64,000 nucleotides of DNA from Hysterangium stoloniferum (lineage: Eukaryota > Basidiomycota > Agaricomycetes > Hysterangiales > Hysterangiaceae): contig WHVD01000076.1 in assembly GCA_015178975.1 (NCBI GenBank), forward strand, positions 124,001 through 188,000, in the 5' to 3' direction. Shown one piece after another: positions 1 to 64,000 of the stretch. Below the pieces are notes generated by a model. The model made no database searches. It saw nothing but the letters and a program-made list of their open reading frames with translations, and was not told where the DNA came from. Position 1 is the stretch's first letter. Each line of letters begins with the position of its first letter. Made by a program: the position numbers and the translations under genes.

Positions 1-2486
1 AATTGGGGTTGAAGGCAGTCAATAATCTCGTATGTCCAGTATAACTGGTCAAACACCACCTGAAAATGTTCAGTGTGTCGTATTCCAGCTGCAACTGAAT
101 CAGAATTCGAGAAGTGCACACAGCAACACTGCTGTATAATTGATGCAACCTTAGCTCGGTCAGGGCTTTGGGCAGGGAGCCGTTTTGCAGCCCATTGCTC
201 GTTATCTTCTATACTTTGGGCCACTCGATACCCAGGCTCCCTACAATCTCTCTTTGCAATTTGCAGGAGAGTTCCGGGTAAGACATGATCCTTCACCAGA
301 AAGGCCATAAGTGAGTAGGTAACTTCAAACCGTGTCAACGGATTATGTCCCTCAGCTATGGCTGTGTCTGGCCCGAAGAATTCTGTAATTGACTTCTGCA
401 GCCAGGCAGCGTAAATGCGATCGTGCAAAGTGTCAAATTCCTGCTGGATCTCCACGGTGCTCATTACGAAGGAGGCCATTCGAAGAGGTATGTCAACCTG
501 CTCCTTCTTCTTTTCCAATTTGGCAAGTCGTTGCACCCTCACAGACCCAGCTGATACATGGTTTCCCCATTTTGGAGCAGGCACAACCTTCCCCTGAGGG
601 CAATTTCGGGCTTCATGACCTTCTTTCTTACACATGAAACACCTCCCCACTGCCCAAAGCTGATTCATTTCCATTCGACTGAGTTTTTGCTGCTGCACTT
701 TCGTCGCAGTTCCCGTTACACCCAACCCTGAGGCAGTGGTAGGACGAAAAGTATTTTGCATACTGTCAGTCTGGCCCGCTGTCTGTTTAGCCCGCTCATT
801 CTGTCGTGGCCAGGATCGGGTTGATCCCGTCGAAGGGGTCTCTCGTCATCCTTTCTCTGCCTGACGAAATTCCTGAGCAGCTTCAAATCGTGTTGCTGTT
901 TTGATGAGTCGCTTCCACGAGGTATTGTCTGGATTTAAACCATTATCCAACCACTTTTCCTTGATATAGTGGTGCGCCCCATCCCACACAATTTGTTTAA
1001 GCTGACGCTCTTGCATATCAGGGAAACACGTAGCGCTGTTCTCCACATCGCGTGCAAAGTTACGGAAACAATTTCCACCCTGCCGGGCTGAGGTCAATCG
1101 TTTCTGCAACCTCAGCTTATAATCTGCAGGAAAACAATAATCAAAAAGTCCGTCATAAACGGCTTTTAGTGTCCATCGTTTCTGGCTCAAGGCCACATGT
1201 TTCATATAGAATGTGCTGGCCTTGCCATCCAAGAAGTAAATTATTAACTTCACAGCCCATTTCCGATCTAACCCATTTATTTCTGTCCACAGATCATAGG
1301 CATATACAAAGGCTTCCAGGACATCAAGGTCAGCCATGCCGGTGTACACCACAGCTTGCTTTGTCTTGACTCCCACTAAAGGTTTCTTAGTCCGCTTGGC
1401 ATCAGCTGTGGACCGCTTGCGTCTTTCAGATTTTATCTGTTGAGAACTGGGTGAGTTTTTCTTTCTATTCTTCTTCTGGCCTGCTTTCGATGGGCCTCCA
1501 ATATCGTCCTCTGACTCCGACCCAGAATTAGGTGAGTCTGCACTCCTATTAGCTGACCATTCGGTTGTAGTGCTACTTGACGATTCCTCTGACCCATCGC
1601 TACTGGAGGAACTGCTCGGATAAGAGGGTGGTCCAAATTGTCCTTGCCCTCCGACAGCGAAGTATCCACCCTCAGGCACTTGCGAAAACTCTCTCGCATA
1701 TCGGCTAGTCACCCTATTGGACTGTGGACCCCTCGAAGACTTGCTATTCTGCCTCTTACTTTTGGCAGTAGAGTGTGGGCGTGAATTTGCTTTACGCTGG
1801 TCCCCCAGGATATTCTCGCCCTCCATTCGCGCCTTCCCCTTCGTGGATAGAGATGACCCTTCTGGTCTTGTTCCTTCGGTGCGTACAGGCTCCAATACTT
1901 CGGATGGAGGTTCGGTATCTTGTACCTCAATGACAATGGCATTTAGGTTTACTGACGGCGTAGGTCTGGCTGCCGAAATTATAGACCCTTGAATCTCCCA
2001 TGAACGCACAGTGTCGGGTAGAGTCCATGACCCGGGCAGCGGCCCCAATGGGTCCTCATCAGAATCGGAGCTATCTGCCCATCTAAACTCTGGAGCTGAG
2101 CAGTGTTCCAGAACCGTTATCTCAGCTTCCTCCTGCCTGCTTTCATCTTCATTACTGCCACCCCCCACCTCAAACCACTTTGGGAAGTACAGTGACTGCG
2201 TTCGTAGAAGAGGTTTCGTGGCTTGATGCTTCATTCGGAAAGTCTTTCGTGGAGAGGCAATCTCTTCAGGGTGCAGAAGACCATACTGCTGAGTCCAGTT
2301 ATGGAGGGAGATCTGAGTACTCGAATACTCATTGTAAGTAGGAAAAGGGGTTGTCTTCTCCTCATTACATATTGACTCTTTTCTCGAGGCGTCACCCTTA
2401 GGGTTACCAGCCCTTCCACTTAGAGTGGGCATCGAGGAATCAGAGGTATATAGCGATACCCCTTCCATCTCGGCATCACGGTCCAT
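1..2486 (-). pseudogene. LTR-retroelement Gag-like polyprotein, 5' part, one in-frame stop
   Basis: The reading frame runs from an ATG at 2486 to the left edge of the window, broken once by TGA at 846-848. The first ~380 residues are acidic, Ser-rich and low-complexity. A capsid-like region follows (about residues 385-545), with the Retrotrans_gag pattern of a hydrophobic strand (LDGKASTFYMKHVA), a Trp and helices ending in RFEAAQEFRQAE. In frame after the stop there is a CCHC zinc knuckle (CFMCKKEGHEARNC) at about 605-647, then a long acidic/neutral region to position 1. This order, capsid then nucleocapsid knuckle, is what a gypsy-type Gag has. No protease or RT is visible because the window ends. 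The TGA could be a decayed CGA. Read-through of a gag stop is possible in retroelements, but the position upstream of the knuckle makes decay more likely. The element family was not identified. Confidence 0.72.
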
Positions 2487-3060
2487 CCTCCCGCTATTGC
2501 AGAGCTAAGAGGTTTGGGGCCCGTGGCATGCATAGGCAAAGAAGTATGACTTACAGAATCAAGAGCCGTATTATCGACCTTATCAACATCCGCCCGTCGT
2601 CGAGCAACTCTCTTGCTCCAAACAGGGATCGCACTTCAGAGTGTGCCTCGTCGAGTGATTGGTTGATTGATTTTGGACATCTTGAGGGAAGTATTTATGT
2701 TGAATTACAGGTGTGTTCGTAGCAAAACAACCTAGTGGGTGATCAGTCCACTAGTAGTGTTAATAAAGAATGTTAAATAGGAATCAAAATACTCAAAAAG
2801 TGTAAGGGTTCCGCTATGAAGAGGTAGCGTAATCCCTCATAGAGCTCTTGCAAAAGGGAACGAAATGAGTAGGACTAGGTTCCTATTCGTAAGAGACTAT
2901 CGTAACCATACAAGATATCTACCTATTTATGATAATAGTAGTAGAGCCCCGGGCAACCAGTCAAAAACCCCGTGAAACAAACACAATAGTATTCTAAGAC
3001 ACTTCTGGTCATATGGGCCCAACAGCCCGATGCCAAGTCCTCCCTAACCCAAATCCACTA
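2487..3060. other. Non-coding leader / possible LTR, unresolved
   Basis: No supported gene. This lies upstream of the minus-strand Gag and is where its 5' LTR and leader should be. A short inverted repeat sits at about 2732-2756 (CCTAGTGG and CCACTAGT around TGATCA). I could not find paired LTR ends or a primer-binding site. Confidence 0.3.
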
Positions 3061-3226
3061 CCGTTACATCGACCCACAAACCCCGCCTGGACTCCCCAGG
3101 ATTCCCATCCGCCTGTCTGAAATTGGACAACACGATCTTGTGAGGGTGCAGTCTATAAGCTGAAGCCAAGTCCTACCAGATATTCCACGGGTTTCTCTGG
3201 AAACCCGTCGTGTACATACCCTAACA
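3061..3226 (-). repeat. LTR2 fragment (5' ~160 bp of the LTR)
   Basis: Reverse-complement match to the first ~160 bp of the LTRs at 15265 and 12058. Its outer end reads CCCTAACA (LTR start TGTTAGGG) at 3219-3226, and it stops near the GTGGGTCGA position. It includes the shared LTR hairpin at 3145-3167, here with one stem pair broken. It is truncated with no target duplication found. Confidence 0.75.
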
Positions 3227-3335
3227 CACACACACACTGTTATTTGTGATGCACGTACTCTGTGACTCATGACACGCACACTTTGTGACATGTGACACAT
3301 GCACACTGTGACATGTGATGTGTGATAAACAAACA
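3227..3335. repeat. CA microsatellite and degenerate GTGACATG repeats
   Basis: A short (CA)n tract abuts the LTR2 end, followed by loosely repeated units containing GTGACATGTGACACATG. No coding evidence. Confidence 0.6.
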
Positions 3336-3771
3336 AAACAAAAATACCATAAAATATATGAGCCTGACAGATCAGGGAATAATGGCAAGAACAATAAACA
3401 AATGAATGAACATCTGTCAACCAGTCAGTTACCAAATATGGAACAAAGGAAGGGAGTCAGAATATCCACAGATATCTGATACTATCCAGAAATGGATCCT
3501 AACATTATGATTAGGCAAGCATATTTTTGGGAAAGCCATGGATTCTGGGTAAGTTGGAACATTGACATAGAGAATGTGAGAAGGTGTTAAGAACTAAAAC
3601 AGGTGGTCCAGGGACCAAACGGAAGGACTTGGCTTCAGCTTATATGCTGCACCCTTGCAAAGGTACCATCAAAAGTCCTTAAATTTCAAAAGTATAAGGT
3701 AATACTCAGTGATCAGACACTGAGCTGTATGCGAACAGTCAGGAACCAAAGTGATGAATATTGGAGTCAAG

Positions 3772-4005
3772 GTCGAGGTTGTAAATGTAGGTCGAGGTTG
3801 TAAATGTAGGTCGAGGTTGTAAATGTAGGTCGAGGTTGTAAATGTAGGTCGAGGTTGTAAATGTAGGTCGAGGTTGTAAATGTAGGTCGAGGTTGTAAAT
3901 GTAGGTCGAGGTTGTAAATGTAGGTCGAGGTTGTAAATGTAGGTCGAGGTTGTAAATGTAGGTCGAGGTTGTAAATGTAGGTCGAGGTTGTAAATGTAGG
4001 TCGAG
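3772..4005. repeat. 19-bp tandem repeat, about 12.3 copies
   Basis: The unit GTCGAGGTTGTAAATGTAG is repeated head to tail with almost no divergence, inside LTR1a. Because 19 is not a multiple of 3, the array reads open in several frames and gives a false 80-residue ORF on the minus strand. The other LTR1 copies here lack the expansion. Confidence 0.95.
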
Positions 4006-4278
4006 TCATAAAAGTCAGATGGTGTCGGGATGCGGGGGTTGTGAATGGATAGTGAAGTCAGAAACTAGAGGTGTATCTAAGTCGATATTCTGATTGCTTA
4101 GTAGCTACATTACAGCAGGTTTATATACAAGTTATCGGCATCTAGAAAATGCTAACTAAGGGAAGAGCAGAAATACCAATGACAAATAAACTTGACCAAG
4201 AACAGGAAGGTTATGATAAGGTCAGAGGCCATGAATAACTGAAGGTGATAACTATGAAAAAGGAAACAGTCCACAGTA

Positions 4279-5887
4279 CAGTGGGTTAAAAAACTGCTCC
4301 AATGTTTGTGCATTTTAGAAAGATTGATATTGTGTAAAGGAATGACATCAGCAAAAATTCTGAAAAATTCACATGATATACTAGTACATGTTGGCTCTCT
4401 ACCAACTTAAGAAATCATGTGATTCCAATCAAAACTCATTGCTCAATAAATCAAACAAAATAATCACTCATTGGGGCAGTTTTTTGACCCTCTATTATTT
4501 TACAATCTAATACTTTGTATGACCCCCCTTTGCCTTTAAAACTGCCTGTATCCTCCTAGGCATGCTTTCTATTAGCTTCTGACATGTCTCTGGTGGTATT
4601 TCAGTCCACTCCTTTGCCACCCTATCCCATAATTTATGTACTCCTTTGGGTGATATGTCATATTGTTGGAGTTTGGCCTTGAGGTGTTGCCAGAGGTGTT
4701 CAATGGGATTTAGATCAGGGGATTGGGCAGGCCAATTCATGGGAATGATGTTATTGTCAGATAACCACTGGTCTGCCTTTTTTGAGGTATGTTTTGGATC
4801 ATTGTCCTGTTGGAAGTACCACTTATCCTCAGCCATCTCCAAACTTTCAATGCTCTCCTCCACTCCCTCCTCCAAAATCTCATAATACTGCACTGTATCC
4901 ATGTTATTCTGCACCTCTATCAGCTTCCCCATCCCATTCCAGCCCATACACCTCCAAACCATCAAGTTATTCCCCCCTCCATGTTTGATAGTTGGTGTGG
5001 TGGTCCTGTCTAATACTGGTTCCCCTTGTTGCTTCCAAACATATACCTTCCCATCTGACCCAATCCTATTGATTTTTGTCTCATCAGTCCACAACACCCT
5101 CTTCCAGTCCTCCATAGTCCAATTTTCATGGTATTGGGCAAACTTTAGATGTTGCTGACAATGAGACCCCTTGAACATAGGGACTTTCTTCTTTGTTGCT
5201 GACCTAAAGCCAGCTTCCTTCAACACATTCCTAACAGTCTGAGGAGTGACAGAGGTAGATATGATGGAATTTATAAATTGGGTGGCTTGGACAGCATTGT
5301 CAAGCTTCCCAGAGCTGATTTAATGGATAATTAGCTGTTTATCATAAGGGGAAAGCTTGGAAGAATGGCCACCAGGATGATTTTCCTTATCCCCCTCTAC
5401 CTCCCTACTGATCCTGCCAATAGTACCCTTTCCCAGACCAGTCCTAGCTTGAATTTGACACTGGGAATACCCCCTCATTGAGGAGAAAAATAACAGAAGA
5501 ATGCTTTTCTGCAGAGATGGATTTCATAGTGGTGGTAAGGAGTCAAGGAGATGAATGAACAAAGTTCAGCATGCCAAATTGATACAAATAAGGTCACATG
5601 ACATGTTGATGATTCATATGATCCACTCCTACCTTATACTGGTGTGTAATATTGAAAATCAGAGAAAATAATAGAGGGTCAAAAAACTGCCCCAATGAGT
5701 GATTATTTTGTTTGATTTATTAAGCAATGAGTTTTGATTGGAATCACACAATTTCTTAAGTTGGTAGATAGCCAACATGTTCTAGTATATCATGTGACTT
5801 TTTCAGAATTTTCCCTGATGTCATTCCTTCACACAGTATCAATCTTTCTAAAATGCACAAACATTGGGGCAGTTTTTTGACCCACTG
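4279..5887 (-). mobile_element. Tc1/mariner transposon, 1.6 kb, with ~222-bp IR/DR-type inverted repeats
   Basis: Flanked by TA on both sides (4277-4278 and 5888-5889), as expected for Tc1/mariner target duplication. The outer repeat starts CAGTGGGTTAAAAAACTG and its mate ends in CAGTTTTTTGACCCACTG. The inverted repeats extend inward to about 4502 and 5666. Each holds a second, inner copy of the terminal motif (GGGGCAGTTTTTTGACCC near 4473-4490; GGGTCAAAAAACTGCCCC near 5677-5694). The paired outer/inner sites resemble the IR/DR arrangement of some Tc1 elements such as Sleeping Beauty. The transposase gene inside is broken. Confidence 0.93.
4507..5527 (-). pseudogene. Tc1-like DD34E transposase, frameshifted
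   Basis: The catalytic half is open from 5226 to 4507 (239 aa). It has the three acidic sites of the Tc1 family: Asp in WTDETK, Asp in QQDNDPKHTS and Glu in SPDLNPIEHLW, followed by a typical basic C-terminus. The N-terminal helix-turn-helix part starts at an ATG at 5527, but a one-base frameshift lies near 5475 (in a run of G) and a TAA near 5325. The full reading would be about 340 residues, the family's normal size. The inverted repeats are well preserved, so this copy could be mobilised in trans but not by its own protein. Confidence 0.9.
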
Positions 5888-6062
5888 TATATATGACATA
5901 GGTGAGACATAGAATAAATGGATCATCAAAGGATAAAAGGATGTACCAGAGTATTACCAGATAGTACAAGTATAATTTGACAGGGGCTGTAGCAGGGTTT
6001 GATCACTGTGAGGGTGTATGTCAGTGTCGGGTTTTCCGATGGTGACCGATATGATGATGCAA

Positions 6063-6819
6063 TGTTAAGAACAGAAAACTGACTAATGTCAGTAGGCCAA
6101 CGGAGACCGATTGGAAGGACTTGGCTTCAGCTTATGTGCTGTGCCCTTGCAAGTTACCATCAGGTGTCTTTAAATTTCGGGCAGGTGAAGACTAGTTCTA
6201 TCGAATTCCTCATGGTGAGTTACTGATCAGAAATGAAGGATAAGCCAGGTGTCAGGCTGAGGGGTTGGAGGCTGAGGGTGGGCAAGCACATGCAGAGGGG
6301 GGAGCGAGGTACTTAGTGCAAGGCTTATAGAGATGTATGTGGGTGTTCTGAGTTGATATTCTGATTGCCTAGTAGCTACAATTACAGCGGGTCTATATAC
6401 AAGTTATTGGTGTCTAGAAAATACTAACTAAGGAAAGAGCGGAAACATTACTGACAAATAAACTTGACTAGGAACTGGAAGGTTACAATACCTGTAAGTT
6501 CAGAGGCCGTGATTTAACCAAGAGCAGAATTACGAGGAAAGGAAATAGTCCACGGGTTACAAGTATATATGGGCATATGTGAAACATAGAGTAGAATGGA
6601 TCATCATAATAAAAAGGGATGTATCAAAGCTTAACCAGATAGTATGAGTATAACTTGACAGGGGCGTAAATGGGGTTTGATCGCCATGAAAGCATGCATC
6701 AGTGTCAGGCAACCGACAGTTTCCGATGCAGTGACTTGATTGATGACTTGAAACATCAGTCGATGGTAATATCCTCAGGGACCATTGGGTTGTGACATGG
6801 TTGTGACACAGTCATAACA
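6063..6819 (+). mobile_element. LTR1 copy (LTR1b), 757 bp
   Basis: Begins TGTTAAGAACAG and ends CAGTCATAACA. The shared hairpin is at 6123-6145. It is closely similar to LTR1a and to the minus-strand copy at 9575-10297, whose end reads CAGTCGTAACA, so this copy shows CG to CA decay. The flanks TGCAA and GTATC do not match, so it is not a simple solo insertion. It lies head to tail against LTR1a. Confidence 0.8.
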
Positions 6820-6867
6820 GTATCCCCCCATTCAGCCAAAATCCCAAGGAGGCCAAAAATCTAGATC

Positions 6868-9032
6868 TTGTACATAAAACTTGACGGGTACGGGTGGTGT
6901 GTCAAGACATCATGTGACCTGGTAAAAATAATTTACATATTAAAATTTGAGGGGTGCTGGCACTTGAATTTTAACTCTTTTCCCTCAACCACGATGACCG
7001 TGGGTTCAGGTTCTAAGTCATTCCCATCCAGGCTGATCATCACCCCCATATCAGGTCCGAGTGGACCCCCTAATGCACAAGAGTGTTGTTGGCTTCTTGA
7101 AGAGAAGAAGAAGGCATGTGAGGAGTGTAAGGAGAAGGAGGAGCTAGAGGTGATAGAGGCAGAGGAAAAGAGGTTGGCAGAGGCAGAGGCTGTGCGCAAG
7201 CATTGGGAGGCTGTGCTTGCAAAGAAAAAGCAGCAGGAGGCCGATCAGGTGTGAGAAGAGGAGGTGAAGAAGAAACGGGAGGGCAAAGTAAGGTGGAATT
7301 TCTCATTCTTGTAACCTTGCTGACATTCTTTTTACAACACAAAGTAATGACACCATCGGATTCCGATGATGAAGAGGATGAGGAGGACGAGGAGGATGTG
7401 CCAGGGTGTTAAGTTCCTGAACAAAGCTCCACGGGTAGTCCCGCGGAGGTTTCCGGTAACTATTCCGAACACACACTTGCTTCCGGGAAATAGTCCCACG
7501 GAGTCCCCGGGCAATAGGTCCCGGGAAAGTTCCGGGATATATTAGTACAAGGAACGGTGATATCAGAATAATTACCAGAAAGTATGGTGAACGACTGAGA
7601 TGGACTTAGCTTCAGCTTATAGGCTGCGCCCTCGTACACTCATTCGGGTGTCCATATTTCGAGCTGACAGAATGCATACAGGAAGATATAGATTCCGGAG
7701 TTCCCGTGGGAGTTCCGGGAATCGAGTGTGCAGACAGACAAGAGGACTAGGGACTGTTCAAGGATCAAACTTGTTCGGGGGAAAACTAGTTCGAGATTGA
7801 AACTGGATTCTAAGTACATGAATATAGCAGACTTATATAGACTGTGAAATGTAATAATACCAAATCCGGTATTAATGAGAGGCAGAACTATTAAACATAA
7901 AACCAAACAAGTAAATACTAAACTGGGAATTAGGGACGGAACGGAACAGGAGTGGAGAACAAATCATGACAGATCATTTAACCATAACTGGAGTGGGGCT
8001 CAGTTAGAGGGGTTCCAGAAGTCCGGTCGGAGTCCGGTGACTTGGTGCACAGGATAGTGTCGGGTATAGACAGGCTTGATGTGCAGGAGGTCCGGTGGAG
8101 TCCGGTGGGTTTTCCAATGACTGGTGTGTGAGACGCAGAGACAGATAACAGGAGTGGGGTTCTATGCTCTGTTAGAGGGGTTCCATGAGTCCGGTCGGAG
8201 TCCGGTGACTGGTACATAAGACACAGAGTGTCGGGTGTATGTAGGGTGGAGTCCGGAGTCCGGGGAGTCCGAGGACTGGTGTATGAGACATAGAGGGTTA
8301 GGTACAGACAGGTGGGGTGCGTACAGAGAGTCAGGCATAAACGAGTTGATGTACAGGGTCCCGTGGGAACTCCGGTTGTTACTATACAATAAAGAGGGTC
8401 GGGAGCATGTAGGATGGGGTCCGGGGGCCCGGAGGCCGGCGGGTTTTCCGGTTCCTGACACAGGGCCTTTGAGCTCCAAGGTATGTTTGGACTCTTAGCA
8501 GTTTAGTTTTCTAAAAAAATTTTGTTTTCAATTATAGAAACAGAAACAGGCCCCCAAGGCAGGGGCCAAAAACAACCCGAAGTGCAACCGGTGCACCAAA
8601 TGGAGTCGGATTTGCCATCCACAGGCAAATGGTCAGGGCTGCACCTGTCAAGAGTGTGCCAACCAAAAGCTCAGCCACATCTTTCCGGATACTGACGGAA
8701 ATGGGTCTTATCAAGAGTGGCAGGCCGATGCGTTAGAGGAGCAAAATCGGCTCATGTGCACATATTTCTCGGAGACGACTCGGTTCCAGTTTGAAACACT
8801 GCGACAACAAGGCCTGATCACTGAACAACTGTGACTTTTGGGTGTGGGGCTGGAGAAACAAACCAGCACCATGGAGTCTCTCAGGGAACAACTTGAGCAG
8901 TACTTAGAGGTGTCGAGTTCTGAAGAAGTTGGGCCTGGGGTTGGGATATCAGGGAAAGTTGGTGAGGAGGTGTTGGTGGCCATTGGTGAAGGGGAAAACT
9001 CGGAGGAGGTCATAAAGGACACTTACATATAG
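6868..9032 (+). pseudogene. Coiled-coil / cysteine-cluster protein of unknown function, split by a solo LTR
   Basis: The first part (to ~7275) codes for a Lys/Glu-rich coiled coil (EECKEKEELEVIEAEEKR region) and carries a TGA at 7252-7254. An acidic stretch (SDSDDEEDEEDEEDVPG) at 7350-7406 runs into the LTR. After the LTR the frame continues as PLSSK, then a GT..AG intron (8481-8537), then a basic segment with a cysteine cluster of the form C-X2-C-X5-C-X8-C-X-C-X2-C (8580-8660, CNRCTKWSRIC then CTCQECA). A second coiled coil follows, with TGA at 8833. Multi-copy basidiomycete proteins with a charged helix next to a Zn-cluster-like cysteine pattern are known, but their role is not. This looks repeat-associated and is dead: two stops and an insertion. 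Confidence 0.6.
7407..8460 (+). mobile_element. LTR3 solo LTR, 1054 bp, TSD CAGGG
   Basis: Starts TGTTAAGTTCCTG and ends GGTTCCTGACA. CAGGG is present on both sides (7402-7406 and 8461-8465). It is rich in GTCCGG-type words unlike the other LTRs, yet carries the shared hairpin at 7608-7630. Removing it and one CAGGG restores the frame of the interrupted gene, so it inserted into what was then a continuous exon. Confidence 0.92.
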
Positions 9033-9121
9033 ATAGTAAAAATATAATGGTTTTAAAACAAAACAAACAAAGTGTGAAAACATAAGACATAGTCAGAAAA
9101 TGGGTCAGATGCCACATGAAA
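9033..9121. other. Short non-coding gap
   Basis: A-rich sequence between the zinc-cluster gene remnant and the 3' end of the chromovirus pol. No LTR terminus recognised. Confidence 0.4.
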
Positions 9122-9574
9122 CTATAGAAAACCTAAGGGACCAGGTTTATTTGGATATGCTTGATGAATGCCTAAGACGATTTCGGACACATTACTGAGC
9201 TCTGTAGCTAGGATCCACAAAGTTTCTTCATCTGTACCTTCATAGCCAGCCCATTTGACCAAATAAAGTAACTTGCATGAGCGTCGGCAATTGTCAATTT
9301 TGGAGTCTAGGATTTCCGATATCTCGAATTCAGGTTCTCCATCAATAATCACAGGTGGAGGTGGTGGTTGTATGCGATCTGGTATATTGTTAGCAACACA
9401 TGGTTCTAACATAGATACATGGAATACCAGGTGCACTGCACGCATGTTGTCAGGAAGCCAAAGTGTCCATGAAAGCATGCCAGCTTGTGCTATAACTTCA
9501 AAAGGACCTAAATATTTTTCAGAGAGCTTCTTAAAAGGTCTAGTAGTTTGGAAAAACTCAGCTTTAATGAATAC
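9122..9574 (-). pseudogene. Chromovirus integrase C-terminus with chromodomain
   Basis: Translates to the integrase tail (FKKLSEKYLGPFEVIAQAG) followed by a Pro-rich linker and a chromodomain of ~50 residues (EFEISEILDSK then LYLVKWAGYEGTDEETLW). Chromodomains at this position direct chromoviral integration to marked chromatin. The aromatic cage positions Tyr, Trp and the Trp of the ETLW segment are kept. The reading continues upstream of the solo LTR into the integrase core. Confidence 0.9.
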
Positions 9575-10297
9575 TGTTACGACTGTGTCGCAACCCTTCG
9601 CAAGCCGACGGTCCCTGATGGAATACCCTCATTATACGTCTTCGACAATACAAGATCTCAGAAGCCGTCGGTCCCCCGACGCTGACGTATGCTCTCCGGT
9701 CAATCAAACCCGACTATGCCTTTCTGTCTGGTTATGCTTTGATATGTCCCTTTCATCATGTTGATCCGTCTCATCTTATGTTCCACATATGTCTATCTAT
9801 ATTTGTAGTCCTCGAACTATTTCCTTTTATCGTAATTTCCATTCTCGGTTATCATCGGCCTCCGAACTAATCATAAACTTCCTGTTCCTAGTCAAGCTTA
9901 TTGTTAATGCCATTTTCTGCCCTCCTCCCCATTAGTACTTTCTAGACGCCTGTTACTTGTATATGAACTCACTGTAATTGTAGTTACTAGGCAATCAGAA
10001 TATCGACTCAGAATACCCTCATACGTCTGTAGCAGTCTCATACTAGAAGAATCCCCCTTCCGCCTTCGCGTGCGCTCGCCCACTCTCGGCCCCGATCCCT
10101 TGGCCCGACACTTGACTTGTCCTTCGGTTCCGATCGGTATCTCGCTGAAAGGTTCTTCTTAGGATTTAGTCTTCACCTGTCTGAAATTTAAGGACAACCT
10201 ACGGATATTTGCGAGGGCGCAGCACATAAGCTGAAGCCAAGTCCTCCCGATCGGTCCCTGTCGGCCACCGACATTAGTCAGTTTCTAGTTCTTAACA
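9575..10297 (-). mobile_element. LTR1 solo LTR, 723 bp, TSD AATAC
   Basis: In minus orientation it starts TGTTAAGAACTAG and ends GTCGTAACA. AATAC flanks both sides (9570-9574 and 10298-10302). It contains the shared hairpin at 10216-10238. It is CpG-richer than the other LTR1 copies, so probably among the youngest. It splits the integrase gene. Confidence 0.95.
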
Positions 10298-11160
10298 AAT
10301 ACTCAGTCTCTGATCTTAAAATCAGGAGGTGGAAGTCAATTCTTATCTGTGGACTGTTGGTATTGTTCTTGGGCCGTTGTGATAGTTTTTTGAAGTTCTT
10401 GATGTAGCTCATCAAGGTTTGTAACAAAGTTTTGAGCATGGGTGGATGTGAGATCACATTCCAGGTGGATTGCAATATTGGGGTTGTAGCCTTTGTTTGC
10501 AAAGAAAGGCAAAATGCCAGTAGTGGCATTTGGTGCATTGTTATATGAAATTTGGCTAGCAGTAGTAGTGATTTCCAATTATCTTGTTGATAGTTACAAT
10601 AGACACGAATGTACTGTTCCAAGGTTTGATTCATGCATCCGGTTTGGCTGTCACCTTCTGGGTGATAGTCTGAAGTGAAGTGTAACTTCATGCCTAGTGC
10701 TTTTCCGAGTGACCTAAAGAAATGAGAGACAAACTCGGATCTGCAATCAGATGTGACATGCGATGGAATGCCATGCTTGGAAAATACATGGGTGACGAAT
10801 AGTTCAGCTAACTGTACAGATGTTATTATGTCATATGTTGGAATGAAAATACTTTGCTTTGTGAGCCGATCCAAAACAACTAGGATTGCTGTATGACCTT
10901 CAGATGCCAGTAGGTGCTCGATGAAACCCATAGAAATCGAGTTCCGGGGTTTTTCCTGTATCAGTAATTGTTTGAGTAGCCCATATGGTTTGTGTCACTG
11001 TGACTTAGAGCATAAACAAGTTGTACAGAATTTGCAATAGTGCTTAACAAAATCTCAGATGCCGGGCCATGTACAGTGTATATTCTCTTCTAATGAGCAA
11101 AAGAGTTTTATTGACACTGAAATGTCCCGAGATCGGGTGGTCATGCTTATGTTGTAGGAT
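10298..11160 (-). pseudogene. Chromovirus integrase core (H2C2 and DDE domains), inactive
   Basis: The N-terminal H2C2 zinc region is at about 11000-11160 (HDHPISGHF then FCTTCLCSKSQ), followed by the rve core. Asp is present in ILVVLDRLTKQ and in VTSDCRSEF. The position of the third acidic residue, normally Glu in the conserved GQTER motif, reads SQTGC, so the catalytic Glu is replaced by Gly. Frameshifts lie near 10510 and 11030. The gene resumes at 9574 after the LTR. Confidence 0.88.
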
Positions 11161-11289
11161 TCACAGCTGGAGGGTGTCGGAATCCAGTACATAGATGCAG
11201 TTGTCAAGTCTAATGAAACCCTGCGAGTCTAGTGACCATCAGGTTTGATTGGGGTCAGACGGGTTATCGAGGTGCTTTGGTGACTGGGT

Positions 11290-12057
11290 CTAATGGAATT
11301 GCCGATAGTATATCTTGATGTAACTTTTCAGTATCCATAAGGATAACACTTCGCAAGACTGGGTGAATGAGGTAAGTGGCTCGGATAGGTGCGGACAGTT
11401 GTTTGGATGAAAACATAGGCTTAAAGTTATGTGGATTACAGTAACTGTGGCGTAGTCACTACTCCCCTCTTTAGGATAGACATCCCATTGTCTAGTCATA
11501 GTGTTGGGTTTTCCAGCAAGGCAGCCAGGATGGAAGCAGATTACCATATTAAAGGTGGAGAGGTATTCAGACCATTGGGCTTGCTGACAGGTGAGTAGTT
11601 TTGTGGTTGAAAAGTAAACCAAATTCTTGTGGTCAGTTATGTATAACATCTATTGGATGAGCCGATCCTTCCAGATAATGTTGCCATATCTTAAAAGCTT
11701 CAAATATTGCGAGAAGTTCCTTATTGTGAACATCGTAGTTGAGTTCAGGTACCAAAAAGGTGCGAAACAAGAAGGCTACTGGGTGGACTTCACCATCGGT
11801 GTCCAGAATGGACAATATCACAGCAAGAACATAATCTGAGGTGTCAGTTTCCGCAATGAGTTGAACATTGGGCTTCCAATGTGACAATATAGGGGCAGAT
11901 GTAAACACACTTTTCAATTCTTGGAATGCCGTTTGGCATTTTTCAGAGAAATTCCACAGGGCATCTTTATGAGTAAGATGAGTGAGCGGAACAGTAATTT
12001 TTTAGCAGTTGTGAATGAAACAATGATAAAAATTGGCGAAGCCTAAAAAGGACTGAA
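11290..12057 (-). pseudogene. Chromovirus RNase H / RT connection region
   Basis: Open segments 11917-11633 and 11649-11290 carry the gypsy RNase H signature (ETDTSDYVLAVILSI; FLFRTFLVPELNYDVHNKELLAI; YITDHKNLVYF). The first Asp of the RNase H site (TDTSDY) is present. The preceding connection segment (GFANFYHCFIHNC) is just left of the LTR2 insertion. A one-base shift joins the two ORFs at about 11640. Confidence 0.87.
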
Positions 12058-13428
12058 TGTTAAGGGTGCGTACACAGAGGGTTTCCAGCGAAACCCACGG
12101 GAAATCTGGTAGGACTTGGCTTCAGCTTATAGGCTGCACCCTCATGAGATTGTGTTGTCCAATTTCAAATGGGCAGACAGGAATCCCAGGGAGTCCAGGC
12201 GGAGTTCGTGGGTCCAGTGTTAAGTGCCATGTCAGGAACTTATTCCAGAACTATTGGAAAGTCACCAGGAAGTCAGAAACTGTCAGATAGGGTCAGGATG
12301 TTGGCTTCAGCTTATGTGCTGCACCTCTACGCAAACGCTCAAAGTCCTTAATTTCAGAGGTGAGACTTACAATGGAAGATATGGATATTTAGAGTTCCGA
12401 AGAGTTCCGAATATCGAGCATACAGAAAGATGGAAGAAGGAATAAGAAACTAAGTCGATATCAGATCTAAGGTAAAGTACAAATTCATGGAAACTAATAT
12501 AAGTCTTCTCGTTATTGTACTACAAACTGAGACCGTAATAAGATGGAAATGGAAGTATTCTTAAAATGGAAATACAATAAGACATATCGGGGAGACAATA
12601 TTCTGAAATGGGAATACAATAGACAAACGAGTGAATATTTGTTAACGGACAAATTGCCAAATGCAGAACAAGGGGAGAATGCGGAAGATACAGTAACTAT
12701 GATGTTCCATAGTCAGAGATCGGAAGTCGGATATTGAAACATCTGGGAATGGGTCGTAACATCGAGGGGTCATGGGTCGAGAGGTCAGGGGGTTGAGATA
12801 AATAAGTCAGAGGTTGAGAGATAGATGTGTTGGAGCCTGTGGGCTCCGACTAGCGAGAGTGGTATAATTTAAGGAGGAGTTTAGAGCAGAAAATGTACTA
12901 GATTACTGGGGAGAATCTAAGCTGATTTTCTGACTGGATTGTATGTACAACATCTGCCAGAGTATATAGACTGTGGAATGAATAACATACCAAATCCAGT
13001 AATGATGAAAACAAAACTAGCAAACATAAAATGAGATAAGTAAACACCAAATTTGGTGTTAGGAATGGAATGGAACAGAGCAGAGTCCAAATCATGACAG
13101 GTCATAATCCATAACAGGAAATGGAGCAGGAGTGGAGTCTGAATCGTGACAGCTCATTTGACTAAAATGGGAACAGGGCTCAGTTAGAGGGATGACAGGT
13201 TTTCCGAGCGGGGTCTGGTGACTGACACGTGGGACGAGGTCGGACATAGACAGGGACAGAGTCTGGCAGGTATTCCGGTGACTGATACAAGATGTAATGA
13301 AGTTGAATGTGGGCAAGTCTGATGTATGGAGTCTAGCGGGAATTCTGGTAAACTGACAATTGGTGCATATAGGGTGTGGGTGCGTATAAGTTATTGCCCG
13401 GAGTCCAGCAGGAATTCCAATCATAACA
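12058..13428 (+). mobile_element. LTR2 solo LTR, TSD CTGAA, itself containing a nested LTR
   Basis: Starts TGTTAAGGGTGCG and ends CAATCATAACA. CTGAA flanks both sides (12053-12057 and 13429-13433). Without the nested insertion (12218-12761 plus one 5-bp duplication) it is about 822 bp, the same as the 825-bp LTR2 at 15265. The shared hairpin is at 12118-12140. It separates RT from RNase H of the chromovirus. Confidence 0.94.
12218..12761 (+). mobile_element. LTR1-like solo LTR nested in LTR2, 544 bp
   Basis: Starts TGTTAAGTGCC and ends GGGTCGTAACA. The flanks are TCCAG (12213-12217) and TCGAG (12762-12766), a 5-bp duplication with one substitution. The intact LTR2 at 15265 reads GGGTCGAGGGGTC here, so TCGAG was the original. 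The shared hairpin is at 12303-12325. Confidence 0.88.
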
Positions 13429-14266
13429 CTGAATGTCCTTAACCTTTTGGGGTTCCAGCCAATCTTGAATGACTTGAATTTTAGAGTCATCCATGTGGAG
13501 ACCATCGGGTTCCATCATGAAACCTAAATATTCAACTGTGTCAACATCAAATGAACATTTTTTTCCATTTGCAAAAAGACCATGTTCTTAGAGTCTTCGG
13601 AGGACTTCATGGATGTGTTCATCATGAAGTGTAGAATCTTTGGAAAATATGAGGATCTTGTCTAGGTACACAATGACATAGATGTCAAGGAGGTTGGAAA
13701 AGACATCATTAATAAAATGTTGAAAGACCAACAGAGTGTTGGTGAGGCTGAAAGGCATCACTAGCCATTCAAAGGAGCCATAGTGAGTGCGAAAAGCCGT
13801 TTTCCATATGTCATCTTTGGCAATCCGAACCAAATGATAGGCGTGTTTGAGATCTATCCTTGTATAGATTCAGGCATTCCAAAGGGGCATCGAGTAAATC
13901 AGAGATTAGTGGTAACAGGTACTTATCTTTCCAAGTGATCACATTTAGTCCTTGAAAGTCAATGTAAAGCTGTAGGGAACTGTCTTTTTTCTGAACAAAT
14001 AGGACAGGGGCTTCATAAGGAGACTTTGAGGGTCGGATAAAACCTATAGCCAAGTGTTCATCCAAGAAATCTCAGATAGCCGATAATTCGGACTGCAAGA
14101 GAGGATAAACTGGGCCTAAGGGTGGATGTGAACCTTCTTCAATATCAATTTTCAAATTGTAGGGTCTGTGAGGGGCAAGTCGATCAGCTTTTTGTTTACT
14201 GAAGACGTCTGCAAATTTGTAATATTTTTCTGGAACACCTTCCAAATCTGCAATTGGTTCAGCCAC
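13429..14266 (-). pseudogene. Chromovirus reverse transcriptase, inactive
   Basis: Conserved RT blocks are readable in three frames: DVFSKQKADRLAPHRPYN and GFIRPSKSPYEAPVLFVQKK (14266-13960), then [20 protein letters not shown], and the palm motif read as YLDKILIFS (13660-13690). Family members have YLDDIL there, so the second catalytic Asp is Lys. A stop (near 14070) and a frameshift (near 13850) also break it. Ends at the LTR2 insertion. Confidence 0.9.
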
Positions 14267-14929
14267 CAGGGTTGCGAAGTGATTGGTGGTTTCATCAACT
14301 TTAAGGTTGACTGTAAATGCTCAGGAGCCTTCCAACTTGATGGCTCTCATAAAGGCTGCAGCATTTATTAGAGAGATGGGAGGCAGAGAGCTTGGATTTG
14401 CCACAGGGGCCAGAGGTGCCGTAGAGGCCATATTTGGTGAAACAGGTGGAAATGGACCAGTCATATCGGGTGCTGATGGGGTTCGGAAATGGATACTGCC
14501 AATACCCAATCAATCAACAGATTGTAGTGGGTGAGCCAGTTATGTCCTAGAACCACGGAGCAGCTCGAGTCCAACTGTGTTACATAAAATGTAACTGTCT
14601 GAAAGGTTCCACATGGGAACTGAAGTCAGAGTTCGCAGGCTTGCGAGATTACAGAGTTTGAGGTACCATTGAAAAGTTGGAGCAGAATCGGATCTATTGC
14701 ATAGGTTTTTAACTGATTTCTTCGGGAAAAACCTATATCTATAAAACAATGGGTTGAACCTGAATCTACAAGAGCTCAAAAAGTAAGACTCCTGAAGGGT
14801 TCCAAAGTAATATTTATGAACAATGAATTTGGATCATACAGGGCAGATGCATTAAGATGACAATTTTCCAGTGTGCAGGGAGATTCAATGTAACTCTCCA
14901 ACCTCGCGGAATCCAGAGAGTTGCTTAAT
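14267..14929 (-). pseudogene. Chromovirus retropepsin-like protease and linker
   Basis: The frame near 14560-14790 reads ALVDSGSTHCFID, the Asp-Ser-Gly active site of a retroviral-type aspartic protease. About 80 residues later comes SVVLGHNWLTHYNLLIDW, the typical downstream motif of gypsy proteases. Two TGA codons interrupt it (near 14645 and 14777). The linker between protease and RT (14267-14520) has no recognisable domain. Confidence 0.82.
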
Positions 14930-15264
14930 CTTTTTTTGACTCAGCAGCCGGCTTAGCCAGTTGTGAAGTCATGGCCATATTGGCCGATCAGGCTTCTGTG
15001 GCCTTCGGGCATGCAGCGACTCAGTGTCTGGGATCTGCACACAACAAACAAAGATTGTTGTCCATTCGGCATTGCTTTTCTTGTGGTAGGAGCTTGCTGT
15101 CGGAGCTGAGTTTGCCAGTTAGGTCAGGTTTTTCCTTGTCTTGAGACTTATTTGACTGTTTGCCCTTGCCTTTTTTGTCATTAGAACCCTTGTTGTCGGA
15201 CTTCTTATTGGAGTTCGAGTTGCCGCTATTGTTGGTGTTTTGATTACCAGACTTGTTGGCATTC
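14930..15264 (-). pseudogene. Chromovirus Gag C-terminus with zinc knuckle
   Basis: A CCHC knuckle (CLLCADPRH, then a TGA, then VAAC) is at about 15000-15050, followed by a Lys/Asn/Ser-rich tract encoded by 15120-15260. The frame ends in TAA near 14931. The gene is cut by LTR2 at 15265 and its remaining upstream part is at 16090-16320. Confidence 0.72.
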
Positions 15265-16089
15265 TGTTAGGGTACATACATGGTGGGTTTCCAGAGAAAC
15301 CCGTGGGATATCTGGTAGGACTTGGCTTCAGCTTATAGGCTGTGCCCTCGCGAGATCGTGTTGTCCAATTTCAGACAGGTGGACAGGAATCCCGGGGAGT
15401 CCGGGTGGGGTTTGTGGGTCGAGGGGTCGTAGGTCAGAGGTCGTGGGTTGAGAGGTCAGGGAGTTGGGATTAATAAGAGAGATAGATGTGCCGGAGCCCA
15501 TGGGCTCTGACTAGTGAAAGTGGTGTAATTCAAGGAGGAGTTTAGAGTGGAAAATGTATTAGATTACTGGGGGGAATCTAAGTTGATTTTCTGACTGGAT
15601 TGTATGTACAACATCTGCCAGACTATATAGACCATGGAATGAATAACATACCAAATCCAGTAATAATGAAATGAAACTAGCAAAACATAAAGCAAGAATA
15701 GTAAACACCAAATTTGGTGTTAGGAATGGGACAGAACGGAGCAGAGTCCAAATCGTGACAAATCATAAACCATAACGGGAAATGGAGCGGGAGTGGAGTC
15801 CAAATCGTGACAGGTCATTTGACTAAAATGGGAATGGGGCTCAGTTAGAGGGATGATGGGTTTTCCGAGCAGGGTCCGGTGACTGACATGTGGGATGAGG
15901 TTGGACATAGGCAGGGACAGAGTCCAGCAGGTATTCCGGTGACTGATACATGATGTAACGAAGTTGAACGTGGACAAGTCTGACATACGGAGTCAGGCAG
16001 GAATTCCAGTAAACTGAGAATTGGTGCGTATAGGGTGTGGGTGCGTATAAGTTAGTGCCCAGAGTCCGGTGGGAATTCCGGTCATAACA
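15265..16089 (+). mobile_element. LTR2 solo LTR, 825 bp, TSD CATTC
   Basis: Starts TGTTAGGGTACATAC and ends CGGTCATAACA. CATTC is duplicated at 15260-15264 and 16090-16094. The shared hairpin is at 15324-15346. This is the best uninterrupted LTR2 copy in the window and serves as reference for the copies at 3061, 12058 and 54140. Confidence 0.95.
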
Positions 16090-16329
16090 CATTCTTGTTG
16101 TCTGATGATTTTTTGTCCAATGGGTTTTCACGACTGATTTCTGAGCATCATTCCCAGTATCGGGCATCCACATTTTGGAGCTTTAGATGCATGAGGGGGA
16201 GTCTTTGGTTTGCCAGTCTCTCCTTTGGAAACTTCGTCTTTGAGGCAAGACGGGCCAACTGCAGTGACCCAAGCCCTAATGCTCGTGATCCCTCACTAAC
16301 CCAAATCCCAGAAAAGTGAACACTCTCTG
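16090..16329 (-). pseudogene. Chromovirus Gag remnant upstream of the LTR2 insertion
   Basis: Continues the Gag of the chromovirus. Short open stretches are Lys/Pro-rich, and no frame is intact. It is placed by position and by the target duplication that joins it to 15264, not by a domain match. Confidence 0.45.
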
Positions 16330-17747
16330 TGTTAAGCTTGGGTCTTGTGGGCAGATGGAACTGATTACCTGGGGAAAATTCATGGGGTTTCCAAGGATGG
16401 GTGGGACTTGGCTTCAGCTTACATATGTATATGCTGTGCCCTTGCATGATCATCAGGTCCCCACCCTCACACAAACTGTTAAGGTGCTCCAGTATTTCAA
16501 ACAGAGCAGATATTACAATGGAGACTAAAGACAATACTTAGCTCAATCAACCAGAGGCCAAATACTAAGAGTCATATGGGTAAGAGTCACAATGTCTTTG
16601 AGAGTATTAAGAGAAGAGTAAAGAGGATTTAAACAAGAGGAGGATAATCTAAGTCAAGTTTCAAACTAGAGAGCTGTAGCATTGTTAAGATCTAAGCAAA
16701 ACAGGGAGAGGAGGCTCTAAGTCAGGGGGGGCTGATGATGGTAACTAAGTCAATTGGGGGGCCAACAATACAGATCATACTAGTCAGGAGGTCCAACTCT
16801 ATAAATATAGTAGAGCTTGGCTTCAACTTATGTGTTGTGCCCTTGCATGAACTGTTAGGGTGCTCCAGTATTTTACACAGAGCAGATAGTATGCTAGGAA
16901 CAAAGATCAATACTTAGCTCAATTGACTGGAGGGCCAAATTAGTAAGAGTCATAAGGTAAGGGGTCATGGCTTGCCAAAGACACCTTTGAGGGTATTAGA
17001 ACAGGAGTAATAGGACTGAGAACTAGAAGGGGGTAATCTAAGTTGATATTCAAACTGGAGAACTGTAGCATACATGGAAAGAGCTTTATACTACAGTGAG
17101 ATGGATGATTGGGGGGCCAATCAGAGAAGTGAGAGTGATGATGAGTTAAAAAGAAGTAGGGGAAGGAACAGGAATCCAAATGAGACTAAATACAATATAA
17201 CAAAGTATTTTGAAAAGGTATGAGGTGGTAAATAGGATGTATACATGGAAATAGTGACAGGGGAGTGAAGGGAATGGAAGGCTAAGGGGCTAAGCTACAA
17301 AGAAACAAGTGTTGGGGGTGCTGTGAGTGGTGATACCATGAGCAGGAGTACTAATAGCAGGAGGCCAGAGGGTTATGAGACTAAAACAGGTTGTGGTGGC
17401 CCAAAATGACAGGGATCCTAACAAGCATACATGATAGGGTCTTTATATAAAAGTGTAAATTGATGATTGGAAGGCTGAGCAAGGAAGTGAGAATTGTGAC
17501 AGGTCAAAGGAAGCAAGAAAAGGATCAAGGATCAAGCTAAAACTAAATGTAATGTAACAAAAGTATTCTAAAAGGTATGAGGTGGAAAATAATATTTACA
17601 TATAGAACAGATGAAAGAGGAGCCTTGGGACAGAGATGGAAGGGAATGACTAAAGGGGTAATCTACAATAAACCAAGTGTCAGGGTGCTGGAGGGTTATG
17701 AAGGTGAAAACAAGTTATGGTGGCCTGAAAAGGTGAGGATCATAACA
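16330..17747 (+). mobile_element. LTR4 copy (outer), interrupted by a second LTR4
   Basis: Starts TGTTAAGCTTGGG and ends GGATCATAACA. Minus the nested copy it is about 670 bp. The shared hairpin is at 16410-16440, with its loop enlarged by about eight bases (ACATATGTAT) but both stems kept. The flanks CTCTG and CCTTG do not match. The left neighbour is the minus-strand chromovirus gag and the right neighbour a plus-strand gypsy gag, so this may mark a recombination point, or it may be the 5' LTR of the element at 17748. Confidence 0.75.
16683..17423 (+). mobile_element. LTR4 solo LTR nested in LTR4, 741 bp, TSD AGCAT
   Basis: Starts TGTTAAGATCTAAGC and ends GGGATCCTAACA. AGCAT flanks both sides (16678-16682 and 17424-17428). 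A TATA-like CTATAAATATAG (16799-16810) lies 8 bp before the shared hairpin at 16819-16841, in which the inner stem reads CAAC/GTTG. This is the reference LTR4. Confidence 0.94.
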
Positions 17748-18918
17748 CCTTGCATGATTGTCACAGCCTGGTTCAAACCCAGATTTTCTGGCCTCACTTC
17801 TGAGATCCCGATTGGCTTCATAATTGGGACACTTTCATTGAGGAACTTGAAACAAACTTCGGCCCCTACGACCAAACCGGCAATGCCAAGACCATGCTTT
17901 CCAATCTCAAAATGAAAGACACCCAACACATCACCGACTACATCGTCCATCCAGTTCAACAACCTTGCTGCACATTGTGACTGGGGCAATTAGGCCCTCC
18001 GTTACCAGTTTTACTCCAGCAATTCACCACATATCTTGGGTTATATAAGGTCTATTTGTATTTGTTTAGTCCTTATCCATTTACAATGAGTACCATCATC
18101 TCACTCAGACAAATGGGAAGTTATATGGTCTAGGAACAGCACCACAAAGACTTAACAGAGAGGACCTATATTTGCATGGGATACAGTTGATACTATATAT
18201 ACAATCCATTATATAACACTAGACCATGTTAAGCTTGGGGATTGTTGACATTGGTATTATGGACAAGATCATTTTCCTGTGCATTGTACTGACTTCAGAT
18301 TCCATTGTAATAGGGGTGTGTACTTTGATCAAAAAAAAAATCTCAAGCAGTGTTTATGAGCCTTCCAGATCTTCTTACTGGTCTTGAGTGGTGAAGAAAA
18401 ATAGGAAATTTTACATTGTTCATGACTTACAGCCACTCAATATAGTTACAATCAAGGATGCTGGTGTGCCATATCAGGCCTTATGCAGAACCCTGTGCAA
18501 GGCATTCTATTTACACACTAGGTGACTGATATGTAGGGTATGACCACATGCCCTTGGCAGAACAGTCCCACAACCTCACTACCTTTCAAACTCCCCTTGG
18601 TCTATACTGTCTCACTTGTCTGCCCATGGGATGGTCAAATTTGGTATCTATCTTTCAGGGACATGTTACCTTTATTTTGCAGGATGAGCTTGATGTTGCC
18701 CCACCATTCTTTGACAATATCCCAGTGCTTGGACAAAAGACATGTTATGAACAGCCAGATGGCACTCATGCCACTACTCCAGAGAACTCTGGCATTTGGC
18801 AGTTTATTTGGGAGCATTTTCATGACATTAATCACATTTTTCATAGAATTAAACATGTTGGAGGAATTTTCTCCACCAGCAAGTTGTATATCAGCCTGTG
18901 AGAAGTTAATATTGTGGG
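17748..18918 (+). pseudogene. Second gypsy element: Gag and RT fragments
   Basis: 17805-18010 translates, with one frameshift and one TAG, to a gypsy capsid segment (WDTFIEELETNFGPYDQTGN, then LKMKDTQHITDYIV). 18390-18480 reads VVKKNRKFYIVHDLQPLN and 18560-18897 reads FQTPLGLYCLTCLPMGWSN through HRIKHVGGIFS. These are the RT fingers and palm of the basidiomycete gypsy lineage whose catalytic block is FVDDVPV. Here it reads FFDNIPV, so the second Asp is Asn. Protease and most of RT are missing. 18010-18390 between the two is AT-rich with no domain. The strand is opposite to the chromovirus. Confidence 0.8.
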
Positions 18919-19622
18919 TGTTAAGATCTAAGCTGAGAAGAGGGGAAGTACTGCAAGTCAGAGGGCCGATGATGGGAATTGAGTTAATCAGGGGGGCTGA
19001 TGATAGAGATTATACTAGTTGGGAGATCTAACTCTATAACTGTAGTGGAGCTTGGCTTCAACTTATGTGTTGCACCCTCACATGAACTGTCAGGGTGCTC
19101 TGGTATTTCAAACAGAGCAGATAGTATGATATGAATAAGAGTCAACACTTAGCTTAATTGACCGGAGGGCTGAATCACTAAGAGTTGAGAGGTAGAGGGT
19201 CATGGCTTGCTGAAGACCACTCTTAAGAATATAGTGATGAGAGGGGAAGGTGAAAAACTAAGAGGGGCTAATCTAAGTCAATATTCAAACTGAAGAACTG
19301 TACTGTACATGAAAAGAGCTTTATCCTACATTGAGATGGATGAGTGGGAGGCTGATCAGAGAAGTGAGGTGCAAGACAGATCAGAGGAAAGTTATGACAA
19401 GGCAGGGAGCAATGGAAGTAATGTATAGTACTAGGCAAATACATGGATACAGAAATGGAGGAGTGGATGGAGTGGAGACAGAATGGGTTTCTAGTTCATT
19501 ATGAACAAGTATCAGGGGAGCCACAAGGGGTAATGACATGGGAAGGGGCTCTAATAATGAGATAATGAGGGTTTTCTAGTGAGAAACAAGTTGCCGGGGT
19601 CTGAAATGACAGGATCCTAACA
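18919..19622 (+). mobile_element. LTR4 copy, 704 bp
   Basis: Starts TGTTAAGATCTAAGC and ends GGATCCTAACA. The shared hairpin is at 19054-19076 with the CAAC/GTTG stem. The flanks GTGGG and GTATT do not match, and RT sequence does not resume after it, so it is either the 3' LTR of the internally deleted element at 17748 or a solo LTR followed by a deletion. Confidence 0.8.
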
Positions 19623-19769
19623 GTATTCACAGCAGTTTCCGAGGAATGATCCTGCACTATCCTGCACTATCCCAAATTTAAGAAAGGATGAATTTTAACA
19701 CCATAGACTTAACATATCCGAGTTAAGGGGTCTAATTTTCATTTAATCAATTTGACAAATTTATTGAAT

Positions 19770-20510
19770 TTTCTTGTTGTGGAGAGCTGCAGCTGCCAGG
19801 GCTTTTAAGCCTAAGGTTAAATCCGAAGTATCTGACATTGAAAAGAACTTGCCTTCAATACCAGAGTGTTGTTACAGTAGATGTGACCTCGACCTGATTC
19901 TGATTGTGAAGAGAAGGCAATTGTTGGGAATTTTTTATTTTTATTTTATTCAGTTTTTTGTTGATTTTCCTTGTCTTGCCTTACTATCTGGTTTGAAAGG
20001 CAGATAAATAGCTACACAATTTATAATGACACGGATCTGATATTTTCACTGCTGCCCAGGAGACCCACAGCTTGAGTGTGTCTGAAGACGACTAGTTTGA
20101 GGGACTGAGAGGGACACAGGAGAATATACTCAATTTGTTGAAGTCCTAGTACGAATTGCGTTACTGAAGGCAGTAATGTCTCAAATGTCTCATACAGAGG
20201 CAATATAGCGTGAGGGCTCTAGGGTATGGTAACTGATACTAGGATTAAGTCCAATTAACCCCCCAAAAATAGAGGTCTCGATCCATAACGGCGAATGTTA
20301 TATTCATGTGTGCCGTATGCACGTTAGAGATGTGTCCAAGTGCTACACTGATTTCATCAAATATGAAAGCTCAATCTACCATAGCACTAGTACTGGTCCA
20401 ATACTTTGTAGGTGGACTTGACGTATGCTTCTAATATACCCGTACCTGCTGCCACGTTTAAGTACATCTTGCCTTGTGCTGGAAAAGGCAAGTGATCCTT
20501 AGAAAGTGGT
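19770..20510. repeat. Segment duplicated at 25786-26100 and 36583-36978
   Basis: 19770-20110 matches 25786-26100 (shared words ACTATCTGGTTTG and GTGTCTGAAGACGACTAG). 20115-20510 matches 36583-36978 (GAAGTCCTAGTACGAATTG, GTGCTGGAAAAGGCAAG). The second copy was one block and is now split by the KDZ insertion and its surroundings. No gene is evident in it. 19623-19769 is non-coding. Confidence 0.85.
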
Positions 20511-21716
20511 CTCATTGATCCATGCCTCGCAAGGTAAGTATTACATCTAATCCAGCGAACGCCGTCGCAGCTAGGCTCAAAAACAACATTATGAACAGAC
20601 GGATGAGCTCGATAGGGAAACGCACAAAGCTTCACATTATGGCCATGGTCAGAGGTAAATACAAATGGCGTGCCACCTCTCTGAAACTAGTAAAGAACAT
20701 TTGGAAACAAGTCCTGGGGTGACCGACCAAGAGGCTCACAAGTCTCTCAGAAATGGATATTGCCGGGGTTTTAATGGTTGTTGTTAGGTTGCCAAGCACG
20801 TTATAGTTCCCTGCATGTGTCTTTAGTACCCAGTCGCATTCCGGTGTTACACGGGAATACATCTAGTCATAAAAAATATGTCATGAATACATTATTCTAG
20901 AAAGGAATGAAATCCGGTCTTCGACTATGTCCATGCTATTCGTGATTACACGACAAGAGTATGGTCATATTTTGAATTGACCGTCGGGAGCGCGCCGACT
21001 CCAACTCCCTCAGTCGGAAGGTTCGTTTGAAAAACCATTGAACCAACTGGGAGAGACCATGTCTTTCAATGTGATGGCCAAATAGTTCAACATGGGAGTT
21101 AGCGAAAAAAAAGTGGCCTAATGCAGAGGACAACGGAGAATATGGAGTTTTTGTGAGCAGAGATTTGTCAATCAATCAACGGGGCACCCCAACGTTGAGG
21201 AAGTAATGACTCTTGGAATTGTCTTGGCCTGTAGCATTTGTGATGATACAAAACGTTCATTACGTCGCAGCTTGATGTCCCTATCCTTAACGAGCATTTT
21301 CCAGGCTCTGTATCGGCGGCTGCCCGGTCAAGTCTATTATTTTTACCTAAGAAGAGAATAGGTGATGATGTAGATGTTCCGTTTGGGGTCCATTATCGAA
21401 CCTTGGGCAACATGGCATGTTTCGGGTGCATCTCATCACGGATCCCAAGTCACTACGCACCTTTGAATCTGCCTATCTGGTTTATTGGTCAACTTCGGAA
21501 ATGTCTAATATCCATTTGAGGCATGCTTTAAACAATGTACTCCTTGCCGTGAGCTGAGCTATGGGCGGTGTTAAAATCTCGTTATTCTTGCGGTAAATAC
21601 ATGTACAAAGGTGGTAGGGACAGTTATGCAAAAACCAGCACCATAGAGTTTAGGAAGAACGACAGCCAAGATCCTACATATTCCGTTTTCGAGTATCGCT
21701 TTATCTTACTCTTCAT
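20511..21716. other. Downstream flank of the WD40 gene, no convincing gene
   Basis: Minus-strand open stretches (20632-20862, 20936-21175) show no domain I recognise and no consistent splice pattern. Base composition and CpG content look like host DNA, not decayed repeat. It could hold a diverged gene end. I cannot support one. Confidence 0.35.
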
Positions 21717-24700
21717 TCATAATGTATCGGACTGCGTGTGTTGCGTTTCATAAGGTTTCCAAATTCGAACCACACCCTCCCGGCTGCGCACAGCAAATGT
21801 GAAATCATTACCGACCATTTTACAGCTCACTTCAGCGGTTCTATCTTCCTCATTATCTGCCGCTCGAATAATGTGCACGGGTACGTCTCTGTCTCGCCGC
21901 CAAAAATATAATTCACCTGCTGTGGTGGACATTTAGTTTATGAGAACATTGATATCATAGGGGAATCGAATGCCCACTAATAGTCACCGCGAGGAGGAAG
22001 CGGCCACTGCCCAGCCAACTCAGCCTTCCTCTAAACATTGTCAATGGACTTTGTGCAAGTAATTGTCGCAACAAAGTCAAGGATATCATTTCACTGTCAT
22101 CTCTCTTGATAGACCAAATTTGCGGTGGCTGTTTCATCACCAATTAGTTTAAAAATTGAAAGATATGAAGAGTTGACCAACGTTGTCTTTATAGTTGACC
22201 GCAACTGTCCGCCCATTCGGTGAAAACTTCACATCTTGCACTTCGTGCCGGATAGGAATCTCGCTGCAAGTTTGTTAGCGGAATAATTACATGCGTGCTT
22301 GTTAGCGTCGAGAGAAGAATTTATTCACAATTTCACATCTGGTCTACTGGGATTGAACACTAGATGGGGTAGGATTAAGTCTGATAAAGAGATGGAATCG
22401 GCCAAACTACCTGTTAGCTGTCGCATTGGAGTTGCATTCGCTGATGGGAGCCCATTTGGACTACAAATGACCGTTGAGGCCATAGCAATAAACCAACCAC
22501 GAATATCCGGGAGCCAACAAGAGACGTCAACATGCTCAATACGGATGTTCCTGAAGGTGAGCCTGCAACTGACATCCTCATTGCCTTGGACATCCTTCGG
22601 GATCAAAATCAACTACACGTATTTATACCAGTTCTAATCAAAGGGGCTTACTATCAATGTCAGCTTGTTCATGCTCCTTCCTTCTACGACTACGAACTTA
22701 GACACAATATGGGCTGTTTCTGTTTCATTTGAATCTTTGGTGTTGATTCATATCGGTAACCCTCCAGTCACCATTCATAGAGAGACGGACTCATACCTAT
22801 AGGAGGTTGAATTCCTATGAGAAGACCCACCCCCCGAGGTCGTTTAATTATCGACGACGACGCTGTACTCTGCATAATTATTGACATCATACTGCATTAA
22901 AGATAGAATGTAGCCTATATAATTACCTCTGTCCACACGTCTATGAACGGATTTTGATCCGTCCATGTCAAAAGGTGGCTTCCTGAATAGGACCATGCTA
23001 CCTGGCGTTGTCCTGATCCCATATAACTCTGCCGCAAGACTAATTCTTTACTTTCCGGGACTGTGAGCTATTTAAATCTTAGCACAATAACAGGATTTAA
23101 ATGGACTTTATACTCGTACGTTGCATCTTAGTGTATGTGTAGAGCCGGATACAGCAAGTGTTTCACCATGAGGGCTAAACGCAGGGTAGCCGACAAGTGG
23201 TTCTTTCTCCAACCGTATCAGCACTCCTGTAGGAGCAACGAGTTTCAGTCGACTGGTGAGTCTGACCGCCATCTGAGCATTGTTGCTAGCTAGAAGTACT
23301 CGGTTTACACCCATCATCTTACCCACAAGACGCCGTAGTGGACGTTGACGTGTTCGAAGATCTATACTGGATACAGATCCAGGGGATCCCTCTCGCGCTG
23401 GTTCTTCAAGGGAACCACGTGGTATTGTTAAATGATCCGAGTTAACGTCTGATAAAATAACTGTGTTTGGTCGTCGTGTCATGCCACTAGAGCTCAACCG
23501 ATGGGTGGAATATCCTTCGATGGAGGAGAAGCTTGAGTTGCTTGTTGATACTCCATGTGAGGCCCGAGGTCCCCTTGGAAGATTGCCGTTGATTGTTCTC
23601 GAGGCACGAAATATGCCTGCCACCAACCAAAAAAAACGTTGTAATGGAATGTGTATCCACACCTTTGCAAACTCCGACAATGCCAATATGGCAATGGTTG
23701 GTGCACAAAACACGACCACAAATGCTGTACCAGGCGGCTGTTGAGCATTAGACCCGTTCCAAAAGCAAATATGTGAGAATATACCTGAGTTGCTATCGCA
23801 AAGGAGAATAATCCAATCAAGAAAGACCAAACAGAAGAAAGGAAAAATATGCTTGGTGACAGGCGAATCCATCGCCACATGGTTGCGTCGTATCTGGAGC
23901 CGTTGCTTTGTGCATATTAGTCTCAAGCGTGTCGCGATAGTCCAATCCACTGACAACATGTGACCTGTCAATGTATATGCAGAAAATGCGTTGAGAGCAC
24001 TTGCGACGCTTAATACTAAAGATCCGAACAAACAGGTATTCGCAATTTCTCCCCATCCGCCGTCGCCCCCGAACGGTATTGAATATTGAAGTATTGTTGC
24101 GGTCATTGCTGAAAAGAATGTTGCCATGGTAGAGAAATTCCGTAGATCTGATATAGTGCGACGGTGCGACATAAGAACTGGGATAATCTTTCAGCTACAG
24201 AAAGCTACATATTATACGGGAGAACAACGAACGAGAACCAAGTGAGACAAATCTTCGACTGATTTCTTGGAAATGGCTCCCTATCTGATTCGAGAGATCT
24301 TGGATGTAAAGTCGAACAGCCTTTGCCCGATGACATTCTGAGTTGCCAAAAACAATCATTAACACAACAACATCTAACACAACCGCGAGAGATAACGAGA
24401 AACGTACCAATGTGTGGCGATAGACAGTCAGCCCAGTACTATTAATGTAGTTTACATATTAGGGTGTTCCTATTACATAGCGGCAAAGACGTACTCGGAA
24501 GTCTGCTGTGGCTAAATTCAATGGACAGTTGTCATAATCCAGGTAGAAGAACTCAGGAAACTCCAACATGGCTATTTTAAAAGAATCAATTTTATCCGCC
24601 ATCACTCTCAATTCAGTGTGCAGCGTTTCTTCTGTTGGCTTCAGAGAACCACGAAAGGTATACACCCCAGGGGGTTGCGTGGGTCCAGTGCCTGGATTTC

Positions 24701-25193
24701 TTTGTAAATTTCCGAAGCTAGGTTGAAATTGGCTTGCATCCTGATAATGCAATTGAGTGGCATTGTCTGCAAGTATCCAAAATATCATAGATGCTCCATC
24801 GCGTATGCTTTGTATGGAATCAAGAAGCTTGTATAAGTGACCTAATTCTTGGACAGTGTTGTAAAATTGCTGCAACTGCGATCATGAATCAACCATCGTT
24901 CTCATCGGGTTACGGGGTCGCTCACTTCTCTGTCTAATCCATTATACCGTCTATAATAAGTACTCAATTAGAAAGCCTCAGGGCAAAGTTAGGACACAGT
25001 CATTCTGAAGATTGACCTTACAAATACGTTCCAGGGATCGAACAGCGGCACTATATCTGAGATTGACTCGGTCTATATTGTAGAATATTGACTCGGAGTT
25101 AGTTGTAGGAAAACTTCGATTCCTACCTGCATTACTGTTGCGACTTGAAAATGCAGCTGCTTTATGTATAAAACTCAATACAGAAGGTAACAA
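21717..25193 (-). CDS. Membrane-anchored WD40-repeat protein, multi-exon
   Basis: Probable start ATG at 25193. Exon 1 (25193-25127) and exon 2 (25072-25017) have good GT..AG borders, and exons follow at ~24930-24480, 24410-24195, 24172-23108 and about six more to TGA at 21717. The N-terminal half encodes DNATQLHYQDASQFQPSFGN, then hydrophobic segments (LSLAVVLDVVVLMIVF; a pair around 24130-23950; IFPFFCLVFLDWIILL; TAFVVVFCAPTIAILAL), suggesting about five membrane spans. A Ser-rich loop follows, then WD40 blades: FSPHGETLAVSG, VAWSYSGSHLLTW..FIDVW, VKFSPNGRTVAV..QIWSIK, and a last blade GELYFWRRDRD..REGVVRIW. This order is found in multi-copy Agaricomycete WD40 proteins; their function is not known to me. 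Reading frames are open between plausible introns, so it may be functional. A partial copy lies at 45586-46266. Exon borders beyond the first two are estimates. Confidence 0.7.
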
Positions 25194-25785
25194 TTCAACT
25201 GTTAAAAGTTGACGGTATAACGAAAACGGACAAAGTTTTATACGTATGACTAAGCTACTGTAAAGTACTCTTTTAGCCGAGCGTATTCTACGAAAGTACG
25301 TATTTAGAAAATCGTGAGTTTCCTCAACGACTTACAACATTAATATAACTAAAACCAACATCAACAGGAGAAATAGACCGAGCTGGCTGTGTGATGTACG
25401 TGAGCGCGCGCTTGTGTAATTTACTAATGGGAACCTCAGAATCTAGTCAATCCTACATACTACTGCTGTACCATTTAATTTAATTCAGCAGTTACGGTCA
25501 ATTGGAGCACGTGCCGAAAACACTCAAAAACCTGCATAACCAAAAAAAATCTCCTGTCGCTCTTCATAAATGTTATAAAAACTGATAAAATATCTGTCCA
25601 TCAAATCTGTGCAAATTGCTGGACTATAATGGTGGGTGAGTACTTGAGGTGTTATCATATTCCCACTCAATGAGAGTATATGCTATTAAGCGACATTTTA
25701 CAATGCATCATAGTATAAGCTGAAGGTTTTAACTCAAGGCTCTGTAGTGAGCGTCTTTGCGTACCTTTTGTAGCTGAGTAGTTTA
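25194..25785. other. Upstream region of the WD40 gene
   Basis: AT-rich, no gene. Probably promoter and 5' UTR. Part of it (around 25440-25530) is repeated at 46560-46650, so the duplication includes promoter sequence. Confidence 0.45.
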
Positions 25786-26109
25786 ATGTTAAGGCTTGCA
25801 CTCCATCATAGACTTAGCCATTCTTGTTCCTGCAACTTTGTGGTCTCTCATTATTTTAATGCAGAAGATGGGTCCAGTCTCCTGATTCTGATGGTGAAGA
25901 GAAAGCAGTTGTTTGGAATCATTTATTTTCATTTTATTCAATTTTTTGTTCGTTTTATGTTGATTTTATTTGTCTTGTCTTACTATCTGGTTTGGAAGGC
26001 AGATGAAGAGCTACACAAATTGTAATGGATCTGCTTCCCAGGAGACCCACGTGTCTGAAGACGACTAGTTTGAGCGGCTGAGAGGGACACAAGCGAATTT
26101 CAACAGACG
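25786..26109. repeat. Duplicate of 19770-20110
   Basis: Clear similarity through TACTATCTGGTTTGGAAGGC and GTGTCTGAAGACGACTAG, ending near 26092, just before the KDZ target site. Confidence 0.8.
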
Positions 26110-26117
26110 AGAGAAAC

Positions 26118-26701
26118 CACCTATTACACCTGGATTTATAAGCATATTAGCCCTGGTGTACATATGTGTACCCCCGGGCTAATTTGCCCCCTTATTGCGT
26201 TGGGCCTCTTCCACGGATAATACCGTGGATCTGGGGGAGGTTGAGAAAAAAAATCAATAAAAGTTAATAAAAATCAATACAACTAAGATAACAAAACGTT
26301 CCTTACTTTTATTAGGATGCTTTGTAGTCTCAAGACCGTGGGAGTCCTCTCCTCAATCCTTCACTTGCCGTCACCTTCATCCGCTTACCGGCAACGTCAC
26401 CTCCCGTCGTCACGGCGCTGCCCTTCGGCAACGTTCCTGCGCGCCATACTGCTGCGCTCGTTGTCAGTGACGACGAGCTCGCGCCTCGCCTTCCTGGCCT
26501 CTCCAGAATGGCGCGCTCAGCGCATTTCCTCTTGCTATATATTAGCTATCATTTTAGACATAATATATACTTGACAACTAAACAAAATAAATGAAATAAT
26601 GTGTTGTTTAAGCACTTATTATATTATTTGAATTTAACTAGGTCATTAAAATGCAAAACGTGTTTTTTTTTGTAGGTATCATATTGCGAAGGTATGTATT
26701 C
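26118..26701 (+). repeat. KDZ left terminal inverted repeat
   Basis: 584 bp, pairs with 35259-35841. The outer part reads CACCTATTACACCTGG then TTATAAGCATATTAGCC. The inner end is at GGTATGTATTC. It differs from its mate mainly at CG sites (for example GTCGTCACGGCGC here versus GCACCGTGACGATGG in the mate), which suggests post-insertion CpG decay. Confidence 0.95.
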
Positions 26702-26878
26702 AAGAGGCCAGCAAGAGGCCAGCACAGTATCAGCTGAGAGCTCTTGGTGTTAGATGTCACGTGAGCTCCTCAGCGCTTCGCATCTCGAATTTTATCACGC
26801 TGCAGATTTACCACTGTAAGTACATATCTGACACTTTCTTTGGTGCTATTATAATAACAATGGTTTATCATAGTTATA

Positions 26879-29800
26879 ATGAGTAGTAGGAATACGGTGA
26901 CTCACGGTAAGGTCCGTACTGGCAGCAATCAAGGCGTTGTAGCCGTTCAGCTCGGTCGCCGTCATCGTGACATTGAAGATGGATCTGTGGGTAGAGTAGG
27001 AAAGCGATTTATAAAGGGCAATGGGCTACTAGATGAGCGTCAGAAGGTTATTGAATTCAGACGAGCAGAAATTGCTAGTGAGTTCCTCCCCTTTCTTGCT
27101 ACATTCCGGTATTGACCTCCACTCTAGAACTCCCTCCTGAAACCCACCGATTAACCCAATATATGCATAATTCAGAATTGCCATGTAGTTTTGAATCCAA
27201 TATCCATGGTTTGGACAGTGATGATTGGGAGGACATATCGCACGATCAGGAGTTTACTGTAGCTCAACTCCAGGGTCTCGAGCTCAGTCATGAAGGAGGT
27301 GAATTTGAACACCTTTTTTCCAACTGGAAGAATGTTGCAAAATGGTAATATTATTTATCAAAGACATGTTTATTTTCTGATTTCATAAACAGCCACCATC
27401 GCCGCAAGTACACTCCCAGTAACACCACACACTTGCAAATCTAAGCTTCTAAGCACCGCCAGGATTGGGAGATCCAGCTGCCACTTCTTTTTGAAGCTTA
27501 CATGGAGTTCAATTATGGTGGTGATAGGATCATGACAGACATCAGTGATGCCAGCGACACAGCAGGAGACATCCGAATGGAACAAGCTCAAGACGAATTC
27601 ACAATTACAATGTTTGGGTTAGAAGGTATGTTTAATTCATTCTCTGTGAAACTATTTTCACCCTGAAACAAAGGCTATGCTGCATGTACACTTGCACATG
27701 ATAAACGCGGACATACCTTCCTCAATCAAACTCTCATCTCACATGGCTTTCTTGGAGCAAGTCCAATCATTCCTTCCCTTGCATTCAGTCTCAAAGATCT
27801 CGAGATCTACTGTCACTGTCGCCTCCGGTGTCCCCAGTTTAGTATTCAGCAATGGGTCAAAGTAATGTGTGACCTGTCCAATGTAAGTATTCATAAATTC
27901 GCAGCTTTTTTGCAACTAATGCAATAGCAGATCAATTACAAACCTATCTATTGCACACGGTTCTCAGATGCATTTGATATCTACCTAGAACTCCATTGAC
28001 GTATGGAGAAATTGATGAATGAGTCTCTTGGCAGAGATACACCTGACTGGCGCATTAAGCATTCATGTCCACCATGTTTATATCAGGTATGTGTTGCATC
28101 CCATACTTGAATGATTATTGTCTAATGAGCACAATTATACCTAGCTTGCTGATGAACCAGCCCTTTCACCATCCATCATTGGAGCAGTGGATGGCAACAA
28201 TAGCCTGAAGCGTTTCATCAAGAAGACAGCAGCTGAAGACACTCTTGCCTTTGAGAGTGACTATTTCTTATCACGGGATTTTGTGAATCAGTTCGCTGGG
28301 GAAGTTAAAGTCATTCGCAGGAGACGCAAAGGAGACAAAGTTGTAAGTTTGGTCTAACTATATGGTCTTTGGCTGTTCTAACATATTACTCTGTATAGCA
28401 AGAAGTGCATGAAGAAGGGGATCCTACAGATGGTGATCCAACTATTGTAGTCTGCACTGATCGGTGGAAAGTTGCAAATGCAGACAAAACCAATGTCCTC
28501 CTCACTTCATTCAATGAGACTGGAATATTTATTGGTGCATGCCGTCATGGAATAATATGGATCATTTCTGACATGGTGAAGAGTGGTGAACTGTATGTGT
28601 GTGCATCTTATGGTTTTGTGACTAACTGATCTTGAACTCCAGTGCAAAGTATCCTTTGGCGACTTGTGCATATCTCCTCAAGCATTTACCACATGACATA
28701 GGAATTGGGTATGACATTGGTTGCTCATTTACAACAACCCTTGCCAACAGCTCTCTTGGTGTAAAAGCCAGAGAGAATTCTCTAAAATTTGTTGTTCCAG
28801 CCTTCCATGGTCATGCACACAACCGTTCCTGTCAATTATCCTACCATGTAGGGATGTGCAAAGGCTTTGGACTTGAAGACTGTGAAGTTTGCGAACGTGT
28901 CTTTTCAGGTTCAAATAAGATTGCACGTTGTACCCGGCACTCAACTATCTATCACCGAAAGCAATTTATTGACATGTACTTTCATCAATGGGATCTTGAC
29001 AAATATGAGAATCTAGGTGAGTACTTTTTGATTGGAGTTATCAATCCTAATATTATTTTAGCTACATTCCTGCTCAATAACTACCAACAAGCACTAAAGA
29101 TCATTAGTGAGATGACAATGCGCCAGAAAATGTTGACACCAGAACAAGTGATTCCAGATACTCAATTTATGAAATGGCTTGATGAAGAACGGGCCTATCT
29201 GAAATCCAAGGCATCTGAGCCAGAAAAGGATATATTGAGTATTGAATATGTGACCCTACTTCAAGCGTATGATTCAGCAAGGTAAGTAGTTAATATACTT
29301 ATTGTAGCTGCTTCATTCCATCATACCACTTCACAGGATGGTTGCTGATCAAGCTGGGAAGATGGAAAGGGAGGCAAAGCAGCCTGCAGCTAAGATACGG
29401 CTCATACGTATTGTTCGGGAGGCATGGGAGGCTGTCCTTGTGCTACAGAAGGAGGTACAGAATATGGAGGAGCACCTTGATATCAGTGAAAGATGGACAA
29501 TTACATCTGCACAGTATCAAGATGTTTTGAAATACATGGATCAGCGAGAGTTCCAGCTTGCTATTGACAAGTTAGAGGGGCTTGTAGTTCAGCGTCTTTT
29601 TGAGCTGACCAAGGCCAATGTATCTGAGACAGGTATGTGATGACTTCTCTATCAAACTATAACTAACAGCAACTTTTGAAGGGTATAAAATGAGGGTACA
29701 GATTGCCAAAGCAATTAAAACTAGATCAAAAGCCATCCAGCGGGCATTAATCACATACAATGACCTTGCTGTCAAAATGATTCCTCCCCATCCCAAGCTT

Positions 29801-30340
29801 ACTTGGGCTGAAATTGTTGAGTACAGCACTATAGCTGAATTCGAGTTGTTGCGAATTGGTGCTTGGGAGGATATTCGGAACTTGGAATGGGCAAAGGCCT
29901 ATAATTGCGAGGCAACCAGATGCCATCTCAAGATTCTCCGTGCAAAAGAGGAAATACAACGACTTGATATTGAGGTCAGACGTCTTGCCACATGGATTGA
30001 TGATGAGATTGGGTTATTTTCCTCCACTCTGGAACAACTCAAACATACAGATATCCTGCTATTTGGTGCAGTGAAAGAGCATGCATTACAGCAAGAGAGA
30101 GTTAATAATCATATCAGGTTGACTCTTCACAAGATATACATGCTGGAAGGATTTTCTGGTAACGCTGAAATAGGGAGGAAGGTTGATAAACTTGTTCTTT
30201 GTATTCCTGGCCAAGAACTATGCACAAGGATGGTGGAGGGTGAGAAGTCAGACTGTGATTATTCCTCTGAAGATGAGGAATTGCAGCATGTAGATCAATT
30301 ATACAAAGCAATGGCACAAATTACATTACAGGACAAATAA
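26879..30340 (+). pseudogene. KDZ transposase, ten exons, two in-frame stops
   Basis: Exons by GT..AG and frame: 26879-27077, 27128-27344, 27393-27625, 27674-27882, 27931-28086, 28145-28342, 28399-28592, 28643-29281, 29337-29632, 29682-30340, stop TAA. Motifs in order: the CxC cysteine cluster (YCHCRLRCPQF, exon 4; later CPPC in exon 5); the first Asp in GAVDGNNSLKRF (exon 6); YDIGCSF; HGHAHNRSCQ; and the acidic CEVCERVFS (exon 8), all diagnostic for KDZ transposases. The last two exons form a charged coiled coil ending with an acidic tail. TAA at 27442-27444 and TGA at 27997-27999 interrupt otherwise clean frames, so this copy should not make full-length enzyme unless those sites are spliced out. 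The first ATG is chosen because it opens the exon with good context and a basic N-terminus. Confidence 0.9.
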
Positions 30341-31140
30341 ATAAATATTTGTAAAGCTTTGTAAAGAGTATTGAATCAGTGTGTTTGAGACAGGGAAGAA
30401 CTTCCAAGACCACCAGAACCATTATGGACTACAGTATGTGAATGGCTCACTGAAGAGATCCTGCAAGACAAGCAAAGCTCTGGTAGAAGTCTCTAAAAAA
30501 TCTCATATATGGATAATCCCAGAAATAAACTAAAATATGTATGTATATCAGATCCCTGCCATCATGTAACACTGCAAATTGACCTTTTCAGATCTTAAGA
30601 TTCCTGTTATACATACATACACATACATACAGTATGTACCTTGTTCAACCATTTCACAGAATGTTTGCAGTCTGGATGGACCCAACTTTTCCAAATTATT
30701 TCCTAGATATAAAAATTAAATATTATTTCACAGAAGTGAGAACAATAAATATGATGCTCTTGTATGTACAAACTTCAAATACTTAATCAGTCTAAATCAT
30801 CTAAACCCATCCATATTGTCCAAATCATTCAGACTTCTTATATATACCTACTAAGTGCCTCCTCAATGGCAACATGAAAATTTTAAGTCCTGAATAGCTC
30901 AATTAAATTTCTTTTTCTACACATAAGATAGCTTCGTTGGGTGAGGTGATAGGTATGATGAAGCTATTACAAAGATATTGTGAAGCTTTGACATTACCTA
31001 CACCAACTTTTAATGAAGTTCCTGGTCATTAAAGAAGTAGAGGTTATTGTTAAATCATATTATATCTTTCACTGCCATCATCCCTTGAGAATGAATTTCT
31101 ACCTGCATATATTGTTCGAAAATTCACTCAAAGCAGTGTG
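30341..31140. other. Non-coding spacer within the KDZ element
   Basis: AT-rich, no coding support. Includes a short (CATA)n tract at about 30608-30632. Presumably 3' UTR and terminator of the transposase gene. Confidence 0.5.
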
Positions 31141-31149
31141 ACTGATCTG

Positions 31150-32790
31150 TCACGCACTCCCCTTATTTCCTCGACAGCGCGGAGTCCACCGCCTGCCTCT
31201 CCCTACTCCCCTTGCGTTTCTCTGGGCAGCGAGGCACGTGCACATTTTCATCCTCTCTTCGTCCTCTGATCGCCCTCTTTCCTCCAGTTGGTGCGTTTAC
31301 CCTGTCCTTTTCTTTTTGTCCTTCTATGATCGGCCTCCCCTCTCTTTCCTGCAGGCGGTGCATGTAACCTTGCCTTCTCTTTTTGTCCTCCTGTAATCGC
31401 TCTCCCCTCTTTTGCTCCAGACGGTGCGTGTCCCCTTGCCATCTCCATTCTTCCTCCTGATCGGCCTGCTCTGTCTTTTCTCCAGCAGGTGTGTGAAGCC
31501 TTTCCCTCTCTCTTCCCTCTCCTCTGATTGGCTTCCTCTCGCTTTCCTCCAGCGGGTGCGTGTACCCTTTCCTTCTTCCTTCGTCCTCCTCTCATTGGCT
31601 TCCTGTCTCTTTCCTCCAGCAGGTGTGTTTACCATTCCTTCTCTCTTTGTCCTCCTCTGAGCGATGCCCTCTGTTATTCCTCTAGGAGGTCTGTGTACCC
31701 TTTCCTTCTCTCTTCGTCCTACTTTGATCGACTTCCTCTCTTTCCTCCAGTTGGTGGGTGTACCCTTTCCTTCTTCCTTCATCCTCTTTTGATCGGCCTT
31801 CTCTCCCTTTGCTCCAGCGAGTGCGTGTCCCCTTTTCTTCTATCTTCATCCTCCTCTGACCAGCATCCTCTCTTTCCTGCAGGGTGTGCGTGTACCCTTT
31901 CTTTCCCTCTTCCTCCTCTGATCCGCCTCCTCTCTCTTTCCTCCAGTGTGTGCGTGTACCTTGTCCTTCTGCCTTCGTCCCCCTCTGATTGGGCTTCTCT
32001 CTTTCCTCTAGATGGTCCGTGTACCCTTCTCTCTTTGTCCTCCTCTGATTGGTCTCCTCTCTTCTCCAGGGGGTGTGTGTAGCCTGTCCTTCTCTCTTTG
32101 TCCTCAGATCGTTCTACTCTCTCTTTTCTCCAGGAGGTGCGTGTACTCTTTCCTTCTCTCTTCATCATCCTCTGATCGCCTGCTCTTTCCTGCAGGTGGT
32201 GCGTGTGCCCTTTCCTTCTCTCATTGTCCTCCTCTGATCCCCCTTGTCACTTTCCTCCAGTTGGTGCGTGTACCCTTTCCTACTCTCTTCATCCTCCTCT
32301 GATCGGCCTTCTCTCTTTTTCCTCCAGTCGGTACGTGTATCCTTTCCTTGTGTCTTCATCCTCCGCTGAGCGCCCCTCTCTCATTCCTCTAGTGGGTGTG
32401 TGTACCCTTACCTTCTCTGTTCATCATCCTCTGATCGGCCTCCTCTGTCTTTCCTCCAGCCAGTGCATGTACCCTTTCCTGCTCTCTTCATCCTCTTCTG
32501 ATCGGCCCCCTCGGTCTTTCCTCCAGAGAGTACGTGTACTTTTGCCTTCTCTCTTCGTCCTCTGATTGGCCTCCTCCCTTTCTTCCAGCCCGTGTGTATA
32601 CCCTTTCCTTTTCTCTTCACCCTCCTCTGATCGACCTCTTCTCCCTTTCCTCCAGCACGTACGTGTAGTCTCTCCTTCCCTCTTCCTGTCTGATCAGCCT
32701 CCTCTCATTCCTCCAGGCTGTGCGAGTATCTTTCCTTCTCTCTTCCTCCTTTGACCGGCGTCCTTTCTCTTTCCTCCAGGAGGTGCATGT
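31150..32790 (+). repeat. CT-rich minisatellite, unit ~60-65 bp, ~26 copies (KDZ copy)
   Basis: Each unit has a GTGCGTGTACCC part, CTTTCCTTCTCTCTTCGTCC, a TCCTCTGATCGGCC part and CTCTCTTTCCTCCAG. The reverse complement of the same unit forms the arrays at 39765-41075 and 43105-45003. Every unit places a pyrimidine tract plus CAG immediately before GTGCGTGT, i.e. a splice-acceptor-like string followed within 0-3 bases by a donor-like string. Units vary in length, so long ORFs through it on both strands are by-products. Confidence 0.9.
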
Positions 32791-35280
32791 ACCTGTTCCA
32801 GGGAGTCCCTCGACATTGAATATATCGAACTTAACAAGTTCACGCTCGCCAGAGGTTATGTTTGCTGGTACAGGTAGCGGGCGTGGGGCTGATGATGCTA
32901 TGGCTAACACGGGTCAAGGATCTGATATGAGCATCAGCCAGGGGGATCCATCATCAGATTCTGGCTTTGCATACGAGGATGGCGGTGTGGGAGGGGGTCG
33001 GAGCTGCAAACACAGGCGATGGGGGTGGGAGCGTTTGGGGCGAGTTGGGGCAGCCAAGGGTAAAGTGAAGAGGTGTATGTGTGTTCTTCATTAGACAAAC
33101 CTCTCACAACAATGCCATGTTTGTAGTTGTAGTTAGTTGTGTAATAATTATACTATATTGAATTTATTTCTGTGTTTTGAGTATTCACGTTTGTTGGACC
33201 ACTGTGACATTGTGACTACTACATCAACTTTACATTTACTTTTTATCGTCAAAATTGAATCAAATTTAGGACGATGCCCAAGAAAGGAAACAAGAGTCTT
33301 ACCTACAGTATGCGCAAAAATGCTGACATGATTGAAAAACACTGTGAAGAAGTCAGTGCCAAATGGAAGAAGAGCAAGCAAACAGTCATGCATGCAGTGT
33401 ATGCTCCGGGTCGTATAGCAAAACAGAAGCGACGTGTAAATTTAGCTAATGCTGCTCGTGCTATCGCAGCATGGTTAAGGGGTGACAAATTAGGTGTGTA
33501 TTGATACATAGCTGTTATAACAAAATGACTAATATCAGCCTGCCTGTGTAGATCTTACTGAAGAAGAGAAGATGAAGTATGAAGAGATCCAGGCTAGTGT
33601 TAAGAACTAGAAAACTGACTAATGTCGGATAACCGACGGAGACCGAACGGAAGGACTCGGCTTCAGCTTATGTGCTGCGCCCTCGCAAATTACCGTTAGG
33701 TGTCCTTAGATTTCGGGCGGGTGATGACTTGGCTTATTATACAATCCTCACGGCAAGATGCCGATCGGATGCCGAAGTTAAGTCGAAGGTGGATTCAGAA
33801 GCGGAAAGGCGAAAGGGATTAGAGGGTTATCTAAGTCGATATTCTGATTGTCCTAATAACTACGATACATTAGAGTTTATATACGGAATACCGGCGCTTT
33901 ACCGAACGAGAGTAGAACAAAGGAAAATACAAATGGGGAAGACGGAACTACATACGGGATGACGTGTCAACGGGCATCACAAATCTGGTAGTACTTATTA
34001 AAGTCTATAGTGACGGAAAATCCGATACTGGTTGTATAGTATAGAAACGGAGAGGACTAATTTGGAACAAAGGAATTACTTAATGGGGTTAGTCGGATGT
34101 CTGACGTCTGGCCTATAGTATGAGTCACGGTGCTTGAGTCATTCGGTGAGCCGACGGGGTGCCGAGGGTACGGGTCGTAACAGCTAGCCTGAATAAGCTT
34201 GGTGGAGTGGAACAAGTGAAGCAGCTTCTCGAAGACATGAAAGTGTTTCTTAGGTCAAAGGCAGAAGAACTACAGGCATCAAAGCAGAGTGGAAGTCTGA
34301 CAAGCATGAGATCCAAAGCTCAAGATGCCCAGGCAACCTTGGAAAGCATTGGCAAAGAGGTATTTACATTGGACATTTTGAGATCACATTTATATAAAAG
34401 CATAAAACACTTTCATAGCTTAATGCATTAAATCAGCGTACTGGCATAGAAGGCTTCCTTTTTGCAGTTAAACCAGATCACGGGTTTAATTTTCCCGCAC
34501 AGTTCATTATGACTGAGAAGGCTGGCCGCTTTCTTTGCATGGGTATGAAGAAAGTACCTACAGATCTCCTTAAAGAGCTTGAGCTGTTTGTGGTTGGAGA
34601 TATAGAAAGTATGTTTATATTATATTAAATGGCTTTATATTCTAATACTCAGTGACAGGCCTTGTTCTAACCATAATGAACGTTTATGCCAGATCAAGGG
34701 AAAAATCTCGTGAGAAATTAAGACAGGACTTTGTGAGTTAAACATGGTTTTTTATTATCTCTCATTATTTCTAACATTAGATGTGACAATTGTAGTTGAA
34801 ATAACTGGCAAGGACATGCCTATGCAGTATGAACAATATTTGAAACTCATTGCTGACTATGGTGTTATGATCCGGAACTGGCCAGAAGAAGTGCCATTCA
34901 CAGCTCTCTCAAAAATAAGCTCTCTTTATCAACTTCGCATTCTACTGAACTCCTTAAGCCTTCCTGACTCTAGTAAACGGTGCAAATGGGAGCATCTACC
35001 AAAAGATGAGTGGAAAGCAAACCAGGAGGAATATATACAGGCAGTACGAAATAAGGGACCCAAAAAGCGAACACTTGTGGCAGCTGAAGATTACGATGAG
35101 TCAGCAACAAATGATGAGCCCACAAAAAAAAAGCAGAAGACGGCAAAAGCCATTAGAAGCTCTCCCAGTGGTGAAGATGGAAACAAGCCAATGGAAAGGA
35201 ACAGTCACAAGAAGGTCGTGAAGAAGCCAAGGGAGAAAAGGGGGAGGACAGCTGCAAAGAATACATACCTCACAATATGA
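32791..35280 (+). pseudogene. KDZ element companion gene (ORF2), multi-exon, split by solo LTR
   Basis: Exons: ~32791-33072, 33270-33493, 33552-33597 plus 34188-34359 (interrupted by the LTR), 34419-34608, 34653-34732, then from ~34790 to TGA at 35278. The conceptual protein starts with a Gly/Ser-rich segment and a basic patch (MPKKGNKSLTYSMRKN), followed by KYEEIQASLNKLGG, RTGIEGFLFAV, LLKELELFVVG, MPMQYEQYLKLIADYGV and WPEEVPF, and a Lys-rich C-terminus resembling a nuclear localisation signal. Multi-copy basidiomycete proteins with the MxYxxY..YGV..GWP block are familiar to me as hypothetical, repeat-associated proteins. No function is known. Its place inside the target-duplicated element and its strand parallel to the transposase suggest it moves with, and may assist, transposition. 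The last splice junction (34733-34795) did not resolve in frame. Confidence 0.72.
33598..34182 (+). mobile_element. LTR1 solo LTR in KDZ ORF2, 585 bp, TSD GCTAG
   Basis: Starts TGTTAAGAACTAG and ends GGGTCGTAACA. GCTAG is at 33593-33597 and 34183-34187. The shared hairpin is at 33659-33681. Its many CG dinucleotides contrast with the surrounding element. Removing it restores the exon frame (IQA to SLN). Confidence 0.96.
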
Positions 35281-35841
35281 TACCTACAAAAAAAAACACG
35301 TTTTGCATTTTAATGACCTAGTTAAATTCAAATAATATAATAAGTGCTTAAACAACACGTTATTTCATTTATTTTGTTTAGTTGTCAAGTATATATTATG
35401 TCTAAAATGATAGCTAATATATAGCAAGAGGAAATGCGCTGATCGCGCCATTCTGGAGAGGCCAGGAAGGCGAGGCGCGAGCTCGTCGTCACTGACAACG
35501 AGCGCAGCAGTATGGTGTGCAGGAACATTGCTGAAGGGCAGCACCGTGACGATGGGAGGTGACGTTGCCAGTAAGCGGATGAAGGTGACGGCAAGTGAAG
35601 GATTGAGGAGAGGACTCCCACGGTCTTGAGACTACAAAGCATCCTAATAAAAGTAAGGAACGTTTTGTTATCTTAGTTGTATTGATTTTTATTAACTTTT
35701 ATTGATTTTTTTTCTCAACCTCCCCCAGATCCACAGTATTATCCGTGGAAGAGGCCCAACACAATAAGGGGGTAAATTAGCCCGGGGGTACACATATGTA
35801 CACCAGGGCTAATATGCTTATAAATCCAGGTGTAATAGGTG
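35259..35841 (-). repeat. KDZ right terminal inverted repeat
   Basis: Reverse complement of 26118-26701. Reads from GAATACATACCT to CCAGGTGTAATAGGTG. The ORF2 stop codon (35278-35280) lies just inside the repeat. Confidence 0.95.
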
Positions 35842-35849
35842 AGAGAAAC

Positions 35850-36582
35850 CTATATAATAGGCGCCGGCCTTCGCTCTGGTCACCAGTTTGTTGAGAAATC
35901 CACACATTGGAAGGCATTGATATAGTAATGCAAGGTTTTCTGTACTTGAGCACTCAAATCACTTTCATACATGCATTGGAAAATATGTTAGAATTAAGCT
36001 CGCGAGAACAGAGAGCAATAAGGTTCCGTTTGTCTATTTGGCCGTAAGGCAAATGAATGGCTAGATACATGGACTCTAGGCTACTTATATGCTGCTAAAC
36101 AAAAGGAATACTAAAATAGAGAACAAAAGGGGAGAACAAAAGGGGAGAACAAAAGGGGAGAGACAAAAGGCTTGACAATGGTGCGCGCAAACCTTTGATT
36201 ACATAAGCGGAATGAACGCGTAATCAGCTTGATAAATTCCAACAAAATATTGAGAAGTGCATGAGCTGTTTGGAACGCATCTCCCAGTGGTATTATTTGT
36301 CCCCATTCTAAATACTTATAAAAATAATTATAAATCAATCTTTATTAACAAAGATGCCAGACCTTATGGATGAAACCAACAATGAAAAGTCAGCTAAGAC
36401 AGAAAAAACCTCAAGTGGGCTTCAGGGCTGGACTTGCAAACTTTTACATCCCACAAGCAATTCTAGGTCTCAACAGGCTCAAAAAAAATAATCTCCTATT
36501 AAGCACAAAGCAAATCCAAGAGGGGATTCGAGACTTTCCAATCCAGGAGAGTTTACCATAGAGCTCCGGATAGGATTCAAAC
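35850..36582. other. Flank right of the KDZ element, no gene
   Basis: Non-coding. Contains about four copies of a 15-bp repeat (AACAAAAGGGGAGAG) at 36120-36170. A stretch resembling a Pol III B box in reverse (GGATTCAAACCT, 36570-36582) has no matching A box. Confidence 0.4.
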
Positions 36583-36978
36583 CTAGGTCAAGATAGCGGG
36601 GAATATATTCAATTCGTTGAAGTCCTAGTACGAATTGCGATACTGAAGGTAGTAATGTCTCAAATGTCTCATACTGAGGCAATATAGCGTGAGTGCTCTA
36701 GGGTATGGTACTGATACTAGGATTAAGTCCAATTCACCCCCAAAAAATAGAGGTCTCGATCCATAAGGGCGAATGTTATCTTCAAGTGTGCCGTATGCAC
36801 GTTAGAGATGTGTCCAAGTGCTACACTGAAAGCTCCTCTTCTTAGACCTAATCTACCATAGCGCTAGTATACTTTGTAGGTGGACTTGACGAATGCTTCT
36901 AATATACCCGTACCTGCTGCCACGTTCAAGTATATCTTGCCTTGTGCTGGAAAAGGCAAGTGATCCTTAGAAAGTGGT
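36583..36978. repeat. Duplicate of 20115-20510
   Basis: Near-identical over most of its length (for example TCCAAGTGCTACACTG, GTGGACTTGACGAATGC), with one internal deletion relative to the first copy. Confidence 0.85.
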
Positions 36979-37354
36979 CTTCGACGTCTGAACTCACTTT
37001 GAAAAAAAAAAGGTTACTGACACCTGGTATCTGCTTAAGAACGCCCGACTCGGAGCGAATTTCCCAGTATTCACGTTATCGTTCCCTTTACAGCAAATAA
37101 GGTTTACAATGATCATATATTACCAGTCATCTCGCAGCATTCTGGTCTGAAAAAGAGACTTAACGTTGTGGCCGCGACTGTCGCAATGTACTCCCGTCCC
37201 AAATCCCATCTCCGCTTAAATGAATCTTCACCCCGACCCAACTTGACCCGAACCACCACCCATCCTCATCAACGTTCCTTGTCTCTTCACCTTCACCGTC
37301 GTTTTCACTTACAATACAGCTAAAGCACGGGGTACATGCACTCTCAGCAACACG
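36979..37354 (+). promoter_or_regulatory. Probable 5' region of the truncated gene at 37355
   Basis: Host-like composition, rich in CG. Pyrimidine-rich just before the ATG (CTTGTCTCTTCACC near 37277), as in many fungal promoters. No clear TATA box. Confidence 0.35.
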
Positions 37355-37601
37355 ATGAATCGCCCACTTCACCCACAAGCACAAGCACACGCACAACAAG
37401 CACACGCACAAACCCAACCGCAGCCGCACCCCAGCTCAAGTACTAGCTGCCTGCCACCTCCCATCCCGCTGCAAATCCACACACAGTTTGACGACCATGC
37501 GGCGGCCGCGGCGTTATTGCAGATAAGATGTTCTGGATCGCCTGTTTCGGGGGTGGTAGGACTGCCAGGGCTCAGTTTGGCGGTGGCGGCAGGGAGGCAG
37601 G
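37355..37601 (+). pseudogene. 5' exon of a host-like gene, cut by a KDZ derivative
   Basis: The ATG at 37355 opens a frame of about 82 codons rich in Gln, His, Pro and Ala (HAQQAHAQTQPQPHP), then a GLPGLSLAVAAGRQA segment. Such Q/P-rich N-termini are common in fungal regulators, but nothing identifies this one. The coding frame runs without a stop into the inverted repeat that begins at 37602, which would add 46 foreign residues to a TAA at 37739. The rest of the gene is not next to the other side of the element in this window. Confidence 0.5.
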
Positions 37602-39479
37602 CACCTATTACACCTGGATTTATAAGCATATTAGCCCTGGTGTACATATGTGTACCCCCGGGCTCATTTGCCCCCTTATTGTGCTGGGCCTCTTCTATGG
37701 ATAATACTGTGGATCTGGGGAAAAAAATCAATAAAAGTTAATAAAAATCAATATAACTAAGATAACAAAATGTTCCTTACTTTTACTACAACACTTTGTA
37801 GTCTCAAGACTGTGGGAGTCCTCTCCTCAATCCTTCACTTGCTGTCACCTTCATCCACTTACTGGCAACATCACCTCCTGTCATCATGGCGCTGCCCTTT
37901 GGCAACGTTCCTGTGTGCCATACTGCTGTGCTCGTTGTCAGTGAGCTCACACCTTGCCTTCCTGGCCTCTCCAGAATGGCGTGCTCAGCGCATTTCGTGT
38001 TTCTATATTAGCTATCAGTTTAGACATAATATATATTTGACAACTAAACCAAATAAACCAAATAATGTTGTTCTTTAAGTACTTCTAATAAAAACTATAA
38101 ATTCATGCTGAGCAGGAATTATCACGTTCCTCCGCTTACTGGCAACATCACCTCCCATCATCATGGTGCTGCCCTTCGCGAATGTTCCTACGTGCCATAC
38201 TACTGCGCTCATTGTCACTGATGACGAGCTCACACCTCACCTTCCTGGCCTCTCCAGAATGGCGTACTCAACACATTTTGTGTTTCTATATATTAGCTAT
38301 CAGCTTAGACATAATATATACTTGACAACTAAATGAAACAATGTTGTTCTTTAAGCACTTCTAATAAAGATTATAAATTCATGGTGAGCAGTTATTATAT
38401 TATTTGCATTAAACTAGGTCTATTAAAATTATTCCATATGCAAAATGTGTTTTTTGTGGATATCATATTGCGAGGTATTGTCATGGTTCACTGAACCTTT
38501 CATTTACCCCTGAGTATTATTCCTTTCTTTATAGGAAAAGTCACATAAATATTAACTTAACTTTATATACCAGTAATTACACCTGATATTTTTCACAGGA
38601 AGAAATGTTCATCCTATTCTTCTCTTGTCGACCTATAATTTCAATGACTTTATTAGTGTACCTCTGCTCTTGATTGAATGTAACAAGTTATTCATTGAGT
38701 CTAATATGACCTGACACTTTAGCAACATACAATATTCAAGGCAAGAGTCCGGTGTAGACAATCATCACTATACTTACATATTTGACATGAGTCATCCAAC
38801 AGTCTTACAGTCCTACTCTACTCACAGGGCACATTGATAGATACCAAATATATGCTCATTTCTGGATTTGGCATCTTTTATGTATCACTGTGAGTGACTA
38901 CTCACTTGTTAGTGAAGTACTTTATTGCATACCTTTTAGATTGGAATGTTTGGCTTATCATGTCATGGACTTACGTATGTACCATACTGTGCTCAGTGGG
39001 CATAGCCACTGTGAGAGCTCTTTGAATACATACCTCACAATATGATATCCACAAAAAACACATTTTGCATATGGAATAATTTTAATAGACCTAGTTTAAT
39101 TCAAATAATATAATAACTGCTCAGCATGCATTTATAATCTTTATTAGAAGTGCTTAAAGAACAACATTGTTTCATTTAGTTGTCAAGTATATATTATGTC
39201 TAAAATGATAGCTAACATATAGAAACATGAAATGCATTGAGTGCGCCATTCTGGAGTGGCCAGGAAGGTGAGGCATGAGCTCATTGTCAGTGACAACGAG
39301 CGCAGTAGTATGGCATGTAGGAACATTCACAAAGGGCAGCACCGTGACGACGGGAGGTGATGTTGCCAGTAAGCGGAGGAACGTGATAATTCCTGCTCAG
39401 CATGAATTTATAGTTTTTATTAGAAGTACTTAAAGAACAACATTATTTGGTTTATTTGGTTTAGTTGTCAAATATAAAC
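37602..39479. mobile_element. Non-autonomous KDZ derivative, right end missing
   Basis: The left end CACCTATTACACCTGG at 37602 and ~480 bp after it match the inverted repeat of the KDZ element at 26118, with many CG to TG changes. 38110-38480 repeats the inner half of the repeat, and 39030-39479 is its inverted mate. The internal ~550 bp (38480-39030) has no ORF. The outermost ~370 bp of the right repeat is missing: it joins satellite DNA at 39480. It looks like a deletion derivative that kept only repeat sequence. Confidence 0.85.
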
Positions 39480-39764
39480 AGTCACAAAAGGAGACAAAGG
39501 TTACAAAGGAAACAATGGTTACAAAGGAGACAATGGTTACAAAAGGAAACAATGGTTACAAATGGAAAGAGTCGTTAAATTGACTCTCAACTGCAAGTAA
39601 TTACTGTGGTCACTCAATTTATATATTTTGATTTAACATATTTTATTTTGATTTATTGAATTTTATTTTATTTTTTTGTTTTTCATTTCGATTTATTTTA
39701 TTTTTAAACATTTTATATTCATTTATTATATTTTATTTGAATTATTCTGATTTTATTCAGGCCG
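39480..39764 (+). repeat. End of satellite element, copy 1: ~18-bp ACAAAGGTT units and AT-rich tract
   Basis: 39480-39570 has units like ACAAAGGAAACAATGGTT. 39575-39764 is an AT-rich tract of TTTTATTTTGATTTATT type. The same pair occurs at 42810-43104, and the AT tract in reverse at 63840-64000. Confidence 0.8.
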
Positions 39765-41075
39765 ATCAGAGGGGGACAGAGGAAGAAGGAAACAGTACAC
39801 ACAGCAGCTGGACAAAGAGAGAAGGAAACAGTACACACACTCACTGAAGAAAGGGTGCCCACACCACCTGGAGGAAAGAGAGGGCTGGTCAGAGGAGGAT
39901 GGTGGAAGAAGGAAATGGTAGACATACTGTAGGAAAGAGAGAGTAGGCCAATCAGAAGAACACACACTGGAGGAAAGAGAATGGAGGCCAATCAGGGCAA
40001 GAAGAAGAGAGAAGGAAAGGGTACACAAACCACCTGGAGGGAAGAGAGAGGGCCGATCATAGCAGGATGGAGAGAGAAGGAAATAGTACATGCACTTGCT
40101 GGAGGAAAGAGAGAGGAGGCGAATTAGAGCAGGACGTAGGGTGGAGGAAAGGGGACACACACCTCCTGGAGAAAAGAGAAGGAAACGGTACACGCAGTGG
40201 TTGGAGGAAAGAGAGAGGAGGCCGATCAGAGGACGAAGAGAGAAGGAAACGGTACACACACCTCCGGGAGGAAAGAGAGAGGATGAAGGGAGAAGGAAAC
40301 GGTACATGCACCGGCTGGAGGAAAGAGAGAGGAGGCCAATTAGAGGAGGACGAAGAGAGAAGGAAATGGTACACGCACCTCCTGGAGGAAAGAGGGAGAC
40401 CGATCAGAGGAGGACAAAGGGAGAAAGAAACCGTACACCCACTGGCTGGAGGAAAGAGAGGAGGCAAATCAGAGGAGGACAAAGGGAGAAAGAAACAGTA
40501 CACACAATGGCTGGAGGAAAGAGAGGAGGCCAATTAGAGGGTGACAAAGAGAGAAGGAAACGGTACACACACCTCCTGGAGGAAAGAGAGAGGAGGATGA
40601 AGGGAGGAGGAAACAGTACATGCACCGGCTGGAGGAAAGAAAGAGGAGGACAGAGGGAGAAGGAGCAGTACACGCACCGGCTGGAGGGAAGGGAGATGAG
40701 GACAAAGGGAGAAGGAGCAGTACAGGCACTGGCTGGAGGAAAGAGAGGGGGCCGATCAGAAGAGGACAGAGAGAGAGAGGGAAATGGAATGCGCACCGGC
40801 TGGAGAAAGAGAGAGGGCCCCGATGAGAGGACGGAGAGAGAAGGAAACGGTACACGCACCTGGAGGAAAGAGAGGAGGATGATCAGAGGACAAAGAAAGA
40901 GGAAATGGTACACGCACCGGCTGGACGAAAGAGAGAAGAGGTCAATCAGAGGAGGATGGAGAGAGAAGGAAACGGTACACACACTCACTGGAGGAAAGAG
41001 AGAGGAGGGGGATTAGCGCAGGATGGAGGGAGAAGGAAAGAGTACACACATCACCTGGAGGAAAGAGAGAGGGTG
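39765..41075 (-). repeat. GA-rich minisatellite, ~62-bp unit, ~21 copies (satellite element copy 1)
   Basis: Reverse complement of the KDZ minisatellite unit: GGAAACGGTACACGCACC, GGCTGGAGGAAAGAGAGAGG and GGCCGATCAGAGGAGGAC. Long open frames on both strands come from the repeat and are not genes. Confidence 0.92.
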
Positions 41076-41079
41076 TGCC

Positions 41080-41305
41080 GTGAATGGGAGCGGGTGCGCA
41101 GTGGATGGGAGCGGTGGATAGGTACGCAGTGCAGGTGCGCGGTGGATGGGTGCACGGTGGATGGGTGCACGGTGGATGGGTGCGCGGTGGATGGGTGCGG
41201 TGGATGGGTGCGGTGGATGGGAGCAGGTGCGTGGTGCGCGGTGGATGGGGTGCGTGGTGGATGGGGTGCGCGGTGGATGGGAGTGGGTGGATGGGTGCGC
41301 AGTTG
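41080..41305. repeat. GTGGATGG minisatellite, ~15-bp unit (copy 1)
   Basis: Units such as GTGCGCGGTGGATGG repeated with small length changes. Matches 45004-45240. Confidence 0.92.
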
Positions 41306-41440
41306 AAAATGCCGCGCATGTATAAAATAATTCCGTCACGAAAAAGTTCCCGGGCGTCACAAAATGTCACACAATGCTCCCGCGGCACCACAAATACTCC
41401 CACAAACGCCAAAAAGCCTCTGCATTTGCTCCTGTGCTGA
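41306..41440. repeat. AAATACTCCCGCG-type degenerate repeat (copy 1)
   Basis: Units of ~20-25 bp with AAA(T/A)(A/G)CTCCC. Matches 45243-45440 and, reversed, 63300-63600 (GCGGGAGTATTTG). Confidence 0.8.
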
Positions 41441-41725
41441 GGTAATAAGGACCTTTGGGCGTCAAGCTTAGTCAGGTTTGGGCGCTCCGCGCCCTCACGA
41501 AGACGGCCTGTGGCACCTAAGAACGCCCACGGACCCACCATGCTCCTTTCACTTATTTGACAAGCCTGGGAACCCTTGCTACGCTGCGGGGCGGTCACTT
41601 TGTGACCTGCCCCACAACTTCACTGTGGGCTCCGGCTTGTTGGGGGGCGAAGCCCCCCAAACCCCCCCACATCGACAACTCTTAAGTATTTCTGAGACTC
41701 ATTGTCAAAGACCAAGGAAATTGCT
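41441..41725 (-). repeat. Conserved terminal module with GC-rich hairpin (copy 1)
   Basis: Reverse complement of 63010-63300. Contains a perfect hairpin TTGGGGGGC/GCCCCCCAA around GAA or TTT (41637-41656), then a GTGGGGC/GCCCCGC-type region, and the words AGCAAGGGTTCCCAGGCTTG (reverse) and AAATACTTAAGAGT (reverse). High similarity between copies despite diverged surroundings. Confidence 0.75.
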
Positions 41726-42950
41726 TTCAAATGGAAAGTCTCGTAGAACGTAAAGTCTCGTAGAACGTAAAGTCTCGTAGAACGTAGAAATGCCTCCGTG
41801 CTGACACATCACTTGGTGCTTATGTCATGGTGCCATGGTTTGGGGGGCTTCGCCCGAAAAGTGTTCGTAGAACAGAAAGTGTTCTTAGAATGGAAACTGT
41901 TCTTAGAACGGAAAGTGTTAGTAGAACGGAAAGTGTTAGTAGAACGGAAAGTGTTCGTAGAACGGAAAGTGTTCATAGAACGGAAAGTGTTCATAGAACG
42001 CAAAGGGTTCGCAGAATGGAAAGTGTTCCCAGAATGGACAGTGTTCCCAGAACGGAAAGTGTTCCCAGAACGGACAGTGTTCCCAGAATGGAAAGTGTTC
42101 CCAGAACAGAAAGTGTTCGCAGAATGGAAAGTGTTCAAAGAAAGGAGTCAACGGTTACAAAGGAGTCAACGGTTACAACAGTTACAAAGGAGTCAAAGGT
42201 TAAAAAGGACTCAACAATCACAAAGGAATCAATGGTCACAAAGGAATCAACAGTCACAAAGGACTCAATGGTCACAAAGGACTCAACAGTCACAAAGGAC
42301 TCAATGCTCACAAAGGAATCAACGGTTACAAAGGAATCAACAGTTGCAAAGGAATCAACGGTTACAAAGAAATCAATGGTTATAAAAGGGAACAACCGTT
42401 ACAAAGGGAACAACCGTTATAAAAGGGAACACCTGTTACAAAGGGAACAACCGTTATAAAAGGGAACAACCGTTATAAAAGGGAACAACCGTTACAAAGG
42501 GAACAACTGTTACAAAAGGGAACAACCATTACATAACTTTTAAGTATATCTGGGGCTTTGCTGTTTTAGAACTAAAGGCATTTAAAGAATGGAAAGTGTT
42601 CTAAAGATGGAAATTGTTCTAAGAACGGAAAGTGTTCTAAGAATGGAAAGTGTTCTAAGAACGGAAATTGTTCTAAGAACGGAAAGTGTTCTAAGAATGG
42701 AAAGTGTTCTAAGAACGGAAAGTGTTCTAAGAACGGAAAGTGTTCTAAGAACGGAAAGTGTTCTAATAACAGACAGTATTCTATGAATGGAAAACTTTAC
42801 AAAAGTCAGTCACAAATGGAAGCCACAGCCACAAAAGGAAACAACAGTTACAAAAGGAGACAAAGGTTACAAAAGGAAACAACAGTTACAAAAGGAAACA
42901 ACAGTTACAAAAGGAGACAATGGTTAAAAAAGGAAAGAGTGGTTAAATTG
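41726..42950. repeat. 18-bp satellite arrays (satellite element copy 2)
   Basis: Three related arrays: GTAGAACGGAAAGTGTTC (41735-42140), AAAGGAATCAACGGTTAC (42140-42545) and TTCTAAGAACGGAAAGTG (42580-42785), followed by ACAAAAGGAAACAACAGT units to 42945. The 18-bp period keeps frames open and produces false repetitive proteins. Confidence 0.92.
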
Positions 42951-43104
42951 ACTCTCAACTGCAAGTAATTACTGTGGTCACTCAATTTATTTATTTTGAT
43001 TTAATGTATTTTATTTTGATTTATTGAATTTTATTTTATTTTATTTTTAAGCATTTTATGTTCATTTATTATATTTAATTTGAATTATTCTCATTTTATT
43101 GAGG
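42951..43104. repeat. AT-rich tract (copy 2)
   Basis: TTTTATTTTGATTTATTGAA-type low-complexity DNA, homologous to 39575-39764. Confidence 0.85.
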
Positions 43105-45003
43105 CCGATCAGAGGGGGACGGAGGAAGAAGGAAACAGTACACACAGCAGCTGGACAAAGAGAGAAGGAAATAGTACACACACCACCTGGAGGAAAGAGA
43201 GGGCTGGTCAGAGGAAGATGGCAGAAGAAGGAAATGGTAGACATACTGTAAGAAAGAGAGAGTAGGCCAATCAGAGGAACACGCACTGGCTGGAGGAAAG
43301 AGAATGGAGGCCAATCAGGGCAGGATGAAGAGAGAAAGAAAAGGTACACAAACCACCTGGAGGGAAGAGAGAGGGCCGATCACAGCAGGATGGAGAGAGA
43401 AGGAAATAGTACACGCACTTGCTGGAGGAAAGAGAGAGGAGGCCAATCAGAACAGGACGGGGGGAGGAGGAAAGGGGACACGCACCTCCTGGAGAAAAGA
43501 GAGAGGAGGACGAAGGGAGAAGGAAATGGTACACACAGTGGCTGGAGGAAAGAGAGAGGAGGCTGATCAGAGGACGAAGAGAGAAAGAAACGGTACACAC
43601 ACCTCCTGGAGGAAAGAGAGAGGATGAAAGGAGAAGGAAACTGTACATGTACCAGCTGGAGGAAAGAGAGAGGAGGCCAATTAGAGGAGGAAAGAGAGAG
43701 GAGGCCAATTAGAGGAGGAAAGAGAGAGGAGGCCAATTAGAGGAGGAAAGAGAGAGGAGGCCAATTAGAGGAGGAAAGAGAGAGGAGGCCAATTAGAGGA
43801 GGACGAAGAGAAAAGGAAATGGTACACGCACCTCCTGGAGGAAAGAGAGGAGGCCGATCAGAGGAGGACAAAGGGAGAAAGAAACGGTACACCCACCGGC
43901 TGGAGGAAAGAGAGGAGGCCAATTAGAGGGGGACAAAGAGAGAAGGAAACGGTACACACACCTCCTGGAGGAAAGAGAGAGGACGAAGGGAGAAGAAAAT
44001 GGCACATGCACCGGCTGGAGGAAAGAGAGAGGAGGACAGAGGGAGAAGGAGCAGTACACACCGGCTGGAGGAAAGAGAGAGGAAGACAAAGGGAGAAGGA
44101 GCAGTACACGCACCGGCTGGAGGAAAGAGTGGGGGCCAATCAGAAGAGGACAGAGAGAGAGGGAAATGGAACATGCACCGGCTGGAGGAAAGAGAGAGGA
44201 GGCAACTCAGCGCAGACCAGAGGAAGAAGGAAATGGTAGATGCACCGGCTGGAGTAAAGAGAGGGGGACAATCAGAGGAGGACAAAGAGAGGGGAAAGGA
44301 AGTGCGCAGTGGCTGGAGGAAAGATAAGGGGACCATGCTGGAGGAAAGACAGGAGGCCAATCAGAAGAGGACAGAGAGAGGGAAAGGGAACGCACACCGG
44401 CTGGAGAAAGAGAGGGGGACAATCAGAGGAGGACAGAGAGAGGGGAAAGGGAATGTGCACCGGCTGGAGGAAACAGAGGGGGCCAATCAGAAGAGGACAG
44501 AGAGAGAGGGAAATGGAACGCGCACCGGCTGGAGGAAAGAGAGAGGGTCCCAATGAGAGGAGGACGGAGAGAGAAGGAAACGGTATACGCACCTGGAGGA
44601 AAGAGAGGGGGCCAATCAGAAGAGGACAGAGAGAGAGGGAAATGGAGTGCGCACCGGCTGGAGGAAAGAGAAGGTGAGGCAAATCAGCACAGGACAGAGG
44701 AAGAAGGAAATGGTAGACGCACCCGCTGGAGGAAAGAGAGAGGGCCCCGATGAGAGGACGGAGAGAGAAGGAAACGGTACACGCACCTGGAGGAAAGAGA
44801 GGAGGATGATCAGAGGACAAAGAAAGAGGAAATGATACACGCACCGGCTGGATGAAAGAGAGAAGAGGTCAATCAGAGGAGGACGGAGAGAGAAGGAAAC
44901 GGTACACACACTCGCTGGAGGAAAGAGAGAGGAGGGGGATTAGCGCAGGACGGTGGGAGAAGGAAAGAGTACACGCATCACCTGGAGGAAAGAGAGAGGG
45001 TGC
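43105..45003 (-). repeat. GA-rich minisatellite, ~62-bp unit, ~30 copies (copy 2)
   Basis: Same unit as 39765-41075. A local expansion of a 33-bp sub-unit (GGAGGCCAATTAGAGGAGGA) occurs at 43670-43800. Confidence 0.92.
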
Positions 45004-45240
45004 GCCGTGAATGGGAGTGGGTGCACGGTGGATGGGAGCGGGTCGATGGGTACGCAGTGGATGGGAGCGGGGGGATGGGTGCACGGTGGATGGGAGCAGG
45101 TGCGCGGTGGATGGGCGCGTGGTGGATGGGTGTGGGTGGATGGTTGCACGGTGGATGGGAGCAGGTGCACTGTGGATGGGTGCGCTGTGGATGGGTGTGC
45201 CGTGGATGGGTGCGGGCGGATGGGTGCACGGTGGATGCAG
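45004..45240. repeat. GTGGATGG minisatellite (copy 2)
   Basis: Same ~15-bp unit and same neighbours as 41080-41305. Confidence 0.92.
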
Positions 45241-45585
45241 TATAACAATACTCCTGCAGCGTTGCAAAATACCTCATATAATACTCCCGTGCATGTAAAA
45301 ATACCTCCGCGCGTCATAAAATACCTCCACGCACATGACAAAATACTCTCGCACTTGTATAAATACTTCCGCGTTAGTCACAAATACTCCCGCGGCACTG
45401 AAAATGCTCCCACGAACACAGAAATGCTCCCGCGAATGGCAAAAAGCCTCCGCATTTGCTCCTGTGCTGAGTAATAAGGAGCTTTGGGCATCAATATTAG
45501 TCACACTCTCCCACACCTCCAGGTTCGGGCGCTCCACGCCCTCACACATTAGGGTGCCCACCACCCACCAAGCAACTTTACTATA
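45241..45585 (-). repeat. AAATACTCCC repeat and terminal module (copy 2), ends in the WD40 copy
   Basis: Degenerate units to about 45440, then CAGGTTCGGGCGCTCC and CCCACCACCCACCAAGCAAC, ending CTTTACTATATATTG at ~45585, where WD40-gene sequence begins abruptly. The GC hairpin module seen at 41637 and 63060 is absent here. Confidence 0.75.
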
Positions 45586-46266
45586 TATTGATTTTATCTG
45601 CCATCACTCTCAATTCAGTGTGCAGCATTTCTACTGTTGGCTTCAGAGCACCACGATAGGTATACAGCCCAGAGGGTTGCGTGGGTCCAGTGTCTGGATT
45701 TCTTTGGAAATTTCCGAAGCTAGGTTGGAATTGGCTTGCATCCTGATAATGCAATTGAGTGGCATTGTCTGCAAGTATCCAAAATATCATAGATGCTCCA
45801 TCGCGTATGCTTTGTATGGAAACAAGAAGGTCGAATAAGTGACCTAATTCTTGGACAGCATTGTGGAATTGCTGCAACTGTGATCATGAATCAACCATCA
45901 TTCTCATCGGGTTACGGGATTGCTCACTTCTCTGTCTAATCCATTATACTGTCTATAATAAGTACTCAATTAGGATGCCTCAGGACAAAGTTGGAACACA
46001 GTCCTTTCTGAAGATTGACCTTACAAATACGTTCCAGGGATCAAATAGGGGCACCATTTCTGAGACTGACTTGGTCTATATTGAAGAATATTGACTCAGA
46101 GTTAGTTGTAGGAAAATTTCCACTCTTACCTGCATCACTGAGTTGCAACTTGAAAATGGAGCTGATTTATGTATATAACTCAATGCGGAGGTTACAGAAA
46201 CAACTCAACAGGACCAATAGACCTAGTTGGCTGTTGGATTTGGTGATGAAACCACCCTTTTCCTAG
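45586..46266 (-). pseudogene. Partial copy of the WD40 gene (5' part)
   Basis: Minus-strand reading from 45877 gives VQELGHLF then SIRDGASMIFWILADN, LHYQDASQFQPSFGN and ELRVMADKI, nearly the same as the 5' exons of the gene at 21717-25193, and homology continues through the intron and exon 2 region to ~46200. All membrane and WD40 exons are missing; the copy stops at the satellite element. The exon-2 equivalent has a small change. Non-functional. Confidence 0.85.
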
Positions 46267-46690
46267 GGGGCAGTTCACCCATTTCCTCACTTTTTCATAG
46301 GAGGATGCTAGTTGTGGACCATGTTTTCTGAGGTTAATGCATGCCAGAACCAGTGTACACCTAAACTAGCATCCTACCTATCATGTCAGAAGGTGATTCA
46401 CTAACTGACACATTGATTGATAGACAAGTACTATTATTACAAGTCTATTACCCACTTGTAGATTGTGTATTACAATAAACCAACTCATACTATTTTTAAT
46501 ATTGGCTGTCGTGCGAGGATACACTAATGCTATACAATATGATTCATGTGGCATGAGTGTGCGCTTAATATCCTACATACCACAGTACCATTTCATTCAA
46601 TCTGGCAGTCACAGTCAATTGGAGCAGGTGCTGAAAAAAGTTGTATAACCAAAACAAATTAGGGCAGATATAGGCTATTACACATCAATC
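46267..46690. other. Duplicated promoter region with an imperfect palindrome
   Basis: Homology to the WD40 upstream region resumes around 46560-46650. In between, GGATGCTAGTT (46304) and AACTAGCATCC (46364) form a ~75-bp foldback, possibly a small MITE. No gene. Confidence 0.4.
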
Positions 46691-46849
46691 TAGGATATCT
46701 GAAAACTATTAAGTATACCAAATTCTAATATACTCTAAAGGTCATTTAAACATCTGGGATGTGATTCAAACATAATTTGGATGGAGTTTTGTAAAAATAA
46801 GACTTTTATTAGTAAATATTTGAGATTATAGTAATTATAAACACCCTCT
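46691..46849 (-). mobile_element. Short MITE-like element (internally deleted relative of 49340-50010)
   Basis: Reverse complement of both ends of the element at 49340: the left reads GGATATCTGAAAACTATTAAG and the right GTAATTATAAACACCCTC. About 160 bp instead of 671 bp, so it kept only the ends. Confidence 0.75.
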
Positions 46850-47579
46850 CTACCAAAAATGTGATTTCTTTGGAAGTAAGCCATCAATTGCCAGGTCATC
46901 AACATTTTCCTTGTCTCTCCAGAAATTCACAAAAATACTACTCTTAAGCACCGAGAAGATCATCCTCATCATTGTGCCTCCAGAAACTGGTTGAGTTCTT
47001 GCAGCTCACTTACTGAATTCCCAGAAATTCAATACATGGCCTGACCTCCTTTGAAATTGTCAATTTTGTTGCAGCAGAGGGGGTATAAGTTGGTACATGG
47101 TGGATGTGAACAAAAGCATTATCTATTATTAAGCTACTGTACAGGACTAGGTAGCTTAGCACAAAACAAAGTCCCAGTACAAGTATAATCATGTCGAGAT
47201 TACTACTCAACAGCTAAAATTTCAACAGACTTTGCCACTGTCCTTCTCTCCCTGTACCTTTATGTCTTCCACAAGTGCATTTCCCAGTGAGTTGAACTTG
47301 ACCCTTCTCCACATCAGCTAGAGAGACTAAAGCATTCCACTATACTTAAAGTAACAACCAAAGAAACAATATTCAAGATTTTCTTTGAACTCTCAGAGAG
47401 ATTTACATTGGTCCATAAAATATTGATAAAGTCACTTTGTGTACTGAGAGCTTTAAATACCATGTGAAGCTCAGGACTTGTTACCTGTATGTGGTTGTTG
47501 TGGAGCCAGCCTATTATGTAAGTTTCTCCCATATTGAAATTCACCAGCAGTATATCTTGTTAAAGATGTAGAAAATAAG
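46850..47579. other. Non-coding spacer
   Basis: AT-rich. No ORF with domain support and no repeat identified inside this window. Confidence 0.4.
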
Positions 47580-47663
47580 TGACCCAGCTTGAGATTTAAC
47601 CAAGGACCTCCTGGCTATTTATATATGTATGTGCCAGTGCTCTAACCACTGAGCTATGGGACC
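47580..47663 (-). tRNA. tRNA-like sequence, probably tRNA pseudogene or SINE head
   Basis: On the minus strand: GGTCCCATA, A box TAGCTCAGTGGTTAGAGC with a good D arm (GCTC/GAGC), a 5-bp stem CTGGC/GCCAG enclosing a 17-nt AT-rich loop, and a T arm CTTGG/TCAAG with loop TTAAATC (B box GGTTAAATCTC). The acceptor stem is imperfect (TGGGTCA against GGTCCCA). The long loop could be an anticodon loop plus a ~10-nt intron, but no clear anticodon can be set. Decayed B box and acceptor argue against a working gene. Confidence 0.5.
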
Positions 47664-47977
47664 TCATAGTCTGTTAGGAGTATCTAATCTCTCTTTTTAC
47701 AGGATACCTATCAACCAGACTCTGACCAGGTATTCTAGACCTCCTAGACATTTGAAAATCTTTGCCCCAATCTGTTTCTGAGCCTGTTTGACATCTGGTT
47801 TATGCCCCCACCATTTGTCCCTATTCCTTCTTAACCCTTGTTCTTAGTATGATTAACCTGCTTTGTTTCTTGTTTGCCCATTTTTTTTCTTGTTCACCCA
47901 TGTTGTCTTTTTATTTCACCAGATTAGTAGTCCAATAATCTTTAGTTCTATACAGTCTAACATATGTATGTTTGTAC
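47664..47977. other. Non-coding spacer
   Basis: Pyrimidine-rich, no gene seen. Ends with the TGTAC target site (47973-47977) of the next LTR. Confidence 0.4.
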
Positions 47978-48213
47978 TGTTAGGATCCCTGTCATTTCAA
48001 ACCCCTGTGAGCTGTTTTAGCCTCATAACCCTCTTTGACATCTCCATCTGTGAGCCTCCCTGCTCATGGTAGCACTGTCTGTGGCACCCCCAACACTTGT
48101 TTCATTGTATTGTAGCACCTTAGCTTTCTGTCCCATTCACTCCCCGTCCACCTCACACCTTTTCAGAATACTTTACTATATTGTATTTAGTCTCATTTTG
48201 GATTCCTGCTCCT

Positions 48214-48832
48214 TGTGAAGAGTGGTGGAAGTTCTAACCGTTCTATATACAAAGAATATCAACCGTTTAGGTACAACACAACAATGTATTGACTATCTAA
48301 GTCTAATACAGACCAAATGTATATTGACTATCTAGTTCAATACGGTTGAGAGGATTAGCTGTCTTAAGTAGAATAGATAGCTAAGACGAATGAAAGAGAA
48401 TTGACTTTGAAGTACGATTCTGAGCGACTGCTCAAGTGTTTTAAGGAAATAATGAGAGAGTCGAATAAACAGAGTAGCATGGATATAGTCTGTGTGGATC
48501 AAGATAACGGTTCGAGTTTTGACTAGTGTAGTTCGAAACTGTGATTGCACTGGTAGTTAACGCCTGTCTGTGATGGTCAAGATGATACCCCAATCACAAC
48601 TTGCAGGACACTAAGTGGGTGTCTGGGCAAGTCATGGTCACAGGGTAAAAAGTGTCTGTCCATTTGGTGCCAAGTGCACCCACAAGTATACACAGAGCTT
48701 TGAACTAATGAAATGGTGCAATATTCAAAGAATATAAAGGATAGAAAAATATGAATAAAATGTGTAAAATATAAATAAAATAAAAGGAGTGTTTTACCAC
48801 AATGAAACTGTGGTAAAAGCATACCCTTCACA
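48214..48832 (+). mobile_element. LTR5 solo LTR, 619 bp, TSD CTCCT
   Basis: Starts TGTGAAGAGTGGTGG and ends ACCCTTCACA. CTCCT flanks both sides (48209-48213 and 48833-48837). It shares internal blocks with 49309-51262 and 51937 (GATGATACCCCAATCACAAC; GGTAAAAAGTGTCTG). It lacks the hairpin shared by LTR1-4. Confidence 0.93.
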
Positions 48833-48885
48833 CTCCTTTTCCTACTTCTGTTTGACCCATCATTACTCTTGCTTCTCTGATCAGC

Positions 48886-49212
48886 TGTAATCCTGGCTAT
48901 CTTACCACACAAACTTACTACACAGACATGGCCAACCACGACTGCACTCCAATTATTCCCCCTAACTGAGCCCAACTTGAGATGAGACTCAATCAAGATC
49001 AGTTTCTCTGTACTCCCCTCCCAGTGGATCTGGACCCAGGTCAGGACCCTCATCTTTTCTTACCCCAATCTAGACTCGCAAATACTATTGGGTTCCAATT
49101 CCTATATAGTGGTTAGAAGAAACATCTGTCTTAGAGTAGAGAAGAATCACCCAACACAATAATTCTGTCCTGTCCATTACCAGCTGAGTGACGCTGATAC
49201 TACAGCCTTACA
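48886..49212 (+). mobile_element. LTR6, very short solo LTR, 327 bp, TSD TCAGC
   Basis: Starts TGTAATCCTGGC and ends CAGCCTTACA. TCAGC flanks both sides (48881-48885 and 49213-49217), and host LTR4 sequence continues across the join. The orientation is arbitrary. It is the only copy in the window, with a size more like TRIM or small LTR elements. No hairpin. Confidence 0.85.
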
Positions 49213-49339
49213 TCAGCCCTCCAATCATCCATCTCCCTGTAGTATAAAGTTCTTTCATGTATGCTACAGTTTTTTCAGTTCAAAAATTGACTTAGATTAC
49301 CCCCTTCTTGTAAAGAGTTGTGGAAGTTCTGACCACTGT

Positions 49340-50010
49340 GGAGGGTGATTATAATTACTATCATCTCAAATATATACTGATAAAAGTCTTATTTTTACAA
49401 AAATCCATCTTTAAATAGTGATATCTATTCTGAAACAATTATATCATCAAAAAACAAACATCATAGTTCTCCATATTACATCTTATACAACCCATAGTTA
49501 TTTAACAAATTCCATTGTATATAATTTCCTTTCTTTTACAGATGCCTACTAATACTTTTATTAGTACTTTGTTTTTTAAAAGTTGTAATGTAGCTATTTC
49601 CATGTAAAATATGTAAAATATTATTGGAAAATTTTCATACCACAGCTGTCTTTATTAAGTAAAACCCCCTATTTATTCTGGGTATGTTGAATCAAGTAGA
49701 AATCTGTTTAGATTAACAGATCCATTCCGAAGTAATACATATGTATTTAGAGGTGCCAATGATATACATATGCATGGAATGGATTATCTAAAGGTATCTA
49801 TTTTTTAAAAGTATTAGTGTTTCAAACTACTAATTTTTTTTATTGTCTACTCATGTCCAGAAAGATTCATTAGTTTGTAATGTATGAGAGAGTTTAAAAC
49901 TTTTTGAAAGTTTTAAAAACCAAATTACATTTGAATCACATCCCAGATGTTTAAATGACCTTTAGAGTATATTAGAATTTGGTATACTTAATAGTTTTCA
50001 GATATCCTCC
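49340..50010. mobile_element. MITE-like element alpha, 671 bp
   Basis: Ends GGAGGGTG and GATATCCTCC, flanked by TGT on both sides (49337-49339 and 50011-50013). No ORF of note. A deleted relative is at 46691-46849. Confidence 0.75.
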
Positions 50011-50017
50011 TGTATAT

Positions 50018-50559
50018 GGAGGATAACCCAAAACTTAAAAGTCATTTATCCACTAAAGTATATATATTTATATTTATCTTGTATCTGACAAAAGTTAGTC
50101 AAACAAACATATATAGATTATCCTTTTGGGATAAATTCCACAACATGGATTGGTTGGCCAGATAGTTCTGGTTAACTTTCTAAACCAAATAAATTTAAAT
50201 TATATGAACTATATTTGAAAGTTTGCATAATATACAAGTGAATGTATCTTATCCCAAAGATTAAGTCATAACCTGAGTAATTTTGGTTAACTATAATGTT
50301 TGTGGACATTTTAAAAGTCATGGAGATACTAGAGAATGTATTTTATCCCAAAGATTAGGTAACAACCCAGATAATCTTGTATAACCATGACATTTGTGCA
50401 TATTTTAAGGGAGTGTACAAGTCTTAAAGATGAAGTTTTGGGTTAATGAAATATAAATCCCTAAAACATGTAGTCATAGCCAGGAGAAATAGTCTTACTT
50501 AAAAATATGAGAAGTTTTTCATAAAATTTTGGGTATTCAATGAATTGTGACTATCCTCC
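50018..50559. mobile_element. MITE-like element beta, 542 bp
   Basis: Starts GGAGGATAACCCAAAAC and ends GACTATCCTCC, flanked by TATAT (50013-50017 and 50560-50564). Similar to the element at 53526-54067 in the opposite orientation. No coding capacity. Confidence 0.78.
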
Positions 50560-51597
50560 TATATGAAGAATATCAACCATTTAGGTACAACAAGACTATA
50601 TATTGACTATCAAAGTACAATATAGAAAGTAAATAGCTTTAGTCGACTTTAGTAGTGGTAAGACAACCAAGACGACTAAGGGAAGTGGAATCGACTTTGC
50701 AGTATGATTCCCTAGCAATGGTATATTGACTATCAAAGTACAATATAGAAAGTAAATAGTTTTAGTGAGCTTTAGTAGTGGTAAGACAACTAAGATGACT
50801 AAGGAAAAATGGAATCAACCTTGCAGTAAATTCCCTAGGGTGAGTTAACAAAGTAATGAGTTGAGGGGGAGGGAGGATGATATGAATAATGTGAGATGTG
50901 AGCAGAAGTCAATAGTAGCTCAAGCTTTGACTATACAGTGCAAAGCTAGATTGTTGTTGTAAGTTCAAGTTAGAAGCTGTTCAAGATGGCTGCGATGATA
51001 CCCCAGTCATGACTTACAGGACACTAAAAGGGTGTCTGGATAAGTTGTGGTTATGGGGTAAAAGTGTCTGAGTTCCAACTATGCATGCTAATGTACATAA
51101 TGCTACAGTGTATGTGCCTACAAGTATCTATGTACCCACAGGCATACATAGATCTTTGAACTAATGTAAATACTATCAAATACAAGATGTAATAGTAGAA
51201 ATAGAGGAGGAAGCATAGGAAGCAAAATATGATCAGGGACATATTTTAGGATACCTCTCACACTTCTAATCCTTGGCCTTTTCCCTCTCCTCATATTACC
51301 CTCTAGGTCTCTTCAGCAAGCCGTGACCCTTTAATTCTCAACTCTTAGTACTTTGGCCCTCCATTCAATTGAGCTAAGTGTTGATCTCTGTTTCTATCAT
51401 ACTATCTGCTCTGTTTGAAATACTGGAGCACCCTAAAGGGTGCAACACATACATTGAAGCCAAGCTCTACCATGTTTATAGAGTTGGACCTCCTGACTAA
51501 TATGATCTCTATCATTGGCCCCATTGACTTAGTTATCATCATTGGCTCTCCAACTTAAAGCCCCCTCTCCCCCCTTGGCTTAGATCTTAAAATGTAC

Positions 51598-51936
51598 TCA
51601 CAATGCAATCAGAAAATCAACTTAGCACCAACCTAGTATTCTACCTACTTGTCCTAGTAAACTATACACCTGTAAGGGGATGTTATATTTCTTATATTTT
51701 TCATTTTAACGTTGTCTGCCCTTTCAGGAGTGAGGGGTGCCATTCCTGGTGAGGGGACCTAGTAATCCACCCTATTATATTTTCCTAATTTTCTAATATT
51801 TTTTCTAATATTTTTCCATTTGAGATATTCTTCAAATATCTTGCCTCACATTAGTTCAAAGGTCTATGTATACTTGTGGGACATAGACACTTATGTATGG
51901 GCACCATACATACAGTAGTTACAGTACATGTACACT
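51598..51936. other. Non-coding spacer
   Basis: No gene or repeat recognised, apart from a short AT tract (TTTTCTAATATTTTTC) around 51780-51820. Confidence 0.4.
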
Positions 51937-53225
51937 TGTGAAGAGTTGTAGAAGTTCTGACCATTCAATATACGAAGAATTTTGACCTTCTAGGTATGAC
52001 TAGATTATATTGACTATCAAAGTACAATATAAGTAAAAGGGGAATAATTGTCACAAGCACCCATAAGGGAGCTGAAGGCAATTAGGACAATAAGTGGAAT
52101 TGACCTTAATGGTACAATTCAGATGAGAGACTCCAATGAAATGGAGTCAAGTAAGAATGATTTGCAAGAAAGAAATAAAAAGGCACAAAGAAGTGTTGGC
52201 ATGATGATTGAGTTCAAGTATATGTTTTGGGACTTTGACAGTAAGTATGAAGTTCAGAATAGCAGTATCTAGTAGCCATTAGAGATGGCTGAGATGATAC
52301 CCCAATCACAATTTGCAGGACACTTAAGATAATGTCTGGGGCAAGTTGTGGTTATGAGGTAAAAAGTGTCTGTCTTCTTTGTTACTGACATGAATCAGAT
52401 TTTACTCAATAAAGTTGAATAAATGATTGAAGAATATTCAACAATATCAAGTACAGATGCTTCAATCAACAAAGTATTAATTCACCCTGTTGATAAAGCA
52501 TGAGGCAAAGATAGGATACAGAAGCACACCAGTAATTATGTCAAAGAAATCTTGGATAGAAGTTGAATTAATAATACAATAATAATAATACAGATTATGG
52601 TATAGGTTTTCTGACTAACTTCCCTCACTCCTATCACTCCCCTGTTATCATTTACCTATGATGATAATATGATATCAGAATGAAATAATCAATGATGTCA
52701 AACTGAGACAAGTTGAAGATTAGTTGAAGAATTTTGAAAGATAGTTGAATCAGAAATTGAGTTGGAAAGTTGAAGGAAAGTTGAAGGAAAGTTGAATTGA
52801 ATATTATTGGAATTTGAGCTTGTAGTTCATGACAGTTATGCCCACTAGGTACATAAGATGAAAGTAAGTATGCACCCATAAGAGTCTATGTATCCACAGG
52901 CATACATGAATCTTCAAACTAATGTAAGGATATGTAACAGAGATTTTACTTAGTCAAAATATGGTAAAAATAAAGGAAAAAATATGATACTATAGAACAG
53001 TTACATTCCTCACTTGCCTACCAAGCCCTACTTCAACTCTCAACTCTAGTCTAACTAAATCTACACTACTAATACTCTATACCTACTATTGACTGAAACT
53101 ACTTAATTCTAATTGTCATTGTCGAGATTGAACCTTCAAGGTTGATCCCATACTATTGAGTGATCACACTTATTTAGGTTGATATTATTCACACATAAGA
53201 GTGGCAAAATATACAACTCTTCACA
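51937..53225 (+). mobile_element. LTR5-like copy, boundaries tentative
   Basis: Starts TGTGAAGAGTTGTAG and shares the LTR5 blocks to about 52370, then carries ~500 bp not in the other copies (52380-52890), then the LTR5 tail near 52900-53015. A string CTCTTCACA at 53217-53225 could be an end, but ACACT before and GGGAG after do not match. It probably contains a further insertion. Confidence 0.55.
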
Positions 53226-53244
53226 GGGAGTTTTCCTGACTGGC

Positions 53245-53490
53245 TGTTAATATCTAAGCTAAAAGGGAGAAGGGAGGCTGTAGTCAGGGGACTGATAATA
53301 AGAAATGAGTTAATTGGGGGGCCAATGATAGAGATTGTACTAGTCGGGAGGTCTGGCTCTATAAATGTGGAGCTTGGCTTCAACTTATGTATGTATTGCA
53401 CCCTTGAACAAACTGTTAGGGTGCTCCAGTATTTCAAACAGAGCAGATAGTATGATAGAAACAGGATCACATTGAGTCAGTGAAGCTTTC
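53245..53490 (+). repeat. LTR4 fragment, 5' third
   Basis: Starts TGTTAATATCTAAGC and follows LTR4 through a TATA-like CTATAAATG and the shared hairpin (from 53376, loop enlarged) to about 53465, then stops near the MITE-like element. Confidence 0.8.
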
Positions 53491-53525
53491 CTCCATGGAT
53501 GATGATAGCTTCAAAAGGGTGCCAT

Positions 53526-54067
53526 GGAGGATGGTCACACTTTATTGAATATACAAACTTTACTGAATAATTCTCATATTTTTTAAGTGAGACTATTCCT
53601 TCTGGCCATGACAACTTATTCTATGAGTTTATATTTAATTACCTGAAATTTCATCTTTAAAATATGTATGCCCTTTTAAAATACACACAAATGACATAGT
53701 CACACAAAATTATTTGGGTTAACCTAGATTATTTGGGTTATGACTTAATCTTTGGGTTATGATGTATTCTCTTGTATACAAGCAAACTTTCAAATATATT
53801 TCATATAATTTAAATCTAGTTGGTTTAGAGAGTTAACCAGAACTATCTGGGGTACCAATCCCCATTGTGCAATTTATTCCAAAAGAATAACCTACAGATG
53901 ATTGTTTGACTAAATTTTGTCAGATATAGGATAAATATTAATATTTTTGCATTCTTCAGAGTGATACCTAATCAACTGAATTTGATTAAATATTAATTCT
54001 ACAGCAAACAATATGAATGTATATACTTTATTGAATAAATCATTTTTAAAGTTTTGGGTTATCCTCC
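53526..54067. mobile_element. MITE-like element gamma, 542 bp, TSD CAT
   Basis: Ends GGAGGATGGTCACAC and TTGGGTTATCCTCC, flanked by CAT (53523-53525 and 54068-54070). Inverted relative to 50018-50559 and of the same length. Confidence 0.75.
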
Positions 54068-54139
54068 CATCATGGGTCTAGATTGACACAGGAACCCAAT
54101 TTGAGAGGCACCAGCACTTGTGTGTGCAATGTCATTTTA

Positions 54140-54930
54140 TGTTAGGGTACGTACATGGCAGGTTTCTGGAGAAGCCGGCAGAATATTCGGTAGGACTTGG
54201 CTTCAGCTTATAGGCTGCGCCCTCGTGAGATTGTGTTGTCCAATTTCAGACAGGCAGACGGGAATCTCGGGGAGTCCAGGTGGGGTTTGTGGGTTGGGGG
54301 GTCATGGGGTCATAGGTCAGAGGTCATGGGTTGAGAGGTTGTGAGTCGAGATAGATAAGAGAGATAGATGCACCGGAGCCCATGGACTCCAACTAGCATG
54401 AGCGGTGTGATTCAAGTAGGAGTTTAGAGCAGAAAATGTATTAGATTACTGGGGGGAATCTAAGCAGATTTTCTGACTGGATTGTACGTACAACATCTGC
54501 CAGACTATATAGACCGTGGAATGAATGACATACCAAATCCAGTAATAATGAAATGAAACTAGCAAAACATAAAATGGAAATAGTAAACACCAAATTTGGT
54601 GTTAGGAATGGGACGGAACGGAGCAGAGTCCAAATCATGAGAAATCATAAACCATAATGGGAAACGGAGCAGGAGTGGAGTCCAAATAGTGACAGGTCAT
54701 TTGACTAAAATGGGAATGGGGCTCTGTTAGAGGGATGACAGGTTTTCCAAGCAGGGTCCGGTGACTGATGCATGGGACAAGGTTGGACATAGACAGGGAT
54801 GGAGTCCAGTGGGTATTCTGGTGACTGAACACAACATAATGAAGTCGAACATAGACAAGTCTGACATACGGAGTCCGGCGGGAATTCCAGTAAACTGACA
54901 ATGGGTGCGTATAGGGCACGGGTGCATATA
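54140..54930 (+). repeat. LTR2 copy, cut at its 3' end by a Tc1-like element
   Basis: Starts TGTTAGGGTACGTAC, hairpin at 54199-54221, follows LTR2 to GGTGCATATA at 54930, about 50 bp short of the end. The Tc1-like repeat starts right after the TA at 54929-54930. Confidence 0.85.
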
Positions 54931-55740
54931 CAGTGACTCAAAAAACCCTTCCAATGTTTGGTACTTCAGATGTATATCCTTGATAGCTCAGAGGATAAAA
55001 ATGCAGAAATATCAAAAGTATTTGTGAGCGTGCTCTATCATATATAGATTGTGGAAATACAATTTCATTACATCAGCTCCAAATATGGAAATACTACAAA
55101 TATATATATACAGGAGACTCATTGGAAGGGCTTTTTGGCTGGCAGCATTGATGACTATAAATGCTTATAGTCATGTGACCTTGTTGATTGTTCACCTCCA
55201 ACTGGGTCCTATCAACAAAATCACATGATGTCACATGATGTCACATGACCACATTGTGCTGCAGTATAAATACATGGCCTTTAGCAACTAGCAATGTCCC
55301 AATTCCCAAAATGTGCACTTTGTCTCTTGCCAGCCAGAATCATATCCTCTCACTGCTTGATGCTGGCCATACAGCTAGCCACATTTTAGCTCCTACTGGT
55401 TATGGCATTGGCACAGTCTTTAGACTTTACTCCAAGCATTATTGTCATCTCTCTAAATCCATTGGTGGTCACCCCTCCAAGCTTTCCACTACCAATATTC
55501 ACTATGCACAGCATCTCATCAGCTCTGGGAAGGCCAACACTGCTTTTGATGTGGCCAAAGCTCTTAAGAATGTCACAAACCAGTCCATCTGTACCCCAAC
55601 TGTGTGCAATAGTCTCAATATAGTTGGGGGTGCCTCAATAACCCTTCCAATGTTTGGTACTTCATATTTACATCCCTGATAACTCAGAGAATAAAAATGC
55701 AAAAATATCAAAGATATTTGTGAATATGCTCTATCATATC
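54931..55740 (+). mobile_element. Tc1-like element remnant, second family
   Basis: Starts CAGTGACTCAAAAAACCC after TA. An inverted partner of its subterminal motif (CATTGGAAGGGCTTTTTGG) lies at 55116-55134. The transposase is cut after its N-terminal third. 55627-55735 repeats the left end in direct orientation (AACCCTTCCAATGTTTGG), so two truncated copies are joined. The right terminal repeat is missing. Confidence 0.75.
55311..55679 (+). pseudogene. Tc1-like transposase, N-terminal DNA-binding part only
   Basis: Reads MCTLSLASQNHILSLLDAG, then HLSKSIGGHPSKLS and SSGKANTAFDVAKALKN, the paired helix-turn-helix layout with a GGHPSKLS linker (GRP-like) found in Tc1/Tc3 transposases. The frame then runs into the duplicated left repeat and stops at 55679. 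No DDE domain. The open frame may be extended upstream to 55245, but the ATG at 55311 better fits the family start. Confidence 0.72.
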
Positions 55741-56012
55741 ATATAAAGTAAAGTTGTATGGTGGGTGGTGGGCGTTTTCAGGCACCGCAGGCCCTATTTG
55801 CGAGGGCGCGGAGCACCCGAACCCTCTGCGTGGGAGTGTGTGACTAAGCTGATGCCCAAAGTCTCTTATTACCTCAGCACGGGAGCAAATCCGGAGGCTT
55901 TTTGGCCTTCGCGGGAGCATTTGTGCCGCCGTGGGAGCTTTTTCATGACATTGGTGATGCGTGGGAACATTTTCGGCCATAGCCGCGGGAGGCCTGGAAG
56001 CCCGCTGTAAAG
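55741..56012 (+). repeat. Fragment of the satellite element terminal module
   Basis: AGTAAAGTTG, GTGGGTGGTGGGCG, GGCACCGCAGG and GAGGGCGCGGAGC match 63165-63235, followed by GCGGGAGCATTTGTG-type units. It ends abruptly at about 56012. Confidence 0.8.
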
Positions 56013-57006
56013 CCTTGAGGCTGCCACACCTTCTCCCTTCCCCTCTCCCTCCCCCGGCTTTGTCCTCCTTAAATTGTGAGGGGCTGTTCTTTGGAATATT
56101 TCTCAAGGGATTTGGCCCCATACCAAGGTGTGTTGAAGCCTCTATTTAATTGTATTAAATTTCGCTTTTTTAATAGTTAAATATATTATTTTACAGGTAC
56201 AGTCTGGCTATCCACTGGCCCTGGTCCCCCCATATCGAACATTTATCTTCTTTGAAGCATTCCCCAAGTCCTCAGACAATACAAAAGGTGTGGTGAGGTC
56301 CTGCCAATTATTAATTAATTTTCACTTCTTTAAATGATTAAATAATTTATTTGCAGTGGAATCACCCTTTCCTGGGTGTTATTCTCATTCATAAACACAG
56401 TCTGAAGACTATTCCATAATCTCAGGTATGTTTTGGGCTTTCTCATGCTGTTTTAATATATTTATGCATTATTTTTCCCAATTTTGGCCAATTTTAGACC
56501 TATTTGTCTCAATTTCTTTTCCCTTGGACTCTCCACTGCTTTTTTGAGTCCTCTCTGTGAGTATAAGTGGAGTATTGAAGGTGAGTCCTGTCCCTGTAAT
56601 TAACCTTAGCTATTTTTGCTCAAATATTATTCATACAGTGAAATTGACTCTCTATTCTGTGTCTTTTTGCCTTGATTTCTGTTTCTATTCTTGCTGGAAG
56701 ATATAACATACCTCCAGGTTAGTATTGGTACCTTGCCTCATTCTGTTAAAAATTATTTATGCATTATTTTTCGCGTTTTTGGGCTATTTTAGACCTATTT
56801 GTCTGAATTTCTTTTCCCTGGCATTCTCTACAGCCATTGTGACCATTTTCTATAAGTATAGGTGGAGTATTGAAAGTGAGTCCTTTTCCTGTAATTTCCT
56901 TTGGCTTATTTTAGCCTAATTCACTCCAACTCTCTGCCCCTCCTCTCTTCCCCCTCTCCTGCAGGGTTTCTATCTCTGCTGCTGCTGCTGTGATTGCTAT
57001 ATCATT
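56013..57006. other. Upstream region of the Helitron gene
   Basis: No ORF. Contains several pyrimidine tract/AG and GT words (for example TATTTTACAG at 56192), so a spliced leader is possible. Two ~100-bp segments (around 56450-56580 and 56740-56880) are similar to each other (AGACCTATTTGTCT, TATAAGT.TAGGTGGAGTATTGA). The Helitron 5' end was not located. Confidence 0.4.
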
Positions 57007-60000
57007 ATGGATCGAACACCTGAGCATGATCGAGAGGAGGAGCAAAGGCAGCATAGGGCACAATTGCAAATGACATCTCCATCTGATCGTCATCGGCGTT
57101 TAGCTGTGAATTCTAATATACCACCCCCTGCTCAACCATTCCGAGATCTTCATCTTCCTGTTAGTAGAGGTCAATCTGACAATCCATTTTTGGTTGCTCA
57201 GCCAGGTGGCTCTGCAAGTGGCTCTGCTGCAAGTGGCTCTGCTATAGTTGGCTCTGATGCAGTGGCTGCCTTGCAAAGGCAGTATCTGGCTTTGCCACCA
57301 TTAAAAAAACCTATTAGGCAGGGGCGGGGTCATGGACAAGGAAATGTAGCTGCACATATACAGCAGGATCATCAACCAGCAAATGTACCTGTTCAGCCAC
57401 AGGCACCAGGTCGTACACAAGGCAATGTAGCTGTTCAACAGCAGCAACCAATTGAAGGCATCCAGCCTGCAATTGGCTCTGCTGCAGTAGCTGCTCTGTA
57501 TGCTCAGTATAATGCTTTACCACCATTAGACCAACCTGCTCAACTACAGCCACCAATTGTACAATCAGCACCACATCCACAGCATAGTCATCAACCAGGA
57601 AATCAACCAGGAAATGTACCTGCACCAGTACAGCAAAGTCATTCATCTGCTCCACTACAACATAGTCATGCATCATTTAATGCAGTTCCACAAGTCCAGG
57701 CACAGCTAGCCATTTTACAGTTAGCACCACTACAGAATCACCATCCAGCTCCACAACAACAACAACCACCTATTTTGCAGTGGGCACCACCACAGCTTCA
57801 CCATCCACCTGGAAATCCAGCCCCACAGCTGCACTATGGCCATTTACCTATTAATGCCATTCCACAACTCCAGGCACAGGTACCCATTTTGCAATTAGCA
57901 CCACCACAGCATCATCATCCACCTGGAAATCCAGCTCCACAACAACCACAGCACCTATTTTGCAGTGGGCACCACCACAGCTTCACCTTCTGCCTGGAAA
58001 TCCAGCTATCCAACAACTGCAACCACCTATTGTGCAGTGGGCACCACCACAGCTTCACCATCCACCTGAAAATCCAGTTCCACAGCAGCAACAGCAACAG
58101 CAACTACAGTTAGCCCCACTTCCAGCTATTCCCCCACCTCCAGCTATTCCCCACCTCCAGCTATTCCCCCACCTCCCAGCTATTCCCCCACCTCCAGCTA
58201 TTCCCACCTCCAGCTATTCCCCCACCTCCAGCTATTCCCCACCTCCAGCTATTCCCCACCTCCAGCTATTCCCCACCTCCAGCTATTCTATTCCCCACCT
58301 CCAGCTATTCCCCCACCTCCAGCTATTCCCCCACTCCAGCTATTCCCCCACCTCCAGCTATTCCCCCACCTCCAGCTATTCCCACCTCCAGCTATTCCCC
58401 ACCTCCAGCTATTCCCCACCTCCAGCCCCCAGCTATTCCCCACCTCCAGCTATTCCCCACCTCCAGCTATTCCCCCAGCCCCACCCCCCCACCTCCAGCT
58501 ATTCCCCACCTCCAGCTATTCCCCCAGCTATTCCCCACCTCCAGCCCCCCACCTCCAGCTATTCCCCCACCTCCAGCTATTCCCCCACCTCCAGCTATTC
58601 CCCCACCTCCAGCTATTCCCCCACCTCCAGCTATTCCCCACCTCCAGCTATCCCCCTCCAGCTATTCCCCCACCTCCTCTTCCCATTCCACAATTACCCA
58701 TTGGGTGGCAACCAGTTGTGGAGGACAGGTTTCAAAGACATGACTTGGGACGTATGGACATACAGTGTTCAGACTGTGGAGCTTTGCACTGGATGGATGA
58801 GTGTATATCAAATAGCTCTAAGACACATCCAAAATTTGGCAAGTGTTGCAAGCGAGGAAAGGTGGCCCTTCCAATACTTGAGCCAGTCCCTCACATTTTA
58901 AGGTCTCTCCTGGAGGGTAATACAGACAATAGTAGAGAATTTCTCAAAAATATTCGTGCCTATAATAATGCATTTGCATTTACATCACTGGGTGTCAATT
59001 TGGATGAGTCTGTCTTGCAAGGTGGTGGTGGCCCATATGTCTTCAAAATCCATGGTGAATTGTATCACCAGCATGGTGCCTTGATTCCTTATGGAGAAGG
59101 TGTATCACATAGTTATGTATGCTCAGCTTTACATCCATGATCCTGCATTGGCACAGGAGGATGGACTGAGGCAGGCATTGCAGCAGAGGCAGAATCACAG
59201 GGCAAATAGAAACCTAAATAACCAAACTTTTTCTGACTTGCAGGATATGATAGAGCAATATAATCCCTTTATACAACTATATCGCCAGGCACATGAGTGA
59301 TTGAGGACACAGGCAGAGACTCCAAGGCTACATGTCAGGCTGAGCTACAAAGCTTTTAATGATCCCAGACGGTACAATCTTCCAACCGGTGATGAACTTG
59401 CCATCATTCTCCCTGGAGATGGTGATACAGGTCATGGTGACCCAAGGGATATTATTGTTCAGAGGAGAGGGGGCCAGTTCCATCATGTCCATGATGCACA
59501 AGCCATTTATACACCCCTTCATTATGTTATGCTCTTTCCCAGGGGTGAGCGTGGTTGGTCATGGGACATTCCCTATGCCAATCAAAATTGGCAGCCCCAG
59601 CCTGGACAGCAGGATGAAGAAGGTGAAGATGAAGATAACAGTCGGAAGGTGACCCAATGTGAATATTATGCCTATCGCCTATTTCCCAGAGCATACGAAG
59701 CCATGACCCTTTTTTATGCACAAAAGCTATTCCAACAGTATATTGTCAATGCCTGGGCAGTAACAGAGCAGTGCAGATTGAGATTTCGCAGGGATAATCA
59801 ACCAAGGTTACGTGCAGAACTCTACAACCAGGTGGTCAATGCCTTTACACATGAGGATGTCAACACAGATGCCAATAGTATTGGTCAGAGGCTCATACTC
59901 CCTTCTACATTTACTGGCAGTTCAAGGGATATGAGACAAAGTTTGCAAAATTCATTTGCAATTGCACGAAAGTATGGCAATGCCAGCTGCTTCATCACTA

Positions 60001-62909
60001 TGACAGCCAATCCCAAGTGGAAGGAGGTTACTGATGAATTGCTTCCTGGCCAGACTCCAGCTGATCGTCCTGATTTAGTCTCCAGGGTCTTTGCTGCCAA
60101 GAAGGCTAAGTTGCTCAAGATGATCACAGAGGACCACATCTTTGGTAGAACAGTAGCCCATATCCATGTCATTGAATTCCAAAAGTGGGGTCTTCCACAC
60201 ATGCACTGCCTCATATGGTTTGATGACCAGAATAAGCCAAGGACACCAGAAGATGTCGACTCCATGGTTTCTGCCTGTTTTCCAGATCATGAAACACATC
60301 CCAGACTGTTTAATTTAGTAGGTCAACTCATGACCCATGGTCCCTGTGGAACTGATCATCCAAATGCTGCCTGTATGGTAGATAAGGAATGCAGTAAACA
60401 CTATCCAAAGGATTGGTGTGAAGCTACCATTGTCAATGAGGAAGGCTATCCAACATGCTGTTGCCCTAACAAAGGAAGGGTTTATCAAACTCCCAGGTTT
60501 ACATATGACAACAAACATGTTGTCCCTTACTCCCCCATTTTGATTCTCACCTTTGAATGCCACATCAATGTAGAGTTGACCTTTACCAATAGATCAATGA
60601 AGTACATGCATAAATACTGTTACAAGGGCCATGATCGTACAACTATGGAATTTGGTAAGACACCAGATGAAATTCAACAGTACCTTGATGCACATTATGT
60701 CAGTGCACATGAATCTGTCTGGTGATTAATGTGTAATGAACTCCACACCCAGGTTCCTGCAGTAATGGCACTTGGTGTCCATCTTCCTGGGGAGAACACT
60801 GTACCTTTTGGTGGTGATCAAGGTCCTGCTGAGGCTTTACAAAGGGCAGAGCGTTCAGGGACAACTCTCATGGCTTATTTTGAAGCTAATACCAAGGGTC
60901 TCATTGGTTATAATGGACAGCATGCCCAGGACACATTTTATATGGACTTTCCTGAGTATTTCACATATGTCCCCAAGAAGAAATCATGGAAGCCACATGA
61001 AAGTGGTTTTTCCATAGGGTGCATTCATTTTGTCAATATTGCCAGTGGGGAAAGATTCCACCTCCGTACTTTGCTCACTCTTGTCAAAGGTGCCACCTCA
61101 TTTGAACAGCTCAGGACTTTTCAGGGTGAGACTTATCCCACATTTCAGCAAGCCTGTGTTGCATGTGGTTTGCTTGAAGATGACTGCCAGTGGCACATGT
61201 GCCTCACAGAAGCCAGTCACATAGAGTCTGGATTTCAACTTTGCAGGTTGTTTGCCATCATTTTGACCATGTCCTCCCCTGCACAACCCCATGAACTCTG
61301 GAATGACTTCAAAGCATTTCTTTGTGATGATTTGAAGTTCATACTTCAACAAAAACATGGCATTGTCAATCCATCACCACACAGGATTTATGACTTTGGT
61401 CTCTATGAGATTGATAAGATCCTCCGCTATTCTGGAAAGTCCCTTTCACACTATCCAACCATGCCAAACTGCACTGATGTTTGGGATGGGATGGTTGGCA
61501 ACCGTCTCATTAGGGAGCAGTCAGATTATGATGTTGATATTGAGCATGCCAGTGCCCAAGCCAATCTTGAAATGTGTAATCCTGAACAATGAGCTGCCTT
61601 TGAGACTATAATGAAAGCAGTGGATGAGCAGCAGGGCAAATTGTTTTTTGTGAATGGTCCAGGTGGCACTGGCAAGTCCTTTGTATGGAATACTCTGGCA
61701 CATGCATGTCGTGCCAAGGGCTACATTGTACTTTGTGTGGCATCTTCTGGAATTGCATCAATGATTCTCAAGGGTGGTCACACTTCTCACAGCACATTTT
61801 CAATCCCTGTTCCCTGTGAGAAGGATGCTCTATGTCATATCAAAAAGGGTTCAGAAAAAGCAGAGCTCATGAAGAAGGTCCGACTGATTATCTGGGATGA
61901 AGTTCCCATGCAGTCACGTTTCACATGTGAGGCAGTTGACAGAACCTTGAGGGATTTATTAGACAAGGAGGATCTTCCCTTTGGAGGGATTCCTGTGGCC
62001 TGGGGAGGTGACTTCCAGCAGACTTTGCCTGTTGTACCAAAGGGTTCAAAAGAACAGATCATTGGACAATGTATCCAGAAATCAGAACTGTGGAAGCATA
62101 TCAAGGTACTTTTCTTGAAAAAGAATATGCGGGTGGACCAGGATGATCCAGACAGTCAACAGTTTGCTCAGTGGCTATTGGATATAGGCCATGGAAAGGA
62201 TTTACCTTTGGATCATACAATGGATATCCCTCCTCATATGATCTGTGGTCCAGAAATGTCTGATCTAATTGCTGAGATATATCCAGACATCCATGTAGAT
62301 AGAGACCAAAGGGATTGGTAAGATGAAGACTTCTTAGACCGGGCAATTCTGTGTCCAAGGAATTCAGAAGTAGATGAGATTAATTCAGAACTTCTGAATA
62401 AATTCCCTGGAGAGAGTCGTATGTACCACAGTGCTGATACTGCAGAGGGAGACAGTGAGACAGAGATGTATCCTGTAGAGTATTTGAACGGCCTGAATTT
62501 TGGTGGAATCTCACCAAGTCGACTTGAGGTGAAGCCAGGAGTGCCATTGATGCTATTACAGAACATAGATCCACAGAGGGGGCTTTTCAATGGGACATGA
62601 TTGCGATTGGTGAAAATGGAAAATCATTTGCTTCAAGTGCGGATCCTAACTGGACCATGTACTGGAAAAATGGCATTTCTTTCACGGATCAAAATAATTA
62701 CAAATGATGATCAACTGCCATTTAAACTGCATCGTATTCAGTTTCCAGTGCGGTTGGCATTTGCAATGACAATTAACAAGTCACAGGGACAGTCTTTGAA
62801 AGTGGTAGGAATAGATTTGAGAATGGCAGTGTTTGGACATGGGCAATTGTATGTGGGACTTTCAAGGGGAAGAAGTTGGAATAGGATAAAAATATTATTA
62901 AAGATATAG
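57007..62909 (+). pseudogene. Helitron Rep/helicase, frameshifted and with several stops
   Basis: N-terminus 57007-58700 is Gln/Pro/His-rich repeat. 58718-59140 has the Helitron N-terminal cysteine motif (CSDCGALHWMDEC..KCCKRGKVALP) and the Helitron-like-N domain. 59301-60725 is the Rep domain: FITMTANPKW, the HUH motif GLPHMHCLIW and the Tyr-rich YMHKYCYKGHDR. 61611-62321 is a Pif1-type helicase with Walker A GPGGTGKS, the DEVPM box and GGDFQQTLPV; 62601-62909 has the C-terminal motif AMTINKSQGQSL and YVGLSRG. The frame is broken by shifts (near 57945, within 58100-58690, near 59115) and stops at 59298, 60723, 61590, 62319 and 62598, four of five being TGA. Helitrons replicate by rolling circle using this fused enzyme. 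This copy cannot. Confidence 0.93.
58110..58690 (+). repeat. CCAGCTATTCCCCCACCT minisatellite in the Helitron N-terminus
   Basis: Units of 14-18 bp with varying numbers of C. Encodes PAIPPPP when in frame. Length changes in the C runs produce frameshifts, so the reading frame before and after does not match. Confidence 0.9.
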
Positions 62910-63015
62910 TGTACAAAGATGTATTATTAGATTGAAGTTTTAATGTATTTTGATTAATTGTTTCTAACTTTTCTAACTTCTAACAGTGATTGTGATATGT
63001 AAATACTTAGAAGTG
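62910..63015. other. 3' flank of the Helitron gene
   Basis: AT-rich. The Helitron 3' end (hairpin then CTRR) is not certain here: the GC hairpin at 63055-63073 is followed by CTGG, but it belongs to a module shared with 41441-41725, where that site reads CCGG. Confidence 0.35.
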
Positions 63016-63840
63016 CTGAGAAATACTTAAGAGTCATGGACGCGGGGGGGTTTGGGGGGCTTTGCCCCCCAACAAGCTGGAGCCCGCAGCGAAGTTGTGG
63101 GGCCAGTCGCGAAGTGACTGCCCCGCAGTGTAGCAAGGGTTCCCAGGCTTGTCCATCAATATATAGTAAAGTTGTACAGTGGGTGGTGGGCGTTTTTAGG
63201 CACCGCAGGCGCCCCAATGCATGAGGGCGCGGAGCGCCTGAAGGCTTCCCCGATTAGGCCACCCAGAAATGAGGACCCGTTAGCGCCCAAATTCTTCAAT
63301 TAGTCAGCGCGGGTGCATTTCTGCACTCGTGGGAGTATTTAATGACGCCGCGGGAGCTTTTCTCACAACGTGGGAGCATTTGTGGTGCCGCGGGAGTATT
63401 TTGTGATGGGTGTGGAAGTATTTTCTAATGTGCGGAGGTATTTTGTGATGCATGGAAGTATTTGTCCAGCGCGGGAGTATTTCATCACATGCACGGAGGT
63501 ATTTTTACATGCGTGGAAGTATTATGTCATGTGCGCGGGAGCATTTTTGAACCGCGTGGGAGTATTTGTCACATGCGTGGAACCATTTCATACGCCCTAA
63601 TGGAAACATTTCCCATGCACCTCCAATAGAATTTTCCGCGCCCTTCATGTCAGCATTTCCCGCACCGTTCACGTAAGCATTTCCCGCGCAGTTCACATAG
63701 CCATTTCCCATGCCCTTCACCCGACCATTTCCCATGCCCTAATGGAAACATTTCCCACGTACCTCCAGTAGAATTTCCCGCGCCCCTCAGGGACACATTT
63801 CCCACGACATTTCCGGATGAAGTCCCCGCGCCCCTCACGG
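63016..63840 (+). repeat. Satellite element, inverted copy: hairpin module, terminal module, GGGAGTATTT repeats
   Basis: 63016-63160 matches 41565-41705 in reverse, including the TTGGGGGGC/GCCCCCCAA hairpin. 63165-63240 matches 55744-55820 and 45490-45585 (reverse). 63300-63600 is made of GCGGGAGTATTTGTGATG-like units. 63600-63840 has another degenerate unit with ACCATTTCCCATGCCC. The order is the mirror of copies 1 and 2. Confidence 0.82.
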
Positions 63841-64000
63841 AAGCATTCGATAAAATACAATAAATGAAAATAAAATGTTTAAAAATAAAATAAAATAGAA
63901 TAAATCGAAATAAAATACAGTAAATGAAAATAAAATGCTTCAAAATAAAATAAAATCGGAAAAATCAAAATAAAATAAAATAAATCAAAATAAAATGCAA
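63841..64000. repeat. AT-rich tract at the right edge
   Basis: AATAAAATAAAATAAATCAAAATAAAA-type DNA is the reverse complement of the tracts at 39575-39764 and 42951-43104. It continues past the window. Confidence 0.85.

Follow-up and report, generated by a model that had tools for sequence, protein, structure and literature searches.

The short hairpin that recurs in the LTRs of this DNA is, with a probability that we put at about 0.76, part of the 5ʹ leader of related Ty3/gypsy retrotransposons that would prime with their own RNA, the linker beside it forming a duplex in a Tf1-like pretzel. Within this group a chromodomain was found for the LTR1 element. The window that we analysed is a stretch of 64,000 nt from Hysterangium stoloniferum (GCA_015178975.1, contig WHVD01000076.1, positions 124,001-188,000, forward strand), and all sequence data come from this one genome of 111 Mb. 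In the proposed mechanism, transcription would begin about 33 nt past a TATA-like box in the middle of the LTR, the RNA would pair through its initial ~11 nt with a PBS 2 nt past the 5ʹ LTR, and the linker directly 5ʹ of the hairpin would pair with a stretch of ~15 nt that immediately follows the PBS, the hairpin following this duplex without a gap in most copies. In cells the combined pretzel would clamp the primer to the PBS for cleavage and priming, and the hairpin may be read by reverse transcriptase/RNase H or by Gag. The evidence points to self-primed reverse transcription, a role absent from the list offered by an earlier sequence-only reading of the window; the roles named there, packaging, dimerisation, translation or host recruitment, may also apply.

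In the 111-Mb genome, a degenerate 27-mer of the core had 7008 exact matches (3459 and 3549 on the two strands) and its reversed-pattern control had 0+0, which places the core far above chance. All 15 sites of the sequence-only reading were present, and a relaxed pattern recovered exactly those 15 in the window. The strand, however, had been chosen wrongly: PR, RT, RNase H and IN with SH3_Tf2-1 and chromodomain, as well as gag, all lie opposite to the strand that was read, so that the transcript is complementary to the RNA described earlier; being palindromic, the hairpin is retained after this correction. The structure also exceeds the earlier description, as a variable linker and the hairpin are together enclosed by a further, outer stem, P1 (GGAC/GTCC or a variant of it). 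The copies in the window are as follows.

3118..3175, plus strand: core element (GAAAT anchor, P1, linker, P2/P3 hairpin), LTR1 family; coding strand opposite to the earlier reading
3623..3688, minus strand: core element, LTR2-like family
6115..6179, minus strand: core element, LTR2 family
7600..7661, minus strand: core element, LTR3a family, with a 6-bp P1 ATGGAC/GTCCAT
10182..10246, plus strand: core element, LTR2 family; P1 of this copy is AGGAC/GTCCT
12110..12167, minus strand: core element, LTR1 family
12218..12761, minus strand: solo LTR of family 3b inside an LTR1 copy, flanks TCCAG/TCGAG
12295..12356, minus strand: core element, LTR3b family
15316..15373, minus strand: core element, LTR1 family
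15347..15359, minus strand: linker ACGATCTCGCGAG of an LTR1 copy, counted from the copy sequence; in full-length relatives this arm pairs with the sequence past the PBS; no PBS follows this window copy
16402..16466, minus strand: core element, further family, enlarged loop, the hairpin being the minimum-energy fold
16811..16875, minus strand: core element, LTR4 family (CAAC/GTTG)
19046..19110, minus strand: core element, LTR4 family
33651..33715, minus strand: core element, LTR2 family
51416..51469, plus strand: core element, LTR4 family; the linker is deleted and the hairpin lacks its innermost pair
53368..53436, minus strand: core element, LTR4 family, enlarged loop
54191..54248, minus strand: core element, LTR1 family

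The inner stem (P3) CAGC/GCTG was found as described, with CAAC/GTTG in LTR4 copies. P3 and P1 were part of the minimum-energy fold in 5/5 family representatives (the LTR4 example, L009, has a 6-bp P1; in other LTR4 copies, including the PBS-bearing L044 and L067, P1 has 4 bp), whereas the outer stem P2 GGC/GCC, although present, entered this fold in only 2/5. The larger loops reported at 16410 and 53376 were also seen, and the minimum-energy fold of the copy at 16410 is the hairpin (-22.4 kcal/mol); in the copy at 51439 the inner stem has lost its innermost pair (CAAC..ATTG). Folding z-scores were modest, and the inner stem was folded by the reverse strand as well. In folds of 28 full leaders, made with a program that cannot draw pseudoknots, a probability of at least 0.8 was reached by P3 in 20, by primer:PBS in 18, by P2 in 7 and by P1 in 2. 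No Rfam family matched the window at the gathering score and ARAGORN found no tRNA genes in it; a hammerhead or twister ribozyme was considered by its known motifs and set aside.

The leader has a plan common to five families: a TATA-like box, then 33-38 nt on an 11-nt segment, and a complementary PBS 2 nt past the LTR, at +3 to +13 from its end. The 11-nt segments in the window are listed below.

15586..15596, minus strand, also 12925-12935 and 54468-54478, both minus: LTR1 self-primer segment AGTCAGAAAAT after a TATA-like box
33839..33849, minus strand, also 6356-6366 and 4085-4095, both minus, and 9993-10003, plus: LTR2 self-primer segment AATCAGAATAT
7794..7804, minus strand: LTR3a self-primer segment AGTTTCAATCT; predicted PBS found genome-wide
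12458..12468, minus strand: LTR3b self-primer segment AGATCTGATAT; predicted PBS found genome-wide
17046..17056, minus strand, also 19281-19291: LTR4 self-primer-like segment AGTTTGAATAT

The primer matched exactly in 29 of the 35 junctions read and had at most one mismatch in 33, the TATA-like box started 33-38 nt before it in 32/33 (exactly 33 nt in 28), and the 11-mer and the PBS co-vary between the five families. The self-priming pattern TAACAGTATWTTYNRAYT had 459+444 matches against 1+1 in the control, and at 24 of 30 fetched loci an exact complement of at least 11 nt was found upstream, in or near the LTR. The PBS predicted for LTR3a and LTR3b matched 17 and 255 times genome-wide (0 in controls), and primer and core were found at 5/5 of the read loci with such a PBS. 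At the level of sequence, this primer/PBS arrangement is that of Tf1/sushi-type self-priming. The TATA-like box that had been noted 8 bp ahead of the hairpin in LTR4 belongs to the wrong strand. Boxes on the coding strand precede the primer segment, and the core follows that segment at a distance of 154-488 nt. The idea that the hairpin lies within transcribed R/U5 near the RNA 5ʹ end was supported, but by evidence from the opposite strand.

The linker beside the hairpin is complementary to the sequence after the PBS over 9-18 bp. In 36 of 38 loci (L051, which lacks the core, and L004, with too little sequence after the PBS, were left out) the mean energy of the linker with its own PBS flank was -14.5 kcal/mol, compared with -7.0 shuffled, and the own-family diagonal ranked 1 of 120. 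The linker region, which covers 7 of the 101 windows scanned, was the best partner in 28/36 copies and among the top three in 31/36; in LTR1 the linker was the best window in only 12/19 copies, and by the longest perfect Watson-Crick helix its own partner was best in only 3/5 families. The predicted duplex abuts the hairpin without a gap in 27/36 copies and corresponds to the duplex that the Tf1 pretzel forms downstream of the PBS. Since the hairpin adjoins a stretch that pairs at the self-primer site, it probably helps to build the self-priming structure. The PBS-upstream-flank duplex of Tf1 was not supported here (-5.0 against -5.3 kcal/mol shuffled, rank 10 of 120, positions scattered).

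The families had been regarded as unrelated, which did not hold: they carry the same TGTTA terminus (TAACA as read along the coding strand) and the same TATA/primer block, with their parts in one order, and by this comparison their LTRs are homologous. The former LTR3 is two families, at 7608 (3a) and 12303 (3b), and the copy at 16410 looks like a sixth family. A full-length element has paired LTRs with TSD ACATT, and pol of one LTR1 element reads, in order, RVP_2, RVT_1, RT_RNaseH, Integrase_H2C2, rve, SH3_Tf2-1 and Chromo, with Ty3 as the best PDB match of the integrase piece. New families with a changed P1 were also sought; there were 34 pattern matches, and the 25 read resembled decayed copies of known families.

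What is known of self-priming comes mainly from a single yeast element, Tf1 of S. pombe, studied reportedly by Levin in 1995 and 1996 and by Lin and Levin in 1997 and 1998; RNase H cleavage after nt 11 is a mark of the Tf1/sushi self-priming chromoviruses. As far as the consulted accounts describe Tf1, the likeness lies in a primer of 11 nt, placed at the inferred 5ʹ end of the RNA, that is complementary to a PBS directly past the LTR, in a chromodomain integrase with an SH3_Tf2-1 domain (here in the LTR1 element), and in PBS-adjacent sequence that pairs with LTR sequence downstream of the primer. On the same accounts, the elements examined here differ in LTR length (544 bp in 3b to about 820 bp in LTR1), in the conserved hairpin beside the PBS-downstream duplex and in the upstream-flank duplex, as noted above. 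Retroviruses and Tf1 have a U5-IR stem-loop, which the present hairpin would resemble in its location in U5 and its tie to the initiation of reverse transcription; the core hairpin, however, ends about 60-200 nt before the LTR end, and a separate family-specific U5 fold lies closer to that end.

Pretzel 5ʹ UTRs of the Tf1/sushi type have been described for Tf2, Tosmo1-3, Tcry1 and Tj1 (PMC10085805), and the consulted parts of that account give them, as here, primer:PBS and PBS-flank duplexes with LTR sequence; these parts, figures aside, do not mention a conserved hairpin, which may still exist there. Basidiomycete chromoviruses include the MarY1, Laccy and Tcn clades, and Tcn1 was proposed to self-prime (PMC2864245, PMC7175516). 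The likeness to these lies in the element type, as chromodomain gypsy elements of basidiomycetes, and in the self-priming proposed for Tcn1; the consulted text of the two papers describes no leader structure. In the present genome five or more families, each with its own primer, PBS and flank arms, occur in thousands of copies, and therefore the structure is open to comparison, beyond mutation alone. A hairpin that is nearly constant while the adjacent arms change is a candidate for the part recognised by the enzyme or Gag, and such recognition would make the specification of primer cleavage directly testable.

Alternatively, and this is a possibility that we hold tentatively, self-priming takes place but the hairpin is an independent signal in the leader, one that Gag binds for encapsidation or dimerisation. 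The first ATG lies at +34 to +42 from the LTR end in 26/31 copies (+57 in one, none in the examined stretch of four; in one LTR1 element gag was seen to start at it), and with the PBS at +3 to +13 only about 20-28 nt separate the two; this leaves little room downstream and could explain why such a signal would be located in U5. The hairpin sequence itself is conserved beyond its pairing, and it is kept across families with different primer and flank arms, as a separate signal would be. However, the partner of the PBS flank, the linker, directly adjoins the hairpin, suggesting a joint function.

A speculative and rather unlikely extension is that the core is a pseudoknotted switch common to many self-priming families, read by Gag or reverse transcriptase, which would toggle between gag translation and primer clamping. 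While P1 and a local stem of the linker are closed, the gag start would be free for translation; once the linker has paired immediately ahead of the gag AUG, translation would be off and primer and PBS clamped; and the invariant hairpin might be recognised by a Gag or reverse transcriptase common to the families, which could then mobilise one another's RNA.

It is improbable that the core acts at the level of DNA, for instance as a site for a transcription factor or for silencing placed downstream of the promoter, with the hairpin as an incidental imperfect palindrome, even though the results for stem covariation, wobble pairs and P1 in full-leader folds agree with it; these, and the P1-arm and P3 results given with them, also speak against the proposed self-priming structure. 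A tree-based test on 124 of 127 classed copies (96 distinct; 40 null replicates; family 3b moved by one spacer base by hand) gave no significant stem covariation (lowest E 2.95), and by energy the own-family diagonal of the P1 arms ranked only 6 of 120, after 7/134 copies fitting no family were set aside; in both sets conservation is inflated, because the copies were gathered by the core pattern itself, one mismatch being allowed. Wobble pairs were not in excess on the coding strand (63 copies with G-U against 89 with A-C, p 0.042, opposite to expectation), which if anything argues against selection acting there. The middle base of P3 was changed in 25 copies genome-wide; its partner had changed in none of them and 10 retained a G-U pair, and P1 was absent from most full-leader fold predictions. 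On the other hand, three stem pairs set LTR4 apart from the other families by changes of both partners (in 6, 10 and 11 of 11 copies), and LTR3a has U-A where LTR2 has A-U. The compensatory stem changes of the sequence-only reading are borne out by CAAC/GTTG of LTR4, but they are few and no pair is significant. Between-family covariation was stronger in the linker:PBS-flank duplex, which that reading had missed; the flank lies outside the LTR, and a DNA site would have no need of such pairing. Both findings that it had named as speaking against its proposal were partly obtained, since covariation was not significant in our sample and the LTRs are homologous.

Plain common descent, with the core as the slowest-changing part of homologous LTRs and no structural role, agrees with that homology but is very improbable, since slow change itself requires a cause, since the linker differs between families yet remains complementary to the PBS flank, and since in copies sampled via the PBS and not the core (LTR1, n=18; LTR2, n=9), the core was conserved above average and ranked with the best-conserved parts. 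In the nine LTR2 copies sampled in this way, conservation of the primer block was not above average.

Beyond this genome, no viral contig was found with the core and none with the integrase. For gag there were 221 matches elsewhere, and among the 120 listed, one was named Pisolithus.

We read the core hairpin directly at each of the 15 sites listed in the sequence-only reading, and a relaxed pattern search of the window gave exactly these 15. In the whole genome (111 Mb, 554 contigs), a degenerate core was matched exactly 3459 times on one strand and 3549 times on the other, and the reversed pattern had 0. Two LTR1 copies (loci L030 and L031) lie 7.3 kb apart, with ACATT flanking both outer sides; on the strand of the sequence-only reading these LTRs start with TGTTAGG and end with GTAACA. 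The element between them encodes a protease, reverse transcriptase, RNase H, integrase, SH3_Tf2-1 and chromodomain frame on the opposite strand, and gag (CCHC motif, recognised by eye) begins just past the hairpin-bearing LTR end. Because pol and gag run opposite to the strand first read, the core belongs, in coding orientation, to the 3' portion of the LTR. In this orientation the distance from the start of its TAAG to the LTR end was 71-81 nt in LTR1 and LTR2, 97 nt in LTR3b, 117-147 nt in LTR4 and 210-214 nt in LTR3a. Relatives of the gag were found by search, with Pisolithus as the sole named species among the matches listed. Along with the Helitron, KDZ and Tc-type transposase domains of the window, they point to a basidiomycete as the source.

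The full-length LTR1 element carries ATTTTCTGACT at 2 nt past the LTR end, and the reverse complement of this putative primer-binding site (PBS) is present in the same LTR, 33 nt past the point where a TATATAAA box begins. A pattern joining the LTR end to a PBS of this kind was matched 903 times, in comparison to 2 in the control, and an exact upstream complement of at least 11 nt was present at 24 of the 30 loci read (remaining six: 9, 9, 9, 8, none and none). The primer 11-mers, each with a matching PBS, were AGTCAGAAAAT in LTR1, AATCAGAATAT in LTR2 and AGTTCAAATAT or AGTTCAAAAAT in LTR4. For LTR3a and LTR3b, the segment behind the TATA-like box was taken from LTR copies alone, and the PBS predicted from it was then searched for; after TTAACA and 2 nt it occurred at 17 (LTR3a) and 255 (LTR3b) places, with 0 for either reversed control, and primer and core were both found in 5/5 loci fetched. 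The primer was present with at most one mismatch at 33/35 junctions read, and exact at 29/35. The TATA-like box started 33-38 nt before the primer at 32 of 33 junctions (exactly 33 nt in 28); at the locus L096 it was absent from this interval.

Conservation was expressed as identity to the majority in LTRs picked via the PBS and not via the core. In LTR1 (n=18, mean 0.83) it peaked at the primer block (0.89-0.96) and at the core (0.85-0.93), while in LTR2 (n=9, mean 0.86) the core reached 0.96-0.97 and the primer block just 0.83-0.84; in LTR4 (n=3) a clear peak at the core was not seen. By eye, differences between core copies genome-wide were often CG to TG or CA, which suggests CpG decay or a RIP-like process.

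In coding-strand order the core reads GAAAT, 5' arm of stem P1, linker, GGC-x-CARC, loop, GYTG-AA-GCC-AA and 3' arm of P1, with GGC/GCC as the hairpin's outer stem P2 and CARC/GYTG as its inner stem P3. Minimum-energy folds of one representative per family (n=5) contained P1 and P3 in 5/5 and P2 in 2/5, with z-scores of -0.7, -2.0, -1.2, -1.5 and -2.7 (reverse strands: 0.1, -0.5, -0.8, -1.7 and -2.2). As read earlier, the window copy at 16410 keeps its stems paired despite a grown loop, folding with an 8-pair P1, P2 and P3. Three stem pairs have both partners altered in most LTR4 copies relative to the other families, two of them in P1 (6/11 and 10/11 copies) and one in P3 (11/11), which bears out the joint change of both inner-stem sides claimed for LTR4. 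In P1, LTR3a has U-A (7/7) where LTR2 has A-U (30/30). The stem compensations are few, family-level events. The proposed covariation check was run in a form patterned on R-scape (G statistic with APC; a tree on which the changes were re-placed) and found zero significant stem pairs (lowest E 2.95); non-stem pairs were likewise not significant (lowest 1.3). With P1 arms swapped among families, the true pairing ranked 6/120 by energy. Individual copies had no excess of coding-strand wobbles (63 vs 89), and at one tested stem pair the partner was altered in 0/25 changed copies and G-U kept in 10/25, but both tests say little on active elements because most copies are presumably dead. In leader folds by a program that cannot represent pseudoknots (n=28), pairing was likely for P3 in 20, primer:PBS in 18, P2 in 7 and P1 in 2.

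The linker before the hairpin was compared with the PBS-downstream flank (26 nt before the hairpin vs 24 nt after the PBS) in 36 copies, from 36 of 38 loci (19 LTR1, 9 LTR2, 2 LTR3a, 3 LTR3b and 3 LTR4). The mean duplex energy was -14.5 kcal/mol vs -7.0 after shuffling of the flank sequence. When energies were tabulated family against family, the own partner was best in every row, narrowly so in LTR2 (-13.6 vs -12.6), and own pairing ranked 1/120; by longest perfect Watson-Crick helix it also ranked 1/120, yet was row-best in only 3/5 families. Since the linker-pairing hypothesis came from inspecting the same sequences, we added a scan of 101 windows, spread over the 430 nt that precede the LTR end; 7 of the windows cover the core-linker region. 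The best window fell in this region in 28/36 copies, and at least one of the top three did so in 31/36 (best by family: LTR1 12/19, LTR2 8/9, LTR3a 2/2, LTR3b 3/3, LTR4 3/3). Same-family copies are not independent, and binomial figures, which disregard this, carry no weight here. Duplex length was 9-18 pairs, bulges or internal loops included in the helix. The 5' arm runs right up to P2 in 27/36 copies, shares one base with it in 3/36 and stops 2-10 nt short of it in 6/36. Eight copies were drawn in full; in these the 3' arm is located at LTR end +16 to +37, immediately ahead of the first ATG or extending up to it.

In the mechanism that we propose, the first 11 nt of the element RNA would pair with the PBS, and the linker would pair with the PBS-downstream flank, clamping the far side. 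The two duplexes would cross in nesting terms and form a pseudoknot, so ordinary folding programs cannot draw them together. The hairpin, mostly abutting the clamp directly, could stack on it, and its near-invariance points to a putative protein contact. The linker duplex might coexist with P1, as a further pseudoknot, or alternate with it. Because the 3' arm of the clamp ends beside the first ATG, competition with translation may occur as well.

Self-primed reverse transcription of Tf1 was reportedly described by Lin and Levin. Judging from sequence, the predicted primer:PBS arrangement is the Tf1 principle, a PBS complementary to the element's own primer segment; Tf1, however, has a further flank duplex, whose counterpart was not found in the duplex energies and the scan of these LTRs. 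Self-priming and the pretzel are already known for Tf1/sushi elements (literature: PMC4600332, PMC7175516, PMC10085805, PMC2864245 and PMC3601003). The hairpin was not found described in open-licence literature on self-priming, chromoviruses, U5-IR, the pretzel and marY1, mostly at title or abstract level, and would be a new variant within these known schemes.

Further features of the element and of the window were the following.
L039:1-453 (a stretch separating the end of pol from the LTR in the L030/L031 element), plus strand: 150-aa antisense open frame, Cys-rich at its start (WCSGCNDRNTECNRKAGRGPGCYQCAHLKARC...), no Pfam match, possibly a captured or element-encoded gene.
Window 846-2504, minus strand: 552-aa open frame, gag-like by eye, no Pfam match.
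Window 4507-5319: Tc3/DDE_3 transposase frame (domain search).
Window 9122-10994: LTR2 copy (about 9571-10297) between two integrase pieces (rve below cut-off; SH3_Tf2-1 above, Chromo below cut-off); the copy appears to have inserted into another chromovirus.
Window 28626-29285: KDZ transposase fragment (domain search).
Window 59301-62321: Helitron_like_N and PIF1 helicase domains in adjacent open frames (domain search), Helitron remnants or a gene.
Window 39484-45237 and 31275-32793: related units of 50-67 bp (CTGGAGGAAAGAGAG.. and its complement) repeated in large arrays, with 18-bp arrays (AAAGTGTTCGTAGAACGG and others) next to them.
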